Source of the DNA: Nocardia sp. NBC_00565
GTDB taxonomy: Bacteria > Actinomycetota > Actinomycetes > Mycobacteriales > Mycobacteriaceae
Assembly (NCBI RefSeq): GCF_036345915.1
Contig: NZ_CP107785.1
Location: 3,100,001-3,164,000, forward strand
DNA length: 64,000 nt
Reading direction: 5' to 3'
Within the stretch, counting starts at the first letter, position 1; each line of letters starts with the position of its first letter. The notes beneath the pieces are model-generated. The model saw only the letters and a program-made list of their open reading frames with translations. It was not told the origin of the DNA and made no database searches. Position numbers and translations under genes: made by a program. Shown here piece by piece: positions 1 through 64,000 of this stretch.

Positions 1-289
1 CGTGGGCGTCCTTCGCATCACTGGTGGTCAGATTGACGATTGTTCGGCCCTCGAGATCCACGTCATCGGCACCGAGCAGATCGACAACGCCCGCGGTGTC
101 GAGCACCACCACCACCGTGAGTTCGGATGCTGCCACCGCCTCAGCGACGGAAGCCGCGAGTGGGAAACGGAACTCGTCCGCGGTCTTCGGTGAACGGTTC
201 CAGCCCGTCACAGTGTGGCCGGCGGCCGCGAAGGACTCCGCCATCGCGACACCCATGCGGCCCAGTCCCACAATCGAAACGCTCGCCAT
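1..289 (-). CDS. NAD(P)-binding 6PGDH/imine reductase-like oxidoreductase, N-terminal part (cut by window edge)
   Basis: Only the first 96 codons are present; the gene runs off the left edge. The protein starts MASVSIVGLGRMGVAMAES, a Rossmann GxGxMG dinucleotide site, and continues with WNRSP and a TIVNLTTSDA segment, as in the 3-hydroxyisobutyrate dehydrogenase/imine reductase superfamily. The nearest relative in the window is the gene at 24049-24960, which has the same layout. Such enzymes reduce imines or oxidise beta-hydroxy acids with NAD(P)H; the C-terminal helical domain that would decide between these is outside the window. It lies 20 bp downstream of the acyl-CoA synthetase gene and is probably cotranscribed with it. 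Confidence 0.8.
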   Translation of the reverse strand, partial: MASVSIVGLGRMGVAMAESFAAAGHTVTGWNRSPKTADEFRFPLAASVAEAVAASELTVVVVLDTAGVVDLLGADDVDLEGRTIVNLTTSDAKDAH

Positions 290-309
290 ATCTCTTTCCT
301 TTGTTCGAC

Positions 310-1926
310 TCATCCTTGGATTTTGTTGGCCTGCCCCGACCAGGCGGCATCGCGCAGCGCGAACTTCTGGATCTTGCCGGTGGATGTCTTCGGGAGTTCG
401 ACAACGAACTCGATATCGCGCGGCGCCTTGTACCGCGCGATCCGGGACCGCACATGCTCGATCAGCTCGTGCTCGCTGGTCTGCGCGCCACGGCGCAGAA
501 TGACGAATGCCTTGGGCCGCTCGCCCCACTTCTCGTCGGGCACACCGACCACGGCTGCCTCGCTGACAGCGGCATGGGCCATGAGAGCCTGCTCGACCTC
601 GATCGTCGAGATGTTCTCACCGCCCGAGATCACGACGTCCTTGGCTCGGTCCCGGAGCTCTACGTATCCATCGGGATGCATCACACCGAGGTCGCCGCTG
701 TGGAACCATCCACCCGCGAACGCGGCCGCGGTGCCGTCCGGATCGCGGAAGTACCCGGCCATAACATTGTTACCGCGCATGACGACTTCGCCCATCGTCT
801 CGCCATCCGAGACGACGTCCTGCATGTTCGCGTCGACGACACGCAATCGCTCAGCCTGGATCATGCCGACACCCTGCCGCGCCTTACGAACTGCCAGCTG
901 ATCATTGTCGAGCCGCGCCCACGAGTCCTGTGGCTGACACACGGAATACGGCCCGTAGGTCTCGGTCAACCCGTAGACATGAACGATCGAGAAGCCGAGC
1001 GCCTCCATCTGTTCGATCGTCGCTGGGGCCGGCGGTGCGCCGGCGGTCGTCACCGTGATGGGCCGCTCCAGCGGTTTGGCTTCTGAAGCGTTGATGATCG
1101 TCGTCATGACGGTCGGGGCGCCGTTGATATGGCTGATGCCTTCGGTGCCGATCAGGTCCCAAATCACGTCGGGGCGAACCTCCCGCAAGCACACGTGTGT
1201 GCCTCCGATGGCTGTGACGGCCCAGCCCGTGCACCAGCCATTGCAATGGAACATCGGCAAGGTCCACAGGTAGACGCTGTCAGCTGTGTGGCCGGAGTGA
1301 ATGATCTCGCCCAGGGCATTGAGGTATGCGCCCCGATGGGTGTAGACGACACCCTTAGGACGCCCGGTGGTTCCAGATGTGTAGTTCAACGCCAACGGTG
1401 CGTACTCGTCTTCGACGGACCAGTGCACGGCACTGTCGTCGGCGGATGCAAGGAAATCTTCGTGTGTCACAAAGGTTCGGTGGTCCGACGACTCGGGCAG
1501 ATCGACCGATCCCGAGCCAACCACCACCACCGTATGGATTGCCGGTGCCTCGGACAGTGACCGATGAGCCGTCGCCAGCAGTTCCGCGTCGACCACCAGC
1601 ACCGACGCGCCCGAGTGGTCGAGGACGTAGCCGACCTCGGGCGCCGCGAGTCGGGTGTTGATCGCGAGCAGCACTGCGCCGGCGAGAGGCACTGCGAACT
1701 GCGCGATGAGCGCTTCGGGCACGTTGGGCATCAAGTAGGCGACACGATCTCCCGGCGCGACTCCAGCCGACCTGAGTGCCCGTGCAGTAGCCTCCGCACT
1801 CTCAGCGAATGCACGGTAGGTGAGCCGGCGGTCCGCGTAGACGATGGCGTCCTTGTCGGGCCAGACATCGGCCGCCCTTCGCAAGAAGGACAAGGGGGTC
1901 AGCTGCGTCGAGTACACGTGCTTCAT
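310..1926 (-). CDS. AMP-forming acyl-CoA synthetase
   Basis: The 538-residue product belongs to the ANL adenylating family. The ATP-binding P-loop YTSGTTGRPKGVV lies near residue 184, a YGLTETYG motif follows, and the C-terminal SGGENIS and catalytic-lysine TGKIQK motifs are intact. It should activate a carboxylic acid to its CoA thioester in the cytoplasm. Start: ATG at 1926 has GGAG five to seven bases upstream; an in-frame codon at 1959 lacks a ribosome site. The length matches medium-chain or aromatic FadD-type ligases. An operator-like palindrome at 1983-1998 sits 57 bp upstream, suggesting its own promoter within the block 1 regulon. The substrate cannot be read from the sequence; the neighbouring CoA-transferase suggests activation of an acid formed by the oxidation operon. 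Confidence 0.9.
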   Translation of the reverse strand: MKHVYSTQLTPLSFLRRAADVWPDKDAIVYADRRLTYRAFAESAEATARALRSAGVAPGDRVAYLMPNVPEALIAQFAVPLAGAVLLAINTRLAAPEVGYVLDHSGASVLVVDAELLATAHRSLSEAPAIHTVVVVGSGSVDLPESSDHRTFVTHEDFLASADDSAVHWSVEDEYAPLALNYTSGTTGRPKGVVYTHRGAYLNALGEIIHSGHTADSVYLWTLPMFHCNGWCTGWAVTAIGGTHVCLREVRPDVIWDLIGTEGISHINGAPTVMTTIINASEAKPLERPITVTTAGAPPAPATIEQMEALGFSIVHVYGLTETYGPYSVCQPQDSWARLDNDQLAVRKARQGVGMIQAERLRVVDANMQDVVSDGETMGEVVMRGNNVMAGYFRDPDGTAAAFAGGWFHSGDLGVMHPDGYVELRDRAKDVVISGGENISTIEVEQALMAHAAVSEAAVVGVPDEKWGERPKAFVILRRGAQTSEHELIEHVRSRIARYKAPRDIEFVVELPKTSTGKIQKFALRDAAWSGQANKIQG

Positions 1927-1982
1927 CAAGTCTCCAGGGTCGTGTCCGAACGTAACCATCGATGCTCGCGCGCGAAGCCGTC

Positions 1983-1998
1983 TTAGTCAATTGACTGG
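1983..1998. promoter_or_regulatory. Operator A site upstream of acyl-CoA synthetase
   Basis: TTAGTCAATTGACTGG contains the perfect 12-bp palindrome AGTCAATTGACT. It matches the motif found in the other block 1 promoters and beside the TetR gene at 19.5 kb. The region 1927-2208 holds no other recognisable gene. Confidence 0.6.
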
Positions 1999-2208
1999 TT
2001 CGTATGATCTGATCTAATGAACATATTGTCGCTGTCATCGCATCGTGCTGTCAATCACTCTGCAGATGTAATTTCGAAGCACCCGAAGTCGGATGTCGAA
2101 CAGCACGATGCTTACCGCGGTGGAGGTTCCACGCCGGCGCTTCTACGCCCCACGTCTCACTCTGTCTGGGACCGTACGATTTTGTGAATGAGGGCAGGAC
2201 GCTGGGCA

Positions 2209-2838
2209 CTACACCAGGAGTGGTGGCTCCGTCTTGGCGCGCACTTCCTCGAGTGTGACGTTCGGCGCGATCTCGACAAGCCGTAGGCCTTCGGGCACCA
2301 CGTCGATCACGGCAAGGTCCGTGATGATCCGTTGTACGACGCCGCGACCGGTGTAGGGAAGTGAGCACTCGTCGACGATCTTGTAAGAGCCGTCCTTGGC
2401 TACGTGCTCCATGAGGACGATAAGGCGCCTCGCACCCTGCACGAGGTCCATGGCGCCGCCCATACCCTTGACCATCTTCCCCGGAATCATCCAGTTCGAA
2501 ATGTCGCCCCGGCGTGAAACCTGCATGGCACCAAGGATCGACGCGTCGATCTTGCCGCCACGGATCATGCCGAAGCTGGTAGCAGAGTCGACGATCGAGG
2601 CACCTCGACGCAGGGTCACGGTTTCTTTGCTCGCATTGACCAAGTCCGGGTCTTCCGCACCCTCGAACGGGTATGGGCCCAGTCCGAGCAGGCCGTTCTC
2701 GGACTGAAGGACGACCTCGATGCCGTCGGGAACGTGGTTGGGAACGAGACCCGGGATGCCGATACCGAGGTTGACATACCAGCCGTCCGCGAGCTCCGCA
2801 GCCGCCCTGGCGGCCATCTGCTCACGTGTCCAGCTCAT
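2209..2838 (-). CDS. CoA-transferase subunit B (3-oxoacid/glutaconate family)
   Basis: This 209-residue protein is the small (beta) subunit of a family I CoA-transferase. It carries [15 protein letters not shown] and the catalytic glutamate in [10 protein letters not shown] (Glu47), which forms the glutamyl-CoA intermediate. Family members (ScoB, PcaJ) move CoA from succinyl-CoA to acetoacetate or 3-oxoadipate. The ATG at 2838 overlaps by 4 bp the stop of a 26-codon reading frame that itself overlaps the end of subunit A, so translation is probably coupled. A longer frame starting at 2889 exists but lacks family similarity before MSWTREQM. It is the last gene of the operon starting near 10.7 kb. 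Confidence 0.9.
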
Positions 2839-2915
2839 GACTGCGCCTCGCTTTCGCTCGGCTCCGTCATGCGCGAGGCGCCCTGGCACATGATTCGCTC
2901 GCTGCGCTCGCTCAT
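2835..2915 (-). CDS. Possible 26-residue coupling peptide between CoA-transferase subunits
   Basis: The frame [20 protein letters not shown]... (26 codons) starts inside the stop of subunit A (ATGA overlap at 2912-2915) and ends inside the start of subunit B (ATGA overlap at 2835-2838). It begins with the GAGCGAGCGCAGCGAGCGA repeat often seen in mycolata intergenic DNA. It may be a true micro-ORF, a translational coupler, or an inserted repeat that happens to stay open. No homologue is recognised. Confidence 0.35.
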
Positions 2916-3697
2916 GAGGCGTTCTCCAATCTCGGACGGGTCACCAGGCGTTCGATCCGTTTGTCGGCCGCCTCTGCCGGTGTCAACTCGACGACGCGAT
3001 GCACGAAGACTCCTGAGGTGTGGACCTCTGCAGGATCGAGATCACCGGGCTCCACCAGTTCCTCGACCTCGGCGATCGTTATCCGTCCGCACATAGCAAC
3101 GAGCGGGTTGAAGTTCTGGGCCGACGAGCGGTAGATCAAGTTGCCATGACGGTCTCCCTTCCACGCTCTGACCAGTGCGAAGTCCGCCACGATGGCGCGC
3201 TCCATGACGAATTCTCTCGCCCCTTCCGGAGTGTCGAATACCTCCGTGCGTTTCGGGGGTGAGGACACGAGGATCTCGCCGCTCGGGCCGTACCGCCACG
3301 GAAGACCGCCCTCGGCGACCTGAGTCCCGACGCCGGTCGGCGTGTAGAAGGCAGGAATTCCCGAACCACCGGCCCGCATCCGCTCCGCGAGCGTTCCCTG
3401 CGGCGTGAGCTCAACCTCGAGTTCGCCCTGCAGGTATTGACGAGCAAACTCCTTGTTCTCCCCCACGTAGGACGACACCATGCGGCGTATCCGCCCTGCA
3501 CCGAGCAACACCCCGAGACCGGCATCGTCGATGCCGCAATTGTTCGAGACGACCTCGAGATCGTGAGCGCCCTGGTCGAGCAGCGCGTTGATGAGCGTCG
3601 ACGGGATTCCGCACAGGCCGAATCCGCCAACGGCCAGCGTGGTCGAGCTTCCGATATCGGCAACGGCTTGTGCCGCTGATGGTGAAACCTTGTCCAT
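2912..3697 (-). CDS. CoA-transferase subunit A (3-oxoacid/glutaconate family)
   Basis: The 261-residue alpha subunit pairs with the downstream beta subunit. It shows the family signature [17 protein letters not shown] near residue 24 and [15 protein letters not shown] shortly after, followed by the conserved [13 protein letters not shown] segment of the ScoA/PcaI group. ATG at 3697 has ACAAGG upstream. Together A and B would exchange CoA between succinyl-CoA and an acid made by the oxidative steps of the operon. ScoAB-like, PcaIJ-like and adipate-type activities cannot be separated by eye. It lies 29 bp downstream of the class III aminotransferase gene. Confidence 0.9.
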
Positions 3698-3726
3698 GGT
3701 GGCGCCTTGTCTCGGTTTGGGTTATG

Positions 3727-5037
3727 TCACAGTGACGACGCGTTGCCGACAAGCCCGTCGACAACTTCGCCCAGAACGTCGACCGTGCGGTCAACGTCCG
3801 CACGCGTGTGCTCAGTGCTGAGAAAAATCTTGCCGGTCGGCAAGAACGCGACTCCCCGCGCCAGCGTGCCAGCGGTGATGCGGTCCCAGATGTCCGCAGG
3901 AGCCGCGACTGCCGCACCGTCGGACTGTGGGACGAAGGTCGCGAAGGATCCGACCCGCCTCGACGTGGGGCGATATGGCAGGCGGTCGAAGACTGACTGA
4001 ACGCCGGACTGGAAGTACGCCGAGACGTCCTCCAGGCGGTCGTAGACCCCGGGCTCGGCGAGGATCTCCTGGGTTGCTTTCACCGCGGCAAGTGCCACGG
4101 GGTTCCCGTTGTACGTTCCCGCGTGTGACACACCGTGCTGAACTTGGTCGATCAGCGCCGCCTTCCCGACAACCGCACTCTGCGAGAAGCCTCCCGCAAT
4201 GGCCTTGCCGAACGTTGACAGGTCAGGCGTCACGCCGTAGCGCTCCGTGACGCCACCGCGCGCGATGCGGAAGCCGGCAATCACCTGGTCGAAGATCAGT
4301 ACGACGCCGTGTTCATCGCACAACTCACGCAGTCGCTCCAGGTATCCCGGAGCAGGTGGAATCAGGCCGGCATTGCTCATGATCGGATCGATCAGTACCG
4401 CGGCGATGTCGCGCTCGCGGGCCTCTCCGAGTATCCGTTCGGCCTCCGAAATACTGTTGTATTCGGTGACAACGAGGTCACGGATCGCATTGAGACTTTG
4501 GCCCGCGGTACTCCGCATAGCCTTCTCGGCGGTGTGGTCCGCGCCCATGCTCGCGTATACCGAGTCATGCCAGCCGTGGTAACTCCTGGTGAACTTGAGA
4601 ACCTTGCTGCGCCCGGTCCCGGCCCGTGCGAGGCGAAGGGCGATCTGTACGGCTTCGGTGCCCGAGTTCGTCCACAGCAAGCGCTCGGCCCCGGGCACGG
4701 CCTCGAGTACGAGCTCGGCGGCTTCGTACTCCAGGGTGTGCCCCATCCCGACCATCTGCATACGAGGGATGACCTCCATCACGGCCTCAACGACGTGCGG
4801 GTGGCTATGCCCGACGATGCTGGGGCCCCAGGCCATGACGTAGTCGATGAACTCGGCACCGTCGAGGTCCCAAACATGCGCGCCGGCGGCCCTGTTGACG
4901 AAGAGTGGATGCGGCTTCGTTGCGGCCCGCATGCCGGAACTGACTCCTCCGCCGACGCTGCGCTTGGTGCGCTCGAAGGCCTCATGAGAAGCATCCAGCG
5001 AAAGAGGGCTGCTGAGGCGCTGGTACGAACTTGTCAT
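3727..5037 (-). CDS. Class III aminotransferase (glutamate-1-semialdehyde aminomutase-like)
   Basis: This 436-residue PLP enzyme has fold-type I landmarks: NSGTEAVQIALRLAR, SYHGWHDS, and the Schiff-base lysine in LSTFGKAIAGGF (Lys278). The usual Asp-Glu-Val before the PLP pocket reads Asp-Gln-Val (IFDQVIAGFR, residues 249-252), an unusual change at a conserved position. In this catabolic setting it is more likely an amine or amino-acid transaminase or aminomutase than HemL of tetrapyrrole synthesis. Its ATG at 5037 overlaps by one base the stop of a 42-codon gene, so translation is probably coupled. Confidence 0.85.
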   Translation of the reverse strand: MTSSYQRLSSPLSLDASHEAFERTKRSVGGGVSSGMRAATKPHPLFVNRAAGAHVWDLDGAEFIDYVMAWGPSIVGHSHPHVVEAVMEVIPRMQMVGMGHTLEYEAAELVLEAVPGAERLLWTNSGTEAVQIALRLARAGTGRSKVLKFTRSYHGWHDSVYASMGADHTAEKAMRSTAGQSLNAIRDLVVTEYNSISEAERILGEARERDIAAVLIDPIMSNAGLIPPAPGYLERLRELCDEHGVVLIFDQVIAGFRIARGGVTERYGVTPDLSTFGKAIAGGFSQSAVVGKAALIDQVQHGVSHAGTYNGNPVALAAVKATQEILAEPGVYDRLEDVSAYFQSGVQSVFDRLPYRPTSRRVGSFATFVPQSDGAAVAAPADIWDRITAGTLARGVAFLPTGKIFLSTEHTRADVDRTVDVLGEVVDGLVGNASSL

Positions 5038-5165
5038 CAGATCGCTCCTATGGGAGGGACAACCCCCGGATCGGGCACCGGTCGAGACGATGCAGCCTCT
5101 ACAGCGCGTGATAGCTGTATTCGGGCATCGAGAAGCGGGTTCTTCAGTGCGATTTCAACGGTCAT
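5037..5165 (-). CDS. 42-residue small protein of unknown function
   Basis: The ATG at 5165 has a strong ribosome site (GGAGGAG nine bases upstream). The frame overlaps the end of the kinase gene by 11 bp and the start of the aminotransferase by 1 bp (TGATG). The peptide MTVEIALKNPLLDARIQLSR then runs AVEAASS and a Pro-rich tail, PVPDPGVVPPIGAI. It has no signal peptide or membrane segment. Strong initiation signals and tight coupling on both sides argue that it is translated. I know no family for it. It occupies the place after an APH-like kinase where Pseudomonas lva operons have the kinase partner LvaB, but it is far shorter and shows no visible similarity. Confidence 0.6.
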   Translation of the reverse strand: MTVEIALKNPLLDARIQLSRAVEAASSRPVPDPGVVPPIGAI

Positions 5166-6234
5166 AGCTGGGGGCTCCTCCGGCGGTCTCGTACGACGTG
5201 CTGGCGAACCGACGCGACCGAGTCCCGATCGCGTCCAACCCTGCCGCAATGAACTCCTGCGTTGCCTCCGCCGCTAGTTCGGCGCCCGGTCCCGAACTCG
5301 CCCCGGCGATCGCCCGGTGCGTGATGCCTTCGCCGATCACCGCCAGTTTGAAGTTCGCCAACGCTAGGTAGAAGTCCCAGTTCGGCAGGTCGCGCCCGGA
5401 CTCTCGGGCATACCTCTCCGCGATCGAGTCCGCCGACGGATACCGGTCGCTCGTCCACGCGGCATTCACACCGAGTACGACATCGAAGATCGGTTGGCGA
5501 TAGACGCACATCAACGCCACGTCGGTCAGCGGATCACCGAGCGTCGACATCTCCCAATCGACCACGGCAGCAACCGTTCCCGGATCACCGTCGGCCAGGA
5601 TCGTATTGTCGACCCGGAAGTCGCCGTGCACGATCGACGACTCCGAACTCGCGGGAACGGCCGCGTCCAACGCATCGCGCAGGCGCTCCACATCCGGCAG
5701 ATCACGGGTCTGCACGCTCCCCCACTGACGCGCCCAGGTAGCAACCTGCCGGCGGACGAAACCCTCCGGCCGGCCGAAACCCGACAATCCGACAGCGTCG
5801 TAATCGACCGCGTGCAAGCGAGCGAGCACCTGCACCAGCTCCGACGTATTGGCCTCGATATCACTGTCCGACAACGCCAGTAGATCGTCCTGCGTCCGTA
5901 TCACGGTGCCGCCGACGTACTCCACGACGGTTGTCGGTGCCCCGAGAACCAGCCCCTCTGGATCGAACGCAACCGCTCGGGCCACCGGCACATCGGTCCC
6001 ACCGAGAGCACTCGTCACCGCCCACTCGCGGGCCATGTCATGGGCGGACGGGGTCAGCCCACTCGTCGGTGGCCGGCGCACCACCCACGCCGAGACATCG
6101 TCGAACGCCTTGAACGTCAGGTTCGACCGACCCCCGCTGATGAGCTCGACCCTCAGATCCCCTTGCAGGTCGACGCCGTTGTCGCGTAGAAACTTCTCCA
6201 GCGCAGGTGTGTTCATCCCCTCGAACTCCCTCAT
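5155..6234 (-). CDS. APH-like kinase (LvaA/ACAD10-11 N-domain type)
   Basis: The 359-residue protein has the aminoglycoside phosphotransferase/choline kinase fold: ISGGRSNLTF in the N-lobe, catalytic HGDFRVDN (Asp205) and metal-binding VVDWEMSTLGDP (Asp226). This subgroup sits next to acyl-CoA dehydrogenases and in known cases phosphorylates 4-hydroxyacyl-CoA (LvaA; ACAD10/11), not antibiotics. The ATG at 6234 overlaps the acyl-CoA dehydrogenase stop by 4 bp (ATGA). A second ATG at 6216, preceded by GGGAG, would give MNTPALEKFL and may be the main start. A role in hydroxyacyl-CoA catabolism is inferred from the pairing. Confidence 0.85.
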   Translation of the reverse strand: MREFEGMNTPALEKFLRDNGVDLQGDLRVELISGGRSNLTFKAFDDVSAWVVRRPPTSGLTPSAHDMAREWAVTSALGGTDVPVARAVAFDPEGLVLGAPTTVVEYVGGTVIRTQDDLLALSDSDIEANTSELVQVLARLHAVDYDAVGLSGFGRPEGFVRRQVATWARQWGSVQTRDLPDVERLRDALDAAVPASSESSIVHGDFRVDNTILADGDPGTVAAVVDWEMSTLGDPLTDVALMCVYRQPIFDVVLGVNAAWTSDRYPSADSIAERYARESGRDLPNWDFYLALANFKLAVIGEGITHRAIAGASSGPGAELAAEATQEFIAAGLDAIGTRSRRFASTSYETAGGAPSYDR

Positions 6235-7442
6235 GCCGAGGCCTCACGAGCGGCACGACGCGCGGCACCGACGGCCCGTTTCGCGATTGCCCACCGATGC
6301 ACCTCGGACGGACCGTCGTACACCCGGAAGGGACGCACCTCACGCGACAACCGCGCCAACGGAAGATCGTCCGAGACCCCGAGTCCGCCGCACATCTGAA
6401 TGCCGCGGTCGACGATGCGGAAAATAGCCTCTGCCGCGAAGGTTTTCGCGATCGACGTCTCGTTTCCCGCCTTGGACCCCTGATCCAGCGCCCAGCACGC
6501 GTGCACCAGCAGCGCCCTCGTGGCGGCGATGTCGATCTCGTTGTCCGCGATCATCTTCTGCACCATGCCCAGATCGCCCAGCTTTGCGCCGAAGCCCTCG
6601 CGCCGCGCCACGTGTGCGACGGCCACGTCATGGCCGCGGCGCGCGGCACCGAGCCAGCGCATCACGTGCGTCATCCGCGCCGGCCCCAGCCGTACCTGCG
6701 CGTACGAGAACCCTTCGTCGACGGCGCCGAGCACGTTCTCATCCGGTGCGAACACGTCGTCGAAGAACACTTCGCAGTGCCCGCCGATCATCGCCTTGTC
6801 CAGCGTGCCGATATGCCGCCCGACTTTGATACCCGCAGCGTCGGCGGGCGCGAGGAACATCGTCGCCCCACCCCGGTCACCCGGCGAACCGGACGTGCGG
6901 GCCATGACGATGAAGAAACCCGCACCGTCGGCACCGGTGATGAACCACTTGTGGCCGTTGATCTTCCAGCCGCCGGCCACTTTTGTCGCGGTCGTCGAGA
7001 GAGCCGAGGGGTCCGACCCGGCGCCCGGAGCAGGTTCGGTCATCGCGAACGCCGAGCGCACATCACCATGAGCCAGCGGCGCGAGGAATTGCTCCTTCTG
7101 CGCGGTCGACGCGACATGCGCGAGCAGGTGCACGTTGCCCTCGTCCGGTGCACCGATATGCAGGGCGATGGGCCCGAACAGCGAGTATCCGGCTTCCTCG
7201 AACACCGGGGCCCGGTCACTCATGTTGAGCCCGTGTCCGCCGTACTCCACCGGTACGTGCGGTGCGAACACACCGGCGTCCCTGGCCGCCGCCTGCATCT
7301 CCACCCGCCTGGTGTCGCCACCGGCGTCGGTGATGTTGCCGATAAACGCGTCTTCGATCGGCATCACGACCTCACGCGTGAATGCCCTTGTCTTGTCGAT
7401 GAGAGCCACGACGTGCTGGTCGTACCCGAGATCGATTGCCAC
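6231..7442 (-). CDS. Acyl-CoA dehydrogenase family protein
   Basis: The 403-residue flavoprotein has the FAD-binding signatures FAMTEPAPGAGSDPSAL and WKINGHKWFITGADGAG, and ends with ARLSREVRPFRVYDGPSEVH, where most relatives have GTSE. Start is GTG at 7442 with GGAAGGG upstream. It overlaps the kinase gene by 4 bp. In lva-like pathways the partner dehydrogenase removes phosphate from 4-phosphoacyl-CoA and rehydrates it to the 3-hydroxyacyl-CoA; the pairing makes that plausible, though ordinary alpha,beta-dehydrogenation is equally possible. The following SDR fits the same set. Confidence 0.9.
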   Translation of the reverse strand: MAIDLGYDQHVVALIDKTRAFTREVVMPIEDAFIGNITDAGGDTRRVEMQAAARDAGVFAPHVPVEYGGHGLNMSDRAPVFEEAGYSLFGPIALHIGAPDEGNVHLLAHVASTAQKEQFLAPLAHGDVRSAFAMTEPAPGAGSDPSALSTTATKVAGGWKINGHKWFITGADGAGFFIVMARTSGSPGDRGGATMFLAPADAAGIKVGRHIGTLDKAMIGGHCEVFFDDVFAPDENVLGAVDEGFSYAQVRLGPARMTHVMRWLGAARRGHDVAVAHVARREGFGAKLGDLGMVQKMIADNEIDIAATRALLVHACWALDQGSKAGNETSIAKTFAAEAIFRIVDRGIQMCGGLGVSDDLPLARLSREVRPFRVYDGPSEVHRWAIAKRAVGAARRAAREASA

Positions 7443-7494
7443 TGTTGGAGCCCTTCCACTGCCATCGGACGTTCACGTCTTGGCGCCGTATCTA

Positions 7495-8256
7495 TCAGTT
7501 GATGGTGACGCCGCCGTCGACGACGATGGTCTGACCGGTGATGTAGCCGGAAGCCGGGGAGGCCAGCCAGATCGCGGTGGCGGCGAGCTCTTCGGGGTCG
7601 CCGGTGCGGCCCAGGATCAGGCGGGGTCCGATCGCGGGTGGATGGCCCTCGGGGTAGTCCTCGGTCATTTCCGAGGCGAAGTATCCGGGGGCGATCGCGT
7701 TGACGCGGATACCTTTTCGGCTCCCCCACTGCTGTGCGAGGTCGCGGGTGAGCCCGGAGATTGCTGCCTTGCTGGCAGAGTAGGCGGCCTGCGGTAGGCC
7801 GGCGGTGGTGATACCCAGGATGCTCGAGATGTTGATGATCGAGCTACCCGGCTCCATGACCCGTCCGCATGCTTGTGCGGGCCAGTAAGACCCGCTCAGG
7901 TTGATGTCGACGACCGACCGGAACTGCTCAGGAGTCTCGCGGGTGGCGGGTACCGCGGAGCCGACACCGGCATTGTTGATCAGGACATCGACTCGCCCGA
8001 AGTCGGCCATCGCGGCATCGACGAGGGCGCCGGCCTGATGAGGGTCGGCGACGTCGGTCACCACACCCAGCGCATGCGCGCCCAGCGATTCGACAAGTTT
8101 CACTGTCTGCTGCAGTTTGTCGGCGCGGCGCGCAGCGAGTACAACCGTGGCGCCGGCCTCGGCGAAACCCTTGGCATATGCGACACCGAGACCCGAGGAG
8201 GCACCGGTCACGATCACCACTTTGCCCTCGATCCGAAAGCGGTCGAGCACGCTCAT
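7495..8256 (-). CDS. Short-chain dehydrogenase/reductase
   Basis: A classical 253-residue SDR. It shows TGASSGLG cofactor binding (residues 18-25), NNAGVG (95-100), the catalytic serine in INISSILG, and Tyr159-x3-Lys163 in YSASKAA. Asp is absent after beta-2 and AARRADK is present, which suggests NADP(H). Start ATG at 8256 follows AGGAGTCATAG. It would interconvert an alcohol and a ketone in the operon pathway, for example a hydroxyacyl or amino-alcohol intermediate. It is 27 bp downstream of the class IV aminotransferase gene, in the same operon. Confidence 0.88.
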   Translation of the reverse strand: MSVLDRFRIEGKVVIVTGASSGLGVAYAKGFAEAGATVVLAARRADKLQQTVKLVESLGAHALGVVTDVADPHQAGALVDAAMADFGRVDVLINNAGVGSAVPATRETPEQFRSVVDINLSGSYWPAQACGRVMEPGSSIINISSILGITTAGLPQAAYSASKAAISGLTRDLAQQWGSRKGIRVNAIAPGYFASEMTEDYPEGHPPAIGPRLILGRTGDPEELAATAIWLASPASGYITGQTIVVDGGVTIN

Positions 8257-8283
8257 CTATGACTCCTCAGCATCGGTTCGATT

Positions 8284-9201
8284 TCACACATCGACATTGA
8301 AGGTGTGTTCCGAATCTGCGTGCAGATCCCAGTACCTGTCGCGTAGGAGCCGGGTGACCGGCCCGGGACATTCGTCGTGCGGACGCACTCCGTCCACGGT
8401 GGCCACCGGCATCACTCCGCCAGCGGTGCTGGTCAGAAACACCTCGGACGCATCCACGAGGTCGTCGACGCGGAGGTCGCCCACGTGTACCTCGCGCCCG
8501 TCCGCGCGGGCAATTTCGATAACGGTGCGGCGTGTAATCCCTTCGAGAACACCATCTTTCGCGGTGATCAAGCTACCGTCCTGGCGAACTGCGAAAATGT
8601 TGAATCCGGCGCCCTCGGTGATATTGCCGCGACCGTCGGTCATCAGCGCCAACGTGGCGCCGCGGTCGTACGCTTCGAACAACCCGCGGGTGAGGTCGGC
8701 CCAATGGAAATTCTTCACACGAGGATCGACGGCGTCGGTGGGGATGCGAATCGTCTCCTGCGCAATGATGACGTCCACTCCGTGTTGCTGTAATTCGGGT
8801 TTGACGATCCAAACATAAGGAACGGCGTAGACATACAGCCGCTGGGTGGCCGTCCGCGGATCTCGTTCACCAGGAACGGGAATACCGCGCGTGACGACGA
8901 CCTCGACAAAAGACTCGTCGAACCCGCCGCGTCGGACACACTCGACCATGAGGTCGCGGATTTCTGCCCTGGGTTTGGGCAATTGCAGGCGGAGGGTCTG
9001 ACAACTGCGTTCGAGCCGTTCGAGGTGATCATCGAGCCGGAAGAACTGTCGTTTCCACACGGCCGCAACATCGTAGGTCAGATCCGACCGTGTGAAGCCG
9101 GTGTCGAGAATGGGGATTCGCGCCTCTCCGATGGGCACGAATTCGCCCTCGATCCAGGCGCAACCCGCGGCATACGGGTTGGCGGCGGGCGTAGTGGTCA
9201 C
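8284..9201 (-). CDS. Class IV aminotransferase (BCAT / (R)-amine transaminase-like)
   Basis: The 305-residue product is a fold-type IV PLP enzyme. The Schiff-base lysine lies in DPRVKNFHW (Lys163), and ITEGAGFNIFAV and the phosphate-binding TSTAGGVMPV segment follow. An open frame extends upstream to 9501 but overlaps the monooxygenase gene; GTG at 9201 with GGAG six bases upstream starts MTTTPAANPYAAGCAW, where family similarity begins. It could deaminate an amine to a ketone or aldehyde, or a D- or branched-chain amino acid. The 11-bp gap to the monooxygenase stop implies cotranscription, consistent with transamination and oxygenation in one pathway. Confidence 0.87.
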   Translation of the reverse strand: MTTTPAANPYAAGCAWIEGEFVPIGEARIPILDTGFTRSDLTYDVAAVWKRQFFRLDDHLERLERSCQTLRLQLPKPRAEIRDLMVECVRRGGFDESFVEVVVTRGIPVPGERDPRTATQRLYVYAVPYVWIVKPELQQHGVDVIIAQETIRIPTDAVDPRVKNFHWADLTRGLFEAYDRGATLALMTDGRGNITEGAGFNIFAVRQDGSLITAKDGVLEGITRRTVIEIARADGREVHVGDLRVDDLVDASEVFLTSTAGGVMPVATVDGVRPHDECPGPVTRLLRDRYWDLHADSEHTFNVDV

Positions 9202-9212
9202 AGTGTCTCCGC

Positions 9213-10676
9213 TCAGATGGATTCGAACTCGAGAACACCATCGTCGAACGGCGCCGTGAGGAGCTTCTTGGTGGCAACGTGGTTCTGCGGATTGATCCAG
9301 GGGGCTCGGTCGCCCTGACGGGGCAGCACGCCGTTTGCGCGTTGGAAATACCCGGAGGTGAAGCCCTCGACGAACGCCTCCCTCGGCATGGTTCGATCCT
9401 CCGGACGCAGGGTGGGCGTCACGCTCGAGGCTCCGACTTTGTCCATGTGGGTGAGCAGTCGGGCAATGTACTTCGCCACGAGTTCGGCGCGTACTGTCCA
9501 CGAGGTGTTGACGTATCCGAAGGTGGACGCCAGATTCGGGATGCCCGAGTAGGCCAGTCCCTTGTAGGTCCAGCGTTGGGAGAAGTCCACCGACTCTCCG
9601 TCGACGACAAAGTCGACCTCGCCGAGTGAGACAAGTTCGAGACCTGTTGCGGTGACGATGATATCGGCCGGGATCTCCTCGCCGGACTCGAGTTCGATCC
9701 CGTTCTCGGTGAACGACCGGATACGTCCGGTCGCCACGTCGGCTTTCCCGAACTTGATGGCTTGGAAGAAATCACCGTCGGGGATCAGGCAGACCCGCTG
9801 GTCCCAGGGCTGGTACGTCGGCGTGAAGTGCTTGTCGAGGTAGTCCTGTCCGACCAGGTCCCGGATTGCCTTGAAGAGTGACGCTTTGAACTCTTCGGGT
9901 CGCGTTTGTGCGAGCTTGTACATCTGCTGCTGTCGTTTGGTGTTCCGCCTGCGGATCATCCGGTACCCGAGTCGGTCGCCGAATATCTTGCGCAGACGCA
10001 GCGCCTTCTCGTCGATGGCCTGATCGATCGCCACGTACGACGGTGACCGTTGCAGCATGGTGACTTTCTCGGCCGTTTGCGCGAGGTTCGGTATCAACGT
10101 GATGGCGGTCGCGCCGGAGCCGATGACAACCACTTTCTTGTTCGCGTAGTCCAGGTCAGCGGGCCACTGTTGCGGGTGAATCACGGGGCCGGCGAATCGG
10201 TTTCGTCCCGGAAATTCCGGGGAGAAGCCGCTGCGGTAGTTGTAGTACCCGGAGCACATGAACAAGAAGTCGGCTGTGATCGTCAGAGTTTCCCCGAGGT
10301 GGTCGACCTGGAGCGTCCACCGTGCGGCCGCGCTCGACCATTCGGCGCGGCGGACTTGATGTCCGAATTTGATGTGCCGCTTCAGGTCGTGCTCGGACAC
10401 GGTCTCCCACAGATAGTCCAGAATGGAATCCCCGCTCGCGATCGCGCGTTCCTTGGTCCACGGTTTGAAGCCGTAGCCGAGGGTGTACATGTCGCTGTCG
10501 GAGCGAATCCCGGGATAGCGAAAGAGATCCCACGTGCCACCAAGATTGTCGCGCCCCTCGATGATGGCGAACTTCTTGTTCGGCGCTTCCTTCTGTAGGT
10601 GAACGGCCGCACCGATGCCGGACAGACCGGCCCCGACGATGACGACGTCGAAGTGTTCGATTCCAGGCTTGCTCAC
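9213..10676 (-). CDS. EthA-like class B flavin monooxygenase (Baeyer-Villiger/FMO type)
   Basis: The 487-residue protein closely follows the pattern of mycobacterial EthA. It has the FAD Rossmann motif VVIVGAGLSGIGAA (residues 11-24), LGGTWDLFRYPGIRSDSDMY, the fingerprint FAGPVIHPQQW (161-171, FxGxxxHxxxW), and a second NADPH motif VVVIGSGATA (182-191). EthA-type enzymes insert oxygen next to ketones or oxidise N and S atoms using NADPH and O2. Start is GTG at 10676 after AGGAAGCC. It is the first gene of the long operon, and an operator A site lies 40 bp upstream. A ketone from transamination or an amine nitrogen are both possible substrates. Confidence 0.92.
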   Translation of the reverse strand: MSKPGIEHFDVVIVGAGLSGIGAAVHLQKEAPNKKFAIIEGRDNLGGTWDLFRYPGIRSDSDMYTLGYGFKPWTKERAIASGDSILDYLWETVSEHDLKRHIKFGHQVRRAEWSSAAARWTLQVDHLGETLTITADFLFMCSGYYNYRSGFSPEFPGRNRFAGPVIHPQQWPADLDYANKKVVVIGSGATAITLIPNLAQTAEKVTMLQRSPSYVAIDQAIDEKALRLRKIFGDRLGYRMIRRRNTKRQQQMYKLAQTRPEEFKASLFKAIRDLVGQDYLDKHFTPTYQPWDQRVCLIPDGDFFQAIKFGKADVATGRIRSFTENGIELESGEEIPADIIVTATGLELVSLGEVDFVVDGESVDFSQRWTYKGLAYSGIPNLASTFGYVNTSWTVRAELVAKYIARLLTHMDKVGASSVTPTLRPEDRTMPREAFVEGFTSGYFQRANGVLPRQGDRAPWINPQNHVATKKLLTAPFDDGVLEFESI

Positions 10677-10715
10677 GATGGCTTCCTAAACGTCAGTGCA
10701 TTCTGTTCATTCGAC

Positions 10716-10730
10716 TTGATCAAATGATCA
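10716..10730. promoter_or_regulatory. Operator A site in the divergent monooxygenase/PhyH promoter region
   Basis: TTGATCAAATGATCA consists of two palindromic TGATCA units separated by AA. It lies in the 253-bp space between the divergent monooxygenase operon (start 10676) and the dioxygenase gene (start 10930), so one site could control both directions. The rest of the space shows no gene. Confidence 0.6.
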
Positions 10731-10929
10731 CAGCCACCGCAGGGTCTGTCAAGAGGCGGGAGGACATTCACACAGGCGTCCGTTTGCGCTCTCAACCTTG
10801 CATTAACACTAAGTGTCCCTGCGAGACGCCTTGACAACGGGCCCGCCACGTCCGATTCTAGTCAAACGACCCAATCGGATGATCCACAGAGCCTGGGTTA
10901 TCCACACCATCGAGTGGAGAGCGCACGTC

Positions 10930-11802
10930 ATGACCGGCACCGAAACATCCACAAGTGTTGCCCTGCGCCACGTCGCGCCGACTACGTCGGTCTCGGAGAT
11001 TCTCGAGATCGTCGACGCCGATGGCGCCGTGATCATCGAAGGGTTCCTCAGCCCAGACCAGGTTCGACGCGTCAACGCCGAAATCGACCCCGCCCTGGAG
11101 AAGCTCGGCGCGGGCTCGAAGCATGACGACGAGTTCACCGCCGACTTCCATGGCGCACAGACCAAACGCTTGACGAATCTGATCACCCTCAGCGAGACGT
11201 TCCGCAACGAGATCATCGACCACGACCTGCTGCACGCCCTCGGCGAAGCGGTCTACCGCGTCGAATCCGGCGACCACTGGATGACGACTGCCCAGGTCAT
11301 CGAGATCGGCCCGGGCAACAAGGCGCAACTTTTGCACCGCGACCTCGAGAACAACCACTTCGCGATCGGCATGGGTAAGACCGGCCCCATGGTGATGGTC
11401 AACTTTCTGATCGCGTTGACCGACTTCACCGAAGAAAACGGTGCAACGCGGATCATCCCGGGCAGTAACCAGTGGGACGACTACGAAGACCGCGGCACCC
11501 CCGAGATGACCATCGCGGCCGAGATGAAGGCTGGCGACGTGATCTTCTTCAACGGCAAGGTCTCGCACGGCGGCGGCGCGAACGTCACCGACTCCGAGTA
11601 CCGACGCGGCCTGACCATCCCACTGCAACCAGCGTTCCTGACGCCGGAAGAGGCCTACCCGTTCCTCCTCGATCTCGAGCTCGTGAAGACGTTGTCTCCG
11701 CGCGTGCAGAAGCTCATCGGGTTCCGTTCCCTGTACCCCAAGGGATCACCGGGCCTGTGGCAGAGCAACTACGAGGACATCTCCGACCTCCTCGGCCTCT
11801 GA
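10930..11802 (+). CDS. PhyH-family Fe(II)/2-oxoglutarate dioxygenase (copy 1)
   Basis: The 290-residue protein has the phytanoyl-CoA dioxygenase layout. An HxD iron pair lies in LLHRDLEN (His136, Asp138), the distal iron His213 in VSHGGGAN, and a following Arg in YRRG would hold 2-oxoglutarate. It would hydroxylate or demethylate a small substrate with O2 and 2-oxoglutarate. ATG at 10930 follows GGAGAG; longer in-frame starts upstream have no ribosome site. It is clearly paralogous to the gene at 27045-27926 (shared GATR-IPGS, WDDYEDRGTPE). It is transcribed divergently from the monooxygenase operon. Confidence 0.88.
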   Translation: MTGTETSTSVALRHVAPTTSVSEILEIVDADGAVIIEGFLSPDQVRRVNAEIDPALEKLGAGSKHDDEFTADFHGAQTKRLTNLITLSETFRNEIIDHDLLHALGEAVYRVESGDHWMTTAQVIEIGPGNKAQLLHRDLENNHFAIGMGKTGPMVMVNFLIALTDFTEENGATRIIPGSNQWDDYEDRGTPEMTIAAEMKAGDVIFFNGKVSHGGGANVTDSEYRRGLTIPLQPAFLTPEEAYPFLLDLELVKTLSPRVQKLIGFRSLYPKGSPGLWQSNYEDISDLLGL

Positions 11803-11822
11803 CTCGACCGCACTGAACGTCC

Positions 11823-11862
11823 AGAAAGGGTGGAGCGCAGAACGCGGCGTTCCACCCTTTCT
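11823..11862 (+). terminator. Hairpin terminator after PhyH gene 1
   Basis: A perfect 12-bp stem (AGAAAGGGTGGA, 11823-11834, pairing with 11851-11862) with a 16-base loop lies 20 bp after the stop and before the esterase gene. Confidence 0.7.
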
Positions 11863-11910
11863 CGTTCGACGAACGATTCCCAATCCATCACGTACGAAGG
11901 AGGTTTCGCC

Positions 11911-12849
11911 ATGCTCGACGCGGACGTGCAGGCAGCTGCTGACGGCTATGTCCGGATGCTTCCCGCCCCGCTGCACACGCTGGGGGTCGCCGCTGCCCGG
12001 CAGCTGCTCAACACCCCACCGGGCATCCCTGCTCGCACCCCAGTTCACTCTGCGGAGGCCGCCACTATCCATTCCGATGATCACGACATCCCGGTCCGTG
12101 TGTACCGGCCGTCATCAGCGGAGGATCTACCGGCGCTCGTCTACTTGCACGGCGGTGGGTGGGTGCTGGGTGGACTCGACGGTGCGGACGAACTCTGCCG
12201 AACGCTCTCGATGTCAGCGGCGTGCGTCGTGATCTCGGTGGATTACCGGCTCGCACCGGAACATCCGTTCCCGGCCGGCCTCGATGACAGCATCACCGCA
12301 TTCGACTGGACCGCGCGCTCTGCGCCGGACCTAGGTATCGACCGGACCCGAATCGCTATCGGCGGAGACAGCGCAGGAGCCAACCTCGCCATCGCAGTGT
12401 GCATGGAGGCGCTGCGAACAGGGAGTCCGCTCCCCTGCTTCCAGCTCCTGGTCTATCCGCCGACCGACCTCGGGTCGCAGCGACCATCGTGGACCGAGCA
12501 TGGCGAGTCTCCGCTGTTTACAGCGGCCGTTGCCCGCTGGTTCATGTCCTTGTACGTCCCGGACGAGAACGACTATCGAAACCCTTTGGTATCGCCGGAG
12601 AAGGCCCCTTCTCTGGCCGGTATGCCACCGGCACACATTGTCACCGCCGAGGTGGACGTCCTGCGCGACGACTCCGAAGCATTCGCCGAACGACTGCGTG
12701 CCGACGGCGTCGCAGTGACAGCGACTCGGTACCCAGGGGTGTGTCACGGATTCTTCACCGAGGTAGGAACGTTCGCTCGCACTACCCAAGCGATCGACGA
12801 CGCCGCCGACCATCTCCGCAAGGTGTGGCGCGAATCGGCTCGGCACTGA
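11911..12849 (+). CDS. Alpha/beta-hydrolase esterase, hormone-sensitive-lipase family
   Basis: The 312-residue protein has the HSL-family oxyanion motif HGGGW (residues 80-84), nucleophile GDSAG (Ser154), and the likely acid and base in EVDVLRD (Asp249) and VCHGF (His279). It should hydrolyse a carboxylic ester in the cytoplasm; no signal peptide is seen. The start at 11911 is supported by AAGGAGG eight bases upstream; a longer frame from 11830 lies over the preceding terminator. Next to a Baeyer-Villiger-type enzyme it could open the ester or lactone formed, which is an inference from neighbourhood. Confidence 0.9.
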   Translation: MLDADVQAAADGYVRMLPAPLHTLGVAAARQLLNTPPGIPARTPVHSAEAATIHSDDHDIPVRVYRPSSAEDLPALVYLHGGGWVLGGLDGADELCRTLSMSAACVVISVDYRLAPEHPFPAGLDDSITAFDWTARSAPDLGIDRTRIAIGGDSAGANLAIAVCMEALRTGSPLPCFQLLVYPPTDLGSQRPSWTEHGESPLFTAAVARWFMSLYVPDENDYRNPLVSPEKAPSLAGMPPAHIVTAEVDVLRDDSEAFAERLRADGVAVTATRYPGVCHGFFTEVGTFARTTQAIDDAADHLRKVWRESARH

Positions 12850-12871
12850 TCGGTGCAACCCCGTGACGCCG

Positions 12872-12911
12872 CGACGGTGCGACCAACTCGAAGGCATCGG
12901 TCGCACCGTCG
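12872..12911. terminator. Bidirectional hairpin between esterase and aldehyde dehydrogenase
   Basis: A perfect 13-bp stem (CGACGGTGCGACC at 12872-12884 with 12899-12911) and 14-base loop sit between the convergent esterase (ends 12849) and aldehyde dehydrogenase (ends 12951) genes. Confidence 0.7.
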
Positions 12912-12950
12912 GCAAAACGTCGCGCATCTCGTCCGCATCGCGACGATTCG

Positions 12951-14441
12951 TCAGACCGCCATCCACGTAGTTTTCGTCGTAGTGAACTTCTCGAGGCCGT
13001 GGACGCTCTTGTCGCCGCCGTGACCCGACAGCTTGCGGCCGCCAAAGGGAACCGAGTAGTCGCCCTCCTCGAAGCAGTTGACCCACACCAACCCGGCATC
13101 GAGTCGGCGTGAGACCTGTGCCGCACGCGAAAGATTCGAGGTCCACACCGCGGACCCCAACCCGTAATCGGAGTTGTTGGCGATGCGGATTGCCTCGTCA
13201 TCGTTCTCGAATGTCAGTACCGACATGACGGGACCGAAGATTTCGTGCTGTGCCAAGCGGTCGTCGGGATCGACTCCGGTGAACACTGCCGGTTCGACGA
13301 ACCAGCCCGGCCTGTCGAGAGGTTGATCGGAACCCAGGACGAGTTGGGCCCGAGTCTGCATGCCTTTGCTGATCTCGGCCAACACGTCGTTGCGATGGCG
13401 TTGCGATGCGAGCGGGCCCATCTCGGTGTCCGGGTCGAGCGGATCACCGATCCGCAGTCCGGCCAGGTAGTTGGTGACGCCCTCGACTACCTGGTCGTGG
13501 ATGTCGCGGTGCACGAGCAAACGCGAACCCGCGGTGCACATCTGACCCGAGTTGAACGAAATCGCCCAACCGGCAACGTCGATGGCCTCCTCGATGCTGG
13601 GGGCGTCCGGGAAGATGATGTTCGGGGACTTGCCGCCGAGTTCGAGCCATACCGGTTTGGCGTTGGAGTCCGCTGAATAGTGCAGCAGTTGCTTTCCTAC
13701 GTCCGTCGAACCAGTGAAAGTCAGTGTGGCTACATCGTTGTCGGAGGCCAGGGCGGCACCGGTGACGGGTCCGCTGCCGGTGACGACCTGCAACACACCA
13801 TCAGGAAGCCCCGCCTCGCTGGCGAGTTCCGCCGCACGCAGCACCGAGAGGGGTGATTGGCTTGCCGGCTTGAGGACGACGGTGTTTCCGGCGACGAGAG
13901 CGGCCGGCATTTTGAACGTCGACAGTGTCATCGGGAAGTTCCATGGTGTGATGGCAGCGACCACGCCCATCGGCTCGCGCGTCACCAGGGCGAGGGCGTC
14001 GTTCTTGCCGCGTGGTGATTCGTCCATGAGCTTGTCGGCCAGTTCGCCGTACCACCGAATGAGACCGATCGTGGTCTTCAGTTCGACGTTCCACGCGATG
14101 GTGACAGGCTTTCCCATTTCCAGGGCGATCAGCAGCGCCATCTCGTCGCGGTGCGCTTCGAGCAGGTCTGCCCACCGAATGAGCGTCTCGCCGCGTTCGC
14201 GGGGGGAGATGCGCGACCATACGCCGCTGTCGAAGGCCGCCTTGGCCGAGCGCACCGCACGAGCCACATCCTGCGCGCCGGCCGCGGGGAGATGGGTCAG
14301 GATTTCTCCGTCACGGGGCGAAATCAACGGCGTGGTCGCGCCGTCCTCTGCCGCGGCGGAACGGCCGTCGATCCACATTCCGGTGGGAAGACTGATGTCC
14401 GCGCGCAGCTTGAGCCAGTCGTCGAGTCGTGTCAGTTTCAT
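12951..14441 (-). CDS. NAD(P)-dependent aldehyde dehydrogenase
   Basis: The 496-residue ALDH superfamily enzyme has the catalytic Cys302 in SGQMCTAGSR and general-base Glu267 in LELGGKSP, exactly at the classical positions, plus FTGSTDVGK and PWNFPM. It oxidises an aldehyde to its acid. Start ATG at 14441; the frame extends to 14573 but this would overlap the preceding gene and lacks similarity. It is the last gene of the 18.3-12.9 kb operon. Its neighbours (gamma-glutamyl ligase, alcohol dehydrogenase, amidotransferase hydrolase) suggest it acts on a gamma-glutamyl-amino-aldehyde, like PuuC. Confidence 0.92.
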   Translation of the reverse strand: MKLTRLDDWLKLRADISLPTGMWIDGRSAAAEDGATTPLISPRDGEILTHLPAAGAQDVARAVRSAKAAFDSGVWSRISPRERGETLIRWADLLEAHRDEMALLIALEMGKPVTIAWNVELKTTIGLIRWYGELADKLMDESPRGKNDALALVTREPMGVVAAITPWNFPMTLSTFKMPAALVAGNTVVLKPASQSPLSVLRAAELASEAGLPDGVLQVVTGSGPVTGAALASDNDVATLTFTGSTDVGKQLLHYSADSNAKPVWLELGGKSPNIIFPDAPSIEEAIDVAGWAISFNSGQMCTAGSRLLVHRDIHDQVVEGVTNYLAGLRIGDPLDPDTEMGPLASQRHRNDVLAEISKGMQTRAQLVLGSDQPLDRPGWFVEPAVFTGVDPDDRLAQHEIFGPVMSVLTFENDDEAIRIANNSDYGLGSAVWTSNLSRAAQVSRRLDAGLVWVNCFEEGDYSVPFGGRKLSGHGGDKSVHGLEKFTTTKTTWMAV

Positions 14442-14482
14442 CGAATTATCCAATCGGTGCGAAAGCTGAGTAGATGACCGGA

Positions 14483-15247
14483 TTACGCCGATGCCACCGG
14501 CAGGCGGTGTTGTGCGGTGGCGACGAGCCAGTGGAATGCCGGGTCCGGCGTGACCTGCCACTCGGGATGCCACTGCACCCCGAGGACCGGGTGACCGGGG
14601 ATCTCGATCGCTTCCACGACTCCATCTGAGGCGGACCCGGTCACGATAAGTCCGTCACCGCATCGGTCGACCGCCTGGTGATGCCACGAGTTCACGATCC
14701 GCGTGGGCCCGTACAGCGAATGAGCGAGGCTGCCTGGCTCGAAGGTGACCGTGTGCTCGGGCCGGCCGTCGGTCGGGGCCGAATCGGAGGGGTAGTGCTC
14801 GACGGCGGTGGGAGGGAGGTCGGGAATGAGAGTGCCACCCCGAGCGGCGTTGAGCAGTTGATGTCCGCGGCAGATACCCAACACCGGGATGGAGCGTTCG
14901 ATCGCGGCTCTCAGCAGTACCGATTCGTAGACGTCACGATCCGGATCGAGTGCGAAGCCGCTCGATCGCGACGAGTCGGCGGGAACGCTCGTGTCTTCGA
15001 CCGAACCGCCCCACATGGCCGGATGAACGTCCTGGCCGCCGGTAATGACCAGGGCGTCGATGCGTTCGACGGTATCCTCGCAACCGGCCTCGTACGGAAG
15101 CAGAATCGGAATGCCGCCGGCCGCAGCCACTTTGCTCGCGTAGTCGGTGAAAAAGAAGTCGATATCGCGTTCCGCATAGCGGCTGTCCATATGACCTATC
15201 ACCGATGCCTGCAGGCGTCGACCGGTGATTCCTACCAGTGGTCTCAT
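14483..15247 (-). CDS. Class I glutamine amidotransferase-like gamma-glutamyl hydrolase (PuuD type)
   Basis: The 254-residue peptidase C26 protein has the nucleophile Cys126 in GICRGHQLLN and His227/Glu229 in WHPEWQ, with the PuuD-like segments TGGQDVHP and NSWHHQAV. PuuD cleaves gamma-glutamyl-GABA to glutamate and GABA, and relatives release other gamma-glutamylated acids. In this operon it follows a glutamine synthetase-like ligase, alcohol dehydrogenase and precedes aldehyde dehydrogenase, so it plausibly removes the glutamyl group in the last step. Its start overlaps the alcohol dehydrogenase stop by 4 bp (15244-15247). Confidence 0.9.
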   Translation of the reverse strand: MRPLVGITGRRLQASVIGHMDSRYAERDIDFFFTDYASKVAAAGGIPILLPYEAGCEDTVERIDALVITGGQDVHPAMWGGSVEDTSVPADSSRSSGFALDPDRDVYESVLLRAAIERSIPVLGICRGHQLLNAARGGTLIPDLPPTAVEHYPSDSAPTDGRPEHTVTFEPGSLAHSLYGPTRIVNSWHHQAVDRCGDGLIVTGSASDGVVEAIEIPGHPVLGVQWHPEWQVTPDPAFHWLVATAQHRLPVASA

Positions 15248-16353
15248 CGTGTCCTCCCCATCGCAACAACGACTCGTGCTGCCGCGCCGGCCTTCAGGAT
15301 GTCGAAGCCCTTGTTGATGTCGGTCAGATCCAGTTGTTCGCTGATCATTTCGTCGAGCATCAGGCGTCCTTGCCGATACAGATCGACGTACCGAGGGATG
15401 TCGACCTTGAACTGGTTGGAGCCCATGAAGGAGCCTTGCAACTTCTTCTCTTGCAGAAAAAGCTCGGAGCCACGGATTTCGATCGGCGTGGCATCGGGGA
15501 TCATCCCGATCACCGTCGCCACCCCGGCCGGGGCGAGCATCGAAAACGCCTGCGCTGCAGTCGCTGCGCGACCGACGGCCTCGAAGCTGAAATCCACTCC
15601 TGCAGCGGTGAGGTCCCGCACATGGGCGACCGGGTCACCGTCGCGGGCGTCGACGACGTCGGTGGCCCCGAATCGCAACGCAGCGGCGAGTTTGGCGGGA
15701 ACGACATCGATCGCGATGACCTTGCTGGCTCCGGCGATCCGCGCGCCCTGAATCGCCATCATCCCCACTCCACCGGTGCCGATCACAGCGACTGTCGAGC
15801 CGGGCTGTACGCGTGCCGAGCGGAAGACCGCGCCCAGCCCTGTGGTGACGGCGCAACCGAGAATGCTGGCGGTGGCGAAGGGAACGTCTTCGGGGATGAC
15901 AGCTACTGCGTTGCGGTGCACGGTCATTGCCTCGGCGAAGGCCCCGATTCCTGCTGTCGGGCGGACCGGGTGACCGGCGCTGTTGAGCAGACGAGGGCGA
16001 GGACGCGAATGCGAAAGTTCGTGGCGGTTTACGCACAGCGAAAGATGCCCGCTCGTGCAGTATCGGCATTGCCCACAGAACACGGACAGACAGCTCACGA
16101 CGTGATCGCCGACCTTGATGTCGCGGACGTTGTCACCGACCATTTCGACGATTCCGGCCGCTTCGTGTCCGAGCAGGATCGGCGGCTCGGTCTCGAATGT
16201 GCCGTCGATCTCGTGCAGGTCGGAGTGGCAGAGGCCGGCATTGACGATTCCGACGAGGACCTCGTCCGGGCCCGGGCCGTCGAGTTCGAGGTCCTCGAAG
16301 TCGAGTTGCCCGGGCGCCCGGTTGAGTACGGCGGCGCGAATCGACGTGCTCAT
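15244..16353 (-). CDS. Zinc-dependent alcohol dehydrogenase (class III-like MDR)
   Basis: The 369-residue medium-chain dehydrogenase has catalytic zinc ligands Cys42 and GHEAAG (His63), the structural-zinc cluster CGQCRYCTSGHLSLC and the NAD site GTGGVGMMA. It should oxidise a primary alcohol to an aldehyde. The open frame reaches 17130, but the true start is ATG at 16353, where similarity begins and the glutamine synthetase stop overlaps by 4 bp. In the operon it could oxidise a gamma-glutamyl amino-alcohol, feeding the aldehyde dehydrogenase. Confidence 0.9.
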   Translation of the reverse strand: MSTSIRAAVLNRAPGQLDFEDLELDGPGPDEVLVGIVNAGLCHSDLHEIDGTFETEPPILLGHEAAGIVEMVGDNVRDIKVGDHVVSCLSVFCGQCRYCTSGHLSLCVNRHELSHSRPRPRLLNSAGHPVRPTAGIGAFAEAMTVHRNAVAVIPEDVPFATASILGCAVTTGLGAVFRSARVQPGSTVAVIGTGGVGMMAIQGARIAGASKVIAIDVVPAKLAAALRFGATDVVDARDGDPVAHVRDLTAAGVDFSFEAVGRAATAAQAFSMLAPAGVATVIGMIPDATPIEIRGSELFLQEKKLQGSFMGSNQFKVDIPRYVDLYRQGRLMLDEMISEQLDLTDINKGFDILKAGAAARVVVAMGRTR

Positions 16354-17705
16354 GGGAGCTCGAAGTAGCGGTCGGATTCCCATTGGGTGACGCCAACGTC
16401 GGGTTCGCCGCCGCCGGTGTGGAATTGGAGCCATTCCCACTCGCGGGTACCGATCCAGTAATCGATGAGATCCTGGCCCAGAACGTCCGCGAGGAGGGTG
16501 TCCTTTTTCAGTGCCGAAATCGCTTTGCTCAGGGTGTCGGGCAACCGCTCTACTCCATCGGGCAAGCACCAAGCCATGTCCCGGAACGGCTCCGGTGCGG
16601 CGATCTTGTTCTTGATCCCGGCGATTCCCCCGGCAAGGATTACGGCCAGAACGAGGTAGACGTTCGAATCTGCGCCAGGGGTGCGGTATTCGATGCGTGC
16701 CTGCTTCTGGTGGCCGACGACCGCGCGGACCGCGGCGGTCTTGTTGGCGATGCCCCACGTCGCGGTAGTGGGTGGACCGTCGAGATCGACGAGACGTCGA
16801 TACGAGGTGATCATCGGCAATGCGAACGATGTCGCGGGCACGAGGGTGGCCATGACTCCCCCGATGAACTCGTCCATCACCGGCGACGGACCGTTCTCCG
16901 CATAGAAGGCGTTGTGACCGTCGCGCTCGAGCGAGACGTTGAGATGCGATGCCTGCCCGTATTCGTTCGAGTACTTCGCCATGAACGTCACGCTTCGGCC
17001 CATGGCGAATGCGGTTTCGCGCATGATCTGCCGGGTCCGCGCCCAGTAGTCGGCAGTCGAAACCGGGTCCGAGGGCGCTATGTTGAACTCGATTTGCCCG
17101 GCAGCCGCTTCGTCGTTGTAGGCCTCCCACGGAATTCCCACGGCGTCGAGCCGGTCGATTACCGCGCGCATGTAATCACTCCAGTCCTGCGACTTGGCCA
17201 GGTGGTAGCACGACCCTGCCGTGCCGCCGAGGGGAGTGAGATCACGGTAACCTTTGGCCCGGGCCTCGTGAATCGATTCTTCGAACAGGGTGGCTTCGAT
17301 CTCTACGGCGGATTTCACGTCGTAGCCGAGGCCGCTGAGGTCCTGAGTCATGCGGCGCAACGCCGCTCGCGGACAGGCCGAGATGGATTCTCCGGTGGGT
17401 TTACGGAAATCACCGATGACCGATGCACGCCCCGGTGACCACTCGATCAGTGTGTCGGTGTCGACGTGCAGGTAGATGTCGAGGAGGTCCCCGCGCCAGT
17501 CGGGCATGGCAAATCCGAATTGGGGGTTGTTGGACATGTCCAAACCGAACGCGACATCGGCAAATGCGAACCCGGACGTCAAGCCGGACAGGAATTTCGC
17601 GGGTGAGACGAACTTGCCGATGAAGGAGCCTTCGAGGTTGGTTCCCTCGACCCGGACTTCGCGGATGTTGTGGTCGGCCAGCCAGGCGGCGACGAAGTCA
17701 GACAT
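16350..17705 (-). CDS. Glutamine synthetase family gamma-glutamyl-amine ligase (PuuA/IpuC-like)
   Basis: The 451-residue protein is a GS-fold enzyme but not GlnA: it lacks the adenylylation Tyr region and resembles GlnA3/PuuA/IpuC ligases. Visible GS elements are the metal-site strand AVEIEATLF, GQIEFNIAPSDP, ATP/glutamate-binding NKTAAVR and RIEYRTPGADSN. Such enzymes couple glutamate to a primary amine using ATP. Two bordering overlaps (8 bp with the SCP2-like gene, 4 bp with the alcohol dehydrogenase) show tight coupling. The amine substrate (ethanolamine, isopropylamine, polyamine or another) cannot be fixed; the alcohol dehydrogenase next to it favours an amino-alcohol or a hydroxylated alkylamine. 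Confidence 0.88.
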   Translation of the reverse strand: MSDFVAAWLADHNIREVRVEGTNLEGSFIGKFVSPAKFLSGLTSGFAFADVAFGLDMSNNPQFGFAMPDWRGDLLDIYLHVDTDTLIEWSPGRASVIGDFRKPTGESISACPRAALRRMTQDLSGLGYDVKSAVEIEATLFEESIHEARAKGYRDLTPLGGTAGSCYHLAKSQDWSDYMRAVIDRLDAVGIPWEAYNDEAAAGQIEFNIAPSDPVSTADYWARTRQIMRETAFAMGRSVTFMAKYSNEYGQASHLNVSLERDGHNAFYAENGPSPVMDEFIGGVMATLVPATSFALPMITSYRRLVDLDGPPTTATWGIANKTAAVRAVVGHQKQARIEYRTPGADSNVYLVLAVILAGGIAGIKNKIAAPEPFRDMAWCLPDGVERLPDTLSKAISALKKDTLLADVLGQDLIDYWIGTREWEWLQFHTGGGEPDVGVTQWESDRYFELP

Positions 17706-18333
17706 CGAACCTCATCTTGTTGAAAGCGCCGGTCATGACCGACAACTGCGGAAGTGTTCCCTGAATAGCGACGGCGCCGGCGCCCAATGCTTCGAGCAGT
17801 CCGACAGTGCCCGTGCACAAGCGGGACAGATCGTCCTCGGTGGCCACCAGTCGGTACGTCGGGAGGCCCGAACCCAGCACCAGACGCTCGTTGGTCGCGA
17901 TGGATTCGAGGATCAGCTCGTGCGGCATTCCGGGCGATTCGGCTGTGCGAGACCAGAATTCGTGCGCAGCGGTCTTCCAATCCATCGACGACGTCGGATT
18001 CACCAATGCGGCAATGTCGTTGATGAGTTGTTCGTCACCGGTGGATGCCTCGACATCGACGGCCAGATCGTAGACGTCGACCATGGCTGTGGCCGTGGCC
18101 GCAATAGCGGCGCCGTGACTGATCTCGATACGGCCGTCCGCCAGAACGCAGGTCGCTGTCTGAGGGTCTCCCTTTGCCGAAATCACCACGGTCCGTTCGC
18201 CCTTGGGCGGTCCGGCCGGTATCTGTGTGCCCTGCCGGAGAGCCGATCGAATCGCGCGTGCCACTGCGCGCACGAACGGTGTCGCATCGTCCTCGATGAC
18301 GACACCGAGGACGGACTGGTCTACTTCGGTCAT
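17698..18333 (-). CDS. SCP2-like protein of unknown role
   Basis: The 211-residue protein has no recognised catalytic motif. Its C-terminal part (LSRLCTGTVGLLEALGAGAV followed by IQGTLPQLSVMTGAFNKMRF) has the look of a sterol-carrier-protein-2 domain, and an earlier segment (TATCVLADGRIEISHG) fits the same beta-rich fold. ATG at 18333 follows GAGGAG nine bases upstream; codons further upstream lack such a site. It is the first gene of the gamma-glutamylation operon and overlaps the ligase by 8 bp, so it is probably a partner in the pathway, possibly binding the substrate. The family assignment is moderate. Confidence 0.6.
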   Translation of the reverse strand: MTEVDQSVLGVVIEDDATPFVRAVARAIRSALRQGTQIPAGPPKGERTVVISAKGDPQTATCVLADGRIEISHGAAIAATATAMVDVYDLAVDVEASTGDEQLINDIAALVNPTSSMDWKTAAHEFWSRTAESPGMPHELILESIATNERLVLGSGLPTYRLVATEDDLSRLCTGTVGLLEALGAGAVAIQGTLPQLSVMTGAFNKMRFDV

Positions 18334-18404
18334 GACGATCATCTCCTCGTACTGTTTCCAGGCCGGCCGCATCACAGGCGCTAGATCAATCCTGAGCGTT
18401 TGAC

Positions 18405-18420
18405 TGGATCATATGATCAT
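18405..18420. promoter_or_regulatory. Operator A site upstream of the gamma-glutamylation operon
   Basis: TGGATCATATGATCAT contains the perfect palindrome GATCATATGATC, 72 bp upstream of the SCP2-like gene. The rest of the 18334-18866 gap (533 bp) shows no coding similarity on either strand. Confidence 0.6.
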
Positions 18421-18866
18421 CGTGCGGGTCGAACCTCTGGATGTCAATCGCTGGCGCGGATTTTTCAAGTAGACGGGCATGTCGGCGATCTTCAGAAGGG
18501 TGTGCAGGGTGTCCGAAGCTCGAGGCACACGGCTGCGCAGACGAAAGGTCGATCTCGCCGCCGCAGCTCGTTGCGGCTCGCCGGAACGAGCGCCCTGGAG
18601 TGCACCAGCGCGCCGACGCCTTGTGACCTACGCGCAGCCGCGCCAATGGTCTGAATACCATTCAGTTTGTCGCCGTTGAACGAGCGGTGGCGACATCGTG
18701 CAGTCTCGGTAAAGGACTACGCACACTGGGCGCTCGAATATGAGCGCGAAAGTAATCATCATTCCGATTCAGACCGAAATCCGGAACTCGATCGGGCGAC
18801 GCGACCAAGAGATCCTGGTGAGCATCACGCCGGGGCGCTCCCCTATCGCCCCAAAGACCGCAAGCC

Positions 18867-19508
18867 TTAGCTCACGGCAGAACGCACCTGCGCGGCAACC
18901 GATTGGGCGGCTCCCCGAGAAGCACTCACATAGGTCGAGATCATGGCGCACGCGAGCTCGACGTCACCTTGAAGTCGTGCGTCGTTCGGGTCGCTGACCC
19001 ACTGCAGCGTAAGGCCGTCGATGATGCTCAGCACCACGCGTGCCAGCGGCTCGACCATGGACGGGTCGTCGTTGACTCCCACCGATGCCCGCAGTATGCG
19101 CAAGTACCCCTCGATGAAGTGGGCGTATACCCGGTTTGCCCACTCCACATCCTTGCCGTCGCGCCGAAGACCCCACAATAAGAGGTCGAACTGCACCCGC
19201 GCATAGTTGGGATGACGCGTCGACCACTCCATAGTCGCCCGGACAATGCGGGCGGCGGTGACGGCCAAATCCCCGTGGCCCTTGATGGCCTCGGCCTGGC
19301 CTTTCAGTATGTCCGCGGACATATGTTCGAACACCGCGAAGAATAGTTGCTCTTTGGTATGGAAGCAGTAGTGCAGCGTGGCGAGAGGAGCCTCCGCCGC
19401 CTCGGCAATTTTACGGGTCGTGGCCCTATCCATGCCCTGCTCGGCGATCACACGCACCGCTGCCTCGATGAAGTCCTGCCGCCGTTGCTCTGCGGGCACC
19501 CGCGCCAT
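18867..19508 (-). CDS. TetR-family regulator (candidate master regulator of block 1)
   Basis: The 213-residue protein has an N-terminal TetR helix-turn-helix (RRQDFIEAAVRVIAEQGMDR then TTRKIAEAAEAPLATLHYCF) and a C-terminal ligand domain with LRILRASVGVNDD. ATG at 19508 follows GGGGAG. An operator A palindrome lies 21 bp upstream, the position expected for autoregulation, and a second copy lies at 19689-19702. The same motif occurs at several other promoters in block 1, which makes this the best candidate for the repressor. That it binds them is an inference. Confidence 0.88.
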   Translation of the reverse strand: MARVPAEQRRQDFIEAAVRVIAEQGMDRATTRKIAEAAEAPLATLHYCFHTKEQLFFAVFEHMSADILKGQAEAIKGHGDLAVTAARIVRATMEWSTRHPNYARVQFDLLLWGLRRDGKDVEWANRVYAHFIEGYLRILRASVGVNDDPSMVEPLARVVLSIIDGLTLQWVSDPNDARLQGDVELACAMISTYVSASRGAAQSVAAQVRSAVS

Positions 19509-19528
19509 GAGAGACTCCCCATTCTGTC

Positions 19529-19545
19529 TTAGTCATAAGACTAGA
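19529..19545. promoter_or_regulatory. Operator A site at the tetR promoter
   Basis: TTAGTCATAAGACTAGA contains the inverted repeat TAGTC-N4-GACTA and lies 21 bp upstream of the TetR start codon. Confidence 0.6.
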
Positions 19546-19688
19546 ACACTCTAGCTTCGATGCTCTAAAGATAGCAGAACCGAAGGCCCGGAGGTCATCG
19601 CCTGCCAGCGGCACGTCCTCCGGGGCAAATCTTCCGTTCGCATGCGTGGCGCGTCACACGTACGAACGGGCAACGACCGCACAGTCTC

Positions 19689-19702
19689 GTTCAACTGACC
19701 AA
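19689..19702 (-). promoter_or_regulatory. Operator A-like site between tetR and the esterase remnant
   Basis: On the minus strand this reads TTGGTCAGTTGAAC, matching the copy TTAGTCATTTGAAC at 23935-23948 in 12 of 14 bases. Confidence 0.45.
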
Positions 19703-19798
19703 GTCTAGTGGGACTACGGGGGCGCCTCGGGCTTCTTCGCTCGGCAGCTGCGGCTGTCGTCGGCCTCGTCGGCTGCTCCGCCACCAGGAGTGGTTAGC

Positions 19799-20115
19799 GG
19801 CCCGCCATGCATACAGGGATTTGATGATGCGGTGACGATCCGCGTGTGAACGCGCGGACAGGTCGCCGACCCCCAGGACGTCGAAGTCGTGTGAATCACC
19901 GGATCGAATATGAAGTTCGGTGGAGACACCTGCCAGTCCGAGGTGGCGCGCGTACTGAAGGCATTCGTCTCGAAATATGTCGAGTTCACCGACATCGATG
20001 AACGCCGGTGCCAGTCCGGCAAAGTCGGTGAGCCGCGCGGGGGCCGATACCGGCGAGACCCGATCGGTTCCGATATCGTCGCCGCCTTCGACTATCAGCC
20101 ACTGCAACTGCGGCG
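19799..20115 (-). pseudogene. C-terminal remnant of an HSL-family esterase
   Basis: An open frame on the minus strand contains VSPVSAPARLTDFAGLAPAF, then IDVGELDIFRDECLQYARHL and GVSTELHIRSGDSHDFDVL. This is the characteristic C-terminal third of alpha/beta-hydrolase-3 esterases (cap strand, Asp of DVGELDIFRD, His of SHDFD). The N-terminal two thirds, with HGGG and GDSAG, are absent and no credible start or ribosome site precedes it. The frame continues to 19691 without similarity. It is interpreted as a decayed gene, distinct from the intact esterase at 11911-12849. Confidence 0.7.
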
Positions 20116-20276
20116 TACAACTTGATCTGCGATTGGCAGCGAAAGCGATGGTGCGCAATTGAATTCATTTTTCATAGTAGAGACGAATGCCTGCCGGAAG
20201 CCCGCCTACCGAACGAGCGATTGTTCCTCGACCCGTAACCACTCCGACCTGATGCGTGGCAAAGTCGCCGACAGTA

Positions 20277-23200
20277 TCAGTGTCCGGATTTCGTGGCGGC
20301 CCACGCCGCGATTTGTGCGCGCGAGGTGAATCCCAGCTTGGCCAGGATATGTTCGACGTGCCCCTCTGCGGTGCGTGGCGAAATCACCAGCCGGGCGGCG
20401 ATCCCATTGTTGGTCAGACCTAGAGCAACGAGATCAGCGACCTGACGCTCACGCTTGGTCAAATTCCCAGCCGGACGACCAGCCCGCGGGGCTACCGATT
20501 CATCGCCGAGAGCGAAGCCCACCGTAGCATCAAGACTCATCGAGGCACCCTCCTGACGGGCCGCGTCGAACACTCGTTTTCCGAGCGCTTTGTAGCAGTT
20601 CCGGGCACACTCCTCACGATAGGTAAGCAGTTTGCGAAACATGAAGGCGGAGCTGCCGGCAATATTGCCGAGCGAGTCGGCGGCACCCATCAAGACAGCT
20701 GCGCGCCGAGCATCGTTCTGCTCGTCTGCGAGCCAGGCCAGCGTCTCCGAACATGCCGCGGTTACGAGCGGGTCTGCAACCCGGCTGGACAACCGGATAC
20801 CCTCCTTCAATGACTGCATGGCACGGTCGGGCTGCCCCACTCGCCACTCCGCGAATCCCATTGCCCACATCGCATACGACCGAAGCAAGGTTTCTCCGGA
20901 AGATTCGGTAATGGCAACCGCCTTCTTGATGCACACGAGAGCCTGCGCAGCATCCCCTCCTAGCGCATAAGCCCAAGCGAGCAAGACCAGGGCATCCAGC
21001 TGGAATATGACGTCGCCACATGCTTCGAATACTCCGGCCGCCTCGGCTAGGTTGTTGCCGGCGCGGGCCAGATCACCGTCCGCCGTGGTTACGGCCTCTG
21101 TACCCTCGGCTTGCGCAAGGAATGCTCTGACCCTGGGGTCCGCTGTCTGCCCGGCCAAGGCCTGCAGTTGCGCCACATAGTCGGTGGTGGCTGACAAATC
21201 ACCCTGCATCGCTGCCATCTCACCGGCTACGCAGAGTGCTTTGGCCCGGTTGGCGCTCTGGCTGCTTGTGGTGTGGGTGAGTGCGCGTTCGAGCCATCGG
21301 CCTCCCTCGCTGAGCCGTCCGCGCAGGGTCCAGAACAAGTAAAGGGCAGCAGTGATTCGCAATGCGCTCTCGTCCGCCTCGGACAGCCTGAAGTCCAGCG
21401 CTTTCCTCAGGTTCGGCAATTCTCGTTCCAGGCGGGCGATCCACTGCAGCTGGTGTGGGCCGATCGATTCTTTCTCTGCTTGCAATGCCATCCGTTGGCA
21501 CCAATCCCGATGCCGCCGAGCCAATTCCGGATATTCATCGTCATCCTCGGCTTTTTGCCTACCGAACTCCTGAAGAGTCTCGAGCATACGGAAGCGTACG
21601 GTGCCGTCAGTGTCTTCGCGGATCAGGATCGACTTGTCGACTAGCGCGGACAAGGCATCGAGCAATCCTGCCTCGTTCAGCCCGGTGCCGCATACCTGTT
21701 CGGCGGCGTCGAGCTCGAACCCGCTGGCGAATACCGAGAGCTGGTTCCACAATCGCTGCTCGACCGTGGTGCACAGGTCATAGCTCCAGCCGATACACCA
21801 TTGCAGGGTTTGCTGCCGTTTCGGGGCACTTCGGCTCCCGCGTGTCAGTAAGGCGAATCGGTCGTCGAGCCGGGACAGGATCTGTTCGGGTGACATTGTC
21901 CGTAGTCGGGCTGCGGCAAGTTCGATCGCCAGCGGTAATCCGTCCAGCCGGGCGCAAATCCGGGTGACATTGTCTACGTTGTGATCGGTTACTTCGAAGC
22001 CCGGCACGGCCGTGGTCGCTCGTTCGACGAACAAGGTCACCGCGTCGTCGCGAGCCGCCCGCGGGGCCAGCTTGCTCGTTGGATCGGAAGTTCCCAGTGG
22101 GGGCACTGTGAACACCGACTCGCCGCCGCCGATCAGCGCCTCGCGGCTGGTCGCCAGAATCCGCACCTGCGGGCACGCCCGCAGTAGCGACTCGGCCAGT
22201 TGCGTGGTCGCCTCGATCATATGCTCGCAGTTGTCCAGCACCAGCAGCAGATCGCGCGCGGACAGGTATCCGACGAGGACCTCCAGCGTCGGTCCGGCAC
22301 CCCGGTTTCGTAGACCGAGTGCGACGGCTACCACGTCGGCCAATAAAGTCGTATCGCGCAAATCACCCAACTCGACCAGCCACACGCCGTCGGTGAAGTC
22401 ACGCTTGACCGTGCGGGCGACTCGCAGCGCGAGTCGGGACTTGCCGACGCCACCAATCCCGGTCAAGGTCACCAGACGTGACCCTGCCAGCAAGGCCTTG
22501 ACCTCGGCCACCTGAACGCGCCGATCGACAAAACTGGTCAGCTCGAGCGGCAGGTTCCCGACAGCCTGCCCCGCTGCAGTCACAGACGGCAGGACCGGCG
22601 CATATTCGGCTCCCGGTTCGGTCCGCATTGCCATCTCGTCGACCGCGTAACCATGATGACGCTCCACCTGTCGCAGTTGCTCACCCACCATCTCAGCGGT
22701 GGGACGGTTGGACGGTTCGCGCGACATCGCCGTCTCGATTACCGCGCACACGTCCTCCGGGATTCCCTGCTCCCGTAGGTTCGGGACAGGTTGCTCGGTC
22801 ATCCGCAGGAACTGTGCGACAACTTGTTCGCCGCTGCGGCGCTCGAAGGCCGCGTGCCCGGTCAGGGCGCAGAACAGCGTGGCTCCCAGTCCGTAGACAT
22901 CGGAGGCTCGGCTCGAGGCGGCCCCATTCAGCACCTCGGGTGCGGTGAATGCCGGCGAACCGGTGATCGTGCCGGTCGATGTCTCGAAGCCACCGGCGAT
23001 GTGGGCGATCCCAAAGTCTGTCATTGCGGGTTCGTCGTAATCGGTGAGCAGGATATTTCCTGGCTTGATGTCGCGGTGCAGAACGTCAGCGCGGTGCGCC
23101 GTTTCCAGCGCGCCAGCGATCTTCACCCCCAGATGCAGAACTTGGGGCAGTGGCAAGGGGCCGTCGCGGCGGATACGCGCATCGAGGGAGCCGCGGGCTT

Positions 23201-23513
23201 GGTATGGCATCACCAGGTACGGGTGACCGGTTGCGGTCTCACCGACTTCGAGGACATCGACGATATTCGGATGCCCGGTCAGCCGCCCCATTGCCCGCTG
23301 TTCGCGAAGGAAACGCCCCCGGTTTTCATCGAGCTCGCCGGTCAGGACCTTCACTGCAACCGTGCGGTCCACGGCGAGTTGGGTACACCGATACACCTGC
23401 CCGAAACCGCCCCGTCCGATCTCCTCGGCGTCGGCGAAACCGGCAGCGTTCAGCTCCGTGACGACGTCAACACCACCGTCACGTTGCGTCTCGAACGGAT
23501 CGATCTGGACCAT
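20277..23513 (-). CDS. PknK-like Ser/Thr protein kinase fused to STAND ATPase and LuxR HTH
   Basis: The 1078-residue protein has three parts. An N-terminal Hanks kinase (about 30-290) has GRGGFGQVY, catalytic HRDIKPGNIL, TDFG and APEVL. A NB-ARC-like ATPase follows LPLELTSFVDRR, with P-loop GIGGVGKSRLALR and LLVLDNCEH, and then alpha-helical TPR-like repeats. A C-terminal LuxR helix-turn-helix (TKRERQVADLVALGLTNNGI, SPRTAEGHVEHILAKLG) completes it. This is the architecture of mycobacterial PknK, of similar length. It would transduce a phosphorylation signal to transcription. It stands alone between the esterase remnant and an operator A site, so it may govern the adjacent catabolic genes. Confidence 0.92.
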   Translation of the reverse strand: MVQIDPFETQRDGGVDVVTELNAAGFADAEEIGRGGFGQVYRCTQLAVDRTVAVKVLTGELDENRGRFLREQRAMGRLTGHPNIVDVLEVGETATGHPYLVMPYQARGSLDARIRRDGPLPLPQVLHLGVKIAGALETAHRADVLHRDIKPGNILLTDYDEPAMTDFGIAHIAGGFETSTGTITGSPAFTAPEVLNGAASSRASDVYGLGATLFCALTGHAAFERRSGEQVVAQFLRMTEQPVPNLREQGIPEDVCAVIETAMSREPSNRPTAEMVGEQLRQVERHHGYAVDEMAMRTEPGAEYAPVLPSVTAAGQAVGNLPLELTSFVDRRVQVAEVKALLAGSRLVTLTGIGGVGKSRLALRVARTVKRDFTDGVWLVELGDLRDTTLLADVVAVALGLRNRGAGPTLEVLVGYLSARDLLLVLDNCEHMIEATTQLAESLLRACPQVRILATSREALIGGGESVFTVPPLGTSDPTSKLAPRAARDDAVTLFVERATTAVPGFEVTDHNVDNVTRICARLDGLPLAIELAAARLRTMSPEQILSRLDDRFALLTRGSRSAPKRQQTLQWCIGWSYDLCTTVEQRLWNQLSVFASGFELDAAEQVCGTGLNEAGLLDALSALVDKSILIREDTDGTVRFRMLETLQEFGRQKAEDDDEYPELARRHRDWCQRMALQAEKESIGPHQLQWIARLERELPNLRKALDFRLSEADESALRITAALYLFWTLRGRLSEGGRWLERALTHTTSSQSANRAKALCVAGEMAAMQGDLSATTDYVAQLQALAGQTADPRVRAFLAQAEGTEAVTTADGDLARAGNNLAEAAGVFEACGDVIFQLDALVLLAWAYALGGDAAQALVCIKKAVAITESSGETLLRSYAMWAMGFAEWRVGQPDRAMQSLKEGIRLSSRVADPLVTAACSETLAWLADEQNDARRAAVLMGAADSLGNIAGSSAFMFRKLLTYREECARNCYKALGKRVFDAARQEGASMSLDATVGFALGDESVAPRAGRPAGNLTKRERQVADLVALGLTNNGIAARLVISPRTAEGHVEHILAKLGFTSRAQIAAWAATKSGH

Positions 23514-23714
23514 CGGCTACTCACAAACTACCCAGCGGGCATAAGCCACAGTATCCCTGCTTACCTCGTCGGGCCATGACCTTCGTGCCTTCCGAAACTG
23601 ACCGTTCCGCCGCAGCCGATGTCTGACACCAGCAGCGGCCCCACGATTGCGGTCAGGTTGCTGACCGGTCCGTCGACAGGGGCGGCCCAGTCGAGCTCAG
23701 CCTGATAGTCGGTG

Positions 23715-23731
23715 TTGACCAATTGATCAGG
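23715..23731. promoter_or_regulatory. Operator A-like site upstream of the kinase gene
   Basis: TTGACCAATTGATCAGG fits the motif with one half reversed (TTGAcC-AATTG-ATCA). It lies about 200 bp upstream of the kinase start and 320 bp upstream of the imine reductase-like gene. A 73-codon minus-strand frame at 23561-23782 covers it but shows no family similarity. The 23514-24048 gap otherwise shows only the second site at 23935. Confidence 0.45.
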
Positions 23732-23934
23732 ATCAATGCATGGCGATGTCGCGGCGCGCAACAGAGGAGCGACAGGCGACATCGGGGGGAACGCCCGCTA
23801 CGTCGAGATCACGGCGCCCACGCCAAGCGTGTCCAGATGCACCGAGAGCTCGACGTTTTATCACTCACGCGTGTAAAGACTACGTTTCAGTGCTTGACGT
23901 CACACCGTGTCGAGGCAACACTGTCACTACTTCC

Positions 23935-23951
23935 GTTCAAATGACTAAGTC
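23935..23951. promoter_or_regulatory. Operator A site upstream of the imine reductase-like gene
   Basis: The minus strand reads GACTTAGTCATTTGAAC, containing the TTAGTCATWWGA core shared with the tetR promoter site. It lies about 100 bp upstream of the start at 24049. Confidence 0.55.
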
Positions 23952-24048
23952 TTCCGACCGCCTCAGCGCTTCCCGACCGCTCCCACGAACGAGTACCAGG
24001 ACGAGCGGCCACCGGATCGACGACGTACCGACCACGAAAGAGCCGATC

Positions 24049-24960
24049 ATGCCCCTTGCGGAACCTCCCGCCGACATCACGCCGAACCGGCCCTCACACG
24101 TCGCAGTCATCGGTACCGGCCTGATGGGCAGCGCCGTCGCGCGAGCCTTGCTGAACAATCGCTACCCGGTAGCGGTATGGAATCGCACCGCCGGCCGGTG
24201 CGAATCGTTGCGCGATCTCGGGGCTCAGATCGCCGACACCGCGGCCGACGCCGTCCGAGTCAGCGATGTGGTCATCTTGATGGTGCTGGACTACGCAGCA
24301 GCCCGCCAAATTCTCGACGAGTCCTCGGAGTTGCTGCGCGGCAAGACAATTATCAATCTGGTGACAGGTTCGGCGGCCGAGGCGAGCGCATTCGGCGCCT
24401 GGGTCGACGACGTGGGCGGCACGTATCTCGACGGCATCATCGCCGCCTATCCGGGTCAGATCGGCAAACCGTCCACACTGTTCTACTACGCTGGCAGTCT
24501 CCCGGCATGGACTCGATACAAGACACTGCTGACCGCATTGGCCGGTGCGGCGACCTTCGTCGGGTCGGAGCCTTCCGCTGCGAACGTCATCGACGCCGCC
24601 ATGACTGCCACCTTCCACACCGTTTCCATCGGGGCTTTTCTCGAGGGATTGTCCTACGCCCGTTCGGCCGGCGTCGATCTCGACGAGATCAAACGGACCT
24701 TGCCGTACTGGCTCGATCTCCTCTCCCAGGAACTCCATGTTGCGATCGACGACGTTCAGGCGCGTTCTCACACCACCGACCAGGCAACTCTCGAGACGTA
24801 TCTCGTGGCGTTGCGCACCATCAACAAATCCATGGTCGGCTCCGGCGAACGGGCCCACCTGCTGAGCGCAGCAATCGACAACCTGGAGCGGGCGTACGCC
24901 GCCGGACACGGTCAGGGGGCACTGTCCGCACAAATCCTGACAGCCCAGGCAGAACGCTGA
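24049..24960 (+). CDS. Imine reductase/beta-hydroxyacid dehydrogenase family oxidoreductase
   Basis: The 303-residue protein has the Rossmann motif HVAVIGTGLMGSAVARALL, WNRTAGR (an Arg-containing NADPH-selecting loop) and TIINLVTGSA, followed by the all-helical dimerisation domain (ANVIDAAMTATFHTVSIGAF). The NLVTG segment in place of the dehydrogenase GTS signature and the C-terminal pattern fit imine reductases better than 3-hydroxyisobutyrate dehydrogenase. It could reduce cyclic imines or act in reverse on amines. The chosen ATG at 24049 avoids overlap with the operator; an in-frame ATG at 23941 lies inside it. It precedes the permease by 91 bp. Confidence 0.83.
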   Translation: MPLAEPPADITPNRPSHVAVIGTGLMGSAVARALLNNRYPVAVWNRTAGRCESLRDLGAQIADTAADAVRVSDVVILMVLDYAAARQILDESSELLRGKTIINLVTGSAAEASAFGAWVDDVGGTYLDGIIAAYPGQIGKPSTLFYYAGSLPAWTRYKTLLTALAGAATFVGSEPSAANVIDAAMTATFHTVSIGAFLEGLSYARSAGVDLDEIKRTLPYWLDLLSQELHVAIDDVQARSHTTDQATLETYLVALRTINKSMVGSGERAHLLSAAIDNLERAYAAGHGQGALSAQILTAQAER

Positions 24961-25051
24961 TCGCGACTCCCACCGGCGAGGCAACTCCCGAATATCCAAC
25001 GCCACTCGCTTGAATCCCAGCCCACTCAGACCTTCACGCAAGGACACTGCA

Positions 25052-26530
25052 ATGACCTCGACACCCCAGGTACGACCGGATATTCCCACCGCCGGTGCCG
25101 CCGACAACTCGAACTCCGGCGAACTGAAGGGGGCGATGACCACCTTCGACATCGTCTTCACGGTCCTCGCCTTCAACGCACCGCTCGCCGTCTTCGCCGG
25201 CTACCTCACTGTCATCATCGGCTACGCCAACGGACTCGGCGCCCCGCTCACGTTGCTGGCCGCAGGGCTGGTCGTGCTCGTATTCGCAGTTGGCTTCACG
25301 GCCATGAGCAGGCACCTACCCAATCCGGGCGCCTTCTACGCCTACATCACCGCCGGACTGGGGCGACCAATGGGCCTCGGAGCAGCGTTTCTGGCTCTGA
25401 TTTGCTACGTGTTTCTGTACGTGTCGAGCTTGATCTACGCCGCCAACTCCATCAGCAGCCTCGTACAACAAGTCTTCAAGGGTCCGCTCATCGACTGGTG
25501 GATCTATAACGTGATCCTGATCGCAGTAGTGGGCGTTCTCGGGTTCTTCAGAATCACCCTGTCCGCGCGGATCCTCACTGTCGCAATGTGTCTCGAAGTC
25601 GTTATCATCGTCCTCTACAACGCCGTCGTCTTCGCACAAGGTGGTAGCGAAGGCTACACCTCCGCTCCCTTGCAACTGCACTACATTCTCGGTGGTTCGG
25701 TCGGTCTGGCTGTGCTCTACTGCATCGGAATGTTCTCCGGATTCGAAGCAACAGCTATCTTCCGCGAAGAAGCACGGAACCCCGAAAAGACCATTCCCCG
25801 CGCCACCTACATCGTCATCGCCGTCGTCGCGGTCCTGTATTCGGTAACGTCGTTCGCAATCATCATCGGAATCGGTCCCAGCTCGGTTGTCGACGCGACC
25901 GCGACCGATCCAGTCGGCTCCGTGCTCTCGTCGATCGACCACTACCTCGGTAAGACCGCACTCGACATCACCCAGGTGCTCCTGTGTACCAGCATCTTCG
26001 CCGCGGTACTGGCCATGCACAACATCATCGCCCGCTACCTCTTCTCGATGGGCCGGGATCGAGTGTTCCCCCGCAAGCTTGCCGCGGTGCACCCGACGCA
26101 CGGGTCTCCGCACATCGCGTCATTCGCAACCAGCGTGATCGCAGTCGTGTTCCTGATCGCCGTACTGGTCATCGGCGCGGACGGTAACGCGCTCTACGCC
26201 AAACTGGCAGGAATCGCCCTCTACGCGTTGATCGTCCTGCTCCTGCTCACCAGCGTCTCGATTCCCCTGTACTTCCGCAAGCATGCGGACCACGGTATCG
26301 GCGCCTGGAAGACCACCGTCGCGCCCCTGCTCAGCGGCGTCGGATTCGCGGTCGCACTCGTCCTCGCCACCAAGAACGCCGCTTTCCTCGTCGGTGGATC
26401 ACAAACTGCCGCAAACCTGTTGATCGCGGTCTTCATCGCCGCACTCCTCCTAGGCATCGGCTACGCACTCGTGCTCCGGAAGCAGCGCCCGGACACCTAC
26501 GCACGGATCGGTCGCCAGGAAGTCGCCTGA
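25052..26530 (+). CDS. APC-superfamily amino acid/amine permease
   Basis: The 492-residue integral membrane protein has about 12 hydrophobic helices and the APC hallmarks: a short Ser/Thr-rich N-terminus before LKGAMTTFDIVFTVLAFNAP, a cytoplasmic FREEARNPEKTIPRATY loop and GRDRVFPRKLAAVHPTHGSP. It should import an amino acid or amine with protons. Start ATG at 25052 follows AAGGA; the earlier in-frame codon at 25010 has none. Its place just after the imine reductase-like gene suggests that it takes up the nitrogenous substrate of the block. Confidence 0.9.
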   Translation: MTSTPQVRPDIPTAGAADNSNSGELKGAMTTFDIVFTVLAFNAPLAVFAGYLTVIIGYANGLGAPLTLLAAGLVVLVFAVGFTAMSRHLPNPGAFYAYITAGLGRPMGLGAAFLALICYVFLYVSSLIYAANSISSLVQQVFKGPLIDWWIYNVILIAVVGVLGFFRITLSARILTVAMCLEVVIIVLYNAVVFAQGGSEGYTSAPLQLHYILGGSVGLAVLYCIGMFSGFEATAIFREEARNPEKTIPRATYIVIAVVAVLYSVTSFAIIIGIGPSSVVDATATDPVGSVLSSIDHYLGKTALDITQVLLCTSIFAAVLAMHNIIARYLFSMGRDRVFPRKLAAVHPTHGSPHIASFATSVIAVVFLIAVLVIGADGNALYAKLAGIALYALIVLLLLTSVSIPLYFRKHADHGIGAWKTTVAPLLSGVGFAVALVLATKNAAFLVGGSQTAANLLIAVFIAALLLGIGYALVLRKQRPDTYARIGRQEVA

Positions 26531-26553
26531 CAACTATCTCGCCTCCCACTCCT

Positions 26554-26592
26554 GTTGTCCCGGTCAGGTCACGACGACCTGACCGGGACAAC
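26554..26592 (+). terminator. Hairpin terminator after the permease gene
   Basis: A perfect 17-bp stem (26554-26570 with 26576-26592) and 5-base loop lies 24 bp after the permease stop. From 26593 to 26948 no gene is recognised on either strand. Confidence 0.8.
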
Positions 26593-26948
26593 GGGATGAC
26601 CAACCGGACCGCGCACACTCGATGGGCCGACCACGCCGCCGAGATCAATTGCTCCGCAGCACGATCGGATTCGAAGCACACCTCATGACCGTCTCCACAT
26701 CTGTTCCCGCGTTCCAATCCCTTTTCAGCGGAGACAAACTCGGCAAAGTCGTGGTCAGATCCTCCTAGTCGGGACCTCGCCTTCGTCGCAACCACATCCT
26801 TCGTCTGCTGTCGTCGACGCAGCCGCCAGCGTGCGGACGATGGGCGGATTTCCCGATCAGCGCCGTCGCGTGCAAAGGTGCGCTGCGCAGCTCGGACTTC
26901 GAAACAGTTCACATTCGCCCTTGACTCGGCTTCTCTGCAAGTAATAAG

Positions 26949-26977
26949 TTGGTCATATGATCTGGTCCTTTGATCAG
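26949..26977. promoter_or_regulatory. Tandem operator A sites upstream of PhyH gene 2
   Basis: Two adjacent copies, TTGGTCATATGATCTGG (26949-26965) and TGGTCCTTTGATCAG (26963-26977), share a TGGTCNNNTGATC core at a 13-14 bp step, about 70 bp upstream of the start at 27045. The first aligns with the tetR promoter site. Confidence 0.6.
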
Positions 26978-27044
26978 ACATTGCCGTGCTTGACAGGCCC
27001 ACCTTCGACATCCCGTTACAGATCCGCCGACCTTGGAGTCTCCG

Positions 27045-27926
27045 ATGACCGACACGACGACGTCCACACCGACTGCAACGATTCAGCGAGTTCCCGCTGA
27101 CACCAGCCCTGCTGAGATCAAATCGATCGTCGAACGTGACGGTGGAGTAATCCTCAGCAACTTCTTCACGGTTGATCAGGTGCGACGGTTCAACGACGAG
27201 ATCGACCCGTTCATGACCGATCTGGAAGCCGGCTCCCCGGACAAGGTCGATCTCTTCGAAGGATTCCACGGCGCCAACACCAAGCGCCTCACCAACGTGG
27301 TGACACACTCATCGACGTTCCGTGAAGAGATGATCCAGGATCCCCGAATACTGGCCATCTCCGACGAGTTCCTTCTCCCCGTCGCCGACAGCTATCAGAT
27401 GACCGCGGCTCAGGTCATCGAGATCGGCCCGGGAAACAAGCCCCAGCCACTGCACCGGGACCTCGAGAACTGGCCCATCTTCCGTGACCTCGGACCCAGC
27501 GGATACAACGTTACGATCAACTTTCTCACTGCCCTATCCGATTTCACCGAGGACAACGGCGCGACCCGGGTCATTCCCGGAAGCAGTCACTGGGACGACT
27601 ACGAAGATCGTGGCACACCGGAGAACACCATCCCCGCCCTCCTCAACAAGGGTGACGTCCTGCTGATCGATGGCAAGGTCGCACACGGCGGCGGAGAGAA
27701 CAAGACCACGGACAACTACCGCCGAGCCATGGCGTGGTCCTTCACCATCGGATGGCTCACAAGCGAAGAGGCTCATGCCTTTCTCGTTCCGCTGGACCTT
27801 GTGAAGACGCTGCCTCCGAAGATCCAGAACATCCTCGGGTTCCGCTCGTTCCACAACGCCTCCAAGCAAGGTGGGACATTATGGCAGGCAAACTACGACG
27901 ACATCGCGAAGTATCTCGAACTCTGA
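27045..27926 (+). CDS. PhyH-family Fe(II)/2-oxoglutarate dioxygenase (copy 2)
   Basis: The 293-residue paralogue of the enzyme at 10930-11802 keeps the iron facial triad: His137 and Asp139 in PLHRDLENW and His214 in VAHGGGEN, with YRRAMAW supplying the 2-oxoglutarate arginine. ATG at 27045 follows TTGGAG; a codon at 27033 is less likely. The two copies share long blocks (GATR-IPGS, HWDDYEDRGTPE, VPLDLVKTLPPK-like) but differ around the active site after HRDLEN, so they may act on different substrates or at different positions. No downstream gene is cotranscribed; the next gene converges. Confidence 0.87.
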   Translation: MTDTTTSTPTATIQRVPADTSPAEIKSIVERDGGVILSNFFTVDQVRRFNDEIDPFMTDLEAGSPDKVDLFEGFHGANTKRLTNVVTHSSTFREEMIQDPRILAISDEFLLPVADSYQMTAAQVIEIGPGNKPQPLHRDLENWPIFRDLGPSGYNVTINFLTALSDFTEDNGATRVIPGSSHWDDYEDRGTPENTIPALLNKGDVLLIDGKVAHGGGENKTTDNYRRAMAWSFTIGWLTSEEAHAFLVPLDLVKTLPPKIQNILGFRSFHNASKQGGTLWQANYDDIAKYLEL

Positions 27927-28041
27927 AAATCCGAACCCGCTCGCGGGCACCGTCAGCTGCGTCTTTGGTCTTGGATCTGCTGCTGCGTCAGACGGCCCAG
28001 ATCGCGGAACGGATCGATCGCACCTGAGCACACTTTGAATC

Positions 28042-29379
28042 TCACCGAAGACGCGGCGGGACAACTGATTTCAGTGGTACTCGGGCTTCGAGCATCAGAG
28101 CTGTCGCCTCGGCCCGAGAGTTGACTCCGAGCTTTCGAAAAATCTTCGAGACGTGGAACTTCACCGTGTTCTCGCTGATACCGAGGTGATTCGCGATCGC
28201 TCGATTGCGCAGACCGGTGGCGAGGTGTTCGAGCACTTCGAGTTCGCGTGGGCCCAGTGCCCAGAGCAGGGAGTCCTCGCCGCGCACCGGTGGCGGATCC
28301 AGCGGCATGACCACCGAGATCTCCGACCCCCAGCCCGCGACCGCCTGGAGCCTCAGCTCGCCGTTGAGGGCAAGTACGCGCTGCCGCAACGGTTGGATCC
28401 GACTGCCTTCGGTTGTGAGATCGCCGGGGCCGTCGTCACGGATGTTGATAAGCAAGTTCTTGCCATCGCAGTCCCATTGCACCCGTACCCGGGTGACCCC
28501 TTGCTGATCTACCGCGGTCGAAATCGCGCCTCGCACAATCGCACGGGCGCCATGGGCGACCTCGCTCGGCAAGGCGCGCCCATCTATCGGCGGTTCGACG
28601 AACTGCACATCGACGTTGCGATGGCGCACCAGTGGTCGCAAGTCATCACGCAACCGTTCGAACGCGGTAGTCACCGGTTCTTCAGCGAATTTGCGCTGCC
28701 GATCGGTCGCGGTTCGCAGATTCACCATCGCTTCGGCGGCCATGTTGGTTGCACTCTGTCGGGCCACCCGATCGTCGAGGCCGTCCGAACGTAGCACCGC
28801 CAGTAGCGATTCCAAGGTAGTCGACTGGATATCCGCCAATTCGGCGATGGCCTCGCCCCGCACCCGCGACGCGGCCCGCGAGCCGCGTAGATAACTCGGT
28901 GAGGCCTCGCTTGCGTCCTGCTGGATACGAAGAGCGAGGATCTGCCACAAGTAGAGAACGTGTTCGTCGAACTGCTGCGCCCCCGGAGACACCACCAACA
29001 GCAATGCGCCGGTCTCGGCCAGCGCCGCCAGTACCGGACGAACCCGTCCGCCCACCGGGATTACGTCACGTCTGATGCCACCCGGAACCAACCTGCTTCT
29101 GATCACGTCGAGTTCGGACAGGACCAGACAAGAGATAACGGACTGCGACCCATGCAGTTTCAGCGGGTGGCCGACATCATCGGCAGTATGGATCACCATG
29201 GCGGTATGCGGGACGTGCGTCGCCAGGAAGGTCGAAAACTGCTTCACTATGTCGGTCAGCGGCGACGTCAGTACTGTGACCAGTCCACGCAATACCGCCG
29301 CGTCGCCGAGATCGTGCAGCGGCCTGACCGACCGCACGCCGATGGTTTTGGCAGCGCTAGCACTTTTCGATCGCGACAC
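28042..29379 (-). CDS. LuxR-type regulator with histidine-kinase-like ATPase region
   Basis: The 445-residue protein ends in a LuxR/NarL helix-turn-helix (GPRELEVLEHLATGLRNRAI, SENTVKFHVSKIFRKLGVNS). Its central part has a GHKL-type ATPase feature, LLINIRDDGPGDL, and the N-terminal half resembles a GAF-like sensor without clear ligands. No phospho-acceptor His box is obvious. It probably senses a signal and activates neighbouring genes. GTG at 29379 starts it. It is divergent from formaldehyde dehydrogenase, with an inverted repeat in the shared promoter, so it is the likely regulator of that gene. Confidence 0.85.
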   Translation of the reverse strand: MSRSKSASAAKTIGVRSVRPLHDLGDAAVLRGLVTVLTSPLTDIVKQFSTFLATHVPHTAMVIHTADDVGHPLKLHGSQSVISCLVLSELDVIRSRLVPGGIRRDVIPVGGRVRPVLAALAETGALLLVVSPGAQQFDEHVLYLWQILALRIQQDASEASPSYLRGSRAASRVRGEAIAELADIQSTTLESLLAVLRSDGLDDRVARQSATNMAAEAMVNLRTATDRQRKFAEEPVTTAFERLRDDLRPLVRHRNVDVQFVEPPIDGRALPSEVAHGARAIVRGAISTAVDQQGVTRVRVQWDCDGKNLLINIRDDGPGDLTTEGSRIQPLRQRVLALNGELRLQAVAGWGSEISVVMPLDPPPVRGEDSLLWALGPRELEVLEHLATGLRNRAIANHLGISENTVKFHVSKIFRKLGVNSRAEATALMLEARVPLKSVVPPRLR

Positions 29380-29412
29380 GGTTCCACTCTATAAGGGGTA
29401 CCGAAGCTCTCC

Positions 29413-29432
29413 GACTACCCATCGGGGTAGTC
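29413..29432. promoter_or_regulatory. Inverted repeat in the LuxR/formaldehyde dehydrogenase promoter region
   Basis: GACTACCCATCGGGGTAGTC has perfect 8-bp arms around ATCG. It lies between the divergent LuxR gene (start 29379) and formaldehyde dehydrogenase (start 29538). A similar palindrome occurs at 59733-59750. Confidence 0.55.
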
Positions 29433-29537
29433 CCGACCGTGCCGAATACTGATCCCACTACCGGAAGGGGTCGGTCAGGATTCAGGGGAACCAGGTAGAG
29501 GCACCACCGAACGACCAGTACTGAAAGAGGATTCGAC

Positions 29538-30758
29538 GTGCCAGGAAATAGAGCTGTTGCCTACAAGGGCCCCGGTGTCGTGGAAGTAATCGACATCGAC
29601 TATCCGACTTTCGAATTACATGACGGCCCGGGCGTAAACCCGGCGAATATCGGGCGGAAATTACCGCACGCCGTCATTCTCAAGACAGTGACCACCAATA
29701 TTTGTGGTTCCGACCAGCACATGGTGCGCGGACGCACCACCGCACCGATTGATCTGGTGCTGGGCCATGAGATCACAGGAGAGGTGGTGGAGGCCGGCCC
29801 GGACGTCGAGTTCGTCAAGGTAGGCGACATCGTCTCTGTCCCTTTCAATATCTCGTGTGGCCGCTGCCGCAACTGCAAAGAGGGCAAAACGGGGATCTGC
29901 CTGAACGTGAACCCCGACCGCCCAGGCAGTGCCTATGGCTACGTCGATATGGGCGGCTGGGTAGGCGGCCAGGCCGAGTACGTCCTGGTGCCATACGCCG
30001 ACTGGAACGCCTTGGTATTCCCGGATCGCGAGCAGGCCCTGGAGAAGATCCTGGACCTGACGATGCTATCGGACATCTTTCCCACCGGCTTCCACGGCGC
30101 GGTGACGGCGGGTGTCACAGTCGGCTCGACGGTGTACATCGCCGGCGCTGGTCCGGTAGGTCTAGCCGCGGCCGCAGGAGCACAATTGCTCGGCGCCGCA
30201 GTCGTCATCGTCGGCGATCTCAACGACGATCGGCTCGCACAGGCGCGCAGCTTCGGTTGCGAAACCATCAACGTGGGCGCCGGACGAATCGAAGACCAGC
30301 TCGAGCAGCTACTCGGCGTACCCGAGGTGGACGCCGCTGTCGACGCTGTCGGATTCGAAGCGCGCAGCCAAGGGCACGGCTCTCATGCCGAAGAAGCGCC
30401 CGCGACTGTGCTCAACTCCCTGATGGACATCACTGCCGCCGGCGGTGCCATAGGCATCCCGGGTCTGTATGTGACCGGGGATCCGGGGGCCGTCGACGAG
30501 GCGGCGAAGATCGGTTCGCTGTCACTGAGTTTCGGTACCGGCTGGGCAAAATCGCTGTCCTTCACCACTGGCCAATGCCCGGTCATGAAGTACAACCGGC
30601 AACTCATGCAAGCAATTCTGCACGACAAGGTACAGATCTCCAGAGCGGTCAACGCCAAGGCCATACCACTGGAGGGCGCACCGGGCGGCTATGCGGAATT
30701 CGACGCCGGCGCAGCCATCAAGTACGTACTCAATCCCAATGGCTACGTAACCGCTTGA
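29538..30758 (+). CDS. fdhA: Glutathione-independent formaldehyde dehydrogenase
   Basis: The 406-residue zinc MDR enzyme matches the Pseudomonas putida FdhA type. It has catalytic zinc Cys in NICGSDQHMVRGR, GHEITGEV, the structural cluster CGRCRNCKEGKTGIC, the FdhA-specific GSAYGYVDMGGWVGGQAEY and the long insert GFEARSQGHGSHAEEAPATV. It oxidises formaldehyde to formate with tightly bound NAD+. GTG at 29538 follows AAAGAGG. In this setting it may remove formaldehyde released by oxidative demethylation, for which the PhyH dioxygenases or the flavin monooxygenase are candidates; that link is inferred. Confidence 0.93.
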   Translation: MPGNRAVAYKGPGVVEVIDIDYPTFELHDGPGVNPANIGRKLPHAVILKTVTTNICGSDQHMVRGRTTAPIDLVLGHEITGEVVEAGPDVEFVKVGDIVSVPFNISCGRCRNCKEGKTGICLNVNPDRPGSAYGYVDMGGWVGGQAEYVLVPYADWNALVFPDREQALEKILDLTMLSDIFPTGFHGAVTAGVTVGSTVYIAGAGPVGLAAAAGAQLLGAAVVIVGDLNDDRLAQARSFGCETINVGAGRIEDQLEQLLGVPEVDAAVDAVGFEARSQGHGSHAEEAPATVLNSLMDITAAGGAIGIPGLYVTGDPGAVDEAAKIGSLSLSFGTGWAKSLSFTTGQCPVMKYNRQLMQAILHDKVQISRAVNAKAIPLEGAPGGYAEFDAGAAIKYVLNPNGYVTA

Positions 30759-30819
30759 TACAACCTGGATCCAACCGGACCACCCGCACGATCGAAAAGT
30801 AAAGGGAGAAAAGGCCCAT

Positions 30820-30927
30820 ATGTCTGCACTGGCACGTGATGGTGTAGTCGGCGGCGGCCTCGGTGTCAGCGGTGGATCGGGTGCACAAGACCAGACCGTC
30901 GCTGACGCCGGGCTCGCGGCACTCTAG
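30820..30927 (+). pseudogene. 35-codon remnant of a GlcG/HbpS-like haem-binding protein
   Basis: The frame MSALARDGVVGGGLGVSGGS continues GAQDQTVADAGLAAL and stops. The last 30 residues match the typical C-terminus of GlcG/HbpS-family proteins (GxIGVSGGTxEQDxxVAxAGxAAL). A strong ribosome site (AAGGGAGAAAAGG) and a start remain, but the central hundred or so residues are missing. It therefore looks like an in-frame internal deletion. Whether the 35-mer is still made is unknown. It lies 61 bp after fdhA and before a strong terminator. Confidence 0.6.
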
Positions 30928-30945
30928 CGATCGGGCGCTACTCTC

Positions 30946-30983
30946 CTGCCCTCGACCCGATTCACGAACCGGGTCGAGGGCAG
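30946..30983. terminator. Strong bidirectional hairpin terminator
   Basis: A perfect 14-bp GC-rich stem (CTGCCCTCGACCCG at 30946-30959 with 30970-30983) and 10-base loop separates block 1 (plus strand) from the E2 gene ending at 31069 (minus strand). Confidence 0.85.
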
Positions 30984-31068
30984 GTCCGAGCCCGCTAAAG
31001 AGTCTACTTTATTAGACCGTAGACGCTGAGGCGAGATGGCGACCCGTGGTCCGGAGCGCCGACCGGGA

Positions 31069-32379
31069 TCAGCCGAATTCGTCCTCGAAGGCCGCGCCCT
31101 CGAGACGTCGCTTGATGTGGACGAGGAAGCGGGCCGCATCGGCGCCGTCGACGATCCGGTGGTCGTAGGTCAGTGCAAGGTAGACCATGGATCGGACCGC
31201 GATGCTGTCGCTGCCGATGGCATCGGTGACGACGACGGCGCGCTTGACTACGGCCCCGGTACCGAGGATGGCTACCTGGGGCTGGTTGATGATCGGGGTG
31301 TCGAACAGTGCGCCGACGCTGCCCGTATTCGTCAGTGTGAACGTCGCGCCGGAGAGCTCATCGGGCGAGATCTTGTTCGTGCGAGTGCGATCCGCGACAT
31401 CGGCGATTTTGCGGGCCAGTCCGGCGATCGATAGATCCCCGGCGTCCTGGATGACCGGGACGATGAGCCCCCGGTCGGTGTCGACCGCGACACCCAGGTG
31501 CGCGGCGGCGTGATACGTCACAGTGTCGGCGTCGAGTGAGGAGTTGAGCTGCGGATACGCCTTCAACGCCTCGATCGCGGCCTTGGCGAAGAACGGCAGG
31601 AACGTCAGTTTGATGCCCTCGCGCGCGTAGAACGCATCTTTGTTGCGGGCGCGCAGCCGGGCGATCTCGGTGACATCGACCTCGACTACCGTGGTCAGCT
31701 GCGCCGAGACCCGCAGCGACTCGACCATCCGTGCGGCAATCGTGCGTCGCAGGCGGGACAACTTCTCGGTCTTGCCGAGCAACCGGGACAGCACGGTCTT
31801 GCCGGGCGGCGCGGCGGGCGTGGGCGCGGCGGCTTGGACGGCCGGTGCGGTCGGCACCGCGGCGGTGGCCTGCGCGGCGGCCGCATCGACTATGTGCCGC
31901 TTGTGGATTCGCTCACTCACACTGGTGCGCACGCCGGCCAAATCGACCCCGTGCTCCACGGCGAGCTGGCGAGCGAGCGGCGTCGCGAATATGCGCGCCG
32001 CCGCGGTGGGCCCGACCGGCGTCCACGCCGGAGCCGAATCAGGCTCCGGCGCAACCGGTTCCGGCTCGGGCGGCCGCGCAGCCATCCGAGCTGTTATCGG
32101 CTCCGCCGCGGGCACGCCACTCGACGGTGGAGACGTCTCGATCGGCGCACCGATGATCGCGAGCGCGGCACCCACCGCCGCCGTCTCGTCCTGAGCCACC
32201 TTGATCTCCAGTAGCACCCCGGCCACCGGCGACGGGACCTCGGTGTCGACTTTGTCGGTGGAGACTTCGAGCAGCGGCTCGTCGACCTCGACGGTGTCGC
32301 CGACGGATTTGAGCCACTGGGTGACGGTGCCCTCGGTGACACTCTCACCGAGAGCGGGCAGGGTGACTTCGGTTGCCAT
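31069..32379 (-). CDS. Dihydrolipoamide acyltransferase (E2) of a 2-oxoacid dehydrogenase complex
   Basis: The 436-residue E2 has one lipoyl domain (GESVTEGTVTQWLKSVGD, lipoyl Lys in STDKVDTEV), an Ala/Pro-rich linker, a peripheral subunit-binding domain (FATPLARQLAVEHGVDLAGV) and a catalytic domain with TLTNTGSVGALFDTPIINQP and the active-site DHRIVDGADAARF. It transfers acyl groups from lipoate to CoA. ATG at 32379 follows AAAGGAC. No E1 or E3 gene is adjacent; the fused E1 at 48855-50852 is 16 kb away but carries a related upstream motif. It is the last gene after P450, ferredoxin and reductase. Confidence 0.9.
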   Translation of the reverse strand: MATEVTLPALGESVTEGTVTQWLKSVGDTVEVDEPLLEVSTDKVDTEVPSPVAGVLLEIKVAQDETAAVGAALAIIGAPIETSPPSSGVPAAEPITARMAARPPEPEPVAPEPDSAPAWTPVGPTAAARIFATPLARQLAVEHGVDLAGVRTSVSERIHKRHIVDAAAAQATAAVPTAPAVQAAAPTPAAPPGKTVLSRLLGKTEKLSRLRRTIAARMVESLRVSAQLTTVVEVDVTEIARLRARNKDAFYAREGIKLTFLPFFAKAAIEALKAYPQLNSSLDADTVTYHAAAHLGVAVDTDRGLIVPVIQDAGDLSIAGLARKIADVADRTRTNKISPDELSGATFTLTNTGSVGALFDTPIINQPQVAILGTGAVVKRAVVVTDAIGSDSIAVRSMVYLALTYDHRIVDGADAARFLVHIKRRLEGAAFEDEFG

Positions 32380-32451
32380 GATGTCCTTTATCAATACCGA
32401 TCTGGCCGCGACGTTCTTCGACCTGCCGAAGTGCGCCGCGGCCGCCGTCGT

Positions 32452-33693
32452 CTACCAGGCGATCGGAAGCTCGTAGATGCCGTAGGCGAGCGAATCTTTC
32501 TTGAACCTGAGCTGGTCGAATTCGGTTGCCAGGCGCAGCGTCGGGATGCGGCGGAACAGCGTGCCGTACACCACCTCGAGCTCGATACGCGCGAGTTGCT
32601 GACCGATGCACTGGTGCGGACCCCAGCCGAACGCGTGGTGATGGCGCGCATCCCGCGTGAGATCGAGCTTCTCGGGTTCGGGGAAGGCCACCGGATCGAA
32701 GTTCGCCGCGGGCAGCGCGGAGATGATGCCCTCCCCCGCGCCGATGGTCTGACCCGCGATCTCGATATCTTCGATGGCGATGCGCCGTTGCAGCAGATGC
32801 GGGACGGTCAGGTAGCGCAGCAATTCCTCGACCGCGGCGGCGATCACCTTCCGGTCCTCGGTTTCGCGCAGGATGGCGAGCTGCTCCGGATTCTGCAGTA
32901 GCAGCGCGGTCGCCATCGTGATCATGTTCGCGCTGGTGTCGTGACCGGCGATGAGCATGATGATGCCCAGCATGATGGCCCCGGGCATGTCCACGTCACC
33001 CGCCTTGACGCGCGCGCCCAGGTCCGAGAGCAAATCCTCCTCGGGCGCGTCCATCTTGGCTTGGATCAGTTTGGCGATGTAGCCGCCGAGCGCCGCACTC
33101 GCCGCGCCGTTGTCCTCCGGCGATGATTCCGAATTGACGGCGATCTTGGCGTGGGTTTCGAAGAACTCGTGATCCTCATACGGCACGCCGAGCAGTTCGC
33201 AGATCATCAGCGACGGCAGCGGCACCGCCAACGCTTCCATCAGGTCGGCCGGGTTCGGCCCCGCCAGCATCTTATCGATGAGCTCGTCGGTGAGCTGCTG
33301 GATCGACGGGCGCAGCTTCTCCATCCGGCCGCGGGTGAACGAACTCGTCAGCAGTCGGCGCAATGCCGCGTGCTCTGCGCCGTCGGTATCGAAGATCGTC
33401 TTCGGCCGGTCATGGATCGTCTCGGCGATGGCGCGGGTCATATACGGAAACCCGGGCAGGTGGTCATTCGAGCTCACCCGCGGGTCGCCCATGATCTCAC
33501 GCTGAGCGGCATGCGTCGCGATGAGCCACGGGGTGTTGCCATCCCAGGTCCGCACGCGCGACACCGCCTTTCCTGCGGTGTGCAGTTCACGCAGCTCGGG
33601 CGATGGGAGGAACGGGCACTTGCCGTCCCGGGGAGTCGGATATTCGGGGATGTCCAGGTTGTGGTCGGCCGCGGTGGCCACAGAGTCCGTCAT
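32452..33693 (-). CDS. Cytochrome P450
   Basis: The 413-residue soluble bacterial P450 has the I-helix AGHDTSAN (249-256), ExxR in EELLRY, and the haem loop FGWGPHQCIGQQLAR with Cys362. It should hydroxylate or epoxidise a substrate with O2. Its redox partners are encoded directly upstream: a 3Fe-4S ferredoxin and an FAD ferredoxin reductase, giving a complete class I electron chain. The pattern (FDTDGAEHAALRRLL, HDTSANMI) resembles CYP105/CYP107-like actinomycete enzymes; the exact family would need sequence identity. Start ATG at 33693. Confidence 0.93.
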   Translation of the reverse strand: MTDSVATAADHNLDIPEYPTPRDGKCPFLPSPELRELHTAGKAVSRVRTWDGNTPWLIATHAAQREIMGDPRVSSNDHLPGFPYMTRAIAETIHDRPKTIFDTDGAEHAALRRLLTSSFTRGRMEKLRPSIQQLTDELIDKMLAGPNPADLMEALAVPLPSLMICELLGVPYEDHEFFETHAKIAVNSESSPEDNGAASAALGGYIAKLIQAKMDAPEEDLLSDLGARVKAGDVDMPGAIMLGIIMLIAGHDTSANMITMATALLLQNPEQLAILRETEDRKVIAAAVEELLRYLTVPHLLQRRIAIEDIEIAGQTIGAGEGIISALPAANFDPVAFPEPEKLDLTRDARHHHAFGWGPHQCIGQQLARIELEVVYGTLFRRIPTLRLATEFDQLRFKKDSLAYGIYELPIAW

Positions 33694-33744
33694 GGTCGGC
33701 TTTCCTCTAGTCGAAATTTGCTCGCGATGCGGATGACCGCACGC

Positions 33745-33939
33745 TCATTCCTCGATACGAATCGCCATCGCCGGGCATACGGCCGCCGCGTTGCGGACGT
33801 CGTCGGCCAGTTCCGCGGACGGGTATTCGTTCAGCAACACGACGATGCCGTCTTCGTCACGCTGGTCGAACACCTCCATCGACGCGGCGACGCACTGACC
33901 GGCCGCCACGCACTTTTCTTCATCGACGACAACCTTCAT
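33745..33939 (-). CDS. 3Fe-4S ferredoxin partner of the P450
   Basis: The 64-residue acidic protein has Cys10, Cys16 and Cys55 (CVAAGQC and VCP); the residue where a fourth cysteine would complete a 4Fe-4S site is replaced, as in actinomycete P450 ferredoxins. It carries electrons from the reductase to the P450. ATG at 33939 follows AGGAGATCCC. The gene lies 16 bp after the reductase and 51 bp before the P450. Confidence 0.93.
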   Translation of the reverse strand: MKVVVDEEKCVAAGQCVAASMEVFDQRDEDGIVVLLNEYPSAELADDVRNAAAVCPAMAIRIEE

Positions 33940-33955
33940 GGGATCTCCTGATCGT

Positions 33956-35152
33956 TCAGTGGATGGCGCTCGGGGCTGTGAGCCCATCGACGACTTGTTG
34001 CCGGTGCAGGCGAACCTGTTTGGGCATATTCCAGCCGAGGACTCCGGTGACGACACCGTCGCTGCGATAGCGCGCGACGAAGCGCCGATCCGCCACGTCA
34101 CCCTCGACGATGTCGACCTCGGCATCGGTGCGGATCACGCCGTGCACCATGAGCTTCGCGCCGAACTGATCGGTCCAGAAATACGGCACCGGAGCGTACG
34201 GCTGGTCTTCGCCGAGGAGCACCGCGGCGACGGCCGCGGACTGCTCGGTGGCGTTCGTCCGGTTCTCCAGGCGGATGAGCCCGCCGAAATGCTCGTGCTG
34301 CCATCGGGCCACATCACCGACCGCGTAGATGCCCTCGGCCGCGCGGCACCGGGAATCGCACACCACACCGTTGTCGAGGAGCAGTCCACTGCCTTCCAAC
34401 CATCCGGTGGCCGGTATCGCGCCGATCGCGACCACCACCACATCGGCGGGTAGCACCTCGCCCGTGCCCAGTTCCACACCGGTCACCCGACCGTCCGCGC
34501 CGACCAGGTTCCGGACGCCGGTGCCGAGACGCAACCGCACCCCGCGCTCGGTGTGTAGTTGCGCCAGCTGATTCGATACCAGCGCGCCGACCTGTAGGGC
34601 CATCGGCGCCGGCTGCGGGCCGGTCATGGTCACGTCCAGGCCGAGCGTGCGCGCGGTGGCCGCGATCTCGGCACCGAGCACGCCCTCGCCGACGACGACC
34701 AGCCGCGAACAGCGCAGCAGATCGGCTCGCAGAGCCAGCGCATCGTCGAGCGCGCGCAGCACGTGCACCCCGGCCAGGTCCGCTTGCCCGGGCCACCGCC
34801 GCGCCCGCACGCCGGTGGCGATCACGATCGCGTCCGCCCGCAGCTCACGGCCGGATTCGGTGCGCACGGTCCGGGTCGCGGCAGCCAGCGCGATCGCCGG
34901 GTCGCCCAGCACGAACTCGGCATCCAGCGCCACCAGCGTCTCCTGCGTGCGCAGCGTGGCCTTTTCCGGCTCCCACGCACCGGAGAGCACCTGCTTGGAC
35001 AGCGGCGGGCGGTCATAGGGCGCGTGCGGTTCATCGCCGAGCACCGTGATCGTGCCCGCGTACTTCTTGCGTCGCAGGGCCTCGACCGTGGACAGACCGG
35101 ACGCCGAGGCGCCCACCACCAGCACCCGAGCCGGGGGCTCCGCAAAACTCAT
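33956..35152 (-). CDS. FAD-dependent NAD(P)H ferredoxin reductase
   Basis: The 398-residue flavoprotein has the FAD motif VLVVGASASGLSTVEAL, YDRPPLSKQVL, a second NAD(P)H motif LVVVGEGVLGAEIAATA and the conserved GIYAVGDVARW, as in putidaredoxin-reductase-like enzymes. The NADH motif reads GEGVLGAE. It passes electrons from NAD(P)H to the ferredoxin encoded 16 bp downstream. ATG at 35152. An operator B-like site at 35200-35217 lies 48 bp upstream, so the reductase/ferredoxin/P450/E2 operon probably answers to the TetR at 48.7 kb. Confidence 0.92.
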   Translation of the reverse strand: MSFAEPPARVLVVGASASGLSTVEALRRKKYAGTITVLGDEPHAPYDRPPLSKQVLSGAWEPEKATLRTQETLVALDAEFVLGDPAIALAAATRTVRTESGRELRADAIVIATGVRARRWPGQADLAGVHVLRALDDALALRADLLRCSRLVVVGEGVLGAEIAATARTLGLDVTMTGPQPAPMALQVGALVSNQLAQLHTERGVRLRLGTGVRNLVGADGRVTGVELGTGEVLPADVVVVAIGAIPATGWLEGSGLLLDNGVVCDSRCRAAEGIYAVGDVARWQHEHFGGLIRLENRTNATEQSAAVAAVLLGEDQPYAPVPYFWTDQFGAKLMVHGVIRTDAEVDIVEGDVADRRFVARYRSDGVVTGVLGWNMPKQVRLHRQQVVDGLTAPSAIH

Positions 35153-35199
35153 CTGTGACTCCCGATTGCCTCGGTTGTGCCGTGCAGCACAAGCGAATA

Positions 35200-35217
35200 T
35201 TAGAACAATCGGTCAGT
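35200..35217. promoter_or_regulatory. Operator B-like site upstream of the P450 operon
   Basis: TTAGAACAATCGGTCAGT matches TTCGAACAACCGGTATAA in 12 of the first 14 bases. It lies 48 bp upstream of the ferredoxin reductase start. Confidence 0.55.
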
Positions 35218-35255
35218 ACAATCAACAGATGGTTTCCGGACTCGTCCGAACCGAG

Positions 35256-36422
35256 TCAGACCAACGTGTCGTCGACGTACAACCCGAACGCCCCCCTGCC
35301 GACCAATGCCAACGAGGATTCGACATCGTTTGCCGCGTGCGCACTGCCGGTATGGGCGTCACGCCAGGCCCGCTCGATCGGGTCGCCACTGCGCCGCGCC
35401 ATCCCGCCCGCGGCCGCGAAAACCAGATCGATCGCCCGCACCGAACGCTCCGTGCCGCACACCTGATCCCGACGGGCACGCAACCGCAGCTCCATCGGGA
35501 TGTCCTCGCGCCGACGCGCACATTCGTACAGGTCGCGGATGTTGCGAACCAGCTGCAAGGCGGCCGCGTCCACCTCCGACGCGGCGCGGGCGGCCGCGAC
35601 CTGGGTGAACTGGTCGGAGGTGAGACTGCCCCCACCGAAACTGAGCCGGTTGCGATCACGCATGCGCGCCAAGAACGTCTCCAGGCAGCCTTCGGCCAGA
35701 CCGATGATCGGCGCGGTCATCGCGTAGCTGAACATCGTGCCGAACGGCAACCGATAGAGCGGGCCGGAGTTCAGCTTCTGCCCCGGTCCGCGCCGGAGTG
35801 CGACATCGTAATTCCGCAATGTCCGATACTCCGGGACGAACACCCGATCGGCATGCAGGTCGTCGCTGCCGGTGCCACGCAAACCGACGACATCCCAGAC
35901 GTTCTCGATGCGGTAGTCCGCACGCGGCACCAATGCGGTGGCGATCTCCACCGGCTGTCCGTGGTCGGCCATGACGACGCCACTGAGCAACGCCCACGAC
36001 GCATGCGTGCATCCGGAAGCCGAGCGCCAGTGTCCGCTGAGCTCGTACCCGCCTTCGACCGGAACCAATCTTCCGACCGGCGCGTACGACGAACAGATCA
36101 GCGTGTCGGCGCGAGCGGACCACACATCCTGTTGTGCGCGCTCATCGAAAAGCGCCACGTGCCATGGGTGTACTCCGAGTACCGAGGCCACCCACCCGGT
36201 GGAGCCGCAGACACCCGCGATGGCCCGGACGACGTCGTAGAACCGAATCGGATCGGTCTCCAGCCCGCCGCACCACTTCGGTTGCAACATCCGGAAGACG
36301 CCCACGTCGATCAGCTCGGTCATCGTCGAACCCGATATTTCCCCGGCCACATCGACACCCGGCGCCCGTTCGGCCAATCCTGGCAGCAGCCCCCGAACCG
36401 CCGCGGCCACATCATCGTCCAT
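35256..36422 (-). CDS. HsaA-like flavin-dependent monooxygenase oxygenase component (copy 2)
   Basis: The 388-residue protein has the acyl-CoA-dehydrogenase fold of class D two-component hydroxylases and follows mycobacterial HsaA in detail: FRMLQPKWCGGLETDP, GSTGWVASVLGVHPWHVALFD, WRSASGCTHASWALL, VVGLRGTGSDDL, RAWRDAHTGSAHAAND. Such enzymes hydroxylate phenols using reduced flavin supplied by a reductase. ATG at 36422 begins the similarity; upstream in-frame sequence to 36572 does not match. It is the last gene of the operon that starts with the extradiol dioxygenase, 88 bp after the flavin reductase. Confidence 0.88.
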   Translation of the reverse strand: MDDDVAAAVRGLLPGLAERAPGVDVAGEISGSTMTELIDVGVFRMLQPKWCGGLETDPIRFYDVVRAIAGVCGSTGWVASVLGVHPWHVALFDERAQQDVWSARADTLICSSYAPVGRLVPVEGGYELSGHWRSASGCTHASWALLSGVVMADHGQPVEIATALVPRADYRIENVWDVVGLRGTGSDDLHADRVFVPEYRTLRNYDVALRRGPGQKLNSGPLYRLPFGTMFSYAMTAPIIGLAEGCLETFLARMRDRNRLSFGGGSLTSDQFTQVAAARAASEVDAAALQLVRNIRDLYECARRREDIPMELRLRARRDQVCGTERSVRAIDLVFAAAGGMARRSGDPIERAWRDAHTGSAHAANDVESSLALVGRGAFGLYVDDTLV

Positions 36423-36510
36423 ACGACTAATCGTGCGCCCTGACGAGCGCGCGCGATCACGTACCCCCGGACCGAGACGCACGGCGCTCGGCCGGGGGTT
36501 CGCCAGGTTG

Positions 36511-37074
36511 CTACCAGCCGACGAGCCGGTCCAGCAACAGGGTCGCGGTCGAAAGGTAGTCGCCGTACCCACCGCGGAAGAACAGCAGCGGGGTCTTCAC
36601 GGTCTCGGCGCGAAGATCGTGCACCCGCCCGATGACCAGAACGTGGTCACCGATCTCCACGGCTTGCTCGATCGTGCAGTCGACCCACGCGACTATTCCT
36701 TCGAGCAGTGGGTTGCCCAGCGGCGACGGTTCCCAGGTCACGCCGTCGAACCGGTCGGATCCCCTGGTCGCCATCCGCCGCGACACGTGTTCCTGGTCGC
36801 CGGCGAGCGCGTTGGCACAGAAGCGCTCGGCGGCTCGGATCCGTTGCAGGGTGCTGGACGAGCGGTCCGCCAGGAAGGACACGAGCGGCGGTTCGAGGGA
36901 GACCGAGGTGAAGGTGCCGACGACCATGCCGTGCGGTTCTCGATCGTCCTGCATGGTGGTGATCGCGACCACGCTCGTAGGAAAGTGGCCGAGCACATCG
37001 CGGAACCGACGCCCGGTGATCGCATCCTGCGCAGCCCCACCGTCCCCATTCTCCGACGAACGGATGTCGCCCAT
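36511..37074 (-). CDS. Flavin reductase component (HsaB-like)
   Basis: The 187-residue protein is a flavin reductase of the HpaC/HsaB family: FRDVLGHFPTSVVAITT, GMVVGTFTSVSLEPPLVSFL and CANALAGDQEHVSRR. It makes reduced FMN or FAD for class D hydroxylases. It sits between two HsaA-like oxygenase genes and could serve both. ATG at 37074 is chosen; another at 37083 is three codons upstream, and the spacing to the preceding gene is only 12 bp. Confidence 0.9.
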   Translation of the reverse strand: MGDIRSSENGDGGAAQDAITGRRFRDVLGHFPTSVVAITTMQDDREPHGMVVGTFTSVSLEPPLVSFLADRSSSTLQRIRAAERFCANALAGDQEHVSRRMATRGSDRFDGVTWEPSPLGNPLLEGIVAWVDCTIEQAVEIGDHVLVIGRVHDLRAETVKTPLLFFRGGYGDYLSTATLLLDRLVGW

Positions 37075-37086
37075 CCGACCCACCTC

Positions 37087-38277
37087 CTAGATCAGGACCT
37101 GCATCGGCGGCGGCAACTCCAGGCCCATGGCGGCCAAGGCATTCGCGTGATAGGCGACGCCGGGAACGTGGATCATGTGCGAGAGTCCCGCGTGCGCGTC
37201 CCGCCACATCCGCTGCAGCGGGTTGTCCCGCCGGATCGCGTTGCCGCCCGAGCGCGCGAAGATCTCGTCCAGGGCCGACACCGCCCGCCAGGCACAGCGA
37301 ACCTGATTGCGGCGGACATTGGACCGGTCCTCGATGCTCGCGGGCGCACCGGACTCGAGCTTGTCGTAGAGCCGGCTGATGCCGTCGATCAGCTGCACCC
37401 GGGCCGCATTGATCTCCGAGGCCGCTTCACCGGCGGCGTAGAGAACATACGGATCGTCCTTCACCTGCACGCCCGTCACGGCGACCCGATCGCGCTGCTG
37501 GCTCAGGTGCAGCGCCAGCGCACCCTCGCAGATCCCGATGACCGCCGCGGTGATGCCGAGCGGGAACATCGCCGCGAAGGGCAGTTTGTACAGGGTCTCG
37601 GTGAGCCCGATGCGTTCAGCGGCGGCCCCGGCCTGGACATCGGACTGGTTGATCACCCGATGCTCAGGAAGGAACGCCTCGCTGACGACGACATCCTTGC
37701 TGCCGGTGCCCGACAGGCCGATCACGTCCCAGGTGTCGTCGAGAACGGGCGCGTCCGACCGCGGCAGCACCACGTGCAGCACGTTGATCGGCTGCGCGGG
37801 CTTACCCTTGCCGTCGCCGAGCAGCGCGCCGAGGAAGTTCCACTCGCAGTGGTCCGATCCCGACGAGAACGGCCAACGCCCGCTCAGCTTGTATCCACCC
37901 GCTACCGGATCCGCGATACCGTTCGGCATATAGGGCGAGGCGATCCAGGCGTCCGGGTTCGTGCCCCAAACCTCCTGTGCCAGACGGGGATCCATCTGAG
38001 CCAGCTCCCACGGGTGGACGCCGACCACACCGCACACCCAACCGGCTGCCCCGTCATAGCGGGCGACCGCCATCACCGCTTCCGCGAAGTCCCGCGGATG
38101 CGCGGTGTAGCCGCCGTACTCCTTGGGCTGCAGGAGGCGGATCACGCCGGCCGACTTGAGCAGCTCGACGCTCCTGTCGCTCAGCTTGCCGAGCTTCTCG
38201 TTCTCCTCGGCGAGTCCGGCCAGTTCCGGCCCGAACTCCTCGATGCGGTCGACTACTTCGTGCGCCACGTCGAGCAC
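37087..38277 (-). CDS. HsaA-like flavin-dependent monooxygenase oxygenase component (copy 1)
   Basis: The 396-residue class D hydroxylase component shows IRLLQPKEYGGYTAHP, GAAGWVCGVVGVHPWELAQMD, WPFSSGSDHCEWNFLG, IGLSGTGSKDVVV and MWRDAHAGLSHMIH. It differs clearly from copy 2 around the substrate pocket (SDHCEW against CTHASW). Like HsaA or HpaB relatives, it would hydroxylate an aromatic ring or related acceptor with reduced flavin. It is directly upstream of the reductase gene. Two oxygenase components with one reductase suggest two successive or alternative hydroxylations. Confidence 0.87.
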   Translation of the reverse strand: MLDVAHEVVDRIEEFGPELAGLAEENEKLGKLSDRSVELLKSAGVIRLLQPKEYGGYTAHPRDFAEAVMAVARYDGAAGWVCGVVGVHPWELAQMDPRLAQEVWGTNPDAWIASPYMPNGIADPVAGGYKLSGRWPFSSGSDHCEWNFLGALLGDGKGKPAQPINVLHVVLPRSDAPVLDDTWDVIGLSGTGSKDVVVSEAFLPEHRVINQSDVQAGAAAERIGLTETLYKLPFAAMFPLGITAAVIGICEGALALHLSQQRDRVAVTGVQVKDDPYVLYAAGEAASEINAARVQLIDGISRLYDKLESGAPASIEDRSNVRRNQVRCAWRAVSALDEIFARSGGNAIRRDNPLQRMWRDAHAGLSHMIHVPGVAYHANALAAMGLELPPPMQVLI

Positions 38278-38393
38278 CTCCTACATACTTTGGGGAAATT
38301 GCCGCTGTGGCGGCAGAATTCGCTCATTGTCATTTCTTTGTCCAATCGACCACGCCGCGCTCTCCGCTGATCGGGAAGAGCGTGCGCGGTGCA

Positions 38394-39269
38394 TCACGCC
38401 TGCGCGACAGGCGTCTCCCGGGTCAGGAATTCCGTTGCGACCCGCTCGAAATCGGCTTTGCGCTCCACCTGCACCCAGTGCCCGCAGCGGGCGAAGGTGT
38501 GCAACTCGATGTCGGGCACCATCCGGTTCGCGAAGTGGGCCCCGTCGTAGGGGAGCATGCGATCGTCGCGACCCCACAGCATCAGGGTCGGGGTGGTGAA
38601 GGTCGCGGCCCGGGTCCACAGCGGGGTGTATGTCGCCTGCAGCTTCGGGTTGAGCAACGAGCCGAATATCGCTTTGGCTCGGTCCATCGCTCCATCGGCC
38701 GCTACCGCGCGCATGCGTTCGTCGACGAGTTCATCGGTGATGATGCTGTGGTCGTACAGCATCGCCTTCAGCCACTCGACCATGCCCTCCCGGGTCGGAT
38801 CGGCGATGAAGGCGAACAGTCGTTTGAAACCCTCACTGGGGTCCGGCGCGAACGTAGCCACCGACAGCCCACCGCCACCCATGGTGACCAACCGTCGCAC
38901 CCGGCCGGGTTCCAGCGCTGCCAGCTCCGCAGCGACGGCGCCGCCCATCGAGTTGCCGATGAAGCCGGCCGACTCGATGCCCAGATGGTCCATCAGCCGC
39001 GCGATCCAGCGAGCCGCGACGACGAAGTACATCTCGTCGATTTCGGGAAGCTGCGTGCCGCCGAAACCTGGCAGGTCGGGCATGATCGTCCGGAATCGCT
39101 CGGCGAACACCGGCAGGTTGTACCGGTAGTTCGCCCAGGCGCTGACACCGGGCCCCGACCCGTGCAGCAAGATCAGCGGCTCACCCTCGCCCGCCTCGTG
39201 ATAGGCGAACTCGAGCCCCTCGACGTCCTTCGTCACTCGCGTCGAGTCATAGGTCAATGCAGTCATCAT
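38394..39269 (-). CDS. Meta-cleavage product (C-C) hydrolase, HsaD/BphD-like
   Basis: The 291-residue alpha/beta hydrolase has LLHGSGPGVSAWANYRYNL, the nucleophile GNSMGGAVA (Ser107), WGRDDRMLPYDGA (Asp) and CGHWVQVERK (His), the standard signature of HsaD/BphD-type hydrolases that split ring-cleavage products. ATG codons at 39269 and 39266 both follow AAAGGGG; the frame extends to 39602 but there overlaps the dioxygenase. It lies between the extradiol dioxygenase and the HsaA-like gene, so the operon encodes hydroxylation, ring opening and C-C hydrolysis. Confidence 0.92.
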   Translation of the reverse strand: MMTALTYDSTRVTKDVEGLEFAYHEAGEGEPLILLHGSGPGVSAWANYRYNLPVFAERFRTIMPDLPGFGGTQLPEIDEMYFVVAARWIARLMDHLGIESAGFIGNSMGGAVAAELAALEPGRVRRLVTMGGGGLSVATFAPDPSEGFKRLFAFIADPTREGMVEWLKAMLYDHSIITDELVDERMRAVAADGAMDRAKAIFGSLLNPKLQATYTPLWTRAATFTTPTLMLWGRDDRMLPYDGAHFANRMVPDIELHTFARCGHWVQVERKADFERVATEFLTRETPVAQA

Positions 39270-39321
39270 CGTGCCCCTTTGCGGCAGGGTCGACGCGCCA
39301 CCAAGGGCTGTGCCGAACGGA

Positions 39322-40317
39322 TCATTCCTTGAGTCCCGCTGAAGGTGTCGTGGACAGGAACGCGCCGCCGGGGCCGACGTCCAGCGCCTCGCCGTACCAC
39401 GTCTGGCCGTACTGCAACTCGGGGATCTTCCACTCGATCGCCTGCCAGTCCGGATCGAAGATGTGGTATCCACCGGAGTACAGCTCGATGCGGTGGCCGG
39501 AGCCCGGATCGTGAATGTAGAGGTACATCGCCTGGCCGATGCCGTGCTTGCCCGGACCGTGGCCGTAATCGATATCGAGATCGCGGATCTCGTCCGCGGC
39601 ACGCAGGATGTCGTGATAGTTCTCGATATTGAAGGCGATGTGGTGGAACGCCCCGTTCTTCTCCTCGCCGTTCACGCCGATCGCGATGTCGTGCACCTGC
39701 GGCGTCACCGACAGCCAGGACGCCATGACGGTCTCCGGGAACTGCGGAATCATCGCGAACTCGCGGCGCTTGAAACCGAGCGCATCACGCAGCCAACCCT
39801 CGGCATGGTTCACCGTGCTGGGGCTGCACTGCACATTCAGATGGTCGAGGCGGCGTACACCGAATCCGCGCCGGCGCGAGCTGTTGCTCGGCAGCTTCGA
39901 GCGCAGGGATTCGGGCGCGGTCGGCTTCTCGATGTCGTAGTACAGCTCGAACGGGTGCTCACTGCCCGGCACCAGGAACCGGATGGCCTCGCCGCGGCCG
40001 GTTTCGTGACCGGCGGGCAGCTCGATCGTCTCGATCTCCTGCGCGGTCAGCTGCTGGTGGAACAGCTCGACGTCCTGCTTGCGCTGCACGCGGAAGCTGT
40101 AGGTGTTCACGCGCGCCTCGGACTGCTGGGTGAGCACGAGCGAGTGATGTACGAGCTCCTGGTATCCGCGCAGGTAGGCGACACCGTCGGCCTGCGAGAC
40201 GACCTCCATGCCGAGCAGATCGCGGAAGAATCCGAGCGAGCGCTCCAGGTCCGGCGTGCCGAGGTTGATTCCACCCGCGTGGGCGATCTGCGGCCCGGGG
40301 TCGTAGTCATGAGTCAT
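39322..40317 (-). CDS. Type I extradiol ring-cleavage dioxygenase (catechol 2,3-dioxygenase family)
   Basis: The 331-residue two-domain VOC enzyme has the Fe(II) triad in the C-terminal module: His159 in RRLDHLNVQ, His225 in FHHIAFN and Glu278 in GHRIELYSGGYHIFDPDW. It opens a catechol next to its hydroxyl groups with O2. ATG at 40317 starts MTHDYDPGPQI. It is the first gene of the operon running to 35.3 kb and is divergent from the IclR gene at 40586. IclR-type sites at 40388 and 40441 lie in the promoter. The longer body compared with HsaC (about 300 residues) and the KstD-like neighbour leave the substrate open. Confidence 0.92.
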   Translation of the reverse strand: MTHDYDPGPQIAHAGGINLGTPDLERSLGFFRDLLGMEVVSQADGVAYLRGYQELVHHSLVLTQQSEARVNTYSFRVQRKQDVELFHQQLTAQEIETIELPAGHETGRGEAIRFLVPGSEHPFELYYDIEKPTAPESLRSKLPSNSSRRRGFGVRRLDHLNVQCSPSTVNHAEGWLRDALGFKRREFAMIPQFPETVMASWLSVTPQVHDIAIGVNGEEKNGAFHHIAFNIENYHDILRAADEIRDLDIDYGHGPGKHGIGQAMYLYIHDPGSGHRIELYSGGYHIFDPDWQAIEWKIPELQYGQTWYGEALDVGPGGAFLSTTPSAGLKE

Positions 40318-40387
40318 ACGGGGCTCTCCTTTGAATCGATTGACCGACCGGAACGCTAGTTCGAGTAGCGCCCGTCACATCTCGGCC

Positions 40388-40404
40388 TTCCCGCACACCG
40401 GGAC
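40388..40404. promoter_or_regulatory. IclR-type site C upstream of the dioxygenase operon
   Basis: TTCCCGCACACCGGGAC matches TTTCCGCTCAGCGGGAC (43562) in 14 of 17 bases, 71 bp upstream of the dioxygenase start. A second partial copy, CCGAGACAGCGGGAC, is at 40441-40455. Confidence 0.5.
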
Positions 40405-40585
40405 AGGTTTGGACCGGGGTTCGGCGGCGGGCGTCGACATCCGAGACAGCGGGACCGATCGCGCCGATCTCGGTCGACTCACGGCACGATAAAGAGTCCA
40501 CCTATTTAGGGAATCCCCAGTCCAGCACGGTCTACAGCGAGATAAGCTGTCCGCTGTAGTTCGAGTCTCCGAAGGAGGCGCTGGC

Positions 40586-41479
40586 ATGGTCTCAGTGTTG
40601 AGAGATGGCGGGTTGAGTGGAAACCCGGAAGCGGCGGGGTTGCCCCCATCGATGGTGGAGCGGATGACGCTGATCATGGACGTCTTCGGCGGTCCACAGA
40701 CCCGTCTGACGCTCGAGGAAGTCACCGGCCGCACCAGCCTGCCCCGTTCCACGGCCCACCGGATTCTGGAACAGCTCGTTCGCCTGCGCTGGCTCGAGCA
40801 CAGCGCCAGCGGCTACGGCCTCGGACCCCGCGCCTTGGGGCTGGGTGGCCGCGAGGCCGGCCACGGCGCACTGCGCGCCGCGGCGTTTCCGCTGCTGCAC
40901 GCGCTCGCGGTGCGCACGGAGATGGTCGTGCATCTGGCCGTACTGGATGGAACCGATGTCTACTACCTGGACAAGTTCGGCGGCCGAGCCGCGGTCGAAG
41001 TTCCGTCGCGGGTCGGCGGTCGGGCACCCGCGCACTGCACGGCAGTCGGAAAAGCCATGCTGGCTTGGTTGCCCGCCGAACAGCTCGACATCCAATTGCA
41101 GGGCGCTCTCGATAAACGAACCACGCGCAGCATCGGCGACCTCGGCGTACTACATCATGAATTGAGCCGCATCCGGACCCGCAACGGCCTGGCCTTCGAG
41201 CGTGGTGAGTGTTATCCGCAGATCGCGTGCGTCGGTGTCGCGGTGCGCGGCCCGGATGGACCGATCGGCGCGATCTCGATAGTCGGCGACGCACAAGCAC
41301 CGCTCGAACGGCTGGCACCCCTGGTCGCCAACACCGCGCACGCGATATCCGAGAAGTTGCTGGGCGAGGACGCAGCGCAGAAGCCACGGGCACGCCAGGA
41401 TCCGACCCCGCCGCGCACCGCGCCGAGCGAGGCACTCGGACAACTCCTGGCAATGGGCGAGCGCGGCGAGTGGTTCTGA
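40586..41479 (+). CDS. IclR-family regulator 1
   Basis: The 297-residue protein has an N-terminal winged helix (VERMTLIMDVFGG, SLPRSTAHRILEQLVRLRWL) and a C-terminal IclR effector domain (DVYYLDKFGG, PSRVGGRAPAHCTAVGKAML, CVGVAVRGPDGPIGAISI). ATG at 40586 follows AAGGAGG. It is divergent from the extradiol dioxygenase operon and related to IclR 2 at 43719. It likely binds the TTCCGCTGAACGGGAC-like sites and answers to an aromatic acid or ring-cleavage intermediate, as IclR members often do. Confidence 0.9.
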   Translation: MVSVLRDGGLSGNPEAAGLPPSMVERMTLIMDVFGGPQTRLTLEEVTGRTSLPRSTAHRILEQLVRLRWLEHSASGYGLGPRALGLGGREAGHGALRAAAFPLLHALAVRTEMVVHLAVLDGTDVYYLDKFGGRAAVEVPSRVGGRAPAHCTAVGKAMLAWLPAEQLDIQLQGALDKRTTRSIGDLGVLHHELSRIRTRNGLAFERGECYPQIACVGVAVRGPDGPIGAISIVGDAQAPLERLAPLVANTAHAISEKLLGEDAAQKPRARQDPTPPRTAPSEALGQLLAMGERGEWF

Positions 41480-41515
41480 GTCCTCAAGTCCGGCCATGAC
41501 CTCGATCCGGCAGAG

Positions 41516-41568
41516 ATCCGACCGGGCCGAGCGAGGCCTCCGATGCCCCGAACCCGGCCCGGTCGGAT
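41516..41568 (+). terminator. Hairpin terminator after iclR 1
   Basis: A perfect 13-bp stem (ATCCGACCGGGCC at 41516-41528 with 41556-41568) lies 36 bp after the stop. Confidence 0.6.
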
Positions 41569-41571
41569 ATA

Positions 41572-41608
41572 GGAAGCACGATCCGCTAGTCCCATGGATC
41601 GTGCTTCC
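41572..41608 (-). terminator. Hairpin terminator after the KstD-like gene
   Basis: A perfect 13-bp stem (GGAAGCACGATCC at 41572-41584 with 41596-41608) and 11-base loop ends 3 bp before the minus-strand gene's stop. It may serve both converging genes. Confidence 0.7.
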
Positions 41609-41610
41609 CG

Positions 41611-43230
41611 TCATTTCGCGCTACCGAGGATGTCGAGTACCGCGAGATAGGCGAAGGCCAGCGATGAGCCGATCGGTGTGCCCGCACCCGGGTACACCCG
41701 CCCCGACATCGCGGCCATCGTGTTACCTGCCGCGTAGAGACCCTCGATCGGCTGACCATCCGCACGTACCACGCGCGCGTGCTCATCGGTCTTCAGCCCG
41801 CCCTTGGTGCCGATATCGGACAGCACGATGGTGGCGGCGTAGAACGGGCCCTGGTCCATCGGCTGCACCAGCGGATTCGGCCATTCGCTCGTGATCGGTA
41901 CCAGGTAGTTCAGCGTCGTCCCCGACGAAGCGTTCCCCGGCTCGTAGGAAAAGCCGACCACGTGCTGGAACATCTGGTCCCAGGGAGTCTCGCCGCGATG
42001 GAACCGTTCGTCGACGCCGCCCGGTGCGTAGCCGTTGAACTCCTCGACCGATTTCCGCAGGTTCTCCTGCGGTACACCGATCAGCTCGGCCAATTCCTCG
42101 AGCGTGTCGGCCTTCTTCAGCGCACCCGACTCGAACCACTCGGGTCCGACCGGCAGCTCCGGGTCGCCGCCGAAGCTGTCCCGGTCCAACTGTCGCTGAT
42201 CGAACACCCAATGGACGCGAGTGTGCTCGACACCGGTGGTCGTGTGCAGGCGGCGCATCTCGTGCCCGGCCCGATCGTAGGGCTGGATCTCGTTCATGAA
42301 GCGCTCGCCCGCACCGTTGACCCAGATCCCGCCGCGGGTGCCCGTGTGGAAGACGGGCAGGCCGTCGGGCTGTACGAGGCCCGGGACGTGCCACGCCTCG
42401 TCGAGCAGATCGGTGGCAGCACCGATCGCGGCCCCTGCCTGGATCGCGTCACCGGTGTTTTCCGGTGCGCCATGCGACCGCTCGCTGCTGGAGGCCACCC
42501 CGTGCTTCTCGCGCAGCTCGCTATTGCGTTCGAACCCACCGGCAGCCAGCAGTACGCCCCGGCTAGCGCGGATCGTGACCGGTTCGCCCTCGCTCACCGC
42601 TTGGACGCCGACGACCCTGCCGTCTTCGACGATGAGATTCTCCAGCGCGGTGTTGAGGCGGTAGGAGCCGTTGCCGGTCTCCACGAATGCCTTCAGTGCC
42701 CGGCCGATCAAGGCACGGCCGCCATTGAGCACGGGGCCTTCCTCGCTGCCCCAACGTTCTTCCGGGATGGAGCGCCGCACGAGCGCGGCGAGTTCCCCGA
42801 GTTCGGCGACCGAGACTGCGGGCGGAAAGATGGTGTGACCCGCGGGCGAGGCGCCAGGACTGGCCGCGAAGTATTCCGGCACCGGACTGTAGAAAAATGA
42901 CTGGAACAACGGGTTCTGCTCGAGTTCGTCGATCAGCTGCGTGCCCGCCTGCAAATAGGCGTCCTGCAGCGACTCCCGAGAGCTGTCCGCGACGACGCTG
43001 CGCAGGTAGGTCCTGGCATCCTCGACACCCTCGACGCCCGCCCGCGCCAGCGGGGCACTGCCGGGACACCATATGCCTGCCCCGGAATACGAGGTCGTGC
43101 CACCGAAGAGGGCGGTCTTCTCGATGACCAGAGTACGAAGGCCGCGGGAGGCGGCGACGTAGGCTCCGACCAGGCCACCACCTCCGGAACCGACGACCAC
43201 GACGTCGAAGGTTTCCTCGTCAGCGGGCAT
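41611..43230 (-). CDS. FAD-dependent dehydrogenase, 3-ketosteroid-delta1-dehydrogenase-like
   Basis: The 539-residue flavoprotein has the FAD motif DVVVVGSGGGGLVGAYVAAS, TLVIEKTALFGGTTSYSG, and C-terminal KGGLKTDEHARVVRADGQPI, GLYAAGNTMAAMSGRVYPGA and GTPIGSSLAFAYLA. This is the KstD/fumarate reductase-like group that removes hydrogens next to a ring ketone. The length matches KstD enzymes. ATG at 43230. It is divergent from IclR 2 with IclR-type sites between them. Steroid substrates are typical of the group but not proven here, because the rest of the canonical steroid cluster is absent. Confidence 0.87.
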   Translation of the reverse strand: MPADEETFDVVVVGSGGGGLVGAYVAASRGLRTLVIEKTALFGGTTSYSGAGIWCPGSAPLARAGVEGVEDARTYLRSVVADSSRESLQDAYLQAGTQLIDELEQNPLFQSFFYSPVPEYFAASPGASPAGHTIFPPAVSVAELGELAALVRRSIPEERWGSEEGPVLNGGRALIGRALKAFVETGNGSYRLNTALENLIVEDGRVVGVQAVSEGEPVTIRASRGVLLAAGGFERNSELREKHGVASSSERSHGAPENTGDAIQAGAAIGAATDLLDEAWHVPGLVQPDGLPVFHTGTRGGIWVNGAGERFMNEIQPYDRAGHEMRRLHTTTGVEHTRVHWVFDQRQLDRDSFGGDPELPVGPEWFESGALKKADTLEELAELIGVPQENLRKSVEEFNGYAPGGVDERFHRGETPWDQMFQHVVGFSYEPGNASSGTTLNYLVPITSEWPNPLVQPMDQGPFYAATIVLSDIGTKGGLKTDEHARVVRADGQPIEGLYAAGNTMAAMSGRVYPGAGTPIGSSLAFAYLAVLDILGSAK

Positions 43231-43365
43231 AGCTATCTCCTTGCTGCTTGTTTTCTCTTATTTCAGAACCACAGGTACAGACCGCCCGAAGCGAATCGGA
43301 ATCCCGATTCGCCCGGAGTTCGCCGATCGGCATCATCTGGTATGCGCATGGCCGATTCGACGGTG

Positions 43366-43382
43366 GTCCCGCTCACTGGGAC
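43366..43382. promoter_or_regulatory. IclR-type site C near the KstD-like gene
   Basis: GTCCCGCTCACTGGGAC is an inverted repeat (GTCCC-N7-GGGAC) sharing the CGGGAC-type arms of the other IclR-type sites. It lies 136 bp upstream of the KstD-like start. A separate palindrome, GTGACCTGGGTCAC, is at 43495-43508 in the same 488-bp divergent region. Confidence 0.4.
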
Positions 43383-43561
43383 GGCCCTCGATCGCTCGCC
43401 GGCGACGCGGCCCCGCGGCCCACTGAGCTGTAAGTCGACTTCAACGTCGTGTCGCATCACAGTTCTCCTCCGAATCTCACGTCCGCATCGTGTAGTGACC
43501 TGGGTCACGACGGGAGGGAGGACCCCAGTGTGATGGTTGCGGCTCCTCAATCACTGCCGGG

Positions 43562-43578
43562 TTTCCGCTCAGCGGGAC
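43562..43578. promoter_or_regulatory. IclR-type site C upstream of iclR 2
   Basis: TTTCCGCTCAGCGGGAC contains the palindrome CCGCTCAGCGG and lies 141 bp upstream of the IclR 2 start. It differs from the site at 45432 at two positions. Confidence 0.55.
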
Positions 43579-43718
43579 GCCGATGCGACCGATCGGAGGT
43601 TCACCTCGGTATGGTGCGCTAATTGAGTGCACTAATCGCCATCAGATCGGGCGCGAGTCCCCCATCATCGCCGCGCGAAACGAGGCACTCGACAGTCGGA
43701 AGCCAAGGAGGTCGAAAT

Positions 43719-44477
43719 ATGTCCGACGCCCCATCGAGGATGGTCGATCGAGTCGTCCTGATCCTGAACGTCTTCGAACGATCCACGGGCGCGCTGACGC
43801 TCGGGCAGATCAGCGTCCGGAGCGGATTGCCGACCTCCTCCGTCCATCGGATCCTGCAGCAGCTGGTGACCGCTCGCTGGCTCCAGCGCGACGATAACGA
43901 GTACACACTCGGCCTGCGGATGTTCGAAATGGGCAGTCTGGTCGGGCAGCGCCGGATCAGCGACGTCGCAAGGCCGTTCATCCAGGAGCTGTGCACGCGC
44001 ACCGGTCACGTCGTACACCTCGCCCTGCTCGATGAGCTGGACGTGGTGTACCTGGAGAAGGTCGGCGGCGCGCTCGCGAGCGAATTGCCGTCCCGAGTCG
44101 GCGGCCGCCTGCCCGCGCACTGTACGGCGGTGGGCAAGGTGCTGCTGGCCTACGCGCCGCAGCCGGTCCTCGACCGGTATCTCGCGAATGGTCTGCGCGG
44201 GCGAACCAGCGCGAGCATCACGACCGAGGCCGCCCTCGAGGCGGCGCTCCGCAAGATCCGCGACACCGGATACGCGATGGAAAGCGATGAGGCGGTACCC
44301 GGCGTCGCCTGTGTCGGAGCGCCGATCTTCGAGTACGGCAATGCGGTCGCGGCGCTGTCGGTCTGTGGACACCGCAAGCTGATTCGCGTCGACGACCTCA
44401 AACAACGGGTCATGTGGACGGCAGCCGAAATCTCGCGACGACTGACGGTGCCGGCGCGCCCGGTCGCTGTCGGCTGA
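43719..44477 (+). CDS. IclR-family regulator 2
   Basis: The 252-residue protein has the winged-helix region MVDRVVLILNVFERSTGALT then SSVHRILQQLVTARWL, and the effector domain LDVVYLEKVGG, PSRVGGRLPAHCTAVGKVLL and ACVGAPIFEYGNAVAALSV. ATG at 43719 follows AAGGAGG. It shares the effector-domain backbone with IclR 1 but is clearly diverged. It faces away from the KstD-like gene and is a candidate regulator of it and of the membrane-protein gene at 45.3 kb. Confidence 0.9.
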   Translation: MSDAPSRMVDRVVLILNVFERSTGALTLGQISVRSGLPTSSVHRILQQLVTARWLQRDDNEYTLGLRMFEMGSLVGQRRISDVARPFIQELCTRTGHVVHLALLDELDVVYLEKVGGALASELPSRVGGRLPAHCTAVGKVLLAYAPQPVLDRYLANGLRGRTSASITTEAALEAALRKIRDTGYAMESDEAVPGVACVGAPIFEYGNAVAALSVCGHRKLIRVDDLKQRVMWTAAEISRRLTVPARPVAVG

Positions 44478-44499
44478 CCGACCGGCATCCGCGATCACG

Positions 44500-44541
44500 A
44501 GTGCCGCCCTGGTCACCGATTACGGTGACCAGGGCGGCACT
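44500..44541 (+). terminator. Long perfect hairpin terminator after iclR 2
   Basis: A perfect 19-bp stem (44500-44518 with 44523-44541), 4-base loop, then TTTGTTGT. It lies between the convergent iclR 2 and membrane-protein genes. Confidence 0.9.
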
Positions 44542-44584
44542 TTGTTGTCTCAGGCGGCGGCCGCGGCGGCCGCACATGTAAGCA

Positions 44585-45328
44585 CTACGAATTCGCCGGC
44601 TCGGCCTCGCTGGCCGCCTTCTCGGCGAGTTCGGCTTCCTCGCCCTTGATCGCCTTCAGCAATACGAGCGGCGTGGCGATCTTCCAGACGAGGTAAGCGA
44701 GCGCCGGAAGTCCTTGGGCCAGGATCCCATTCCACGCCAGCGGGCCTGTCTTGTTCAGGAAGACGAAGGCGCCCGGAATGAGCAGAACACCCAGGAGCAT
44801 GCTGAGGTGCGCATACCAACGCGGGAAAATCGGCTTGGCTCGCTTATCGAGGTAGGAAGCGAGCCCGATCGACCACACCTGCAGGACGAAAATGCACGCG
44901 TTGCCGACGTACATCAACCAGAAGATATCTGTCATCGCCGACAGAACATCCGGGGAATGGCTTTCCGGCCGATACGCGGCGGCCGCCAGAATCGCCAGGG
45001 GGTAGAAGAAACCGGTCGGCGCGACGACGCCGGTGGTCAGCTGGACCATCGACAGCCAGCCCCAGCCGCCTTCGACCCGCTTCATCTGCATGCTGGTCAC
45101 AACGACGTACGGATATTCGAAGGGGACCGTCAGCACCATGATGGCCACGCAGATCAGAATCCCGTGCTGATTCTTGATCAGGAAGTCGACGACCTCGCCC
45201 TGGCTCATCGTCGGGCTCATGGGTGAGAGCAGGTCGCCGATCCCGTAAGCGATCAACATGGCTACGAGAACCAAGAATCCGCTCCACGCCGACCAGCGTT
45301 GCAATCTGAAATGAACTGATTGTTCCAT
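44585..45328 (-). CDS. Integral membrane protein of unknown function
   Basis: The 247-residue protein has about six or seven hydrophobic segments (for example SGFLVLVAMLIAYGIGDLL, ILICVAIMVLTVPFEYPYVV, LSMLLGVLLIPGAFVFL) and an acidic, Ala/Glu-rich tail. No catalytic motif is seen. ATG at 45328 follows GAAGGAG; earlier in-frame codons lack similarity and overlap the promoter. Two IclR-type sites lie upstream (45432, 45484), so it is probably part of the aromatic/ring-cleavage regulon, perhaps in substrate entry. I do not recognise the family. Confidence 0.8.
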   Translation of the reverse strand: MEQSVHFRLQRWSAWSGFLVLVAMLIAYGIGDLLSPMSPTMSQGEVVDFLIKNQHGILICVAIMVLTVPFEYPYVVVTSMQMKRVEGGWGWLSMVQLTTGVVAPTGFFYPLAILAAAAYRPESHSPDVLSAMTDIFWLMYVGNACIFVLQVWSIGLASYLDKRAKPIFPRWYAHLSMLLGVLLIPGAFVFLNKTGPLAWNGILAQGLPALAYLVWKIATPLVLLKAIKGEEAELAEKAASEAEPANS

Positions 45329-45431
45329 CAATGGATCTCCTTCGATCTCATTCCTCATCGCTGTCGGGCAATATCGCCCTGAGGCGAAAGCCCACCTAGT
45401 GTGATCAGCCACACTCATTTGCGACGATGCG

Positions 45432-45448
45432 TTTCCGCTGAACGGGAC
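45432..45448. promoter_or_regulatory. IclR-type site C upstream of the membrane-protein gene
   Basis: TTTCCGCTGAACGGGAC lies 104 bp upstream of the start at 45328 and shares 15 of 17 bases with the site at 43562. Confidence 0.55.
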
Positions 45449-45483
45449 AAAAAGGATCCGCGGCCGAGCAGCCATCGTGGCAA

Positions 45484-45497
45484 GTCCCGTTCAGCGG
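45484..45497 (-). promoter_or_regulatory. Second IclR-type site C, inverted
   Basis: The minus strand reads CCGCTGAACGGGAC, identical to 14 bases of the copy at 45432-45448 but in the opposite direction, with a 35-bp space between them. Confidence 0.55.
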
Positions 45498-45530
45498 CGG
45501 CCGTGGGCATGCGCGCATACCCACCCGAAC

Positions 45531-45571
45531 ACGACAGTGCCCGTGCGATGGCATCGCACGGGCACTGTCGT
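45531..45571 (-). terminator. Near-perfect hairpin terminator after the acyl-CoA synthetase
   Basis: 20-base arms (45531-45550 and 45552-45571) are exact reverse complements around one central base. It lies 12 bp after the synthetase stop. Confidence 0.85.
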
Positions 45572-45583
45572 AGCTGCTGGGAC

Positions 45584-47107
45584 TCAGGAAATGCCGTCTC
45601 GCAGAACGCGTTTCAGCACCTTCCCGGACGGCGTGCGCGGTAACGTCTCGACGCGTTCGATCTCGGCGGGCACCTTGTATTTGGCCAGCCGGGTGCGACA
45701 GAAATCTTTCAAGCCATCCACGTCGAACGCGCTGCCCGCGCGCAGCACGACGAATGCCTTGGGCACCTCACCCCAGCGCGGATGGGGTATTCCGACGACT
45801 GCGGCCTCCACCACATCCGGATTTTCGTACAGCACTCGCTCGACCTCGGGAGTGGCGATATTCTCCCCGCCCGAGACGATCATGTCCTTCTTCCGGTCCT
45901 CGATATAGAGATAGCCGTCTTCGTCGAGACGGCCGAGGTCGCCGGTGTGGAACCAGCCGTTGCGCAGAGCGGCTCGGGTGGCCTGCTCATCGCGCCAGTA
46001 TCCCGCCATGACCTTGGGGCCGCGGATGACGATCTCGCCGAGCATGCCCGCCGGAACGGGTCCGTCGTGCTCGTCGAAGATCGCGACCTGGACGTGCGCG
46101 ACGGGGCGTCCGACCGAGCCGACCTTCGATCGCATATGTTCGGCGTCGTTGACGGTATCGCCGGATACCGTCTCGGTCAGCCCGTACGCATCGGCGAACC
46201 AGGCATTCGGGAAGGCGGTGGCGATGCGGTCGAGCAGCGGTATGGGCATCTTCTCGCCACCACCGGTGATGAACCGGATCGATGAGGTGTCGCGCTCGGC
46301 CAGGTCCGGCAGCTGCAGCAGCGCGTTCATCATCGATGGAGCCAGCCACACATTGGTCGGGCGCAGTCGTTCGATCGCGTCCACGACCGCGGCGGCGTCG
46401 AAGCGCCGAAGCAGGCTCAGCCGTCCCCCGGTATGCAGGGTGGCCAGGCCGGGCAGATCCATCCCGCCCACGTGATACAGCGGACCGCACACCAGGGTGT
46501 TGTCCTCGGCGGTGAGCGAGAATTCGAGGATATGGGCGAGGTTTTTCCAGATCAGATTCTGATGCGAGATCATCACGCCCTTGGGACGTGAGGTCGTCCC
46601 CGAGGTGTACATGAGTCGTTGCAGCGCATCGGGTTCGACATCGACCACCGGAATCGACCGGCACCGGGAGCTCCGCAGCAGCGTGTCGTATTCCAGCCAC
46701 GAAGGATCCGCAGCGGCGTCCAGCGTCACCTTGTGCCGCAGCCGGGGCAATGCGGGGACCAGCGCATCGATACCGTCGACGAACTCCGTCTCGGTGACGA
46801 TCGCGACGGCGTCGGAATGCTCGATGATGTACTGCCATTCCGCCGGGGACAGCCGATAGTTGAGCGGCAGAATCGCGGCGCCGATCCGGTTGGCCGCCAG
46901 CATGGTTTCGACGAATTCGACGCGGTTGTACAGCAGTACCGCGACGATGTCCCCCGAGTTGACCCCCAGGTCGCGCAACGCCCCCGACAGCGCGTTCACC
47001 CGGGTGCGCACCTGGGCGTACGTCAGTTCCCGATCTCCCTCGGACAGAGCGATCTTATCGGCGTACCGGTGCGCGTTCCGCTCGAGCACCGAGGCGAAGT
47101 TGAACAT
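45584..47107 (-). CDS. AMP-forming acyl-CoA synthetase (FadD type)
   Basis: The 507-residue ANL enzyme has the P-loop YTSGTTSRPKGVM, ADAYGLTETVSGD, HTGDLGRLDEDGYLYIEDRK, VSGGENIATPEVE and the C-terminal lysine motif TPSGKVLKR. It activates a carboxylic acid to the CoA ester. It is in the same direction as the SDR and TetR genes upstream. An operator B-like motif at 47154-47172 is 47 bp before its start. It is unlike the synthetase at 310-1926 in length and sequence. FadD3-like activation of a ring-cleavage remnant is possible. Confidence 0.9.
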   Translation of the reverse strand: MFNFASVLERNAHRYADKIALSEGDRELTYAQVRTRVNALSGALRDLGVNSGDIVAVLLYNRVEFVETMLAANRIGAAILPLNYRLSPAEWQYIIEHSDAVAIVTETEFVDGIDALVPALPRLRHKVTLDAAADPSWLEYDTLLRSSRCRSIPVVDVEPDALQRLMYTSGTTSRPKGVMISHQNLIWKNLAHILEFSLTAEDNTLVCGPLYHVGGMDLPGLATLHTGGRLSLLRRFDAAAVVDAIERLRPTNVWLAPSMMNALLQLPDLAERDTSSIRFITGGGEKMPIPLLDRIATAFPNAWFADAYGLTETVSGDTVNDAEHMRSKVGSVGRPVAHVQVAIFDEHDGPVPAGMLGEIVIRGPKVMAGYWRDEQATRAALRNGWFHTGDLGRLDEDGYLYIEDRKKDMIVSGGENIATPEVERVLYENPDVVEAAVVGIPHPRWGEVPKAFVVLRAGSAFDVDGLKDFCRTRLAKYKVPAEIERVETLPRTPSGKVLKRVLRDGIS

Positions 47108-47153
47108 TGACGGGCCTCGCTGTTGGGTCGAGGAAGAACCTCGAAGTTTTATG

Positions 47154-47172
47154 TACCGACTAGACTAATAAA
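47154..47172. promoter_or_regulatory. Weak operator B-like site upstream of the acyl-CoA synthetase
   Basis: The minus strand reads TTTATTAGTCTAGTCGGTA, matching the stretch upstream of the SDR (TTTATTCGAACAACCGGTA) in 13 of 19 bases. Confidence 0.35.
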
Positions 47173-47198
47173 CTATGGTGTCGCTGACAACCACCTGA

Positions 47199-47951
47199 TC
47201 ACGGCAGCGAGTAGCCACCATCGACGACCAGGGAATGCCCGGTGACCCAACGGGATTCATCGCTGGCCAGATAGATGACCGCACCGGCGATATCGTCCGG
47301 GGCGCCGAAGCCGAGCGGATGCTTGGCCTCGATCGCGCTCATCGCCTCGACGGGCAGACCTTCGTGCACGGCCGTGGGAAATGTGCCGGGACATACGGCG
47401 TTGACCCGTATCCCCTCCTTGGCGTATTCGAGCGCCGCGACCCGGGTCAGGTGGATCACCCCGGCCTTCGACGCGCAGTAGGGCGCCGCATACGCCCACG
47501 CGGTCAGACCGCTGACCGATGCGATGTTCACGATGGCGACATTTCCGCGTTTGCGCAGCGCACGCGCGACCGCGCGGATGCCATGGAAGGTTCCGGTCAG
47601 GTTGACCGATACGGTGCGCTCCCAATCCGCAGTGGACAGATTGTGGATTCGCGCGTTGGGCGAGACGATGCCGGCGGTATTCACCAGCACATCGACCGCG
47701 CCGTACCGCTCGACAGCGGAACTGATGAGCGCGTCGAATCCGTCGCCGTCGGCGACATCGAGCCGCTGCGCCGTCGCGGTGACACCTTTGTCGCCCAAGG
47801 TGCGCGCCAACTCCGCCATCGCATCGACGTTCAGGTCGGCGAGGACGAGATTGCGGGCGCCCTCCTCGGCGCAACGCAGCGCGACAACAGATCCGAGCGC
47901 GCCGCCCGCGCCGGTCACCACGACGGTCTTTCCTTCGAGCCTGGAACCCAT
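47199..47951 (-). CDS. Short-chain dehydrogenase/reductase
   Basis: The 250-residue classical SDR has VTGAGGALG cofactor binding, NTAGIVSP, catalytic Ser in NIASVSG and Tyr-x3-Lys in [16 protein letters not shown] after beta-2 carries Asp, indicating NAD(H). It could oxidise a hydroxyacyl-CoA or hydroxylated ring intermediate. ATG at 47951; an operator B site lies 34 bp upstream. It belongs with the TetR, E1, acyl-CoA dehydrogenase and synthetase group. Confidence 0.9.
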
Positions 47952-47984
47952 GTTCGGCCTCCCTGATGGGATTGTAACGATTTA

Positions 47985-48002
47985 TTCGAACAACCGGTAT
48001 AA
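47985..48002. promoter_or_regulatory. Operator B site upstream of the SDR
   Basis: TTCGAACAACCGGTATAA is the exact reverse complement of the 18-mer at 50923-50940 in the E1/acyl-CoA dehydrogenase promoter region. Confidence 0.7.
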
Positions 48003-48107
48003 GAAACCATCCGGACAATTCTGTCAAGATGTGTCTCTGCATGGGCTCACCCGGCGCCGGCTATACGCGCGCACGCCGAATCGAAAGACGCCGACGGAGG
48101 CTTCGGC

Positions 48108-48755
48108 TCAGATCTTGTAGGCCTCGACCGCCGACTCGAGTGCCGCGAGATCACACTTGCCATCGGCGAAACCGTTGAACAATGTCGCGCAGTAGGTCTT
48201 GGACAGGAATTTCGCATCCCATTGCTGTCCCGGTTTGACCCACTGGTAGGTGTGATTGTGCATATTGAGAAATTGCAGCATGGCCAAGGTCGGATCGGAC
48301 TTGCGGAAAGTTCCGTCCTCCATCGCGTCCGTCAGCAGCGACCGCACGATGTTCTCGAATTCGTGACGCCGCTCGAGCATCCGAGTGAGATTCGCCCCGG
48401 TCAGCTGGCGGTAATCGTGTTCGTACACCCAGATATGGTCCAGGCGCTCGAAGATGAGATTCAGTAACTCCTCCGAGAGCAGGCGCAGCTTGATCGTCGG
48501 CGGCGCGGCCAGATCCTGGATCTTCGCGGCCACGGCCAGCAATGGGTCGAGCACCCGCTCCTGAATTTCGACGAGCAGGTTTTCCTTGGATTTGATGTAG
48601 TAGTACAGCGCGCCCTTGGCCAGACCGACCGTATCGCCGATCTCGGTGATCCCGGTCGCGGCGTAGCCCTTCTCCGCGAACAGCGCGGCGGCGGTATCGA
48701 TGATCTCCTGCCGCTTGACCTCGTATCCCGGTCCATGTCCTGGTGGTCGAGCCAT
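48108..48755 (-). CDS. TetR-family regulator (candidate repressor for operator B)
   Basis: The 215-residue protein has the TetR helix-turn-helix (RQEIIDTAAALFAEKGYAAT, ITEIGDTVGLAKGALYYYIK) and a C-terminal domain with LERRHEFENIVRSLL and FLNMHNHTYQWV, like KstR2-type regulators that respond to CoA esters. ATG at 48755. An operator B-like site, GTCGAACAGTCGGTCGAA, lies 50 bp upstream, suggesting autoregulation. Copies of the site lie at the SDR, E1/acyl-CoA dehydrogenase and P450-operon promoters. Binding is inferred. Confidence 0.9.
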   Translation of the reverse strand: MARPPGHGPGYEVKRQEIIDTAAALFAEKGYAATGITEIGDTVGLAKGALYYYIKSKENLLVEIQERVLDPLLAVAAKIQDLAAPPTIKLRLLSEELLNLIFERLDHIWVYEHDYRQLTGANLTRMLERRHEFENIVRSLLTDAMEDGTFRKSDPTLAMLQFLNMHNHTYQWVKPGQQWDAKFLSKTYCATLFNGFADGKCDLAALESAVEAYKI

Positions 48756-48804
48756 CTGATCCCTCGGGTCGTCGAAGTCGCGTGAGAGGGCAATTATACG
48801 CAGA

Positions 48805-48822
48805 GTCGAACAGTCGGTCGAA
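48805..48822. promoter_or_regulatory. Operator B-like site at the tetR 2 promoter
   Basis: GTCGAACAGTCGGTCGAA shares TCGAACA and CGGT with TTCGAACAACCGGTATAA at the same spacing. Confidence 0.5.
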
Positions 48823-48854
48823 ACTAGCGTGCTTCGGTGTGTCGCGCACGCCTG

Positions 48855-50852
48855 TCACGAGCGGGTGTCGAGCGTTTCGCGGATCGCGGCCTCGATACGC
48901 GCCTCATCGGGCAGCCAGATCTTCTCCAGCGCCGGAGTGTAAGGCGCGGGCGTCGCACCGGCGGTCACCCGGATCACCGGTGCGTCGAGGTGCCAAAACC
49001 CTTCCCGCACCGCGCGGGCCGCCAATTCCGCGCCGACGCCGAACTCCCCGACGGCCTGATGCACGACCACCAGCCGGTTCGTCTTCTGCAGCGAGGTCAG
49101 CACGGTGTCGAAATCCAGGGGACTGATGGTCCGCAGATCGATGACTTCGACCGAGATACCCTCGGCGGCAAGGCGATCGGCGACGGCGAGGCAGTCGTAC
49201 ATGGTCTTGGAGTAGGACACCACGGTCACGTCGGTGCCGGGCCGCCGCACGATCGCCTTGCCGAGCGGCACCAGGTGGTCGGCCGGCGGTTCGGCGCCTT
49301 TCATGCCGTAGAGCAGACGGTTCTCGATGAAGATCACCGGATTGGGATCCTGGATCGCGGCCCGCAGCAACCCGTAGGTGTCGGCCGGTGTCGACGGCAT
49401 CACGACCGTCAGGCCCGGAATATGCGCGACCAACGCCTCCAGACTCTGCGAGTGTTGACTGCCCGAGGATTTGCCCGCGCCGAACTGGGTGCGAACGACC
49501 AGGGGCATCGTCACCGCGCCGCCGGTCATGAAGCGCAACTTCGCCGCCTGGTTCATCAACTGGTCCAAGCAGACGCCGATGAAGTCGAAGTACATCAACT
49601 CCACGACGGGACGATAGCCCGCCATCGCCGCGCCCACCGCGGTACCCATGATCGCGCTTTCCGAGATCGGCGTATCGCGGACGCGACCCGGGTACTGCTC
49701 GGCCAGACCACGGGTCAAACCGTAGACATTGCCGCCCTTTCCGACATCGATGCCCGCCAGGAAGACGGTCGGATCGTCCGCGAGTTCCTTGGTCAGAGCG
49801 TTCGTGACCGCGTGCATGATCTTCCACGAGCCCGCGGTCGGAGTCGCCGGTTCCGGTATGGCCGCACGCGGGGTTATGACGTAGTCCCCCGCCGTCTCCT
49901 CGGCGGGGTACGGCGCGGCGACGGCCTTCTCGATGGCGCTCTCGATCACGGCGTCGACCTCGCGCTCGATGGCTGCCAGGTGTTCGGCCAGACCCTGTCC
50001 GCGCATGGTGTCGCCGAGCACGGTCAGCGGGTCGCGTTCTTTCCACGCGGCGAGTTCCGCTGCGTCCCGGTAGCTTTCGGGATCCCCCTCGTAGTGTCCG
50101 TGCCAGCGGTACGTGCTGGCTTCGACGATCACCGGTCCCGCTCCGGCGCGCAGGCGATCGACGAGCGTGCGCTGCAACGTCGCCACCTGCACGACGTCGT
50201 TTCCGTCGACCTGGTGGAACTCGACACCGTAACCCGCCGCGCGTTCACGCAGCGTGGCCCGGTGCTGGTCGACCGCGGCGGAGAATTCTGAGTAGCCGTT
50301 GTTCTCGCAGAAGAAGATGACCGGCAGGTCCCAGACCGCGGCCAGGTTGACCGATTCGTGGAAGACGCCCTGTGCGACGGCGCCGTCACCGAAGAAGGCG
50401 ACGACCACGCCGCCGCTGTCGCGCAACTGGGCGGCGGTACCGGCACCGACGGCGATGGGTAGTCCGGCGCCCACGATCCCGTTCGCGCCGAAGATCCCCT
50501 TGCGCGGATCCGCGATATGCATCGAACCGCCACGGCCCCGGCAGGTTCCGGTTTCCTTGCCCATCAGTTCGGCGAACATGCCTTCGACGTCCAGGCCCTT
50601 GGCGATGCAGTGACCGTGTCCGCGATGGGTCGAGGTCACCACGTCGCGGTCGTCGAGCGGCCAACACGCGCCGACCGCGGAAGCCTCCTGGCCGATGGAC
50701 AGATGCAGGAACCCGGGTATCTGGGTCGCGCGATAGAGCCGAGCGGCGTGATCTTCGAACTTCCGGATCGTCAGCATTCTGCGATACAGCTCCGTCAGCG
50801 TCACCGCGCCGCCGATAGCCGTTGTGTCCGAGTTCGATTCAGTCATTGTCAT
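48855..50852 (-). CDS. Fused E1 alpha-beta subunit of a 2-oxoacid dehydrogenase (TPP-dependent)
   Basis: The 665-residue protein joins an alpha part (LTELYRRMLTIRKFEDHA, HLSIGQEA, THRGHGHCIAKG, TPP motif GDGAVAQGVFHES to CENNGYSEF) and a beta part beginning near SWKIMHAVTNALTKELADD with GIDVGKGGNVYGLTRGL and QFGAGKSSGSQHSQSLEA. It is of the branched-chain/acetoin/pyruvate E1 type. It decarboxylates a 2-oxo acid and transfers the acyl group to E2 lipoate. The start is ATG at 50852 or 50846. An operator B site lies in the divergent promoter. The only E2 visible is at 31.1 kb; no E3 is present. Confidence 0.9.
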   Translation of the reverse strand: MTMTESNSDTTAIGGAVTLTELYRRMLTIRKFEDHAARLYRATQIPGFLHLSIGQEASAVGACWPLDDRDVVTSTHRGHGHCIAKGLDVEGMFAELMGKETGTCRGRGGSMHIADPRKGIFGANGIVGAGLPIAVGAGTAAQLRDSGGVVVAFFGDGAVAQGVFHESVNLAAVWDLPVIFFCENNGYSEFSAAVDQHRATLRERAAGYGVEFHQVDGNDVVQVATLQRTLVDRLRAGAGPVIVEASTYRWHGHYEGDPESYRDAAELAAWKERDPLTVLGDTMRGQGLAEHLAAIEREVDAVIESAIEKAVAAPYPAEETAGDYVITPRAAIPEPATPTAGSWKIMHAVTNALTKELADDPTVFLAGIDVGKGGNVYGLTRGLAEQYPGRVRDTPISESAIMGTAVGAAMAGYRPVVELMYFDFIGVCLDQLMNQAAKLRFMTGGAVTMPLVVRTQFGAGKSSGSQHSQSLEALVAHIPGLTVVMPSTPADTYGLLRAAIQDPNPVIFIENRLLYGMKGAEPPADHLVPLGKAIVRRPGTDVTVVSYSKTMYDCLAVADRLAAEGISVEVIDLRTISPLDFDTVLTSLQKTNRLVVVHQAVGEFGVGAELAARAVREGFWHLDAPVIRVTAGATPAPYTPALEKIWLPDEARIEAAIRETLDTRS

Positions 50853-50922
50853 AGGTCTCTGCCGATCGGTTCGTGGAGTCGCACTCGACCCGCCGGTTGA
50901 CGTGGAGCATCGACTGTCAATA

Positions 50923-50940
50923 TTATACCGGTTGTTCGAA
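50923..50940. promoter_or_regulatory. Operator B site between E1 and acyl-CoA dehydrogenase
   Basis: TTATACCGGTTGTTCGAA is identical, in reverse complement, to the site at 47985-48002. It lies 71 bp from the E1 start and 47 bp from the acyl-CoA dehydrogenase start. Confidence 0.7.
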
Positions 50941-50986
50941 AAAACAAGGCGTCGCGTCGGCGACGGATGCACAGGACGGACTCGAC

Positions 50987-52147
50987 ATGGACCTAGACCT
51001 GCCCGCCGAGGCAATCGAGCTGCAGAAGTTGTGCCGCGATTTCGCCGAGAAGGAGATCGAGCCGCACGCCGAGTCCTGGTCTGAGCAGGAGCGATTCCCC
51101 AGTGATGTCTTTCTGAAGATGGGCGAATTGGACCTCACCGGACTGCTGATTCCGCAGGAATACGGCGGCACCGACGCCGGGTACGTCTCCTACGTCGCGG
51201 CCATGGAGGCCATCGGCGCCGCCGACCAGTCCTTCGCCGCCGCGTGGAATGCCCATTCGACGATCGCCTCACTCCCCTTGGCTGCCTTCGGCACCGAGGA
51301 ACAGAAACACAAATGGCTCACGCCGCTGGCGAAGGGCACCCACATCGGAGCCTTCGGACTGACCGAACCGACCGCGGGATCGGATGCCGCGGGCATTCGG
51401 ACCACGGCCCGCCAGGACGGCGACGGCTGGGTCGTCAATGGCACGAAGATGTTCATCACCAATGCGGGCACCGTGATCAGCCTCGGGGTCACGATCCTCG
51501 CGGTGACCGGCACGAACGACGACGGCACCAAACGGTTCGGCACGTTCTATGTCCCGACCGGCACGCCGGGATATACCGTTAGCCAGCCACTGAAGAAGAT
51601 CGGCTGGCACGCGATGGATACCCGCGAACTGGTCTTCGACAATTGCCGGATCCCGGCCGAGAACCTGATCGGCGAGGAGGGCAACGGCCTGCGGCAGTTC
51701 CTCGATGTACTCGACGGCGGCCGCATCAGCGTTGCCGCACTTGCGCTTTCGCTCGCCCAACAAGCCCTCGAACTCGCGGCCCAGCACGCCGGCCAGCGCG
51801 AGCAATTCGGCAAGCGCCTTTCGGCGTTCCAGGCGGTGCAGCACAAACTCGCCGATATGGCCACCGAGGTCGAGGCGGCGCGCAGTCTGGTCTACCGAGC
51901 CGCTTGGCTCGCCGACAATGGCCGGCCGTTCGGCCAGGCGGCGGCCATGGCGAAGTTGTACGCCTCCGAGGTGGCCAACCGGGCGGCCAGCGCCAGCGTC
52001 CAGATCCACGGCGGCTACGGCTACATCCGGGAATCGAAGATTTCGCGCTTCTACGCCGATGCCAAGATTCTCGAGATCGGCGAGGGCACCAACGAGATCC
52101 AGCGCAATGTGATCGCGCGGCAGGTAATCCGTTCGGCCGGAACATAA
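50987..52147 (+). CDS. Acyl-CoA dehydrogenase
   Basis: The 386-residue enzyme is a typical short/medium-chain acyl-CoA dehydrogenase: FGLTEPTAGSDAAGIRTTA, WVVNGTKMFITNAG, REQFGKRLSAFQAVQ, IHGGYGYIRESKISRFYADA and EIGEGTNEIQRNVIARQ. It oxidises an acyl-CoA at the alpha-beta bond, passing electrons to ETF. ATG at 50987 is the start; the frame continues upstream through the operator. It is divergent from the E1 gene. A branched acyl-CoA made by E1/E2 could be its substrate. Confidence 0.93.
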   Translation: MDLDLPAEAIELQKLCRDFAEKEIEPHAESWSEQERFPSDVFLKMGELDLTGLLIPQEYGGTDAGYVSYVAAMEAIGAADQSFAAAWNAHSTIASLPLAAFGTEEQKHKWLTPLAKGTHIGAFGLTEPTAGSDAAGIRTTARQDGDGWVVNGTKMFITNAGTVISLGVTILAVTGTNDDGTKRFGTFYVPTGTPGYTVSQPLKKIGWHAMDTRELVFDNCRIPAENLIGEEGNGLRQFLDVLDGGRISVAALALSLAQQALELAAQHAGQREQFGKRLSAFQAVQHKLADMATEVEAARSLVYRAAWLADNGRPFGQAAAMAKLYASEVANRAASASVQIHGGYGYIRESKISRFYADAKILEIGEGTNEIQRNVIARQVIRSAGT

Positions 52148-52185
52148 TTCGATATCCCGGTCACGACTACCCGACGGTGGCCGAC

Positions 52186-52722
52186 CTAGTCGGCATTCGA
52201 GTTCGCGAGGAAACGCTGCCAGACCGCATGGTCTGTGCGAGGTCCGCCGGGAGTGTCCGCACCGTATCGGGCGATCTCGGCCGCGATATCGAGCGGCACG
52301 GACGGCGCGGTCATTTCGCTCAAGGCCTGCTCGATCGCCGAGTCGGGCACCAGCCAGCACACCTCGAATTCGATGCCGTCGGGGTCGGCTCCGTATAGCG
52401 CCTTCGTGCAAGCGTGATCGGAGGCGCCGGTCAGCGCCCCGGCGGCCCGCAGCGCGTCCTGGACCCGCCGCAGTTCGCTCAGCGTATCCACCTCCCAGGC
52501 CAGGTGGTACAGACCGACCCGTCCGGTGCGGTGCGGCACGGCCGGATCGGGTGACTGGAACAGCCCCAGGTCATGGTCGTTGGCCGAATCCGCCGCCTGC
52601 AGGAACACCCCGCCAGGCATACCGCCGATCCGCCGGAATCCGAGGACCTCACCATAGAAAGCGGCCGAGCGCTCCACATCGGAGACGAACAGGACGGCAT
52701 GGTTCAGTCGCTGAATAGGCAT
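52186..52722 (-). CDS. VOC-fold glyoxalase/extradiol-like protein
   Basis: The 178-residue protein has VOC metal positions: His in RLNHAVLFVSD, His in GLYHLAWEVDT and Glu in DPDGIEFEVCW. A single-unit VOC protein with a C-terminal helical tail (IAAEIARYGADTPGG) may act as a dioxygenase, glyoxalase or hydrolase-like partner. ATG at 52722 follows AAAGGAG. It converges with the acyl-CoA dehydrogenase gene. The reaction cannot be named from sequence alone. Confidence 0.8.
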   Translation of the reverse strand: MPIQRLNHAVLFVSDVERSAAFYGEVLGFRRIGGMPGGVFLQAADSANDHDLGLFQSPDPAVPHRTGRVGLYHLAWEVDTLSELRRVQDALRAAGALTGASDHACTKALYGADPDGIEFEVCWLVPDSAIEQALSEMTAPSVPLDIAAEIARYGADTPGGPRTDHAVWQRFLANSNAD

Positions 52723-52827
52723 CGAAGCGGCTCCTTTTCGGTTGGTCTGCGCGTACGAGCCGATCACGACCGTGCGCCCGAGACAAGCGAGCGACCCGCT
52801 GGGCGGGCGATATCGGCGAACTTACGA

Positions 52828-52860
52828 ACGGGCCGAGCGGTCGATCACCGCCCGGCCCGT
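52828..52860 (-). terminator. Hairpin terminator after the secreted-protein gene
   Basis: ACGGGCCG (52828-52835) pairs with CGGCCCGT (52853-52860), continued by an inner GCGGT/ACCGC stem, 37 bp after the stop at 52897. Confidence 0.65.
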
Positions 52861-52896
52861 ATGTCGTTGTCTCCGATTACCTCCACTGGTGACCTA

Positions 52897-53448
52897 TCAC
52901 GGGAACGGTGAGAAGAAGCCGATCGCGGCACCGATGGCTGCGCCGATGGCGCATCCGACGATGGCTCCGACCAGGAAGAACCAGATCCCGATCAGAACGC
53001 CGACCGCACAGCCGATGGTGGCGCCGACGGCGATCGAAATCGGTCCCCAAGCCTGCTGCACGCCGGGCATATCCTGTGACGCGACAGCTTCTTGTGTCGG
53101 CCCGCTGACCGGTGTCAGGGTCAACTGCGTGCCGGAGCTGTCCAGCCACGGTGTCACCGCGAGATTCTGTCCGGTCTCCGCGCGCAGTGTCGTCGGGATG
53201 GTGCCGACCACCGCACCGTCGTTCGCGAGGACCGTGACCGCGTCGGGGGTGATGACGAATCTGCCGGAGGCGAGGGTCACCAGTGCGCTCGAGTGATCGG
53301 CCGCGAGGCTCGTCGTATAGGCGAGCGGGCCGTCCACACCGGTGACGTCGACATTCGCCAACGTCGCCTCGCCATGCGCTGTCACGGTGGCTATGCTGGT
53401 CGCCGCGACTGCCATGAACGCGGTTGCCATGAACTTGGTGATGAACAT
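52897..53448 (-). CDS. Secreted or membrane-anchored protein with glycine-zipper C-terminus
   Basis: The 183-residue protein begins with a signal peptide (MFITKFMATAFMAVAATSIA, cleavage near TVTAHG), continues with a beta-rich region of about 100 residues and ends in a glycine-zipper hydrophobic stretch (ISIAVGATIGCAVGVLIGIW, VGAIVGCAIGAAIGAAIGFF). ATG at 53448 follows TTTGGAGG; upstream in-frame sequence is not signal-like. Such zippers embed in or associate with membranes. I recognise no named function. Confidence 0.75.
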   Translation of the reverse strand: MFITKFMATAFMAVAATSIATVTAHGEATLANVDVTGVDGPLAYTTSLAADHSSALVTLASGRFVITPDAVTVLANDGAVVGTIPTTLRAETGQNLAVTPWLDSSGTQLTLTPVSGPTQEAVASQDMPGVQQAWGPISIAVGATIGCAVGVLIGIWFFLVGAIVGCAIGAAIGAAIGFFSPFP

Positions 53449-53641
53449 TTGACCTCCAAACATTGCCGGCACCTTGACATTCCCCCGACGAATGTTCTCC
53501 GGATAGGTACAATCATGCACCGATGAATTGAGCAATGTCGATGGGGTATTCGGTTACCAAATTACCGAATTGCTGTCTGTTTTCACCCCGGGGGAAATGC
53601 GTCTGAATCGGATTTCCCGTCGGTTCAAAGGCACCAGGTAG

Positions 53642-54727
53642 TTATTGTTTGAATCTGCCGGCGAATCCGCGGAGCGGGAGGTCGGCGCTGGTGAGGATGC
53701 CGGGGGGCGCGGCGACCACCGATCGGATCGAGTTGAGGGCGGGTAGTCCGGTGACGGTCATGCCGATGGATGCGAACGATGCCGGGTCCGACAGATCGGT
53801 GCCGCGTTTGGGGAGGATCATATGTTTGCTGTAGATGCTCGGGTCGCCGGTGATCTTGGTGATGTAGCAGCCTTTCACATTCCATTTCGGATCCGTGTGA
53901 GGTGTCATCTGCCATTCGAGGTGGGACTCGATCCTGGGTTCGCCGTCCACGATGCCCTGGTATTTGATGTAGTTCGCACCCAGCGAGCCTTTGGGCAGGA
54001 CATACCAGCCGAGATCGACGTCTTCGGTGCATGCGCCTAGTTCGTAGGTGAAGGTGACGTCGTCGAGTTCGAGTCCGAAGCAGTCGGCCATCATGTACAC
54101 CGAGTCGGCGAATACGCGGGTGAACTTTTCCAGTGATGCCGGGATGGCGGGATCGTCGACCGGGCGGCCGTAACCGACAGCTATCCAGGTCTCGGCCGAG
54201 TGATGGCAGGACACGTCGACGGATTCGATGACGGTGACATTCTCGATATCGGCGACGTCGCAGGAGTGGGTGATCCCGAGGATCTGGCACAGGCCGGGAT
54301 TCATGCCGGTGCCGTAGAAGGTGGAGCCACCGCGCCGGCACGCCGCTTGCAGCACCTCGGTGACCTTTTTCCCCGAGGGGTGTGGGTGGTTCTGGTCGCG
54401 GTGGTGGCCGGTGATCCAGTCAGCGGTGGTCACGACATTGATACCGGCTTCGAGGACGCGTTCGTAGAGGGCTTCGTCGGGGAAGACCCCGTGGAAGGTC
54501 ACGACATCCGGTTTCGCGGCGATGATCTCCTCGACCGTGCCGGTGGCCGCCACTCCGATCGGCGCCAGGCCCGCGATCTCACCCGCGTCGCGGCCGATCT
54601 TCTCCGGGGTGTAGCAGTGCAGTCCGATCAACTCGAGATCGGGGTGGTTGCCGAGGCGTTTGATCATCTCGGTACCGACATTGCCGGTCGCGACCTGAAA
54701 TACGCGGATCTTCTGCTGGGTGTGCAC
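53642..54727 (-). CDS. NAD(P)-dependent reductase of the dihydrodipicolinate reductase/amine dehydrogenase-like family
   Basis: The 361-residue protein has a Rossmann N-terminus, RVFQVATGNVGTEMIKRL, then LIGLHCYTPEKIGRDAGEIA, TTADWITG and GTGMNPGLCQILG. This pattern is seen in DapB-like proteins annotated as 2,4-diaminopentanoate dehydrogenase-like. Reaction and substrate are not known. ATG at 54727 is 18 bp after the Rieske oxygenase stop, so the two form an operon. It may reduce or oxidise the product of the oxygenase. Confidence 0.75.
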   Translation of the reverse strand: MHTQQKIRVFQVATGNVGTEMIKRLGNHPDLELIGLHCYTPEKIGRDAGEIAGLAPIGVAATGTVEEIIAAKPDVVTFHGVFPDEALYERVLEAGINVVTTADWITGHHRDQNHPHPSGKKVTEVLQAACRRGGSTFYGTGMNPGLCQILGITHSCDVADIENVTVIESVDVSCHHSAETWIAVGYGRPVDDPAIPASLEKFTRVFADSVYMMADCFGLELDDVTFTYELGACTEDVDLGWYVLPKGSLGANYIKYQGIVDGEPRIESHLEWQMTPHTDPKWNVKGCYITKITGDPSIYSKHMILPKRGTDLSDPASFASIGMTVTGLPALNSIRSVVAAPPGILTSADLPLRGFAGRFKQ

Positions 54728-54745
54728 GTCGGATATGGCCTTCCG

Positions 54746-55750
54746 TTATCGCAGCGTCGGGGTGATAGCTGGGTCGGGGTAGAACTGAGCTGCCCAGTGC
54801 CGCAATGCCTTGAATCCCTCGAATTCCTTCTGCGACAGGCCGGGCGGGTCGGAGTAGCGCTGGTGCGCCCAGATATGGATGTCGGCCTCGAATTGCTCGA
54901 TGACAGCGTGCGCCAGTTGCTGAGCCTTGGCTGCGGCGTTGGGCCGTTCGTCGCCGGGCGGGCGGCCGATCCACACCGAGAAACGAACGTCGGAGGTCTC
55001 GTCGTCGACGGGTGTGACCGCGGACAGCGTGCGGTTGTCGATCATTCCCCAACTCTTGGTGACCGCCGCCCCGAGTCCGGCGTTGATGGCGTGGACGCCG
55101 CTGTTGATTTGCCCGGCCGCGGTCGTGTCGTCGAAGGCGATCGTGAAATCCACATACGACACCGGCTCGTCGAAATCCTGCCGGGTGAAGGTCGGAATGA
55201 TCGGGACTTTGTGGACGTATTTGAAGTGGGCGAAGTCCACCCCGTTCTCCATGATGTATTGCGGGTGCAGTTCCAGCCGCTGCCGATACAGCGTGGAGTG
55301 CGGATAGGCCGGGAAGTAGTCGGCGGCACTCATCCCGTCGTCGAATCCGGTGAACACGTCAGGGACCTCGAAGAAGGGCGGCCGCCCTTGGACATCGTGC
55401 CAGATCCAGATCGACTCATTGCGCTCCACGACCGGATAGCTGCGGATACGTCTGCCCTTATTCGGATGCTTCTCGTACGGAACGCAGACGTTGCGACCTG
55501 CACGGTTCCACTCCCAACCGTGGAATGGGCACACGATTCGATCCCCTTCGACGCGCCCGCCGAAACCCAGATGCGCCCCCAAATGCTCGCAGTAGGCGTC
55601 CATGACCGCGACCCAGCCGTCCGCCGAGCGCCACGCGATCATCTCGCGACCGAAGTACTTCATCCGGTGCACGTCACCGACACCGACCTCGGCAGCCCAC
55701 GCGACCTGGAACCATCCCGTCGGGTGCATCGATAGCGGCGGTTTGGCCAT
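54746..55750 (-). CDS. Rieske non-haem iron oxygenase, KshA-like
   Basis: The 334-residue protein has the Rieske [2Fe-2S] ligands Cys54-x-His56 in YCEHLGAHLG and Cys74-x2-His77 in CPFHGWEW, and the mononuclear-iron site NGVDFAHFKYVH (His175, His180). This is the layout of KshA, the oxygenase of 3-ketosteroid 9-alpha-hydroxylase. The frame extends upstream to 56242, but ATG at 55750 begins the family. No reductase (KshB) gene is adjacent. It is divergent from a TetR gene with a tandem repeat between them. Confidence 0.9.
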   Translation of the reverse strand: MAKPPLSMHPTGWFQVAWAAEVGVGDVHRMKYFGREMIAWRSADGWVAVMDAYCEHLGAHLGFGGRVEGDRIVCPFHGWEWNRAGRNVCVPYEKHPNKGRRIRSYPVVERNESIWIWHDVQGRPPFFEVPDVFTGFDDGMSAADYFPAYPHSTLYRQRLELHPQYIMENGVDFAHFKYVHKVPIIPTFTRQDFDEPVSYVDFTIAFDDTTAAGQINSGVHAINAGLGAAVTKSWGMIDNRTLSAVTPVDDETSDVRFSVWIGRPPGDERPNAAAKAQQLAHAVIEQFEADIHIWAHQRYSDPPGLSQKEFEGFKALRHWAAQFYPDPAITPTLR

Positions 55751-55795
55751 GCCGACAGTCCTCTCATCCGATATGCAGTGGAGAGCACTTATGGT

Positions 55796-55836
55796 AGAGA
55801 CTTCTTTGAAACTATGCAAGAGACCTCTGTCAAACT
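55796..55836. repeat. Tandem direct repeat in the Rieske/TetR intergenic region
   Basis: AGAGACTTCTTTGAAACT (55796-55813) and AGAGACCTCTGTCAAACT (55819-55836) agree at 15 of 18 positions at a 23-bp step, a likely operator for the adjacent TetR. Confidence 0.5.
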
Positions 55837-55907
55837 GGAAATGGTTCTGTCCCAACGTGTTTGCGGCTGTTCGGAGGACCGAAGGGAGGGCGTCTAGGAT
55901 TCGTACA

Positions 55908-56531
55908 ATGACCGACGCGGGTACGACGGGCAGGCGTAGCAACAAGCGGGGCATCGCCACCCGCGAGAACATGCTCGAGGCAGCGCTCGAGGCACTGGCC
56001 ACCGGCGACCCCGGCGCGGCATCGGGCAACCGGATCGCCAAGGAAATCGGCGCCACCTGGGGTGTGGTGAAGTACCAGTTCGGCGACATCGATGGACTGT
56101 GGGCAGCGGTGCTGCACCGCACCGCTGAACGCCGAGGCGACCTGCCCGTACGGATCGATCCGGCCGCATCCTTGCGCGAGCGCGTCGCCGGCATCATCGA
56201 CTTGATGTACACGGGGCTGAGCTCGACCGATTCCCGCGCCATCGAGACGCTGCGCGCGGCGCTACCCCGTGACCACGCCGAATTGGAACGGCTCTACCCA
56301 CGCACCGCCGCGGAACTTGCCTCGTGGCAGCCGCTGTGGCACGACGCCTGCCAGAAAGCGTTCGCCGATCTGGACATAGACCCAGCCCGCGTGCACGAAA
56401 TAGCCGCACTCATCCCCGGCGCGATGCGCGGGCTGGTATCCGAGAAACAACTCGGCAGCTACTCCGACCTCGACGAAGCCCGCCGGGGCCTCATCAACGC
56501 CATCGTCGCGTACCTCGAACACTCCCACTAG
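55908..56531 (+). CDS. TetR-family regulator
   Basis: The 207-residue protein has an N-terminal helix-turn-helix (RGIATRENMLEAALEALATG then GNRIAKEIGATWGVVKYQFG) and a C-terminal domain with RAALPRDHAELERLYPRTAA. ATG at 55908. It is divergent from the Rieske oxygenase/reductase pair and is the likely repressor of it, acting at the tandem repeat at 55796-55836. Its stop codon overlaps the end of a decayed carboxylesterase frame on the other strand. Confidence 0.88.
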   Translation: MTDAGTTGRRSNKRGIATRENMLEAALEALATGDPGAASGNRIAKEIGATWGVVKYQFGDIDGLWAAVLHRTAERRGDLPVRIDPAASLRERVAGIIDLMYTGLSSTDSRAIETLRAALPRDHAELERLYPRTAAELASWQPLWHDACQKAFADLDIDPARVHEIAALIPGAMRGLVSEKQLGSYSDLDEARRGLINAIVAYLEHSH

Positions 56532-56716
56532 GAGCCGAACAGCGGAAGTGCCGAGAATGTGTGGCCTTGCCACAGTCGGCGGGATTTCTCCTCGGGATAG
56601 CGCACAACCGTCGGCTCCGCGTCGAAGATCCGCGTCGGTCGATGTTCGGGATCGTAGGCGGCCCAGCCGGTTCGCCGGTCGCGGCGAAGGTGCACGTCGC
56701 GCGGATGTAGGCCGAG
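56528..56716 (-). pseudogene. Frameshifted C-terminal remnant of a type-B carboxylesterase
   Basis: One minus-strand frame reads SAYIRATCTFAATGEPAGPP, like the (W)xxFAxTGxPxG segment of type-B carboxylesterases. After a frame change near 56650 another frame reads WAAYDPEHRPTRIFDAEP, then VVRYPEEKSRRLW and ends with a stop at 56528-56530. This is the expected C-terminal order of a PF00135 esterase, broken by a frameshift, with the rest of the gene absent. It lies between TetR and the membrane-protein gene. Confidence 0.65.
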
Positions 56717-56730
56717 AGCGCGTGTTGCGG

Positions 56731-57231
56731 CTAAGGCGAATCCGACGGTCCGGCCGAATCATTCTCGTCGAGGCCGGAGGTCGATCGGCGGTGCGCGGCG
56801 CGCAACTGGTGCTCCGCCTTGATGGACATCGGATGGTCCGAACCGAGGGCGCGCAGGCAGCTGGCGTGGGTTGCCATATACCAATAGAGCGCTTCGTCCT
56901 GCTGCCCCGACGCCCAGCACGCATCGGCAAGTACCAGCTGGGCCCCGAGCGTGCGCGCATCCTCCGCGCCGAACGTGTCGATACATTGACCGACCTCCCA
57001 CCGGCACTGGGCGACATCTGGATTCGCCGCCGGCGCGCGTTCCGCCGCCGCCGTTCGCACGCCCAGCCGGTTGCCGAACCGCCACGCGAGGACGCCGGCG
57101 ACCCCGGTCGCCGCATAGGCACGCCAGTAGCCGTTGTCGGCAAACCACGATCCGACCGCGAAGATCGTGCAGTACACGGCCACCCCCGCCCCAATCCTGC
57201 TACCCCAGAACCAGAACGCCGACCTACGCAT
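56731..57231 (-). CDS. Small membrane protein of unknown function
   Basis: The 166-residue protein has an N-terminal basic MRRSAFWFWGSRIG, one or two hydrophobic helices (GAGVAVYCTIFAVGSWF, AYAATGVAGVLAW) and a C-terminal cytoplasmic helical part with TPR-like spacing (EVGQCIDTFGAEDARTLGAQ, ACWASGQQDEALYWYMATHA). ATG at 57231 follows GAAGGAG. I recognise no family; the C-terminal repeat may bind a partner. Confidence 0.7.
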   Translation of the reverse strand: MRRSAFWFWGSRIGAGVAVYCTIFAVGSWFADNGYWRAYAATGVAGVLAWRFGNRLGVRTAAAERAPAANPDVAQCRWEVGQCIDTFGAEDARTLGAQLVLADACWASGQQDEALYWYMATHASCLRALGSDHPMSIKAEHQLRAAHRRSTSGLDENDSAGPSDSP

Positions 57232-57330
57232 TGATCTCCTTCGCAACGAATAGTGCGTACTAGGCATCTGTTCGTAGCCGAAGGGGTTCACGATTGGTGC
57301 GCGCCCGCACCGATGTGCCGCCGGGTGGGG

Positions 57331-57928
57331 TCAGGCAACTTTGCGGCCGGGGTCCGCACCGATCGCTTGCTCTCGCAGCGTGTCCAGCGTCCGGGCGAGA
57401 ATGCGGGAGACCTGCATCTGGGAGACGCCGAGTCGCTCAGCGATCTGGGTTTGGGTCTTGGCTTCGAAGAAGCGCATGATCAGCACCCGACGCTCACGTT
57501 CGGGCAGTGCGGCGATCAACGGACGCACCGACATCGCGTCTTCTAACAGTCGATAGCACGGCTCAACGGCGCCGAGGGTATCGATGACCGAGGGTCGAGT
57601 GCCTTCGTCGTCGTGGCCGACACCGATATCGAGCGAATTGGTCCGGTAGGCATCGGCCGCGATCAGCGCCTGCGTGATCTCGCCGAGTTCGAGCTCGAGC
57701 GATCTGCTGCAAGTCCTCGAACTCCACACCGCGGCCCGCGAACTTGCGAGCGATGTGATCGGCGAAGGGCAGACACCGCCGCACGATCTCCTCGCGCACG
57801 ACCTGCCGATGGGAGTCCCCGGGCTCCAGGGCAGCCAACTTCTCGAACCATGGCTCGATGTCGTCGTAGCTGTCGCCGGCACCGGTTGCGTGTCGGGATT
57901 CTTCGTTTCGAACTGTCGTTCTACTCAT
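57331..57928 (-). pseudogene. SigB/SigF-type sigma factor gene broken by an internal out-of-frame deletion
   Basis: The N-terminal frame (from ATG 57928) reads IVRRCLPFADHIARKFAGRG then VEFEDLQQIA, the sigma region 2 start. Near 57683-57712 the similarity jumps to another frame reading LELGEITQALIAADAYRTNS, LPERERRVLIMRFFEAKTQT and AERLGVSQMQVSRILARTL (regions 3 and 4). The region 2.2-3.0 in between, including the -10-recognition helix, is missing, and the frames do not join. The product cannot be a working sigma factor unless the join is a sequence error. Confidence 0.8.
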
Positions 57929-58185
57929 TCGAGTTCTCCCTCACTTCACTATGAAGTTCGATTTGAGTCGAGTACCCCGATTTGCGTAATCGAAACGTGA
58001 CCAAATGGCATCAACCGCCCGAATCGACGCTACTCGAGTCCCGGACCAGCGGGCGATGCCCATGTATTTCGCGCAGCCATACATGACTTGGCGGTACGTT
58101 TGACGTTCGGACAACTGGACAGTCGTTCGATGGAACCGAGACCTCAGGAAGTCGCATATTTGACTATTGGCAGACGAGGAGCGAG

Positions 58186-59706
58186 ATGTCAGATCCAAAT
58201 TTCACCACTGACGACGCCGGGATTCCGGTACCCAGCGACGAACATTCGTTGACCATCGGGCCCGATGGTCCGATCCTGCTCAATGACGCGTATCTGATCG
58301 AGAAGATGGCCGCGTTCAACCGGGAGCGGGTACCCGAACGTCAACCGCATGCGAAAGGCGGCGGGGCGTTCGGCACCTTCGAGGTCACCAACGATGTCAG
58401 CGCCTACACCAAGGCCGATCTGTTCCAACCGGGTCGGAAAACCGAAATGCTCGCACGGTTCTCCACCGTTGCCGGCGAACGCGGCAGCCCCGACACCTGG
58501 CGTGATCCGCGCGGGTTCGCCCTGAAGTTCTATACCGAACAGGGCAATTTCGATATGGTCGGGAACAACACACCCGTCTTCTTCGTCCGCGATCCGATGA
58601 AGTTCCAGGATTTCATTCGATCGCAGAAACGCCGCGCCGACAACAATCTGCGCGATCACGATATGCAGTGGGATTTCTGGACGCTGTCACCGGAATCCGC
58701 GCACCAGGTGACCTGGCTGATGGGTGATCGCGGCATCCCGCGCACCTGGCGGCATATGAACGGATACTCCAGCCACACCTATCTGTGGATGAATGCGGCG
58801 GGCGAACGGTTCTGGGTCAAATACCATTTCAAGACCGATCAGGGCATCGAGTTCTTCACCCAGGACGAGGGCGATCAGATGGCCTCGATGGATACCGATT
58901 ACCACACCCGCGATCTGTGGGAGGCGATCGAGGGCGGCAACTTCCCGAGTTGGACGCTCAAGATGCAGATCATGCCGTATGAGGAGGCCAAGACCTATCG
59001 GTTCAATCCCTTCGACCTGACCAAGGTGTGGCCGCACGGCGACTATCCGCTCGTCGAGGTCGGTCGGATGACCCTCGACCGCAACCCGGCCGACTACCAC
59101 ACCGAAATCGAACAGGCCGCGTTCGAACCGAGCAGTTCGGTGCCCGGCACCGGGCCGAGCCCGGACAAGATGCTGTTGGGCCGCTGGTTCTCCTACCCGG
59201 ATGCGCATCGGCACCGGATCGGCTCGAATTACAAAGAGCTACCGGTCAATTCGGCGCACGCGAGTGCGGTACGGTCGTATTCGAAGGACGGCGCGATGCG
59301 CCACCATAATCCGGGCGATCCGGTATATGTCCCCAATTCCAAGGGCGGCCCGCATGCCGACCCGGCCGTCGCGGGCGAACCGGCGGGCTGGTACTCCGAC
59401 GGCGAGATGGTGCGACAGGCCTACACCCTGCGGCGCGACGACGACGATTGGGGCCAGGCGGGCACCATGGTGCGCGAGGTGCTCGACGACGCGGCCCGAG
59501 ATCGCTTGGTGGACAATATCGTCGGCCACCTGCTCAATGGCGTCAGTACACCCGTACTCGATCGGGCCTTCGAATATTGGCGCAGCGTCGACAAGAACCT
59601 CGGCGACCGCATCGAAGCCGGAGTACAAGCCAAACAGCACGAACGCGACCCGAAGGCCGCCGAGCAGCGCAACCCCGCCCGCTCCTCGGCCCAAGACAAA
59701 GCCTGA
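58186..59706 (+). CDS. katA: Monofunctional haem catalase
   Basis: The 506-residue clade 3-type catalase has [20 protein letters not shown] (active His), [37 protein letters not shown] (catalytic Asn is in the N-terminal part of this motif region) and the haem-ligand [12 protein letters not shown] (Tyr). It dismutates hydrogen peroxide in the cytoplasm. ATG at 58186 follows GAGGAG. It is divergent from the broken sigma factor gene; the 257-bp space between them holds no further gene. Confidence 0.95.
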
Positions 59707-59712
59707 CGGTCG

Positions 59713-59749
59713 CACCCCAGGGGTGGAACAGCGACTACCCCTGGGGTAG
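59713..59749. promoter_or_regulatory. Paired palindromes between catalase and FAAL genes
   Basis: CACCCCAGGGGTG (59713-59725) and CTACCCCTGGGGTAG (59735-59749) are perfect palindromes around one central base. The second resembles the inverted repeat at 29413-29432. They could act as operator or terminator. Confidence 0.4.
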
Positions 59750-59841
59750 CTGGGAGATCCCTGAGGTCCCTATTTCTACGGGCCCGGAGAGCCGAGAGTC
59801 ATAGGTAGCACCTAGGACAGTCTCCGACCCGAAGGAACTAC

Positions 59842-61509
59842 GTGATCCAGCCGAGTTACGTTCAACACGTCAGGCAGCAAGTTTCCGTGTATGGGGACAC
59901 CAGGTCGTATACCTACCTCCGGGAAGTTGGGCGCGAACTGAGCGAGGAGACCGTCACCTATCGCGAACTCGATCGCGATGCCAGGGGTGTTGCTGCCTGG
60001 CTGGCCGGGCGTCCGGAATCGGCGCAGCCGGTGCTGTTGCTCTATCTCGATGGCATGGAGTTCCTGCGCGCCTTTCTCGGCTGCCTGTACGCGGGTGTGG
60101 TCGCGGTGCCAGCACCAGTGCCGCACGACGAGCGCAGCACCAAGCGGGTGGCGGCCGTGATCGCCGACTCCGGTGCCCAACTGGTACTCACCACCGCCAG
60201 CGTCCAGCCACTTGTCGCGTCGGCCACGGATGCGGCCGTCATCGCAACCGACGGTCCGCTCGGCGACCCGGATGCGTGGCGGATGCCCGATATCGACTCG
60301 GGGACGATCGCCTTCCTGCAGTACACCTCGGGATCCACCGGCACGCCGAAGGGCGTCGTCGTCACGCACGGCAATCTCATGCACAACGAGGCCGCCATCG
60401 TCGCGATCGGCTTCAACGATGCCGGAATCGGCGTCAGCTGGATCCCGCAATTCCACGATATGGGCTTGATCGGTTCGCTGCTCGGAACCATCTACGGCGG
60501 AGCGAACTTGGTGTTCATGTCGCCGACGACATTCCTCAAGCGCCCGGTCCGCTGGCTGCAGGCCATCGACAAGTACCGCGCGACCTTCACCGCCGCACCG
60601 AATTTCGCCTACGAACTGATCGCGCGGCGCGTCACCGACGAGCAACTGGCCGAACTCGATCTGTCCACTCTCGAAGTCGCGTTGTGCGGTGCCGAACCGG
60701 TTCGCGAACAGACCATGGCGGCGGTAGTGAAGCGGTTCACATCCGCGGGTTGGCGACCGACTGCGTTCCTACCCTGCTACGGTCTTGCCGAGGTGACGCT
60801 GCTCGCGAGCCACACCGCGGTCGACACGGTGCCCGCTGTCCTCGACGCCGGTCGCGACAGCCGACTCGTCAGCTGCGGACGCGCGGCCCGTGGTCTCGAT
60901 ATCCGCATCGTCGACCCGCACACGCGGCGGCAAGTGCCGGAGGGCACCATCGGCGAGATCTGGGTTCGCGGCGACAGCGTTGCCGCCGGTTACTGGAACC
61001 GGCCCCAGGAGACGCGCGAGACCTTCGATGCCCACATCGGCGCCGAAGGGCCGTTCCTGCGCACCGGCGATCTCGGTGTGCTGCACGACAGTGAACTGTT
61101 CGTCGCGGGCCGCCTCAAGGATCTACTGATCATCAACGGTCGCAACGTCTATCCCCAGGACATCGAGGAAATGGTGCGCGGGCTGCATCCGGCGCTCGAC
61201 AACCCCGGTGTCGCCGTCTCTGTCGACGCCGGAGGCCGGGAACGACTCGTCCTGGTACAGGGTGTCAAGAAGGCACTACAGGGCGAGACCACGCTCGCCG
61301 AACTGACCTCGGCGATCAAGCTCGCGGTCGCCCGCGGTTTCGACGTACCCGCGCCGAATGTCGTGCTGGTAGCACCCCGATCGGTACATCACACCACCAG
61401 CGGCAAGGTCCAGCGCAGTTCGATGCGAGCGGCGTTCCTGCAGCATCGCGTCGAAGGTGTCCTGCACGAAGATCTCGAACCGGCACTGAGCCGATCACTC
61501 ACCGTCTGA
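59842..61509 (+). CDS. Fatty-acyl-AMP ligase (FAAL)
   Basis: The 555-residue ANL enzyme resembles mycobacterial FadD FAALs: P-loop YTSGSTGTPKGVVVTHGNLM, WIPQFHDMGLIGSLLGTIYG, PCYGLAEVTLL, FLRTGDLGVLHDSELFVAGR and GRNVYPQDIEE. FAALs activate fatty acids as adenylates and load them on an acyl carrier protein instead of CoA. GTG at 59842 follows GAAGGAAC. It is followed by an ACP and a type I PKS, so it should prime a lipid-polyketide chain. Confidence 0.92.
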   Translation: MIQPSYVQHVRQQVSVYGDTRSYTYLREVGRELSEETVTYRELDRDARGVAAWLAGRPESAQPVLLLYLDGMEFLRAFLGCLYAGVVAVPAPVPHDERSTKRVAAVIADSGAQLVLTTASVQPLVASATDAAVIATDGPLGDPDAWRMPDIDSGTIAFLQYTSGSTGTPKGVVVTHGNLMHNEAAIVAIGFNDAGIGVSWIPQFHDMGLIGSLLGTIYGGANLVFMSPTTFLKRPVRWLQAIDKYRATFTAAPNFAYELIARRVTDEQLAELDLSTLEVALCGAEPVREQTMAAVVKRFTSAGWRPTAFLPCYGLAEVTLLASHTAVDTVPAVLDAGRDSRLVSCGRAARGLDIRIVDPHTRRQVPEGTIGEIWVRGDSVAAGYWNRPQETRETFDAHIGAEGPFLRTGDLGVLHDSELFVAGRLKDLLIINGRNVYPQDIEEMVRGLHPALDNPGVAVSVDAGGRERLVLVQGVKKALQGETTLAELTSAIKLAVARGFDVPAPNVVLVAPRSVHHTTSGKVQRSSMRAAFLQHRVEGVLHEDLEPALSRSLTV

Positions 61510-61537
61510 CCGACCTGTATCGAGCCGAGGAGACCAC

Positions 61538-61804
61538 ATGTTCAGCACCGCCGCCACTCACCCGACGACGATCCAGGGTTGGCTCGTGCAGCGCGTCGCC
61601 GACTACACCGATCGCGCTCCGCACCAAGTGGATCCGACGGTGCCGCTCGCGGAGCTCGGCATGGACTCGGTATCGGCGGTGAACCTGTGCGGTGAGATCG
61701 AGGACCGGTGGTCACTCGATATCGACCCGACCCTGGTCTTCGACTACCCCACCATCGCCGATATCGCCGCCTATCTCGCCGCCGAAGTCGCCGTCGCCGC
61801 ATGA
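61538..61804 (+). CDS. Acyl carrier protein
   Basis: The 88-residue protein has the phosphopantetheine attachment motif ELGMDSVSAVNLCGEI (Ser) and the C-terminal IDPTLVFDYPTIADIAAYLA of PKS-type carrier proteins. It would accept the acyl group from the FAAL and hand it to the PKS. ATG at 61538 lies 28 bp after the FAAL stop. Its stop overlaps the PKS start by 4 bp (ATGA at 61801-61804), so translation is coupled. Confidence 0.93.
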   Translation: MFSTAATHPTTIQGWLVQRVADYTDRAPHQVDPTVPLAELGMDSVSAVNLCGEIEDRWSLDIDPTLVFDYPTIADIAAYLAAEVAVAA

Positions 61805-64000
61805 CCGATATCGCCATCGTCGGTCTCGACTGCCGATTCCCGCAGGCGCCCGATCCGGCCGCGCTGTGGCAGTTGCTGATCGACGGACGTGACGTGATCT
61901 CGGAGGTGCCGTCGAGTCGCTGGAACGCCGACGACTTCCACGATCCGGCCGGTGCACCCGGCACGATCAACACCCGCAGTGGCGGATTCATCGACGATGC
62001 GGACGCGTTCGATCACGACTTCTTCGGTATCACACCACGCGAGGCGGAGGCGATGGATCCGCAACAGCGATTGCTGATGCAGGCCACCTGGCGCGCCTTC
62101 GAGGATGCCACCCTCGACCCGCGCGCCCAATCCGGTTCGCGGACCGGAGTTTTCGTCGGCGTGATGGCCAACGAGTGGGCGAATCTGCAGATGAGCGATT
62201 ACGCCGCGATCACTCCGCAGCACGGCTCCGGCAACGGGTATTTCATGACCGCCAACCGGCTGTCCTACCAGTTCGATCTGAAGGGCCCGAGCCTGGCGGT
62301 CGATACCGCTTGCTCGTCGTCGTTGGTCGCGGTCCACCTCGCCTGTGCCGCACTGGCTTCCGGCGAATGCGATCAGGCCGTCGCCGGTGGCGTGAACCTG
62401 GTGCTGACCCCGGCGGTCGGGGTGTTCTATACCCAAGCCGGTCTCTCCGCGCCGGATGCCCGGTGTAAACCGTTCAGCGGCAATGCCGACGGGATCGTTC
62501 GCGGCGAGGGGGTCGCCGTGCTGGTGCTGCGCCGGCTTGCCGACGCACAAGCCGCGGGTCTGCCGATCTACGCCGTGATCAAGGGCAGTGCGGTCAATTC
62601 CGATGGGCGCAGCAATGGCATCACCGCGCCGAATCGGTGGGCGCAGCAGCAGGTGATCGGCGAGGCGTATCAGCGGGCCGGGGTCCGGCCCGAGGATGTC
62701 GACTTCATCGAGGCGCACGGCACCGGGACGGTGCTCGGCGACATGATCGAGGTCAAGGCGCTCGGGCAGTTGCATGCGAAGAACCGGGGGAAGGCCTGTG
62801 GAATCGGTTCCATCAAGGGCAATCTCGGGCATACCGAGGGCGCCGCGGGCGTGGCGGGGCTCATCAAGGTCGCGCTCAGCTTGCACCACGGTGTCGTTGC
62901 GCCGTCTAGGTTTGCCGAGCAGGAGAACCCGCAGCTGCGGATGGCCCAGCACGGCCTGCGCTTACTCGCCGAACCGATGCCGCTCGAGGGGCCCGCGCAC
63001 GGTGGCGTCAGCAGCTTCGGCATCGGCGGCACCAATGCGCACATCGTGTTGGCCAGTGCACCCGCGATCGAAGCTGCCGCGGTGACAGTGGCTCCCTCGG
63101 CGAGCGGGAGCAGCGTGCTCACACTGTCTTCGGACAACGCGGAAGGGCTGCGGCGCAACGCACTTCGGCTGGCGGATGTACTGGAATCGGTAGCACGGGA
63201 TCAGTTCGCGCAGCTGTGCTGGACGAGCAACCGGGTCAAGTCGTCCGGCCGCAGTCGGCTCGCCATCGTCACAACCGATCGCGACGATGCGATCGCGCGG
63301 CTGCGCGACGGCGCGGAATCCAGTGTCGCGGCGCCGGTCAGTGTCGGTTGGATGTTCACCGGCCAGGGCTCGCAATTCCCTGGAATGGCAAAGGCATTGG
63401 GCGCGACGAGCCCATCGTTCCGGCGCGCGCTCGCGACGGTCGACGACACCATGACGGCCCACCTCGGTCGCTCGGTGCGCGATCTGCTGCTCGACGAGAA
63501 CGCCGACATCGACCGCACCGAACTCGCGCAACCCGCGATCTTCGCGATGGAATACGCATTGGCCCAGTCGCTTGCCGACGCGGGTGTCCGGCCCACGTGG
63601 CTGATCGGGCACAGTATCGGCGAATTCGCGGCTGCCGCGGTGGCAGGGGTGTTCGGCCTCGACGACGCGTGCAGACTGGTTGTGGCGCGCGGGCGGCTGA
63701 TGCAGCGGTTGCCGGAGGGCGGCGCGATGCTGGCCGTACATGCTACTACCGCAGAGGTTTCCGATCTACTCGCCGACGAACCGGAGGTGGCGCTGGCCGC
63801 CGTCAACGGACCGAGGGACCTCGTGCTCTCCGGTACCACCACGGCGATCGCACGGATCCGCGCTGCACTCGAGTCGCGTCGGATGACAGCGAAGGCACTC
63901 AACGTGTCGCACGCGTTCCACAGTCCCTTGATGGCACCGATGCTGGCGGAGTTCGAGGCCATTGCCCGCGAATGCACCTACAGTGCGCCCAATCTGCCGA
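61801..64000 (+). CDS. Type I polyketide synthase, N-terminal KS and part of AT (cut by window edge)
   Basis: At least 733 residues are present, with the rest beyond the window. The ketosynthase has the nucleophile Cys171 in DTACSSSL, EAHGTGTVLGD and NLGHTEGAAG. The acyltransferase has GHSIGEFAAA (Ser605) and HAFHS (from His704), a pattern typical of malonyl-CoA rather than methylmalonyl-CoA selection. It would extend the fatty acid presented on the ACP by at least one ketide unit. Downstream domains (DH, KR, ER, ACP, TE) cannot be seen. ATG at 61801 overlaps the ACP stop. Confidence 0.93.
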   Translation, partial: MTDIAIVGLDCRFPQAPDPAALWQLLIDGRDVISEVPSSRWNADDFHDPAGAPGTINTRSGGFIDDADAFDHDFFGITPREAEAMDPQQRLLMQATWRAFEDATLDPRAQSGSRTGVFVGVMANEWANLQMSDYAAITPQHGSGNGYFMTANRLSYQFDLKGPSLAVDTACSSSLVAVHLACAALASGECDQAVAGGVNLVLTPAVGVFYTQAGLSAPDARCKPFSGNADGIVRGEGVAVLVLRRLADAQAAGLPIYAVIKGSAVNSDGRSNGITAPNRWAQQQVIGEAYQRAGVRPEDVDFIEAHGTGTVLGDMIEVKALGQLHAKNRGKACGIGSIKGNLGHTEGAAGVAGLIKVALSLHHGVVAPSRFAEQENPQLRMAQHGLRLLAEPMPLEGPAHGGVSSFGIGGTNAHIVLASAPAIEAAAVTVAPSASGSSVLTLSSDNAEGLRRNALRLADVLESVARDQFAQLCWTSNRVKSSGRSRLAIVTTDRDDAIARLRDGAESSVAAPVSVGWMFTGQGSQFPGMAKALGATSPSFRRALATVDDTMTAHLGRSVRDLLLDENADIDRTELAQPAIFAMEYALAQSLADAGVRPTWLIGHSIGEFAAAAVAGVFGLDDACRLVVARGRLMQRLPEGGAMLAVHATTAEVSDLLADEPEVALAAVNGPRDLVLSGTTTAIARIRAALESRRMTAKALNVSHAFHSPLMAPMLAEFEAIARECTYSAPNLP

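Follow-up and report, generated by a model that had tools for sequence, protein, structure and literature searches.

In the 64,000-nucleotide stretch of Nocardia sp. NBC_00565 DNA that we analysed (the window), a recurrent motif forms operators of 14-bp palindromic modules, which are paired, and twice tripled, at a step of exactly 13 bp. Relatives give TGGTCATATGACTTGGTCATATGACCA as the consensus of the tandem operator. The window contains six tandem operators, and the island goes on to the left, with three more within 4 kb of the window edge. Because the same doubled operator fronts about two dozen neighbouring genes that seem to degrade an amine, and because close relatives of the repressor gene mostly adjoin the same operator and similar genes in other actinobacteria, the island genes very probably function as a single programme controlled by a few repressors. 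We consider it highly probable that the sites are operators of a TetR subfamily, here TetR-A and probably also TetR-B, whose members would block the island promoters until a pathway compound releases them.

Each of the eight positions reported by the first-pass annotation fits TTRGTCAWWWGAYY with at most two mismatches. The window holds 19 matching rows, both strands counted, compared to 3.1 expected (sd 2.0, maximum 9; 100 shuffles), and 17 of the 19 fall within 1983-26977. With at most one mismatch, 30 rows were recovered from the 9.71-Mb genome, seven of them within 3096207-3126962, a stretch that begins 3.8 kb before the window and ends at window position 26962. The motif is far above chance and does not recur at random across the genome at an equal rate. 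Only the site at 26949 had been described as a tandem pair; this description stands, but not its exclusivity, since 1983, 10716, 18405 and 23935 are also tandems with a 13-bp offset. The three remaining reported sites fall short of a full tandem: those at 19529 (tetR) and 23715 consist of one module each, and the module at 19689 is accompanied by a poor neighbour. A separate, previously unreported tandem was found at 10859-10885, before PhyH1, and the set extends beyond the left window edge, where tandem sites occur at genome positions 3096193, 3097487 and 3099290. The description of all sites as intergenic holds if the later starts of PhyH1 (10930) and IRED2 (24049) are correct, as we think they are; an alternative upstream start of PhyH 0 would overlap with site 3097487. 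The modules are palindromic and a -35-like box lies about 30 bp before many of the operators, an arrangement that would suit TetR operators at promoters. The features are collected in Table 1; as a side observation, IRED1 stands downstream of the CoA ligase.

Table 1. Predicted operators and genes of the island (window positions unless marked as genome).
Feature	Position	Strand	Basis and remarks
Triple operator, CoA ligase/IRED1	1984..2023	-	modules 1984, 1997, 2010 (scores 16.3, 13.0, 17.0); foreign matrix 31.3, 20.6
Tandem operator, FMO operon	10704..10730	-	foreign matrix 39.0, top of 463,454 positions
Tandem operator, PhyH1-abH	10859..10885	+	foreign matrix 28.1
Tandem operator, gamma-glutamylation operon	18393..18419	-	foreign matrix 29.2
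Single operator module, 21 bp before tetR-A	19530..19543	.	module 16.8; tandem score 7.1 by foreign matrix
Module with degenerate neighbour, upstream of tetR-A	19688..19714	.	module 13.8; foreign matrix 9.0
Single module	23716..23729	.	module 15.8
Tandem operator, IRED2-permease	23934..23960	+	foreign matrix 20.2
Tandem operator, PhyH2	26950..26976	+	foreign matrix 31.4
IRED1, imine-reductase-like	1..289, on to genome 3099435	-	284-aa frame across window edge; label from similarity to IRED2
Acyl-CoA ligase (AMP-binding)	310..1959	-	PF00501, PF13193
CoA-transferase subunit, last gene of presumed FMO operon	2209..2889	-	PF01144
CoA-transferase subunit	2912..3697	-	PF01144
Class-III aminotransferase	3727..5037	-	PF00202
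APH-type kinase, ACAD11-kinase-domain-like	5155..6234	-	PF01636; 3dxp E 1.5e-54; ACAD11 8v3v E 7.8e-45
Acyl-CoA dehydrogenase, ACAD11 type	6231..7442	-	4hr3 E 1.7e-57; ACAD11 8v3u E 7.1e-55
SDR dehydrogenase	7495..8256	-	PF13561
Class-IV aminotransferase	8284..9201	-	PF01063; GTG start at 9201 likely
Flavin monooxygenase-like, first of presumed 8-gene operon	9213..10676	-	PF00743
PhyH1, Fe/2-oxoglutarate oxygenase	10930..11802	+	PF05721; nearest solved chains DhiD, EasH
abH, alpha/beta hydrolase	11830..12849	+	PF07859
Aldehyde dehydrogenase	12951..14441	-	PF00171; start 14441 or 14453
C26 gamma-glutamyl hydrolase, PuuD-like	14483..15247	-	PF07722; NF008471 87.9 bits, below cut-off 266
Zinc alcohol dehydrogenase	15244..16353	-	PF08240, PF00107; start comparison
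Glutamine synthetase-like, presumed gamma-glutamyl-amine synthetase	16350..17705	-	PF00120; NF045547 162 bits, below cut-off 650
orfX, SCP2-like, first gene of GS operon	17698..18333	-	structure model and fold search; no match in Pfam or NCBIfam
TetR-A, predicted repressor	18867..19508	-	PF00440 44.6 bits, cut-off 24; TetR-like structure model
IRED2, imine reductase-like	24049..24960	+	PF03446, PF21761; start 24049
Amino-acid/amine permease	25010..26530	+	PF13520
PhyH2	27045..27926	+	PF05721
PhyH 0	left of window		alternative upstream start overlapped by site 3097487

TetR-A carries the TetR_N helix-turn-helix (PF00440), and its nine-helix model (pLDDT 90.3) gave Foldseek matches to TetR proteins. 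The first-pass annotation had tied the sites to this gene as one regulon, and a comparison of promoters of orthologous clusters agrees with it: the same tandem is kept beside tetR in most close relatives, and neighbour genes recur beside tandem and tetR in their loci. The relatives found first came from the peptide patterns HYCFHTK and MAR[VI]PAEQ, so that helix conservation among them is partly selection; a set of 69 places (30 taken as loci, one as L002 and 38 fetched later) was picked by TetR similarity alone. A tandem lies beside the tetR relative in 36/44 cases at 150 bits or more versus 1/23 below 150 bits. The 36 are made up of 27/29 non-own loci and 9/15 further places with a tandem scoring at least 18; the 38 later places yielded ten such tandems in all. 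Near-copy loci (L061, L081, L082) inflate these counts, and L036-L038, which duplicate the sequence of other loci, were excluded from later ones. The 1/23 below 150 bits limits the tandem claim to the closer TetR subfamily, not the whole branch, and for this subfamily the predicted link of tandem to TetR is strong. A homologue set including named species, which overlaps the set at 150 bits or more, had the tandem within 350 bp upstream in 39/45, counting one fragment (L072 11967) and four of the 38 later places (L106, L107, L108, L130). None of 20 loci examined from the 34 other TetR matches in the host genome scored above 9.0. Across the host's family, a TetR match at E 1e-35 was found in 52/401 genomes, and the stretches examined held a tandem scoring at least 18 in 30 of these 52, the window's genome included. 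There are exceptions: L109, L110 and L111 have the helix PLASLHYCFHTK, yet their best sites score only 4.1, 7.4 and 12.5, and the close relative L083 scores only 3.0. Two modules at offset 13 stand upstream of tetR in most close relatives; the weakest host cases are the promoters of the two tetR genes, with a single module at tetR-A (strong by itself at 16.8, but 7.1 when scored as a tandem) and a weak tandem at tetR-B.

Control by a single repressor, as first proposed, is doubtful. A paralogue, TetR-B, is located at genome 3098676-3099278, about 700 bp left of the window; its recognition helix is nearly identical to that of TetR-A, and its own weak tandem (17.0; 15.0 by the foreign matrix) ends 11 bp before its ATG. 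Two tetR genes also stand close together in the relative loci L066, L067, L069 and L077. It is conceivable, if rather doubtful, that only TetR-A binds these operators and that TetR-B has a different or looser target. In three other genera, TetR-A orthologues of 80-82% identity go with the GS cluster, as the gene order shows, and Williamsia muralis (L022) carries the same cluster; the TetR-B tandem is weak, TetR-B groups with L025 and L071 at low support (85/51), and a full tandem is absent at L071 (15.5) and at the similar L109-L111 proteins. However, the near-identical helix and the position of the TetR-B tandem argue for a shared target, L025 does hold a tandem (21.7), and in the close tetR pairs of L066 and L067 each gene has a tandem. 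As judged by eye, the best sites of L071, L110 and L111, each 53 bp upstream, come close to repeating the TetR-B module GAGTCAACAGATCA, suggesting that a weaker form of the operator may be conserved.

We examined the position of the operators relative to promoter elements. TTGAC starts 32-25 bp before the operator in 31/91 operators, compared to 0 to 2 in seven control windows, and further TTGAC starts occur at -34 (7), -36 (4) and -39 (3). The placement of this box, some 30 bp ahead of many operators, suggests that repression acts over the -10/start region. Among best promoters (score at least 10), the -10 ends within a span from 14 bp upstream of the operator to 7 bp inside it at 8/10 host operators, and the same roadblock position recurs in 17/20 foreign non-tetR operators; this search takes the best promoter per site and is therefore biased, the TTGAC count with its control windows serving as the control. 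The search yielded no good promoter for tetR-A or tetR-B, and likewise for 10/11 foreign tetR rows. It is unlikely that at some promoters the site-bound TetR proteins have an activating or dual role: the exact box at -32 to -25 is confined to the 31/91 operators, which leaves room for such a role, but the roadblock positions in both operator sets speak for repression. Less likely still is that the operators are activator sites of the kinase-LuxR protein (20277-23513) or the LuxR protein (28042-29379). Both genes lie within the island, and counterparts of the kinase-LuxR gene occur in L071, L081 and L082 (57-83%) and in L029 (35%); however, only 4/35 relative loci compared hold a homologue, far fewer than hold the tandem, and the operators tend to be downstream of the -35, unlike activator sites. 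The two LuxR-type regulators, being in the same region, could also act.

The tandem arrangement itself is rare. With the foreign-site matrix, the ten best of 463,454 scored host-genome positions (neighbours within 8 bp merged) were all in the island and correspond to eight operators; the foreign sites were selected using the host-genome module matrix, which makes this partly circular. The consensus pattern with at most one mismatch occurs at seven places in 9.71 Mb, all within the island; it was derived from the foreign consensus but written after the island sites were known. In 41 foreign loci, 68/82 strong modules have a partner scoring at least 6 within 40 bp, and the best partner is at offset 13 for 57/82. 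Of module pairs at offsets 6-40, 66/100 (35 foreign loci) are at offset 13 versus 0/6 in the host-genome background, where L004-L020 were chosen for holding single motifs and thus form a hard, not a random, background. Off the island, the foreign matrix matches L009 at 9894 (20.0), between SDR-like and thiolase-like genes as judged by eye, perhaps a distant regulon member; L015 10158 and L014 8570 score 15.0 each, the same as the tetR-B site. The match at L017 11411 (19.9) lies inside a P450-like frame, by eye, and is probably chance. The single-motif group at genome 1.51-1.56 Mb is probably unrelated, the 13-bp partners of its strong modules never scoring above 0 on either side. The pattern RDTCNNNNGAHYNRDTCNNNNGAHY has 14 exact places, eight in the island and the other six GC-rich; at one mismatch it has 120 places versus 7 for the backward-read control, a ratio that we did not count as evidence because GATC-type words are common in this genome. 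An Rfam search of the window gave no family at gathering score. Single modules are frequent (179 positions scoring at least 8 in 399,740 host-genome positions outside the window, L002 included), but a chance or compositional recurrence of GATC/GTCA-type words is contradicted by the shuffle test, the genome-wide pattern, the foreign-matrix ranking and the presence of the sites by related tetR genes, and we give it practically no credence.

On the reading that TetR repressors bind the tandem operators, one dimer would bind each 14-bp palindromic module, so that two dimers, or in some cases three, would lie next to each other at 13-bp intervals on an operator of 27 or 40 bp that begins near the -10 box and extends beyond the transcription start. 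Inducer-free dimers would block about ten promoters in the 30-kb island, tetR-B and tetR-A among the genes controlled, until released by a pathway compound, perhaps an amine or an acyl-CoA made from the amine. The predicted regulon is nearer 24 genes than the about 18 first estimated, and would cover the gamma-glutamylation of an amine as well as oxygenases, imine reductases and a module for 4-hydroxyacyl-CoA. That the enzymes act in one pathway, as had been suggested, is plausible from gene content. The programme may comprise uptake, gamma-glutamylation of an alcohol-ended amine (with the GS-like enzyme, ADH, ALDH, C26 hydrolase and SCP2-like protein), a hydroxylation catalysed by PhyH or flavin oxygenases, an imine reduction, a transamination and a CoA-activation step, with the ACAD11-type kinase and dehydrogenase together disposing of a 4-hydroxyacyl-CoA. 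The sequences show the sites, their 13-bp step, the -35-like box at a narrow distance before many of them, their rarity in the genome and their conservation beside this TetR subfamily and these genes; from these features we infer that the proteins bind and repress, and likewise the cooperativity, the inducer, the limits of the operons and the substrate.

The island resembles the Puu system in kind. PuuR is not known as a TetR protein, whereas the island's regulator is of the TetR type (PF00440). PuuR of E. coli holds the putrescine gamma-glutamylation genes off until an amine is present (PMC9397018). Repressor-controlled gamma-glutamylation genes are common to both, and the Puu-type set of GS-like ligase, C26 gamma-glutamyl hydrolase and ALDH is present together here and recurs in relatives. 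Since the GS-like ligase and the C26 hydrolase fall below the NCBIfam cut-offs for the named puu enzymes (Table 1), we speak of Puu-like chemistry and not of the Puu pathway itself; the island also adds PhyH oxygenases, imine reductases, the SCP2-like protein and the 4-hydroxyacyl-CoA module. DarR and other TetR proteins bind overlapping palindromes with more than one dimer (PMC10636190), a dimer-of-dimers mode similar to the arrangement proposed for the island operators. The DarR palindrome is ATACT-N4-AGTAT, studied in a 20-bp operator, whereas the island modules are RDTC-N4-GAHY and recur with a 13-bp step, in some operators as three copies. KstR and KstR2 each have their own motif, unlike the island paralogues, whose recognition helices and operator types are almost the same. 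These two TetR repressors of mycobacteria share one catabolic programme (PMC3068626). The nearest solved TetR structures by sequence are EbrR (3hta) and SCO1917 (3iuv), at about 65 bits; both are also among the best by fold, but with just about 24% identity to TetR-A in the fold alignment. In the 4-hydroxy-acid catabolism of LvaABCDE and ACAD10-ACAD11, a kinase and an acyl-CoA dehydrogenase serve a 4-hydroxyacyl-CoA in a like manner. An SDR and a CoA ligase belong to the Lva set; the island differs in that its kinase/dehydrogenase pair sits inside an amine regulon.

A literature search of open-licence PMC text returned no description of this operator or regulator, and the analysis offers a candidate for each in an actinobacterial amine-degradation regulon that is likewise without description there. 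It places imine reductases, which are of industrial interest, in a concrete catabolic setting, and the regulon limits which genes to test for substrate. The repressor-operator pair might serve as an amine biosensor. More tentatively, the proteins may represent an undescribed actinobacterial TetR subfamily, mostly with an APLATLHYCF helix, whose dimers bind side by side in 13-bp steps on operators of two or three modules, with two paralogues that recognise the same DNA, yet differ in their ligand domains, competing for the arrays. If this is true, one catabolic island would integrate two chemical signals.

All eight sites of the palindromic motif, reported as intergenic in the first-pass annotation, were found in the window (genome 3100001-3164000), where the motif is enriched (19 rows versus 3.1 expected). 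The motif is a 14-bp palindromic module, RDTC-N4-GAHY, which repeats at exactly 13 bp in tandem sites; five of the eight sites are tandem, and those at 19530, 19688 and 23716 fall short of a full tandem. A leave-one-out scan of the eight gave mean scores of -6.4 and -3.7 at offsets -13 and +13 (background mean -18.0), and of -4.2, -4.6 and -5.7 at offsets -8, +8 and +5, the latter reflecting, we think, half-site overlap inside one module.

The consensus pattern was searched across the 9.71-Mb genome (one contig). With at most one mismatch it returned 8 rows, representing seven operators, all in the amine-type island; allowing two gave 16 rows, of which the island accounted for 8. We also scanned 463,454 positions of this genome (the window and loci L001-L020) with a 27-bp, 32-bit matrix built on 83 tandem sites from other genomes (35 of 41 loci), which is not wholly independent because those sites were picked with an island-derived matrix. 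With neighbours within 8 bp merged, the top ten positions all lay in the island and corresponded to eight operators, scoring 39.0 to 20.2; the next two, at 20.0 and 19.9, lay outside it. The tetR-B operator scored 15.0, and the positions 19688, 23703 and 19530 scored 9.0, 8.5 and 7.1. The 20.0 site, between SDR-looking and thiolase-looking genes, is a possible distant operator by its sequence.

Predicted operators and other features of the island and genome
Feature	Coordinates	Strand	Remark
Triple operator	genome 3096193-3096232		three modules; left of window
Tandem operator	genome 3097487-3097513		left of window
Weaker tandem operator	genome 3099290-3099316		TetR-B's; left of window
Triple operator	window 1984-2023		three modules
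Tandem operator	window 10704-10730
Tandem operator	window 10859-10885
Tandem operator	window 18393-18419
Tandem operator	window 23934-23960
Tandem operator	window 26950-26976
Possible distant operator	L009:9894-9920 (genome 2406894)
Secreted-looking protein	L002:15340-16080	-	left of window; triple operator upstream
TetR-B	genome 3098676-3099278		second TetR, just outside window
TetR-A	window 18867-19508
Kinase and acyl-CoA dehydrogenase	window 5155-7442	-
orfX	window 17698-18333	-	first gene of GS operon
Open frame	window 19691-20158	-	between tetR-A and kinase-LuxR gene
Protein kinase-ATPase-LuxR fusion	window 20277-23513	-

TetR-A has a TetR_N domain and a TetR-like predicted structure. TetR-B is 42% identical to it overall and nearly identical round the recognition helix (ATTR-IA-AA-APLATLHYCFHTKE-LF); the TetR-B tandem ends 11 bp before the tetR-B ATG. 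In a whole-genome profile search that scored 150 of 190 candidates, the two reached 425 and 395 bits, and the third of 36 matches 78 bits. Among 20 of the 34 other TetR matches, those checked, the top tandem score was at most 9.0. In the tree TetR-A falls among proteins of Mycobacterium, Williamsia and Rhodococcus (99/99); the placement of TetR-B beside those of L025 and L071 is weak (85/51). TetR-A itself is rare, with matches above 300 bits in 3 of 401 family genomes, this one included.

A genome-collection search yielded 15 loci with TetR relatives, including those of a Mycobacterium MAG, Williamsia, Rhodococcus, Nocardia, Actinacidiphila, Actinomadura, Hamadaea, Streptomyces, Actinoplanes and Xylanimicrobium. 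Within this set, all 12 loci encoding the HYCFHTK helix had a tandem scoring at least 18 no more than 350 bp upstream of tetR; none was found there in L031 and L032, with a different helix, and L035 had no tandem of at least 14 in the 20 kb searched. Protein similarity alone (E 1e-35) selected 69 places in 52 of the 401 family genomes. A tandem of at least 18 occurred in 28 of 30 short loci (one from the Nocardia genome itself, where the background was 3 positions in 379,506) and in 10 of 38 further places: 9 of the 15 that reached 150 bits versus 1 of the 23 that did not. Both sets together gave 36 of 44 places of at least 150 bits in other genomes. By gene, 39 of 45 homologues had the tandem within 350 bp upstream; the six without one of at least 18 were those of L031, L032, L083, the L072 fragment, and L069 and L071, which at 17.4 and 15.5 lie near the threshold. 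Three PLASLHYCFHTK proteins (L109-L111) go against this association, their best sites scoring only 4.1, 7.4 and 12.5. In L071, L110 and L111 the best site lies 53 bp ahead of tetR and shows a GACCAAGTCAA(C/T)AGATC word in place of the full tandem. These tetR genes are TetR-B-like, their common word resembles the Nocardia TetR-B site, and by sequence it may be a weaker operator form.

At 31 of 91 operators a TTGAC began 32-25 bp upstream, versus 0, 0, 1, 1, 0, 0 and 2 in seven control windows of equal width; more such words occurred beyond this span at -34 (7), -36 (4) and -39 (3), and others, at +7, +12 and +20, inside operators. Eight of ten operators in the Nocardia genome had a TTGAC box upstream and a -10 whose end fell between 11 bp ahead of the operator and 7 bp within it. 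Such a promoter, scoring at least 10, accompanied 17 of 20 non-tetR operators in other genomes versus 1 of 11 tetR operators, and neither tetR promoter of the Nocardia genome had one. The predicted geometry at enzyme-operon operators is that of a repressor blocking initiation; tetR autoregulation is less clear than this control. To judge by the fixed 13-bp step, TetR dimers would bind side by side and cooperatively. DarR is a known case of TetR dimers-of-dimers on overlapping palindromes (PMC10636190).

Round related tetR genes, varying mixes of orfX, glutamine synthetase (GS)-like, C26 hydrolase, ADH, ALDH, CoA ligase, flavin monooxygenase-like (FMO), PhyH-type oxygenase, imine reductase-like (IRED), permease and alpha/beta hydrolase (abH) genes recur, and the gaps between transcription units often hold tandem sites; the matches are in part weak, with CoA ligase and FMO near 30%, and few of these neighbours occur in L026, L031-L034 and L083. 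In L071, L081 and L082 the same TetR/operator system has a homologue of the kinase-ATPase-LuxR fusion nearby (57-83% identity). Judged by eye, the open frame between tetR-A and the fusion gene resembles what is left of a degraded hydrolase.

From gene order, with operon limits and several start codons inferred, we predict a regulon of about 24 genes: the secreted-looking protein, PhyH0, TetR-B, CoA ligase, IRED1, the FMO operon (8 genes), PhyH1-abH, the orfX/GS operon (5 genes), TetR-A, IRED2-permease and PhyH2. The secreted-looking protein had no Pfam match and has homologues (36-53%) in the related clusters L081, L082 and L085. The genes for the kinase and the acyl-CoA dehydrogenase correspond to the two halves of ACAD11, which is reported as a route for 4-hydroxyacyl-CoA, and form a predicted 4-hydroxyacyl-CoA module within the amine regulon. 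In many related clusters orfX, whose product has no Pfam or NCBIfam match, is a direct neighbour of the GS-like gene; the model of its product has a predicted SCP2-like fold, with Foldseek E-values near 1e-3, and SCP2-domain protein is the name given to some homologues. The GS/ADH/ALDH/C26 set appears to cover the steps that a gamma-glutamylated amino alcohol would require, and a possible role for orfX is that of a hydrophobic-ligand partner in amine glutamylation.
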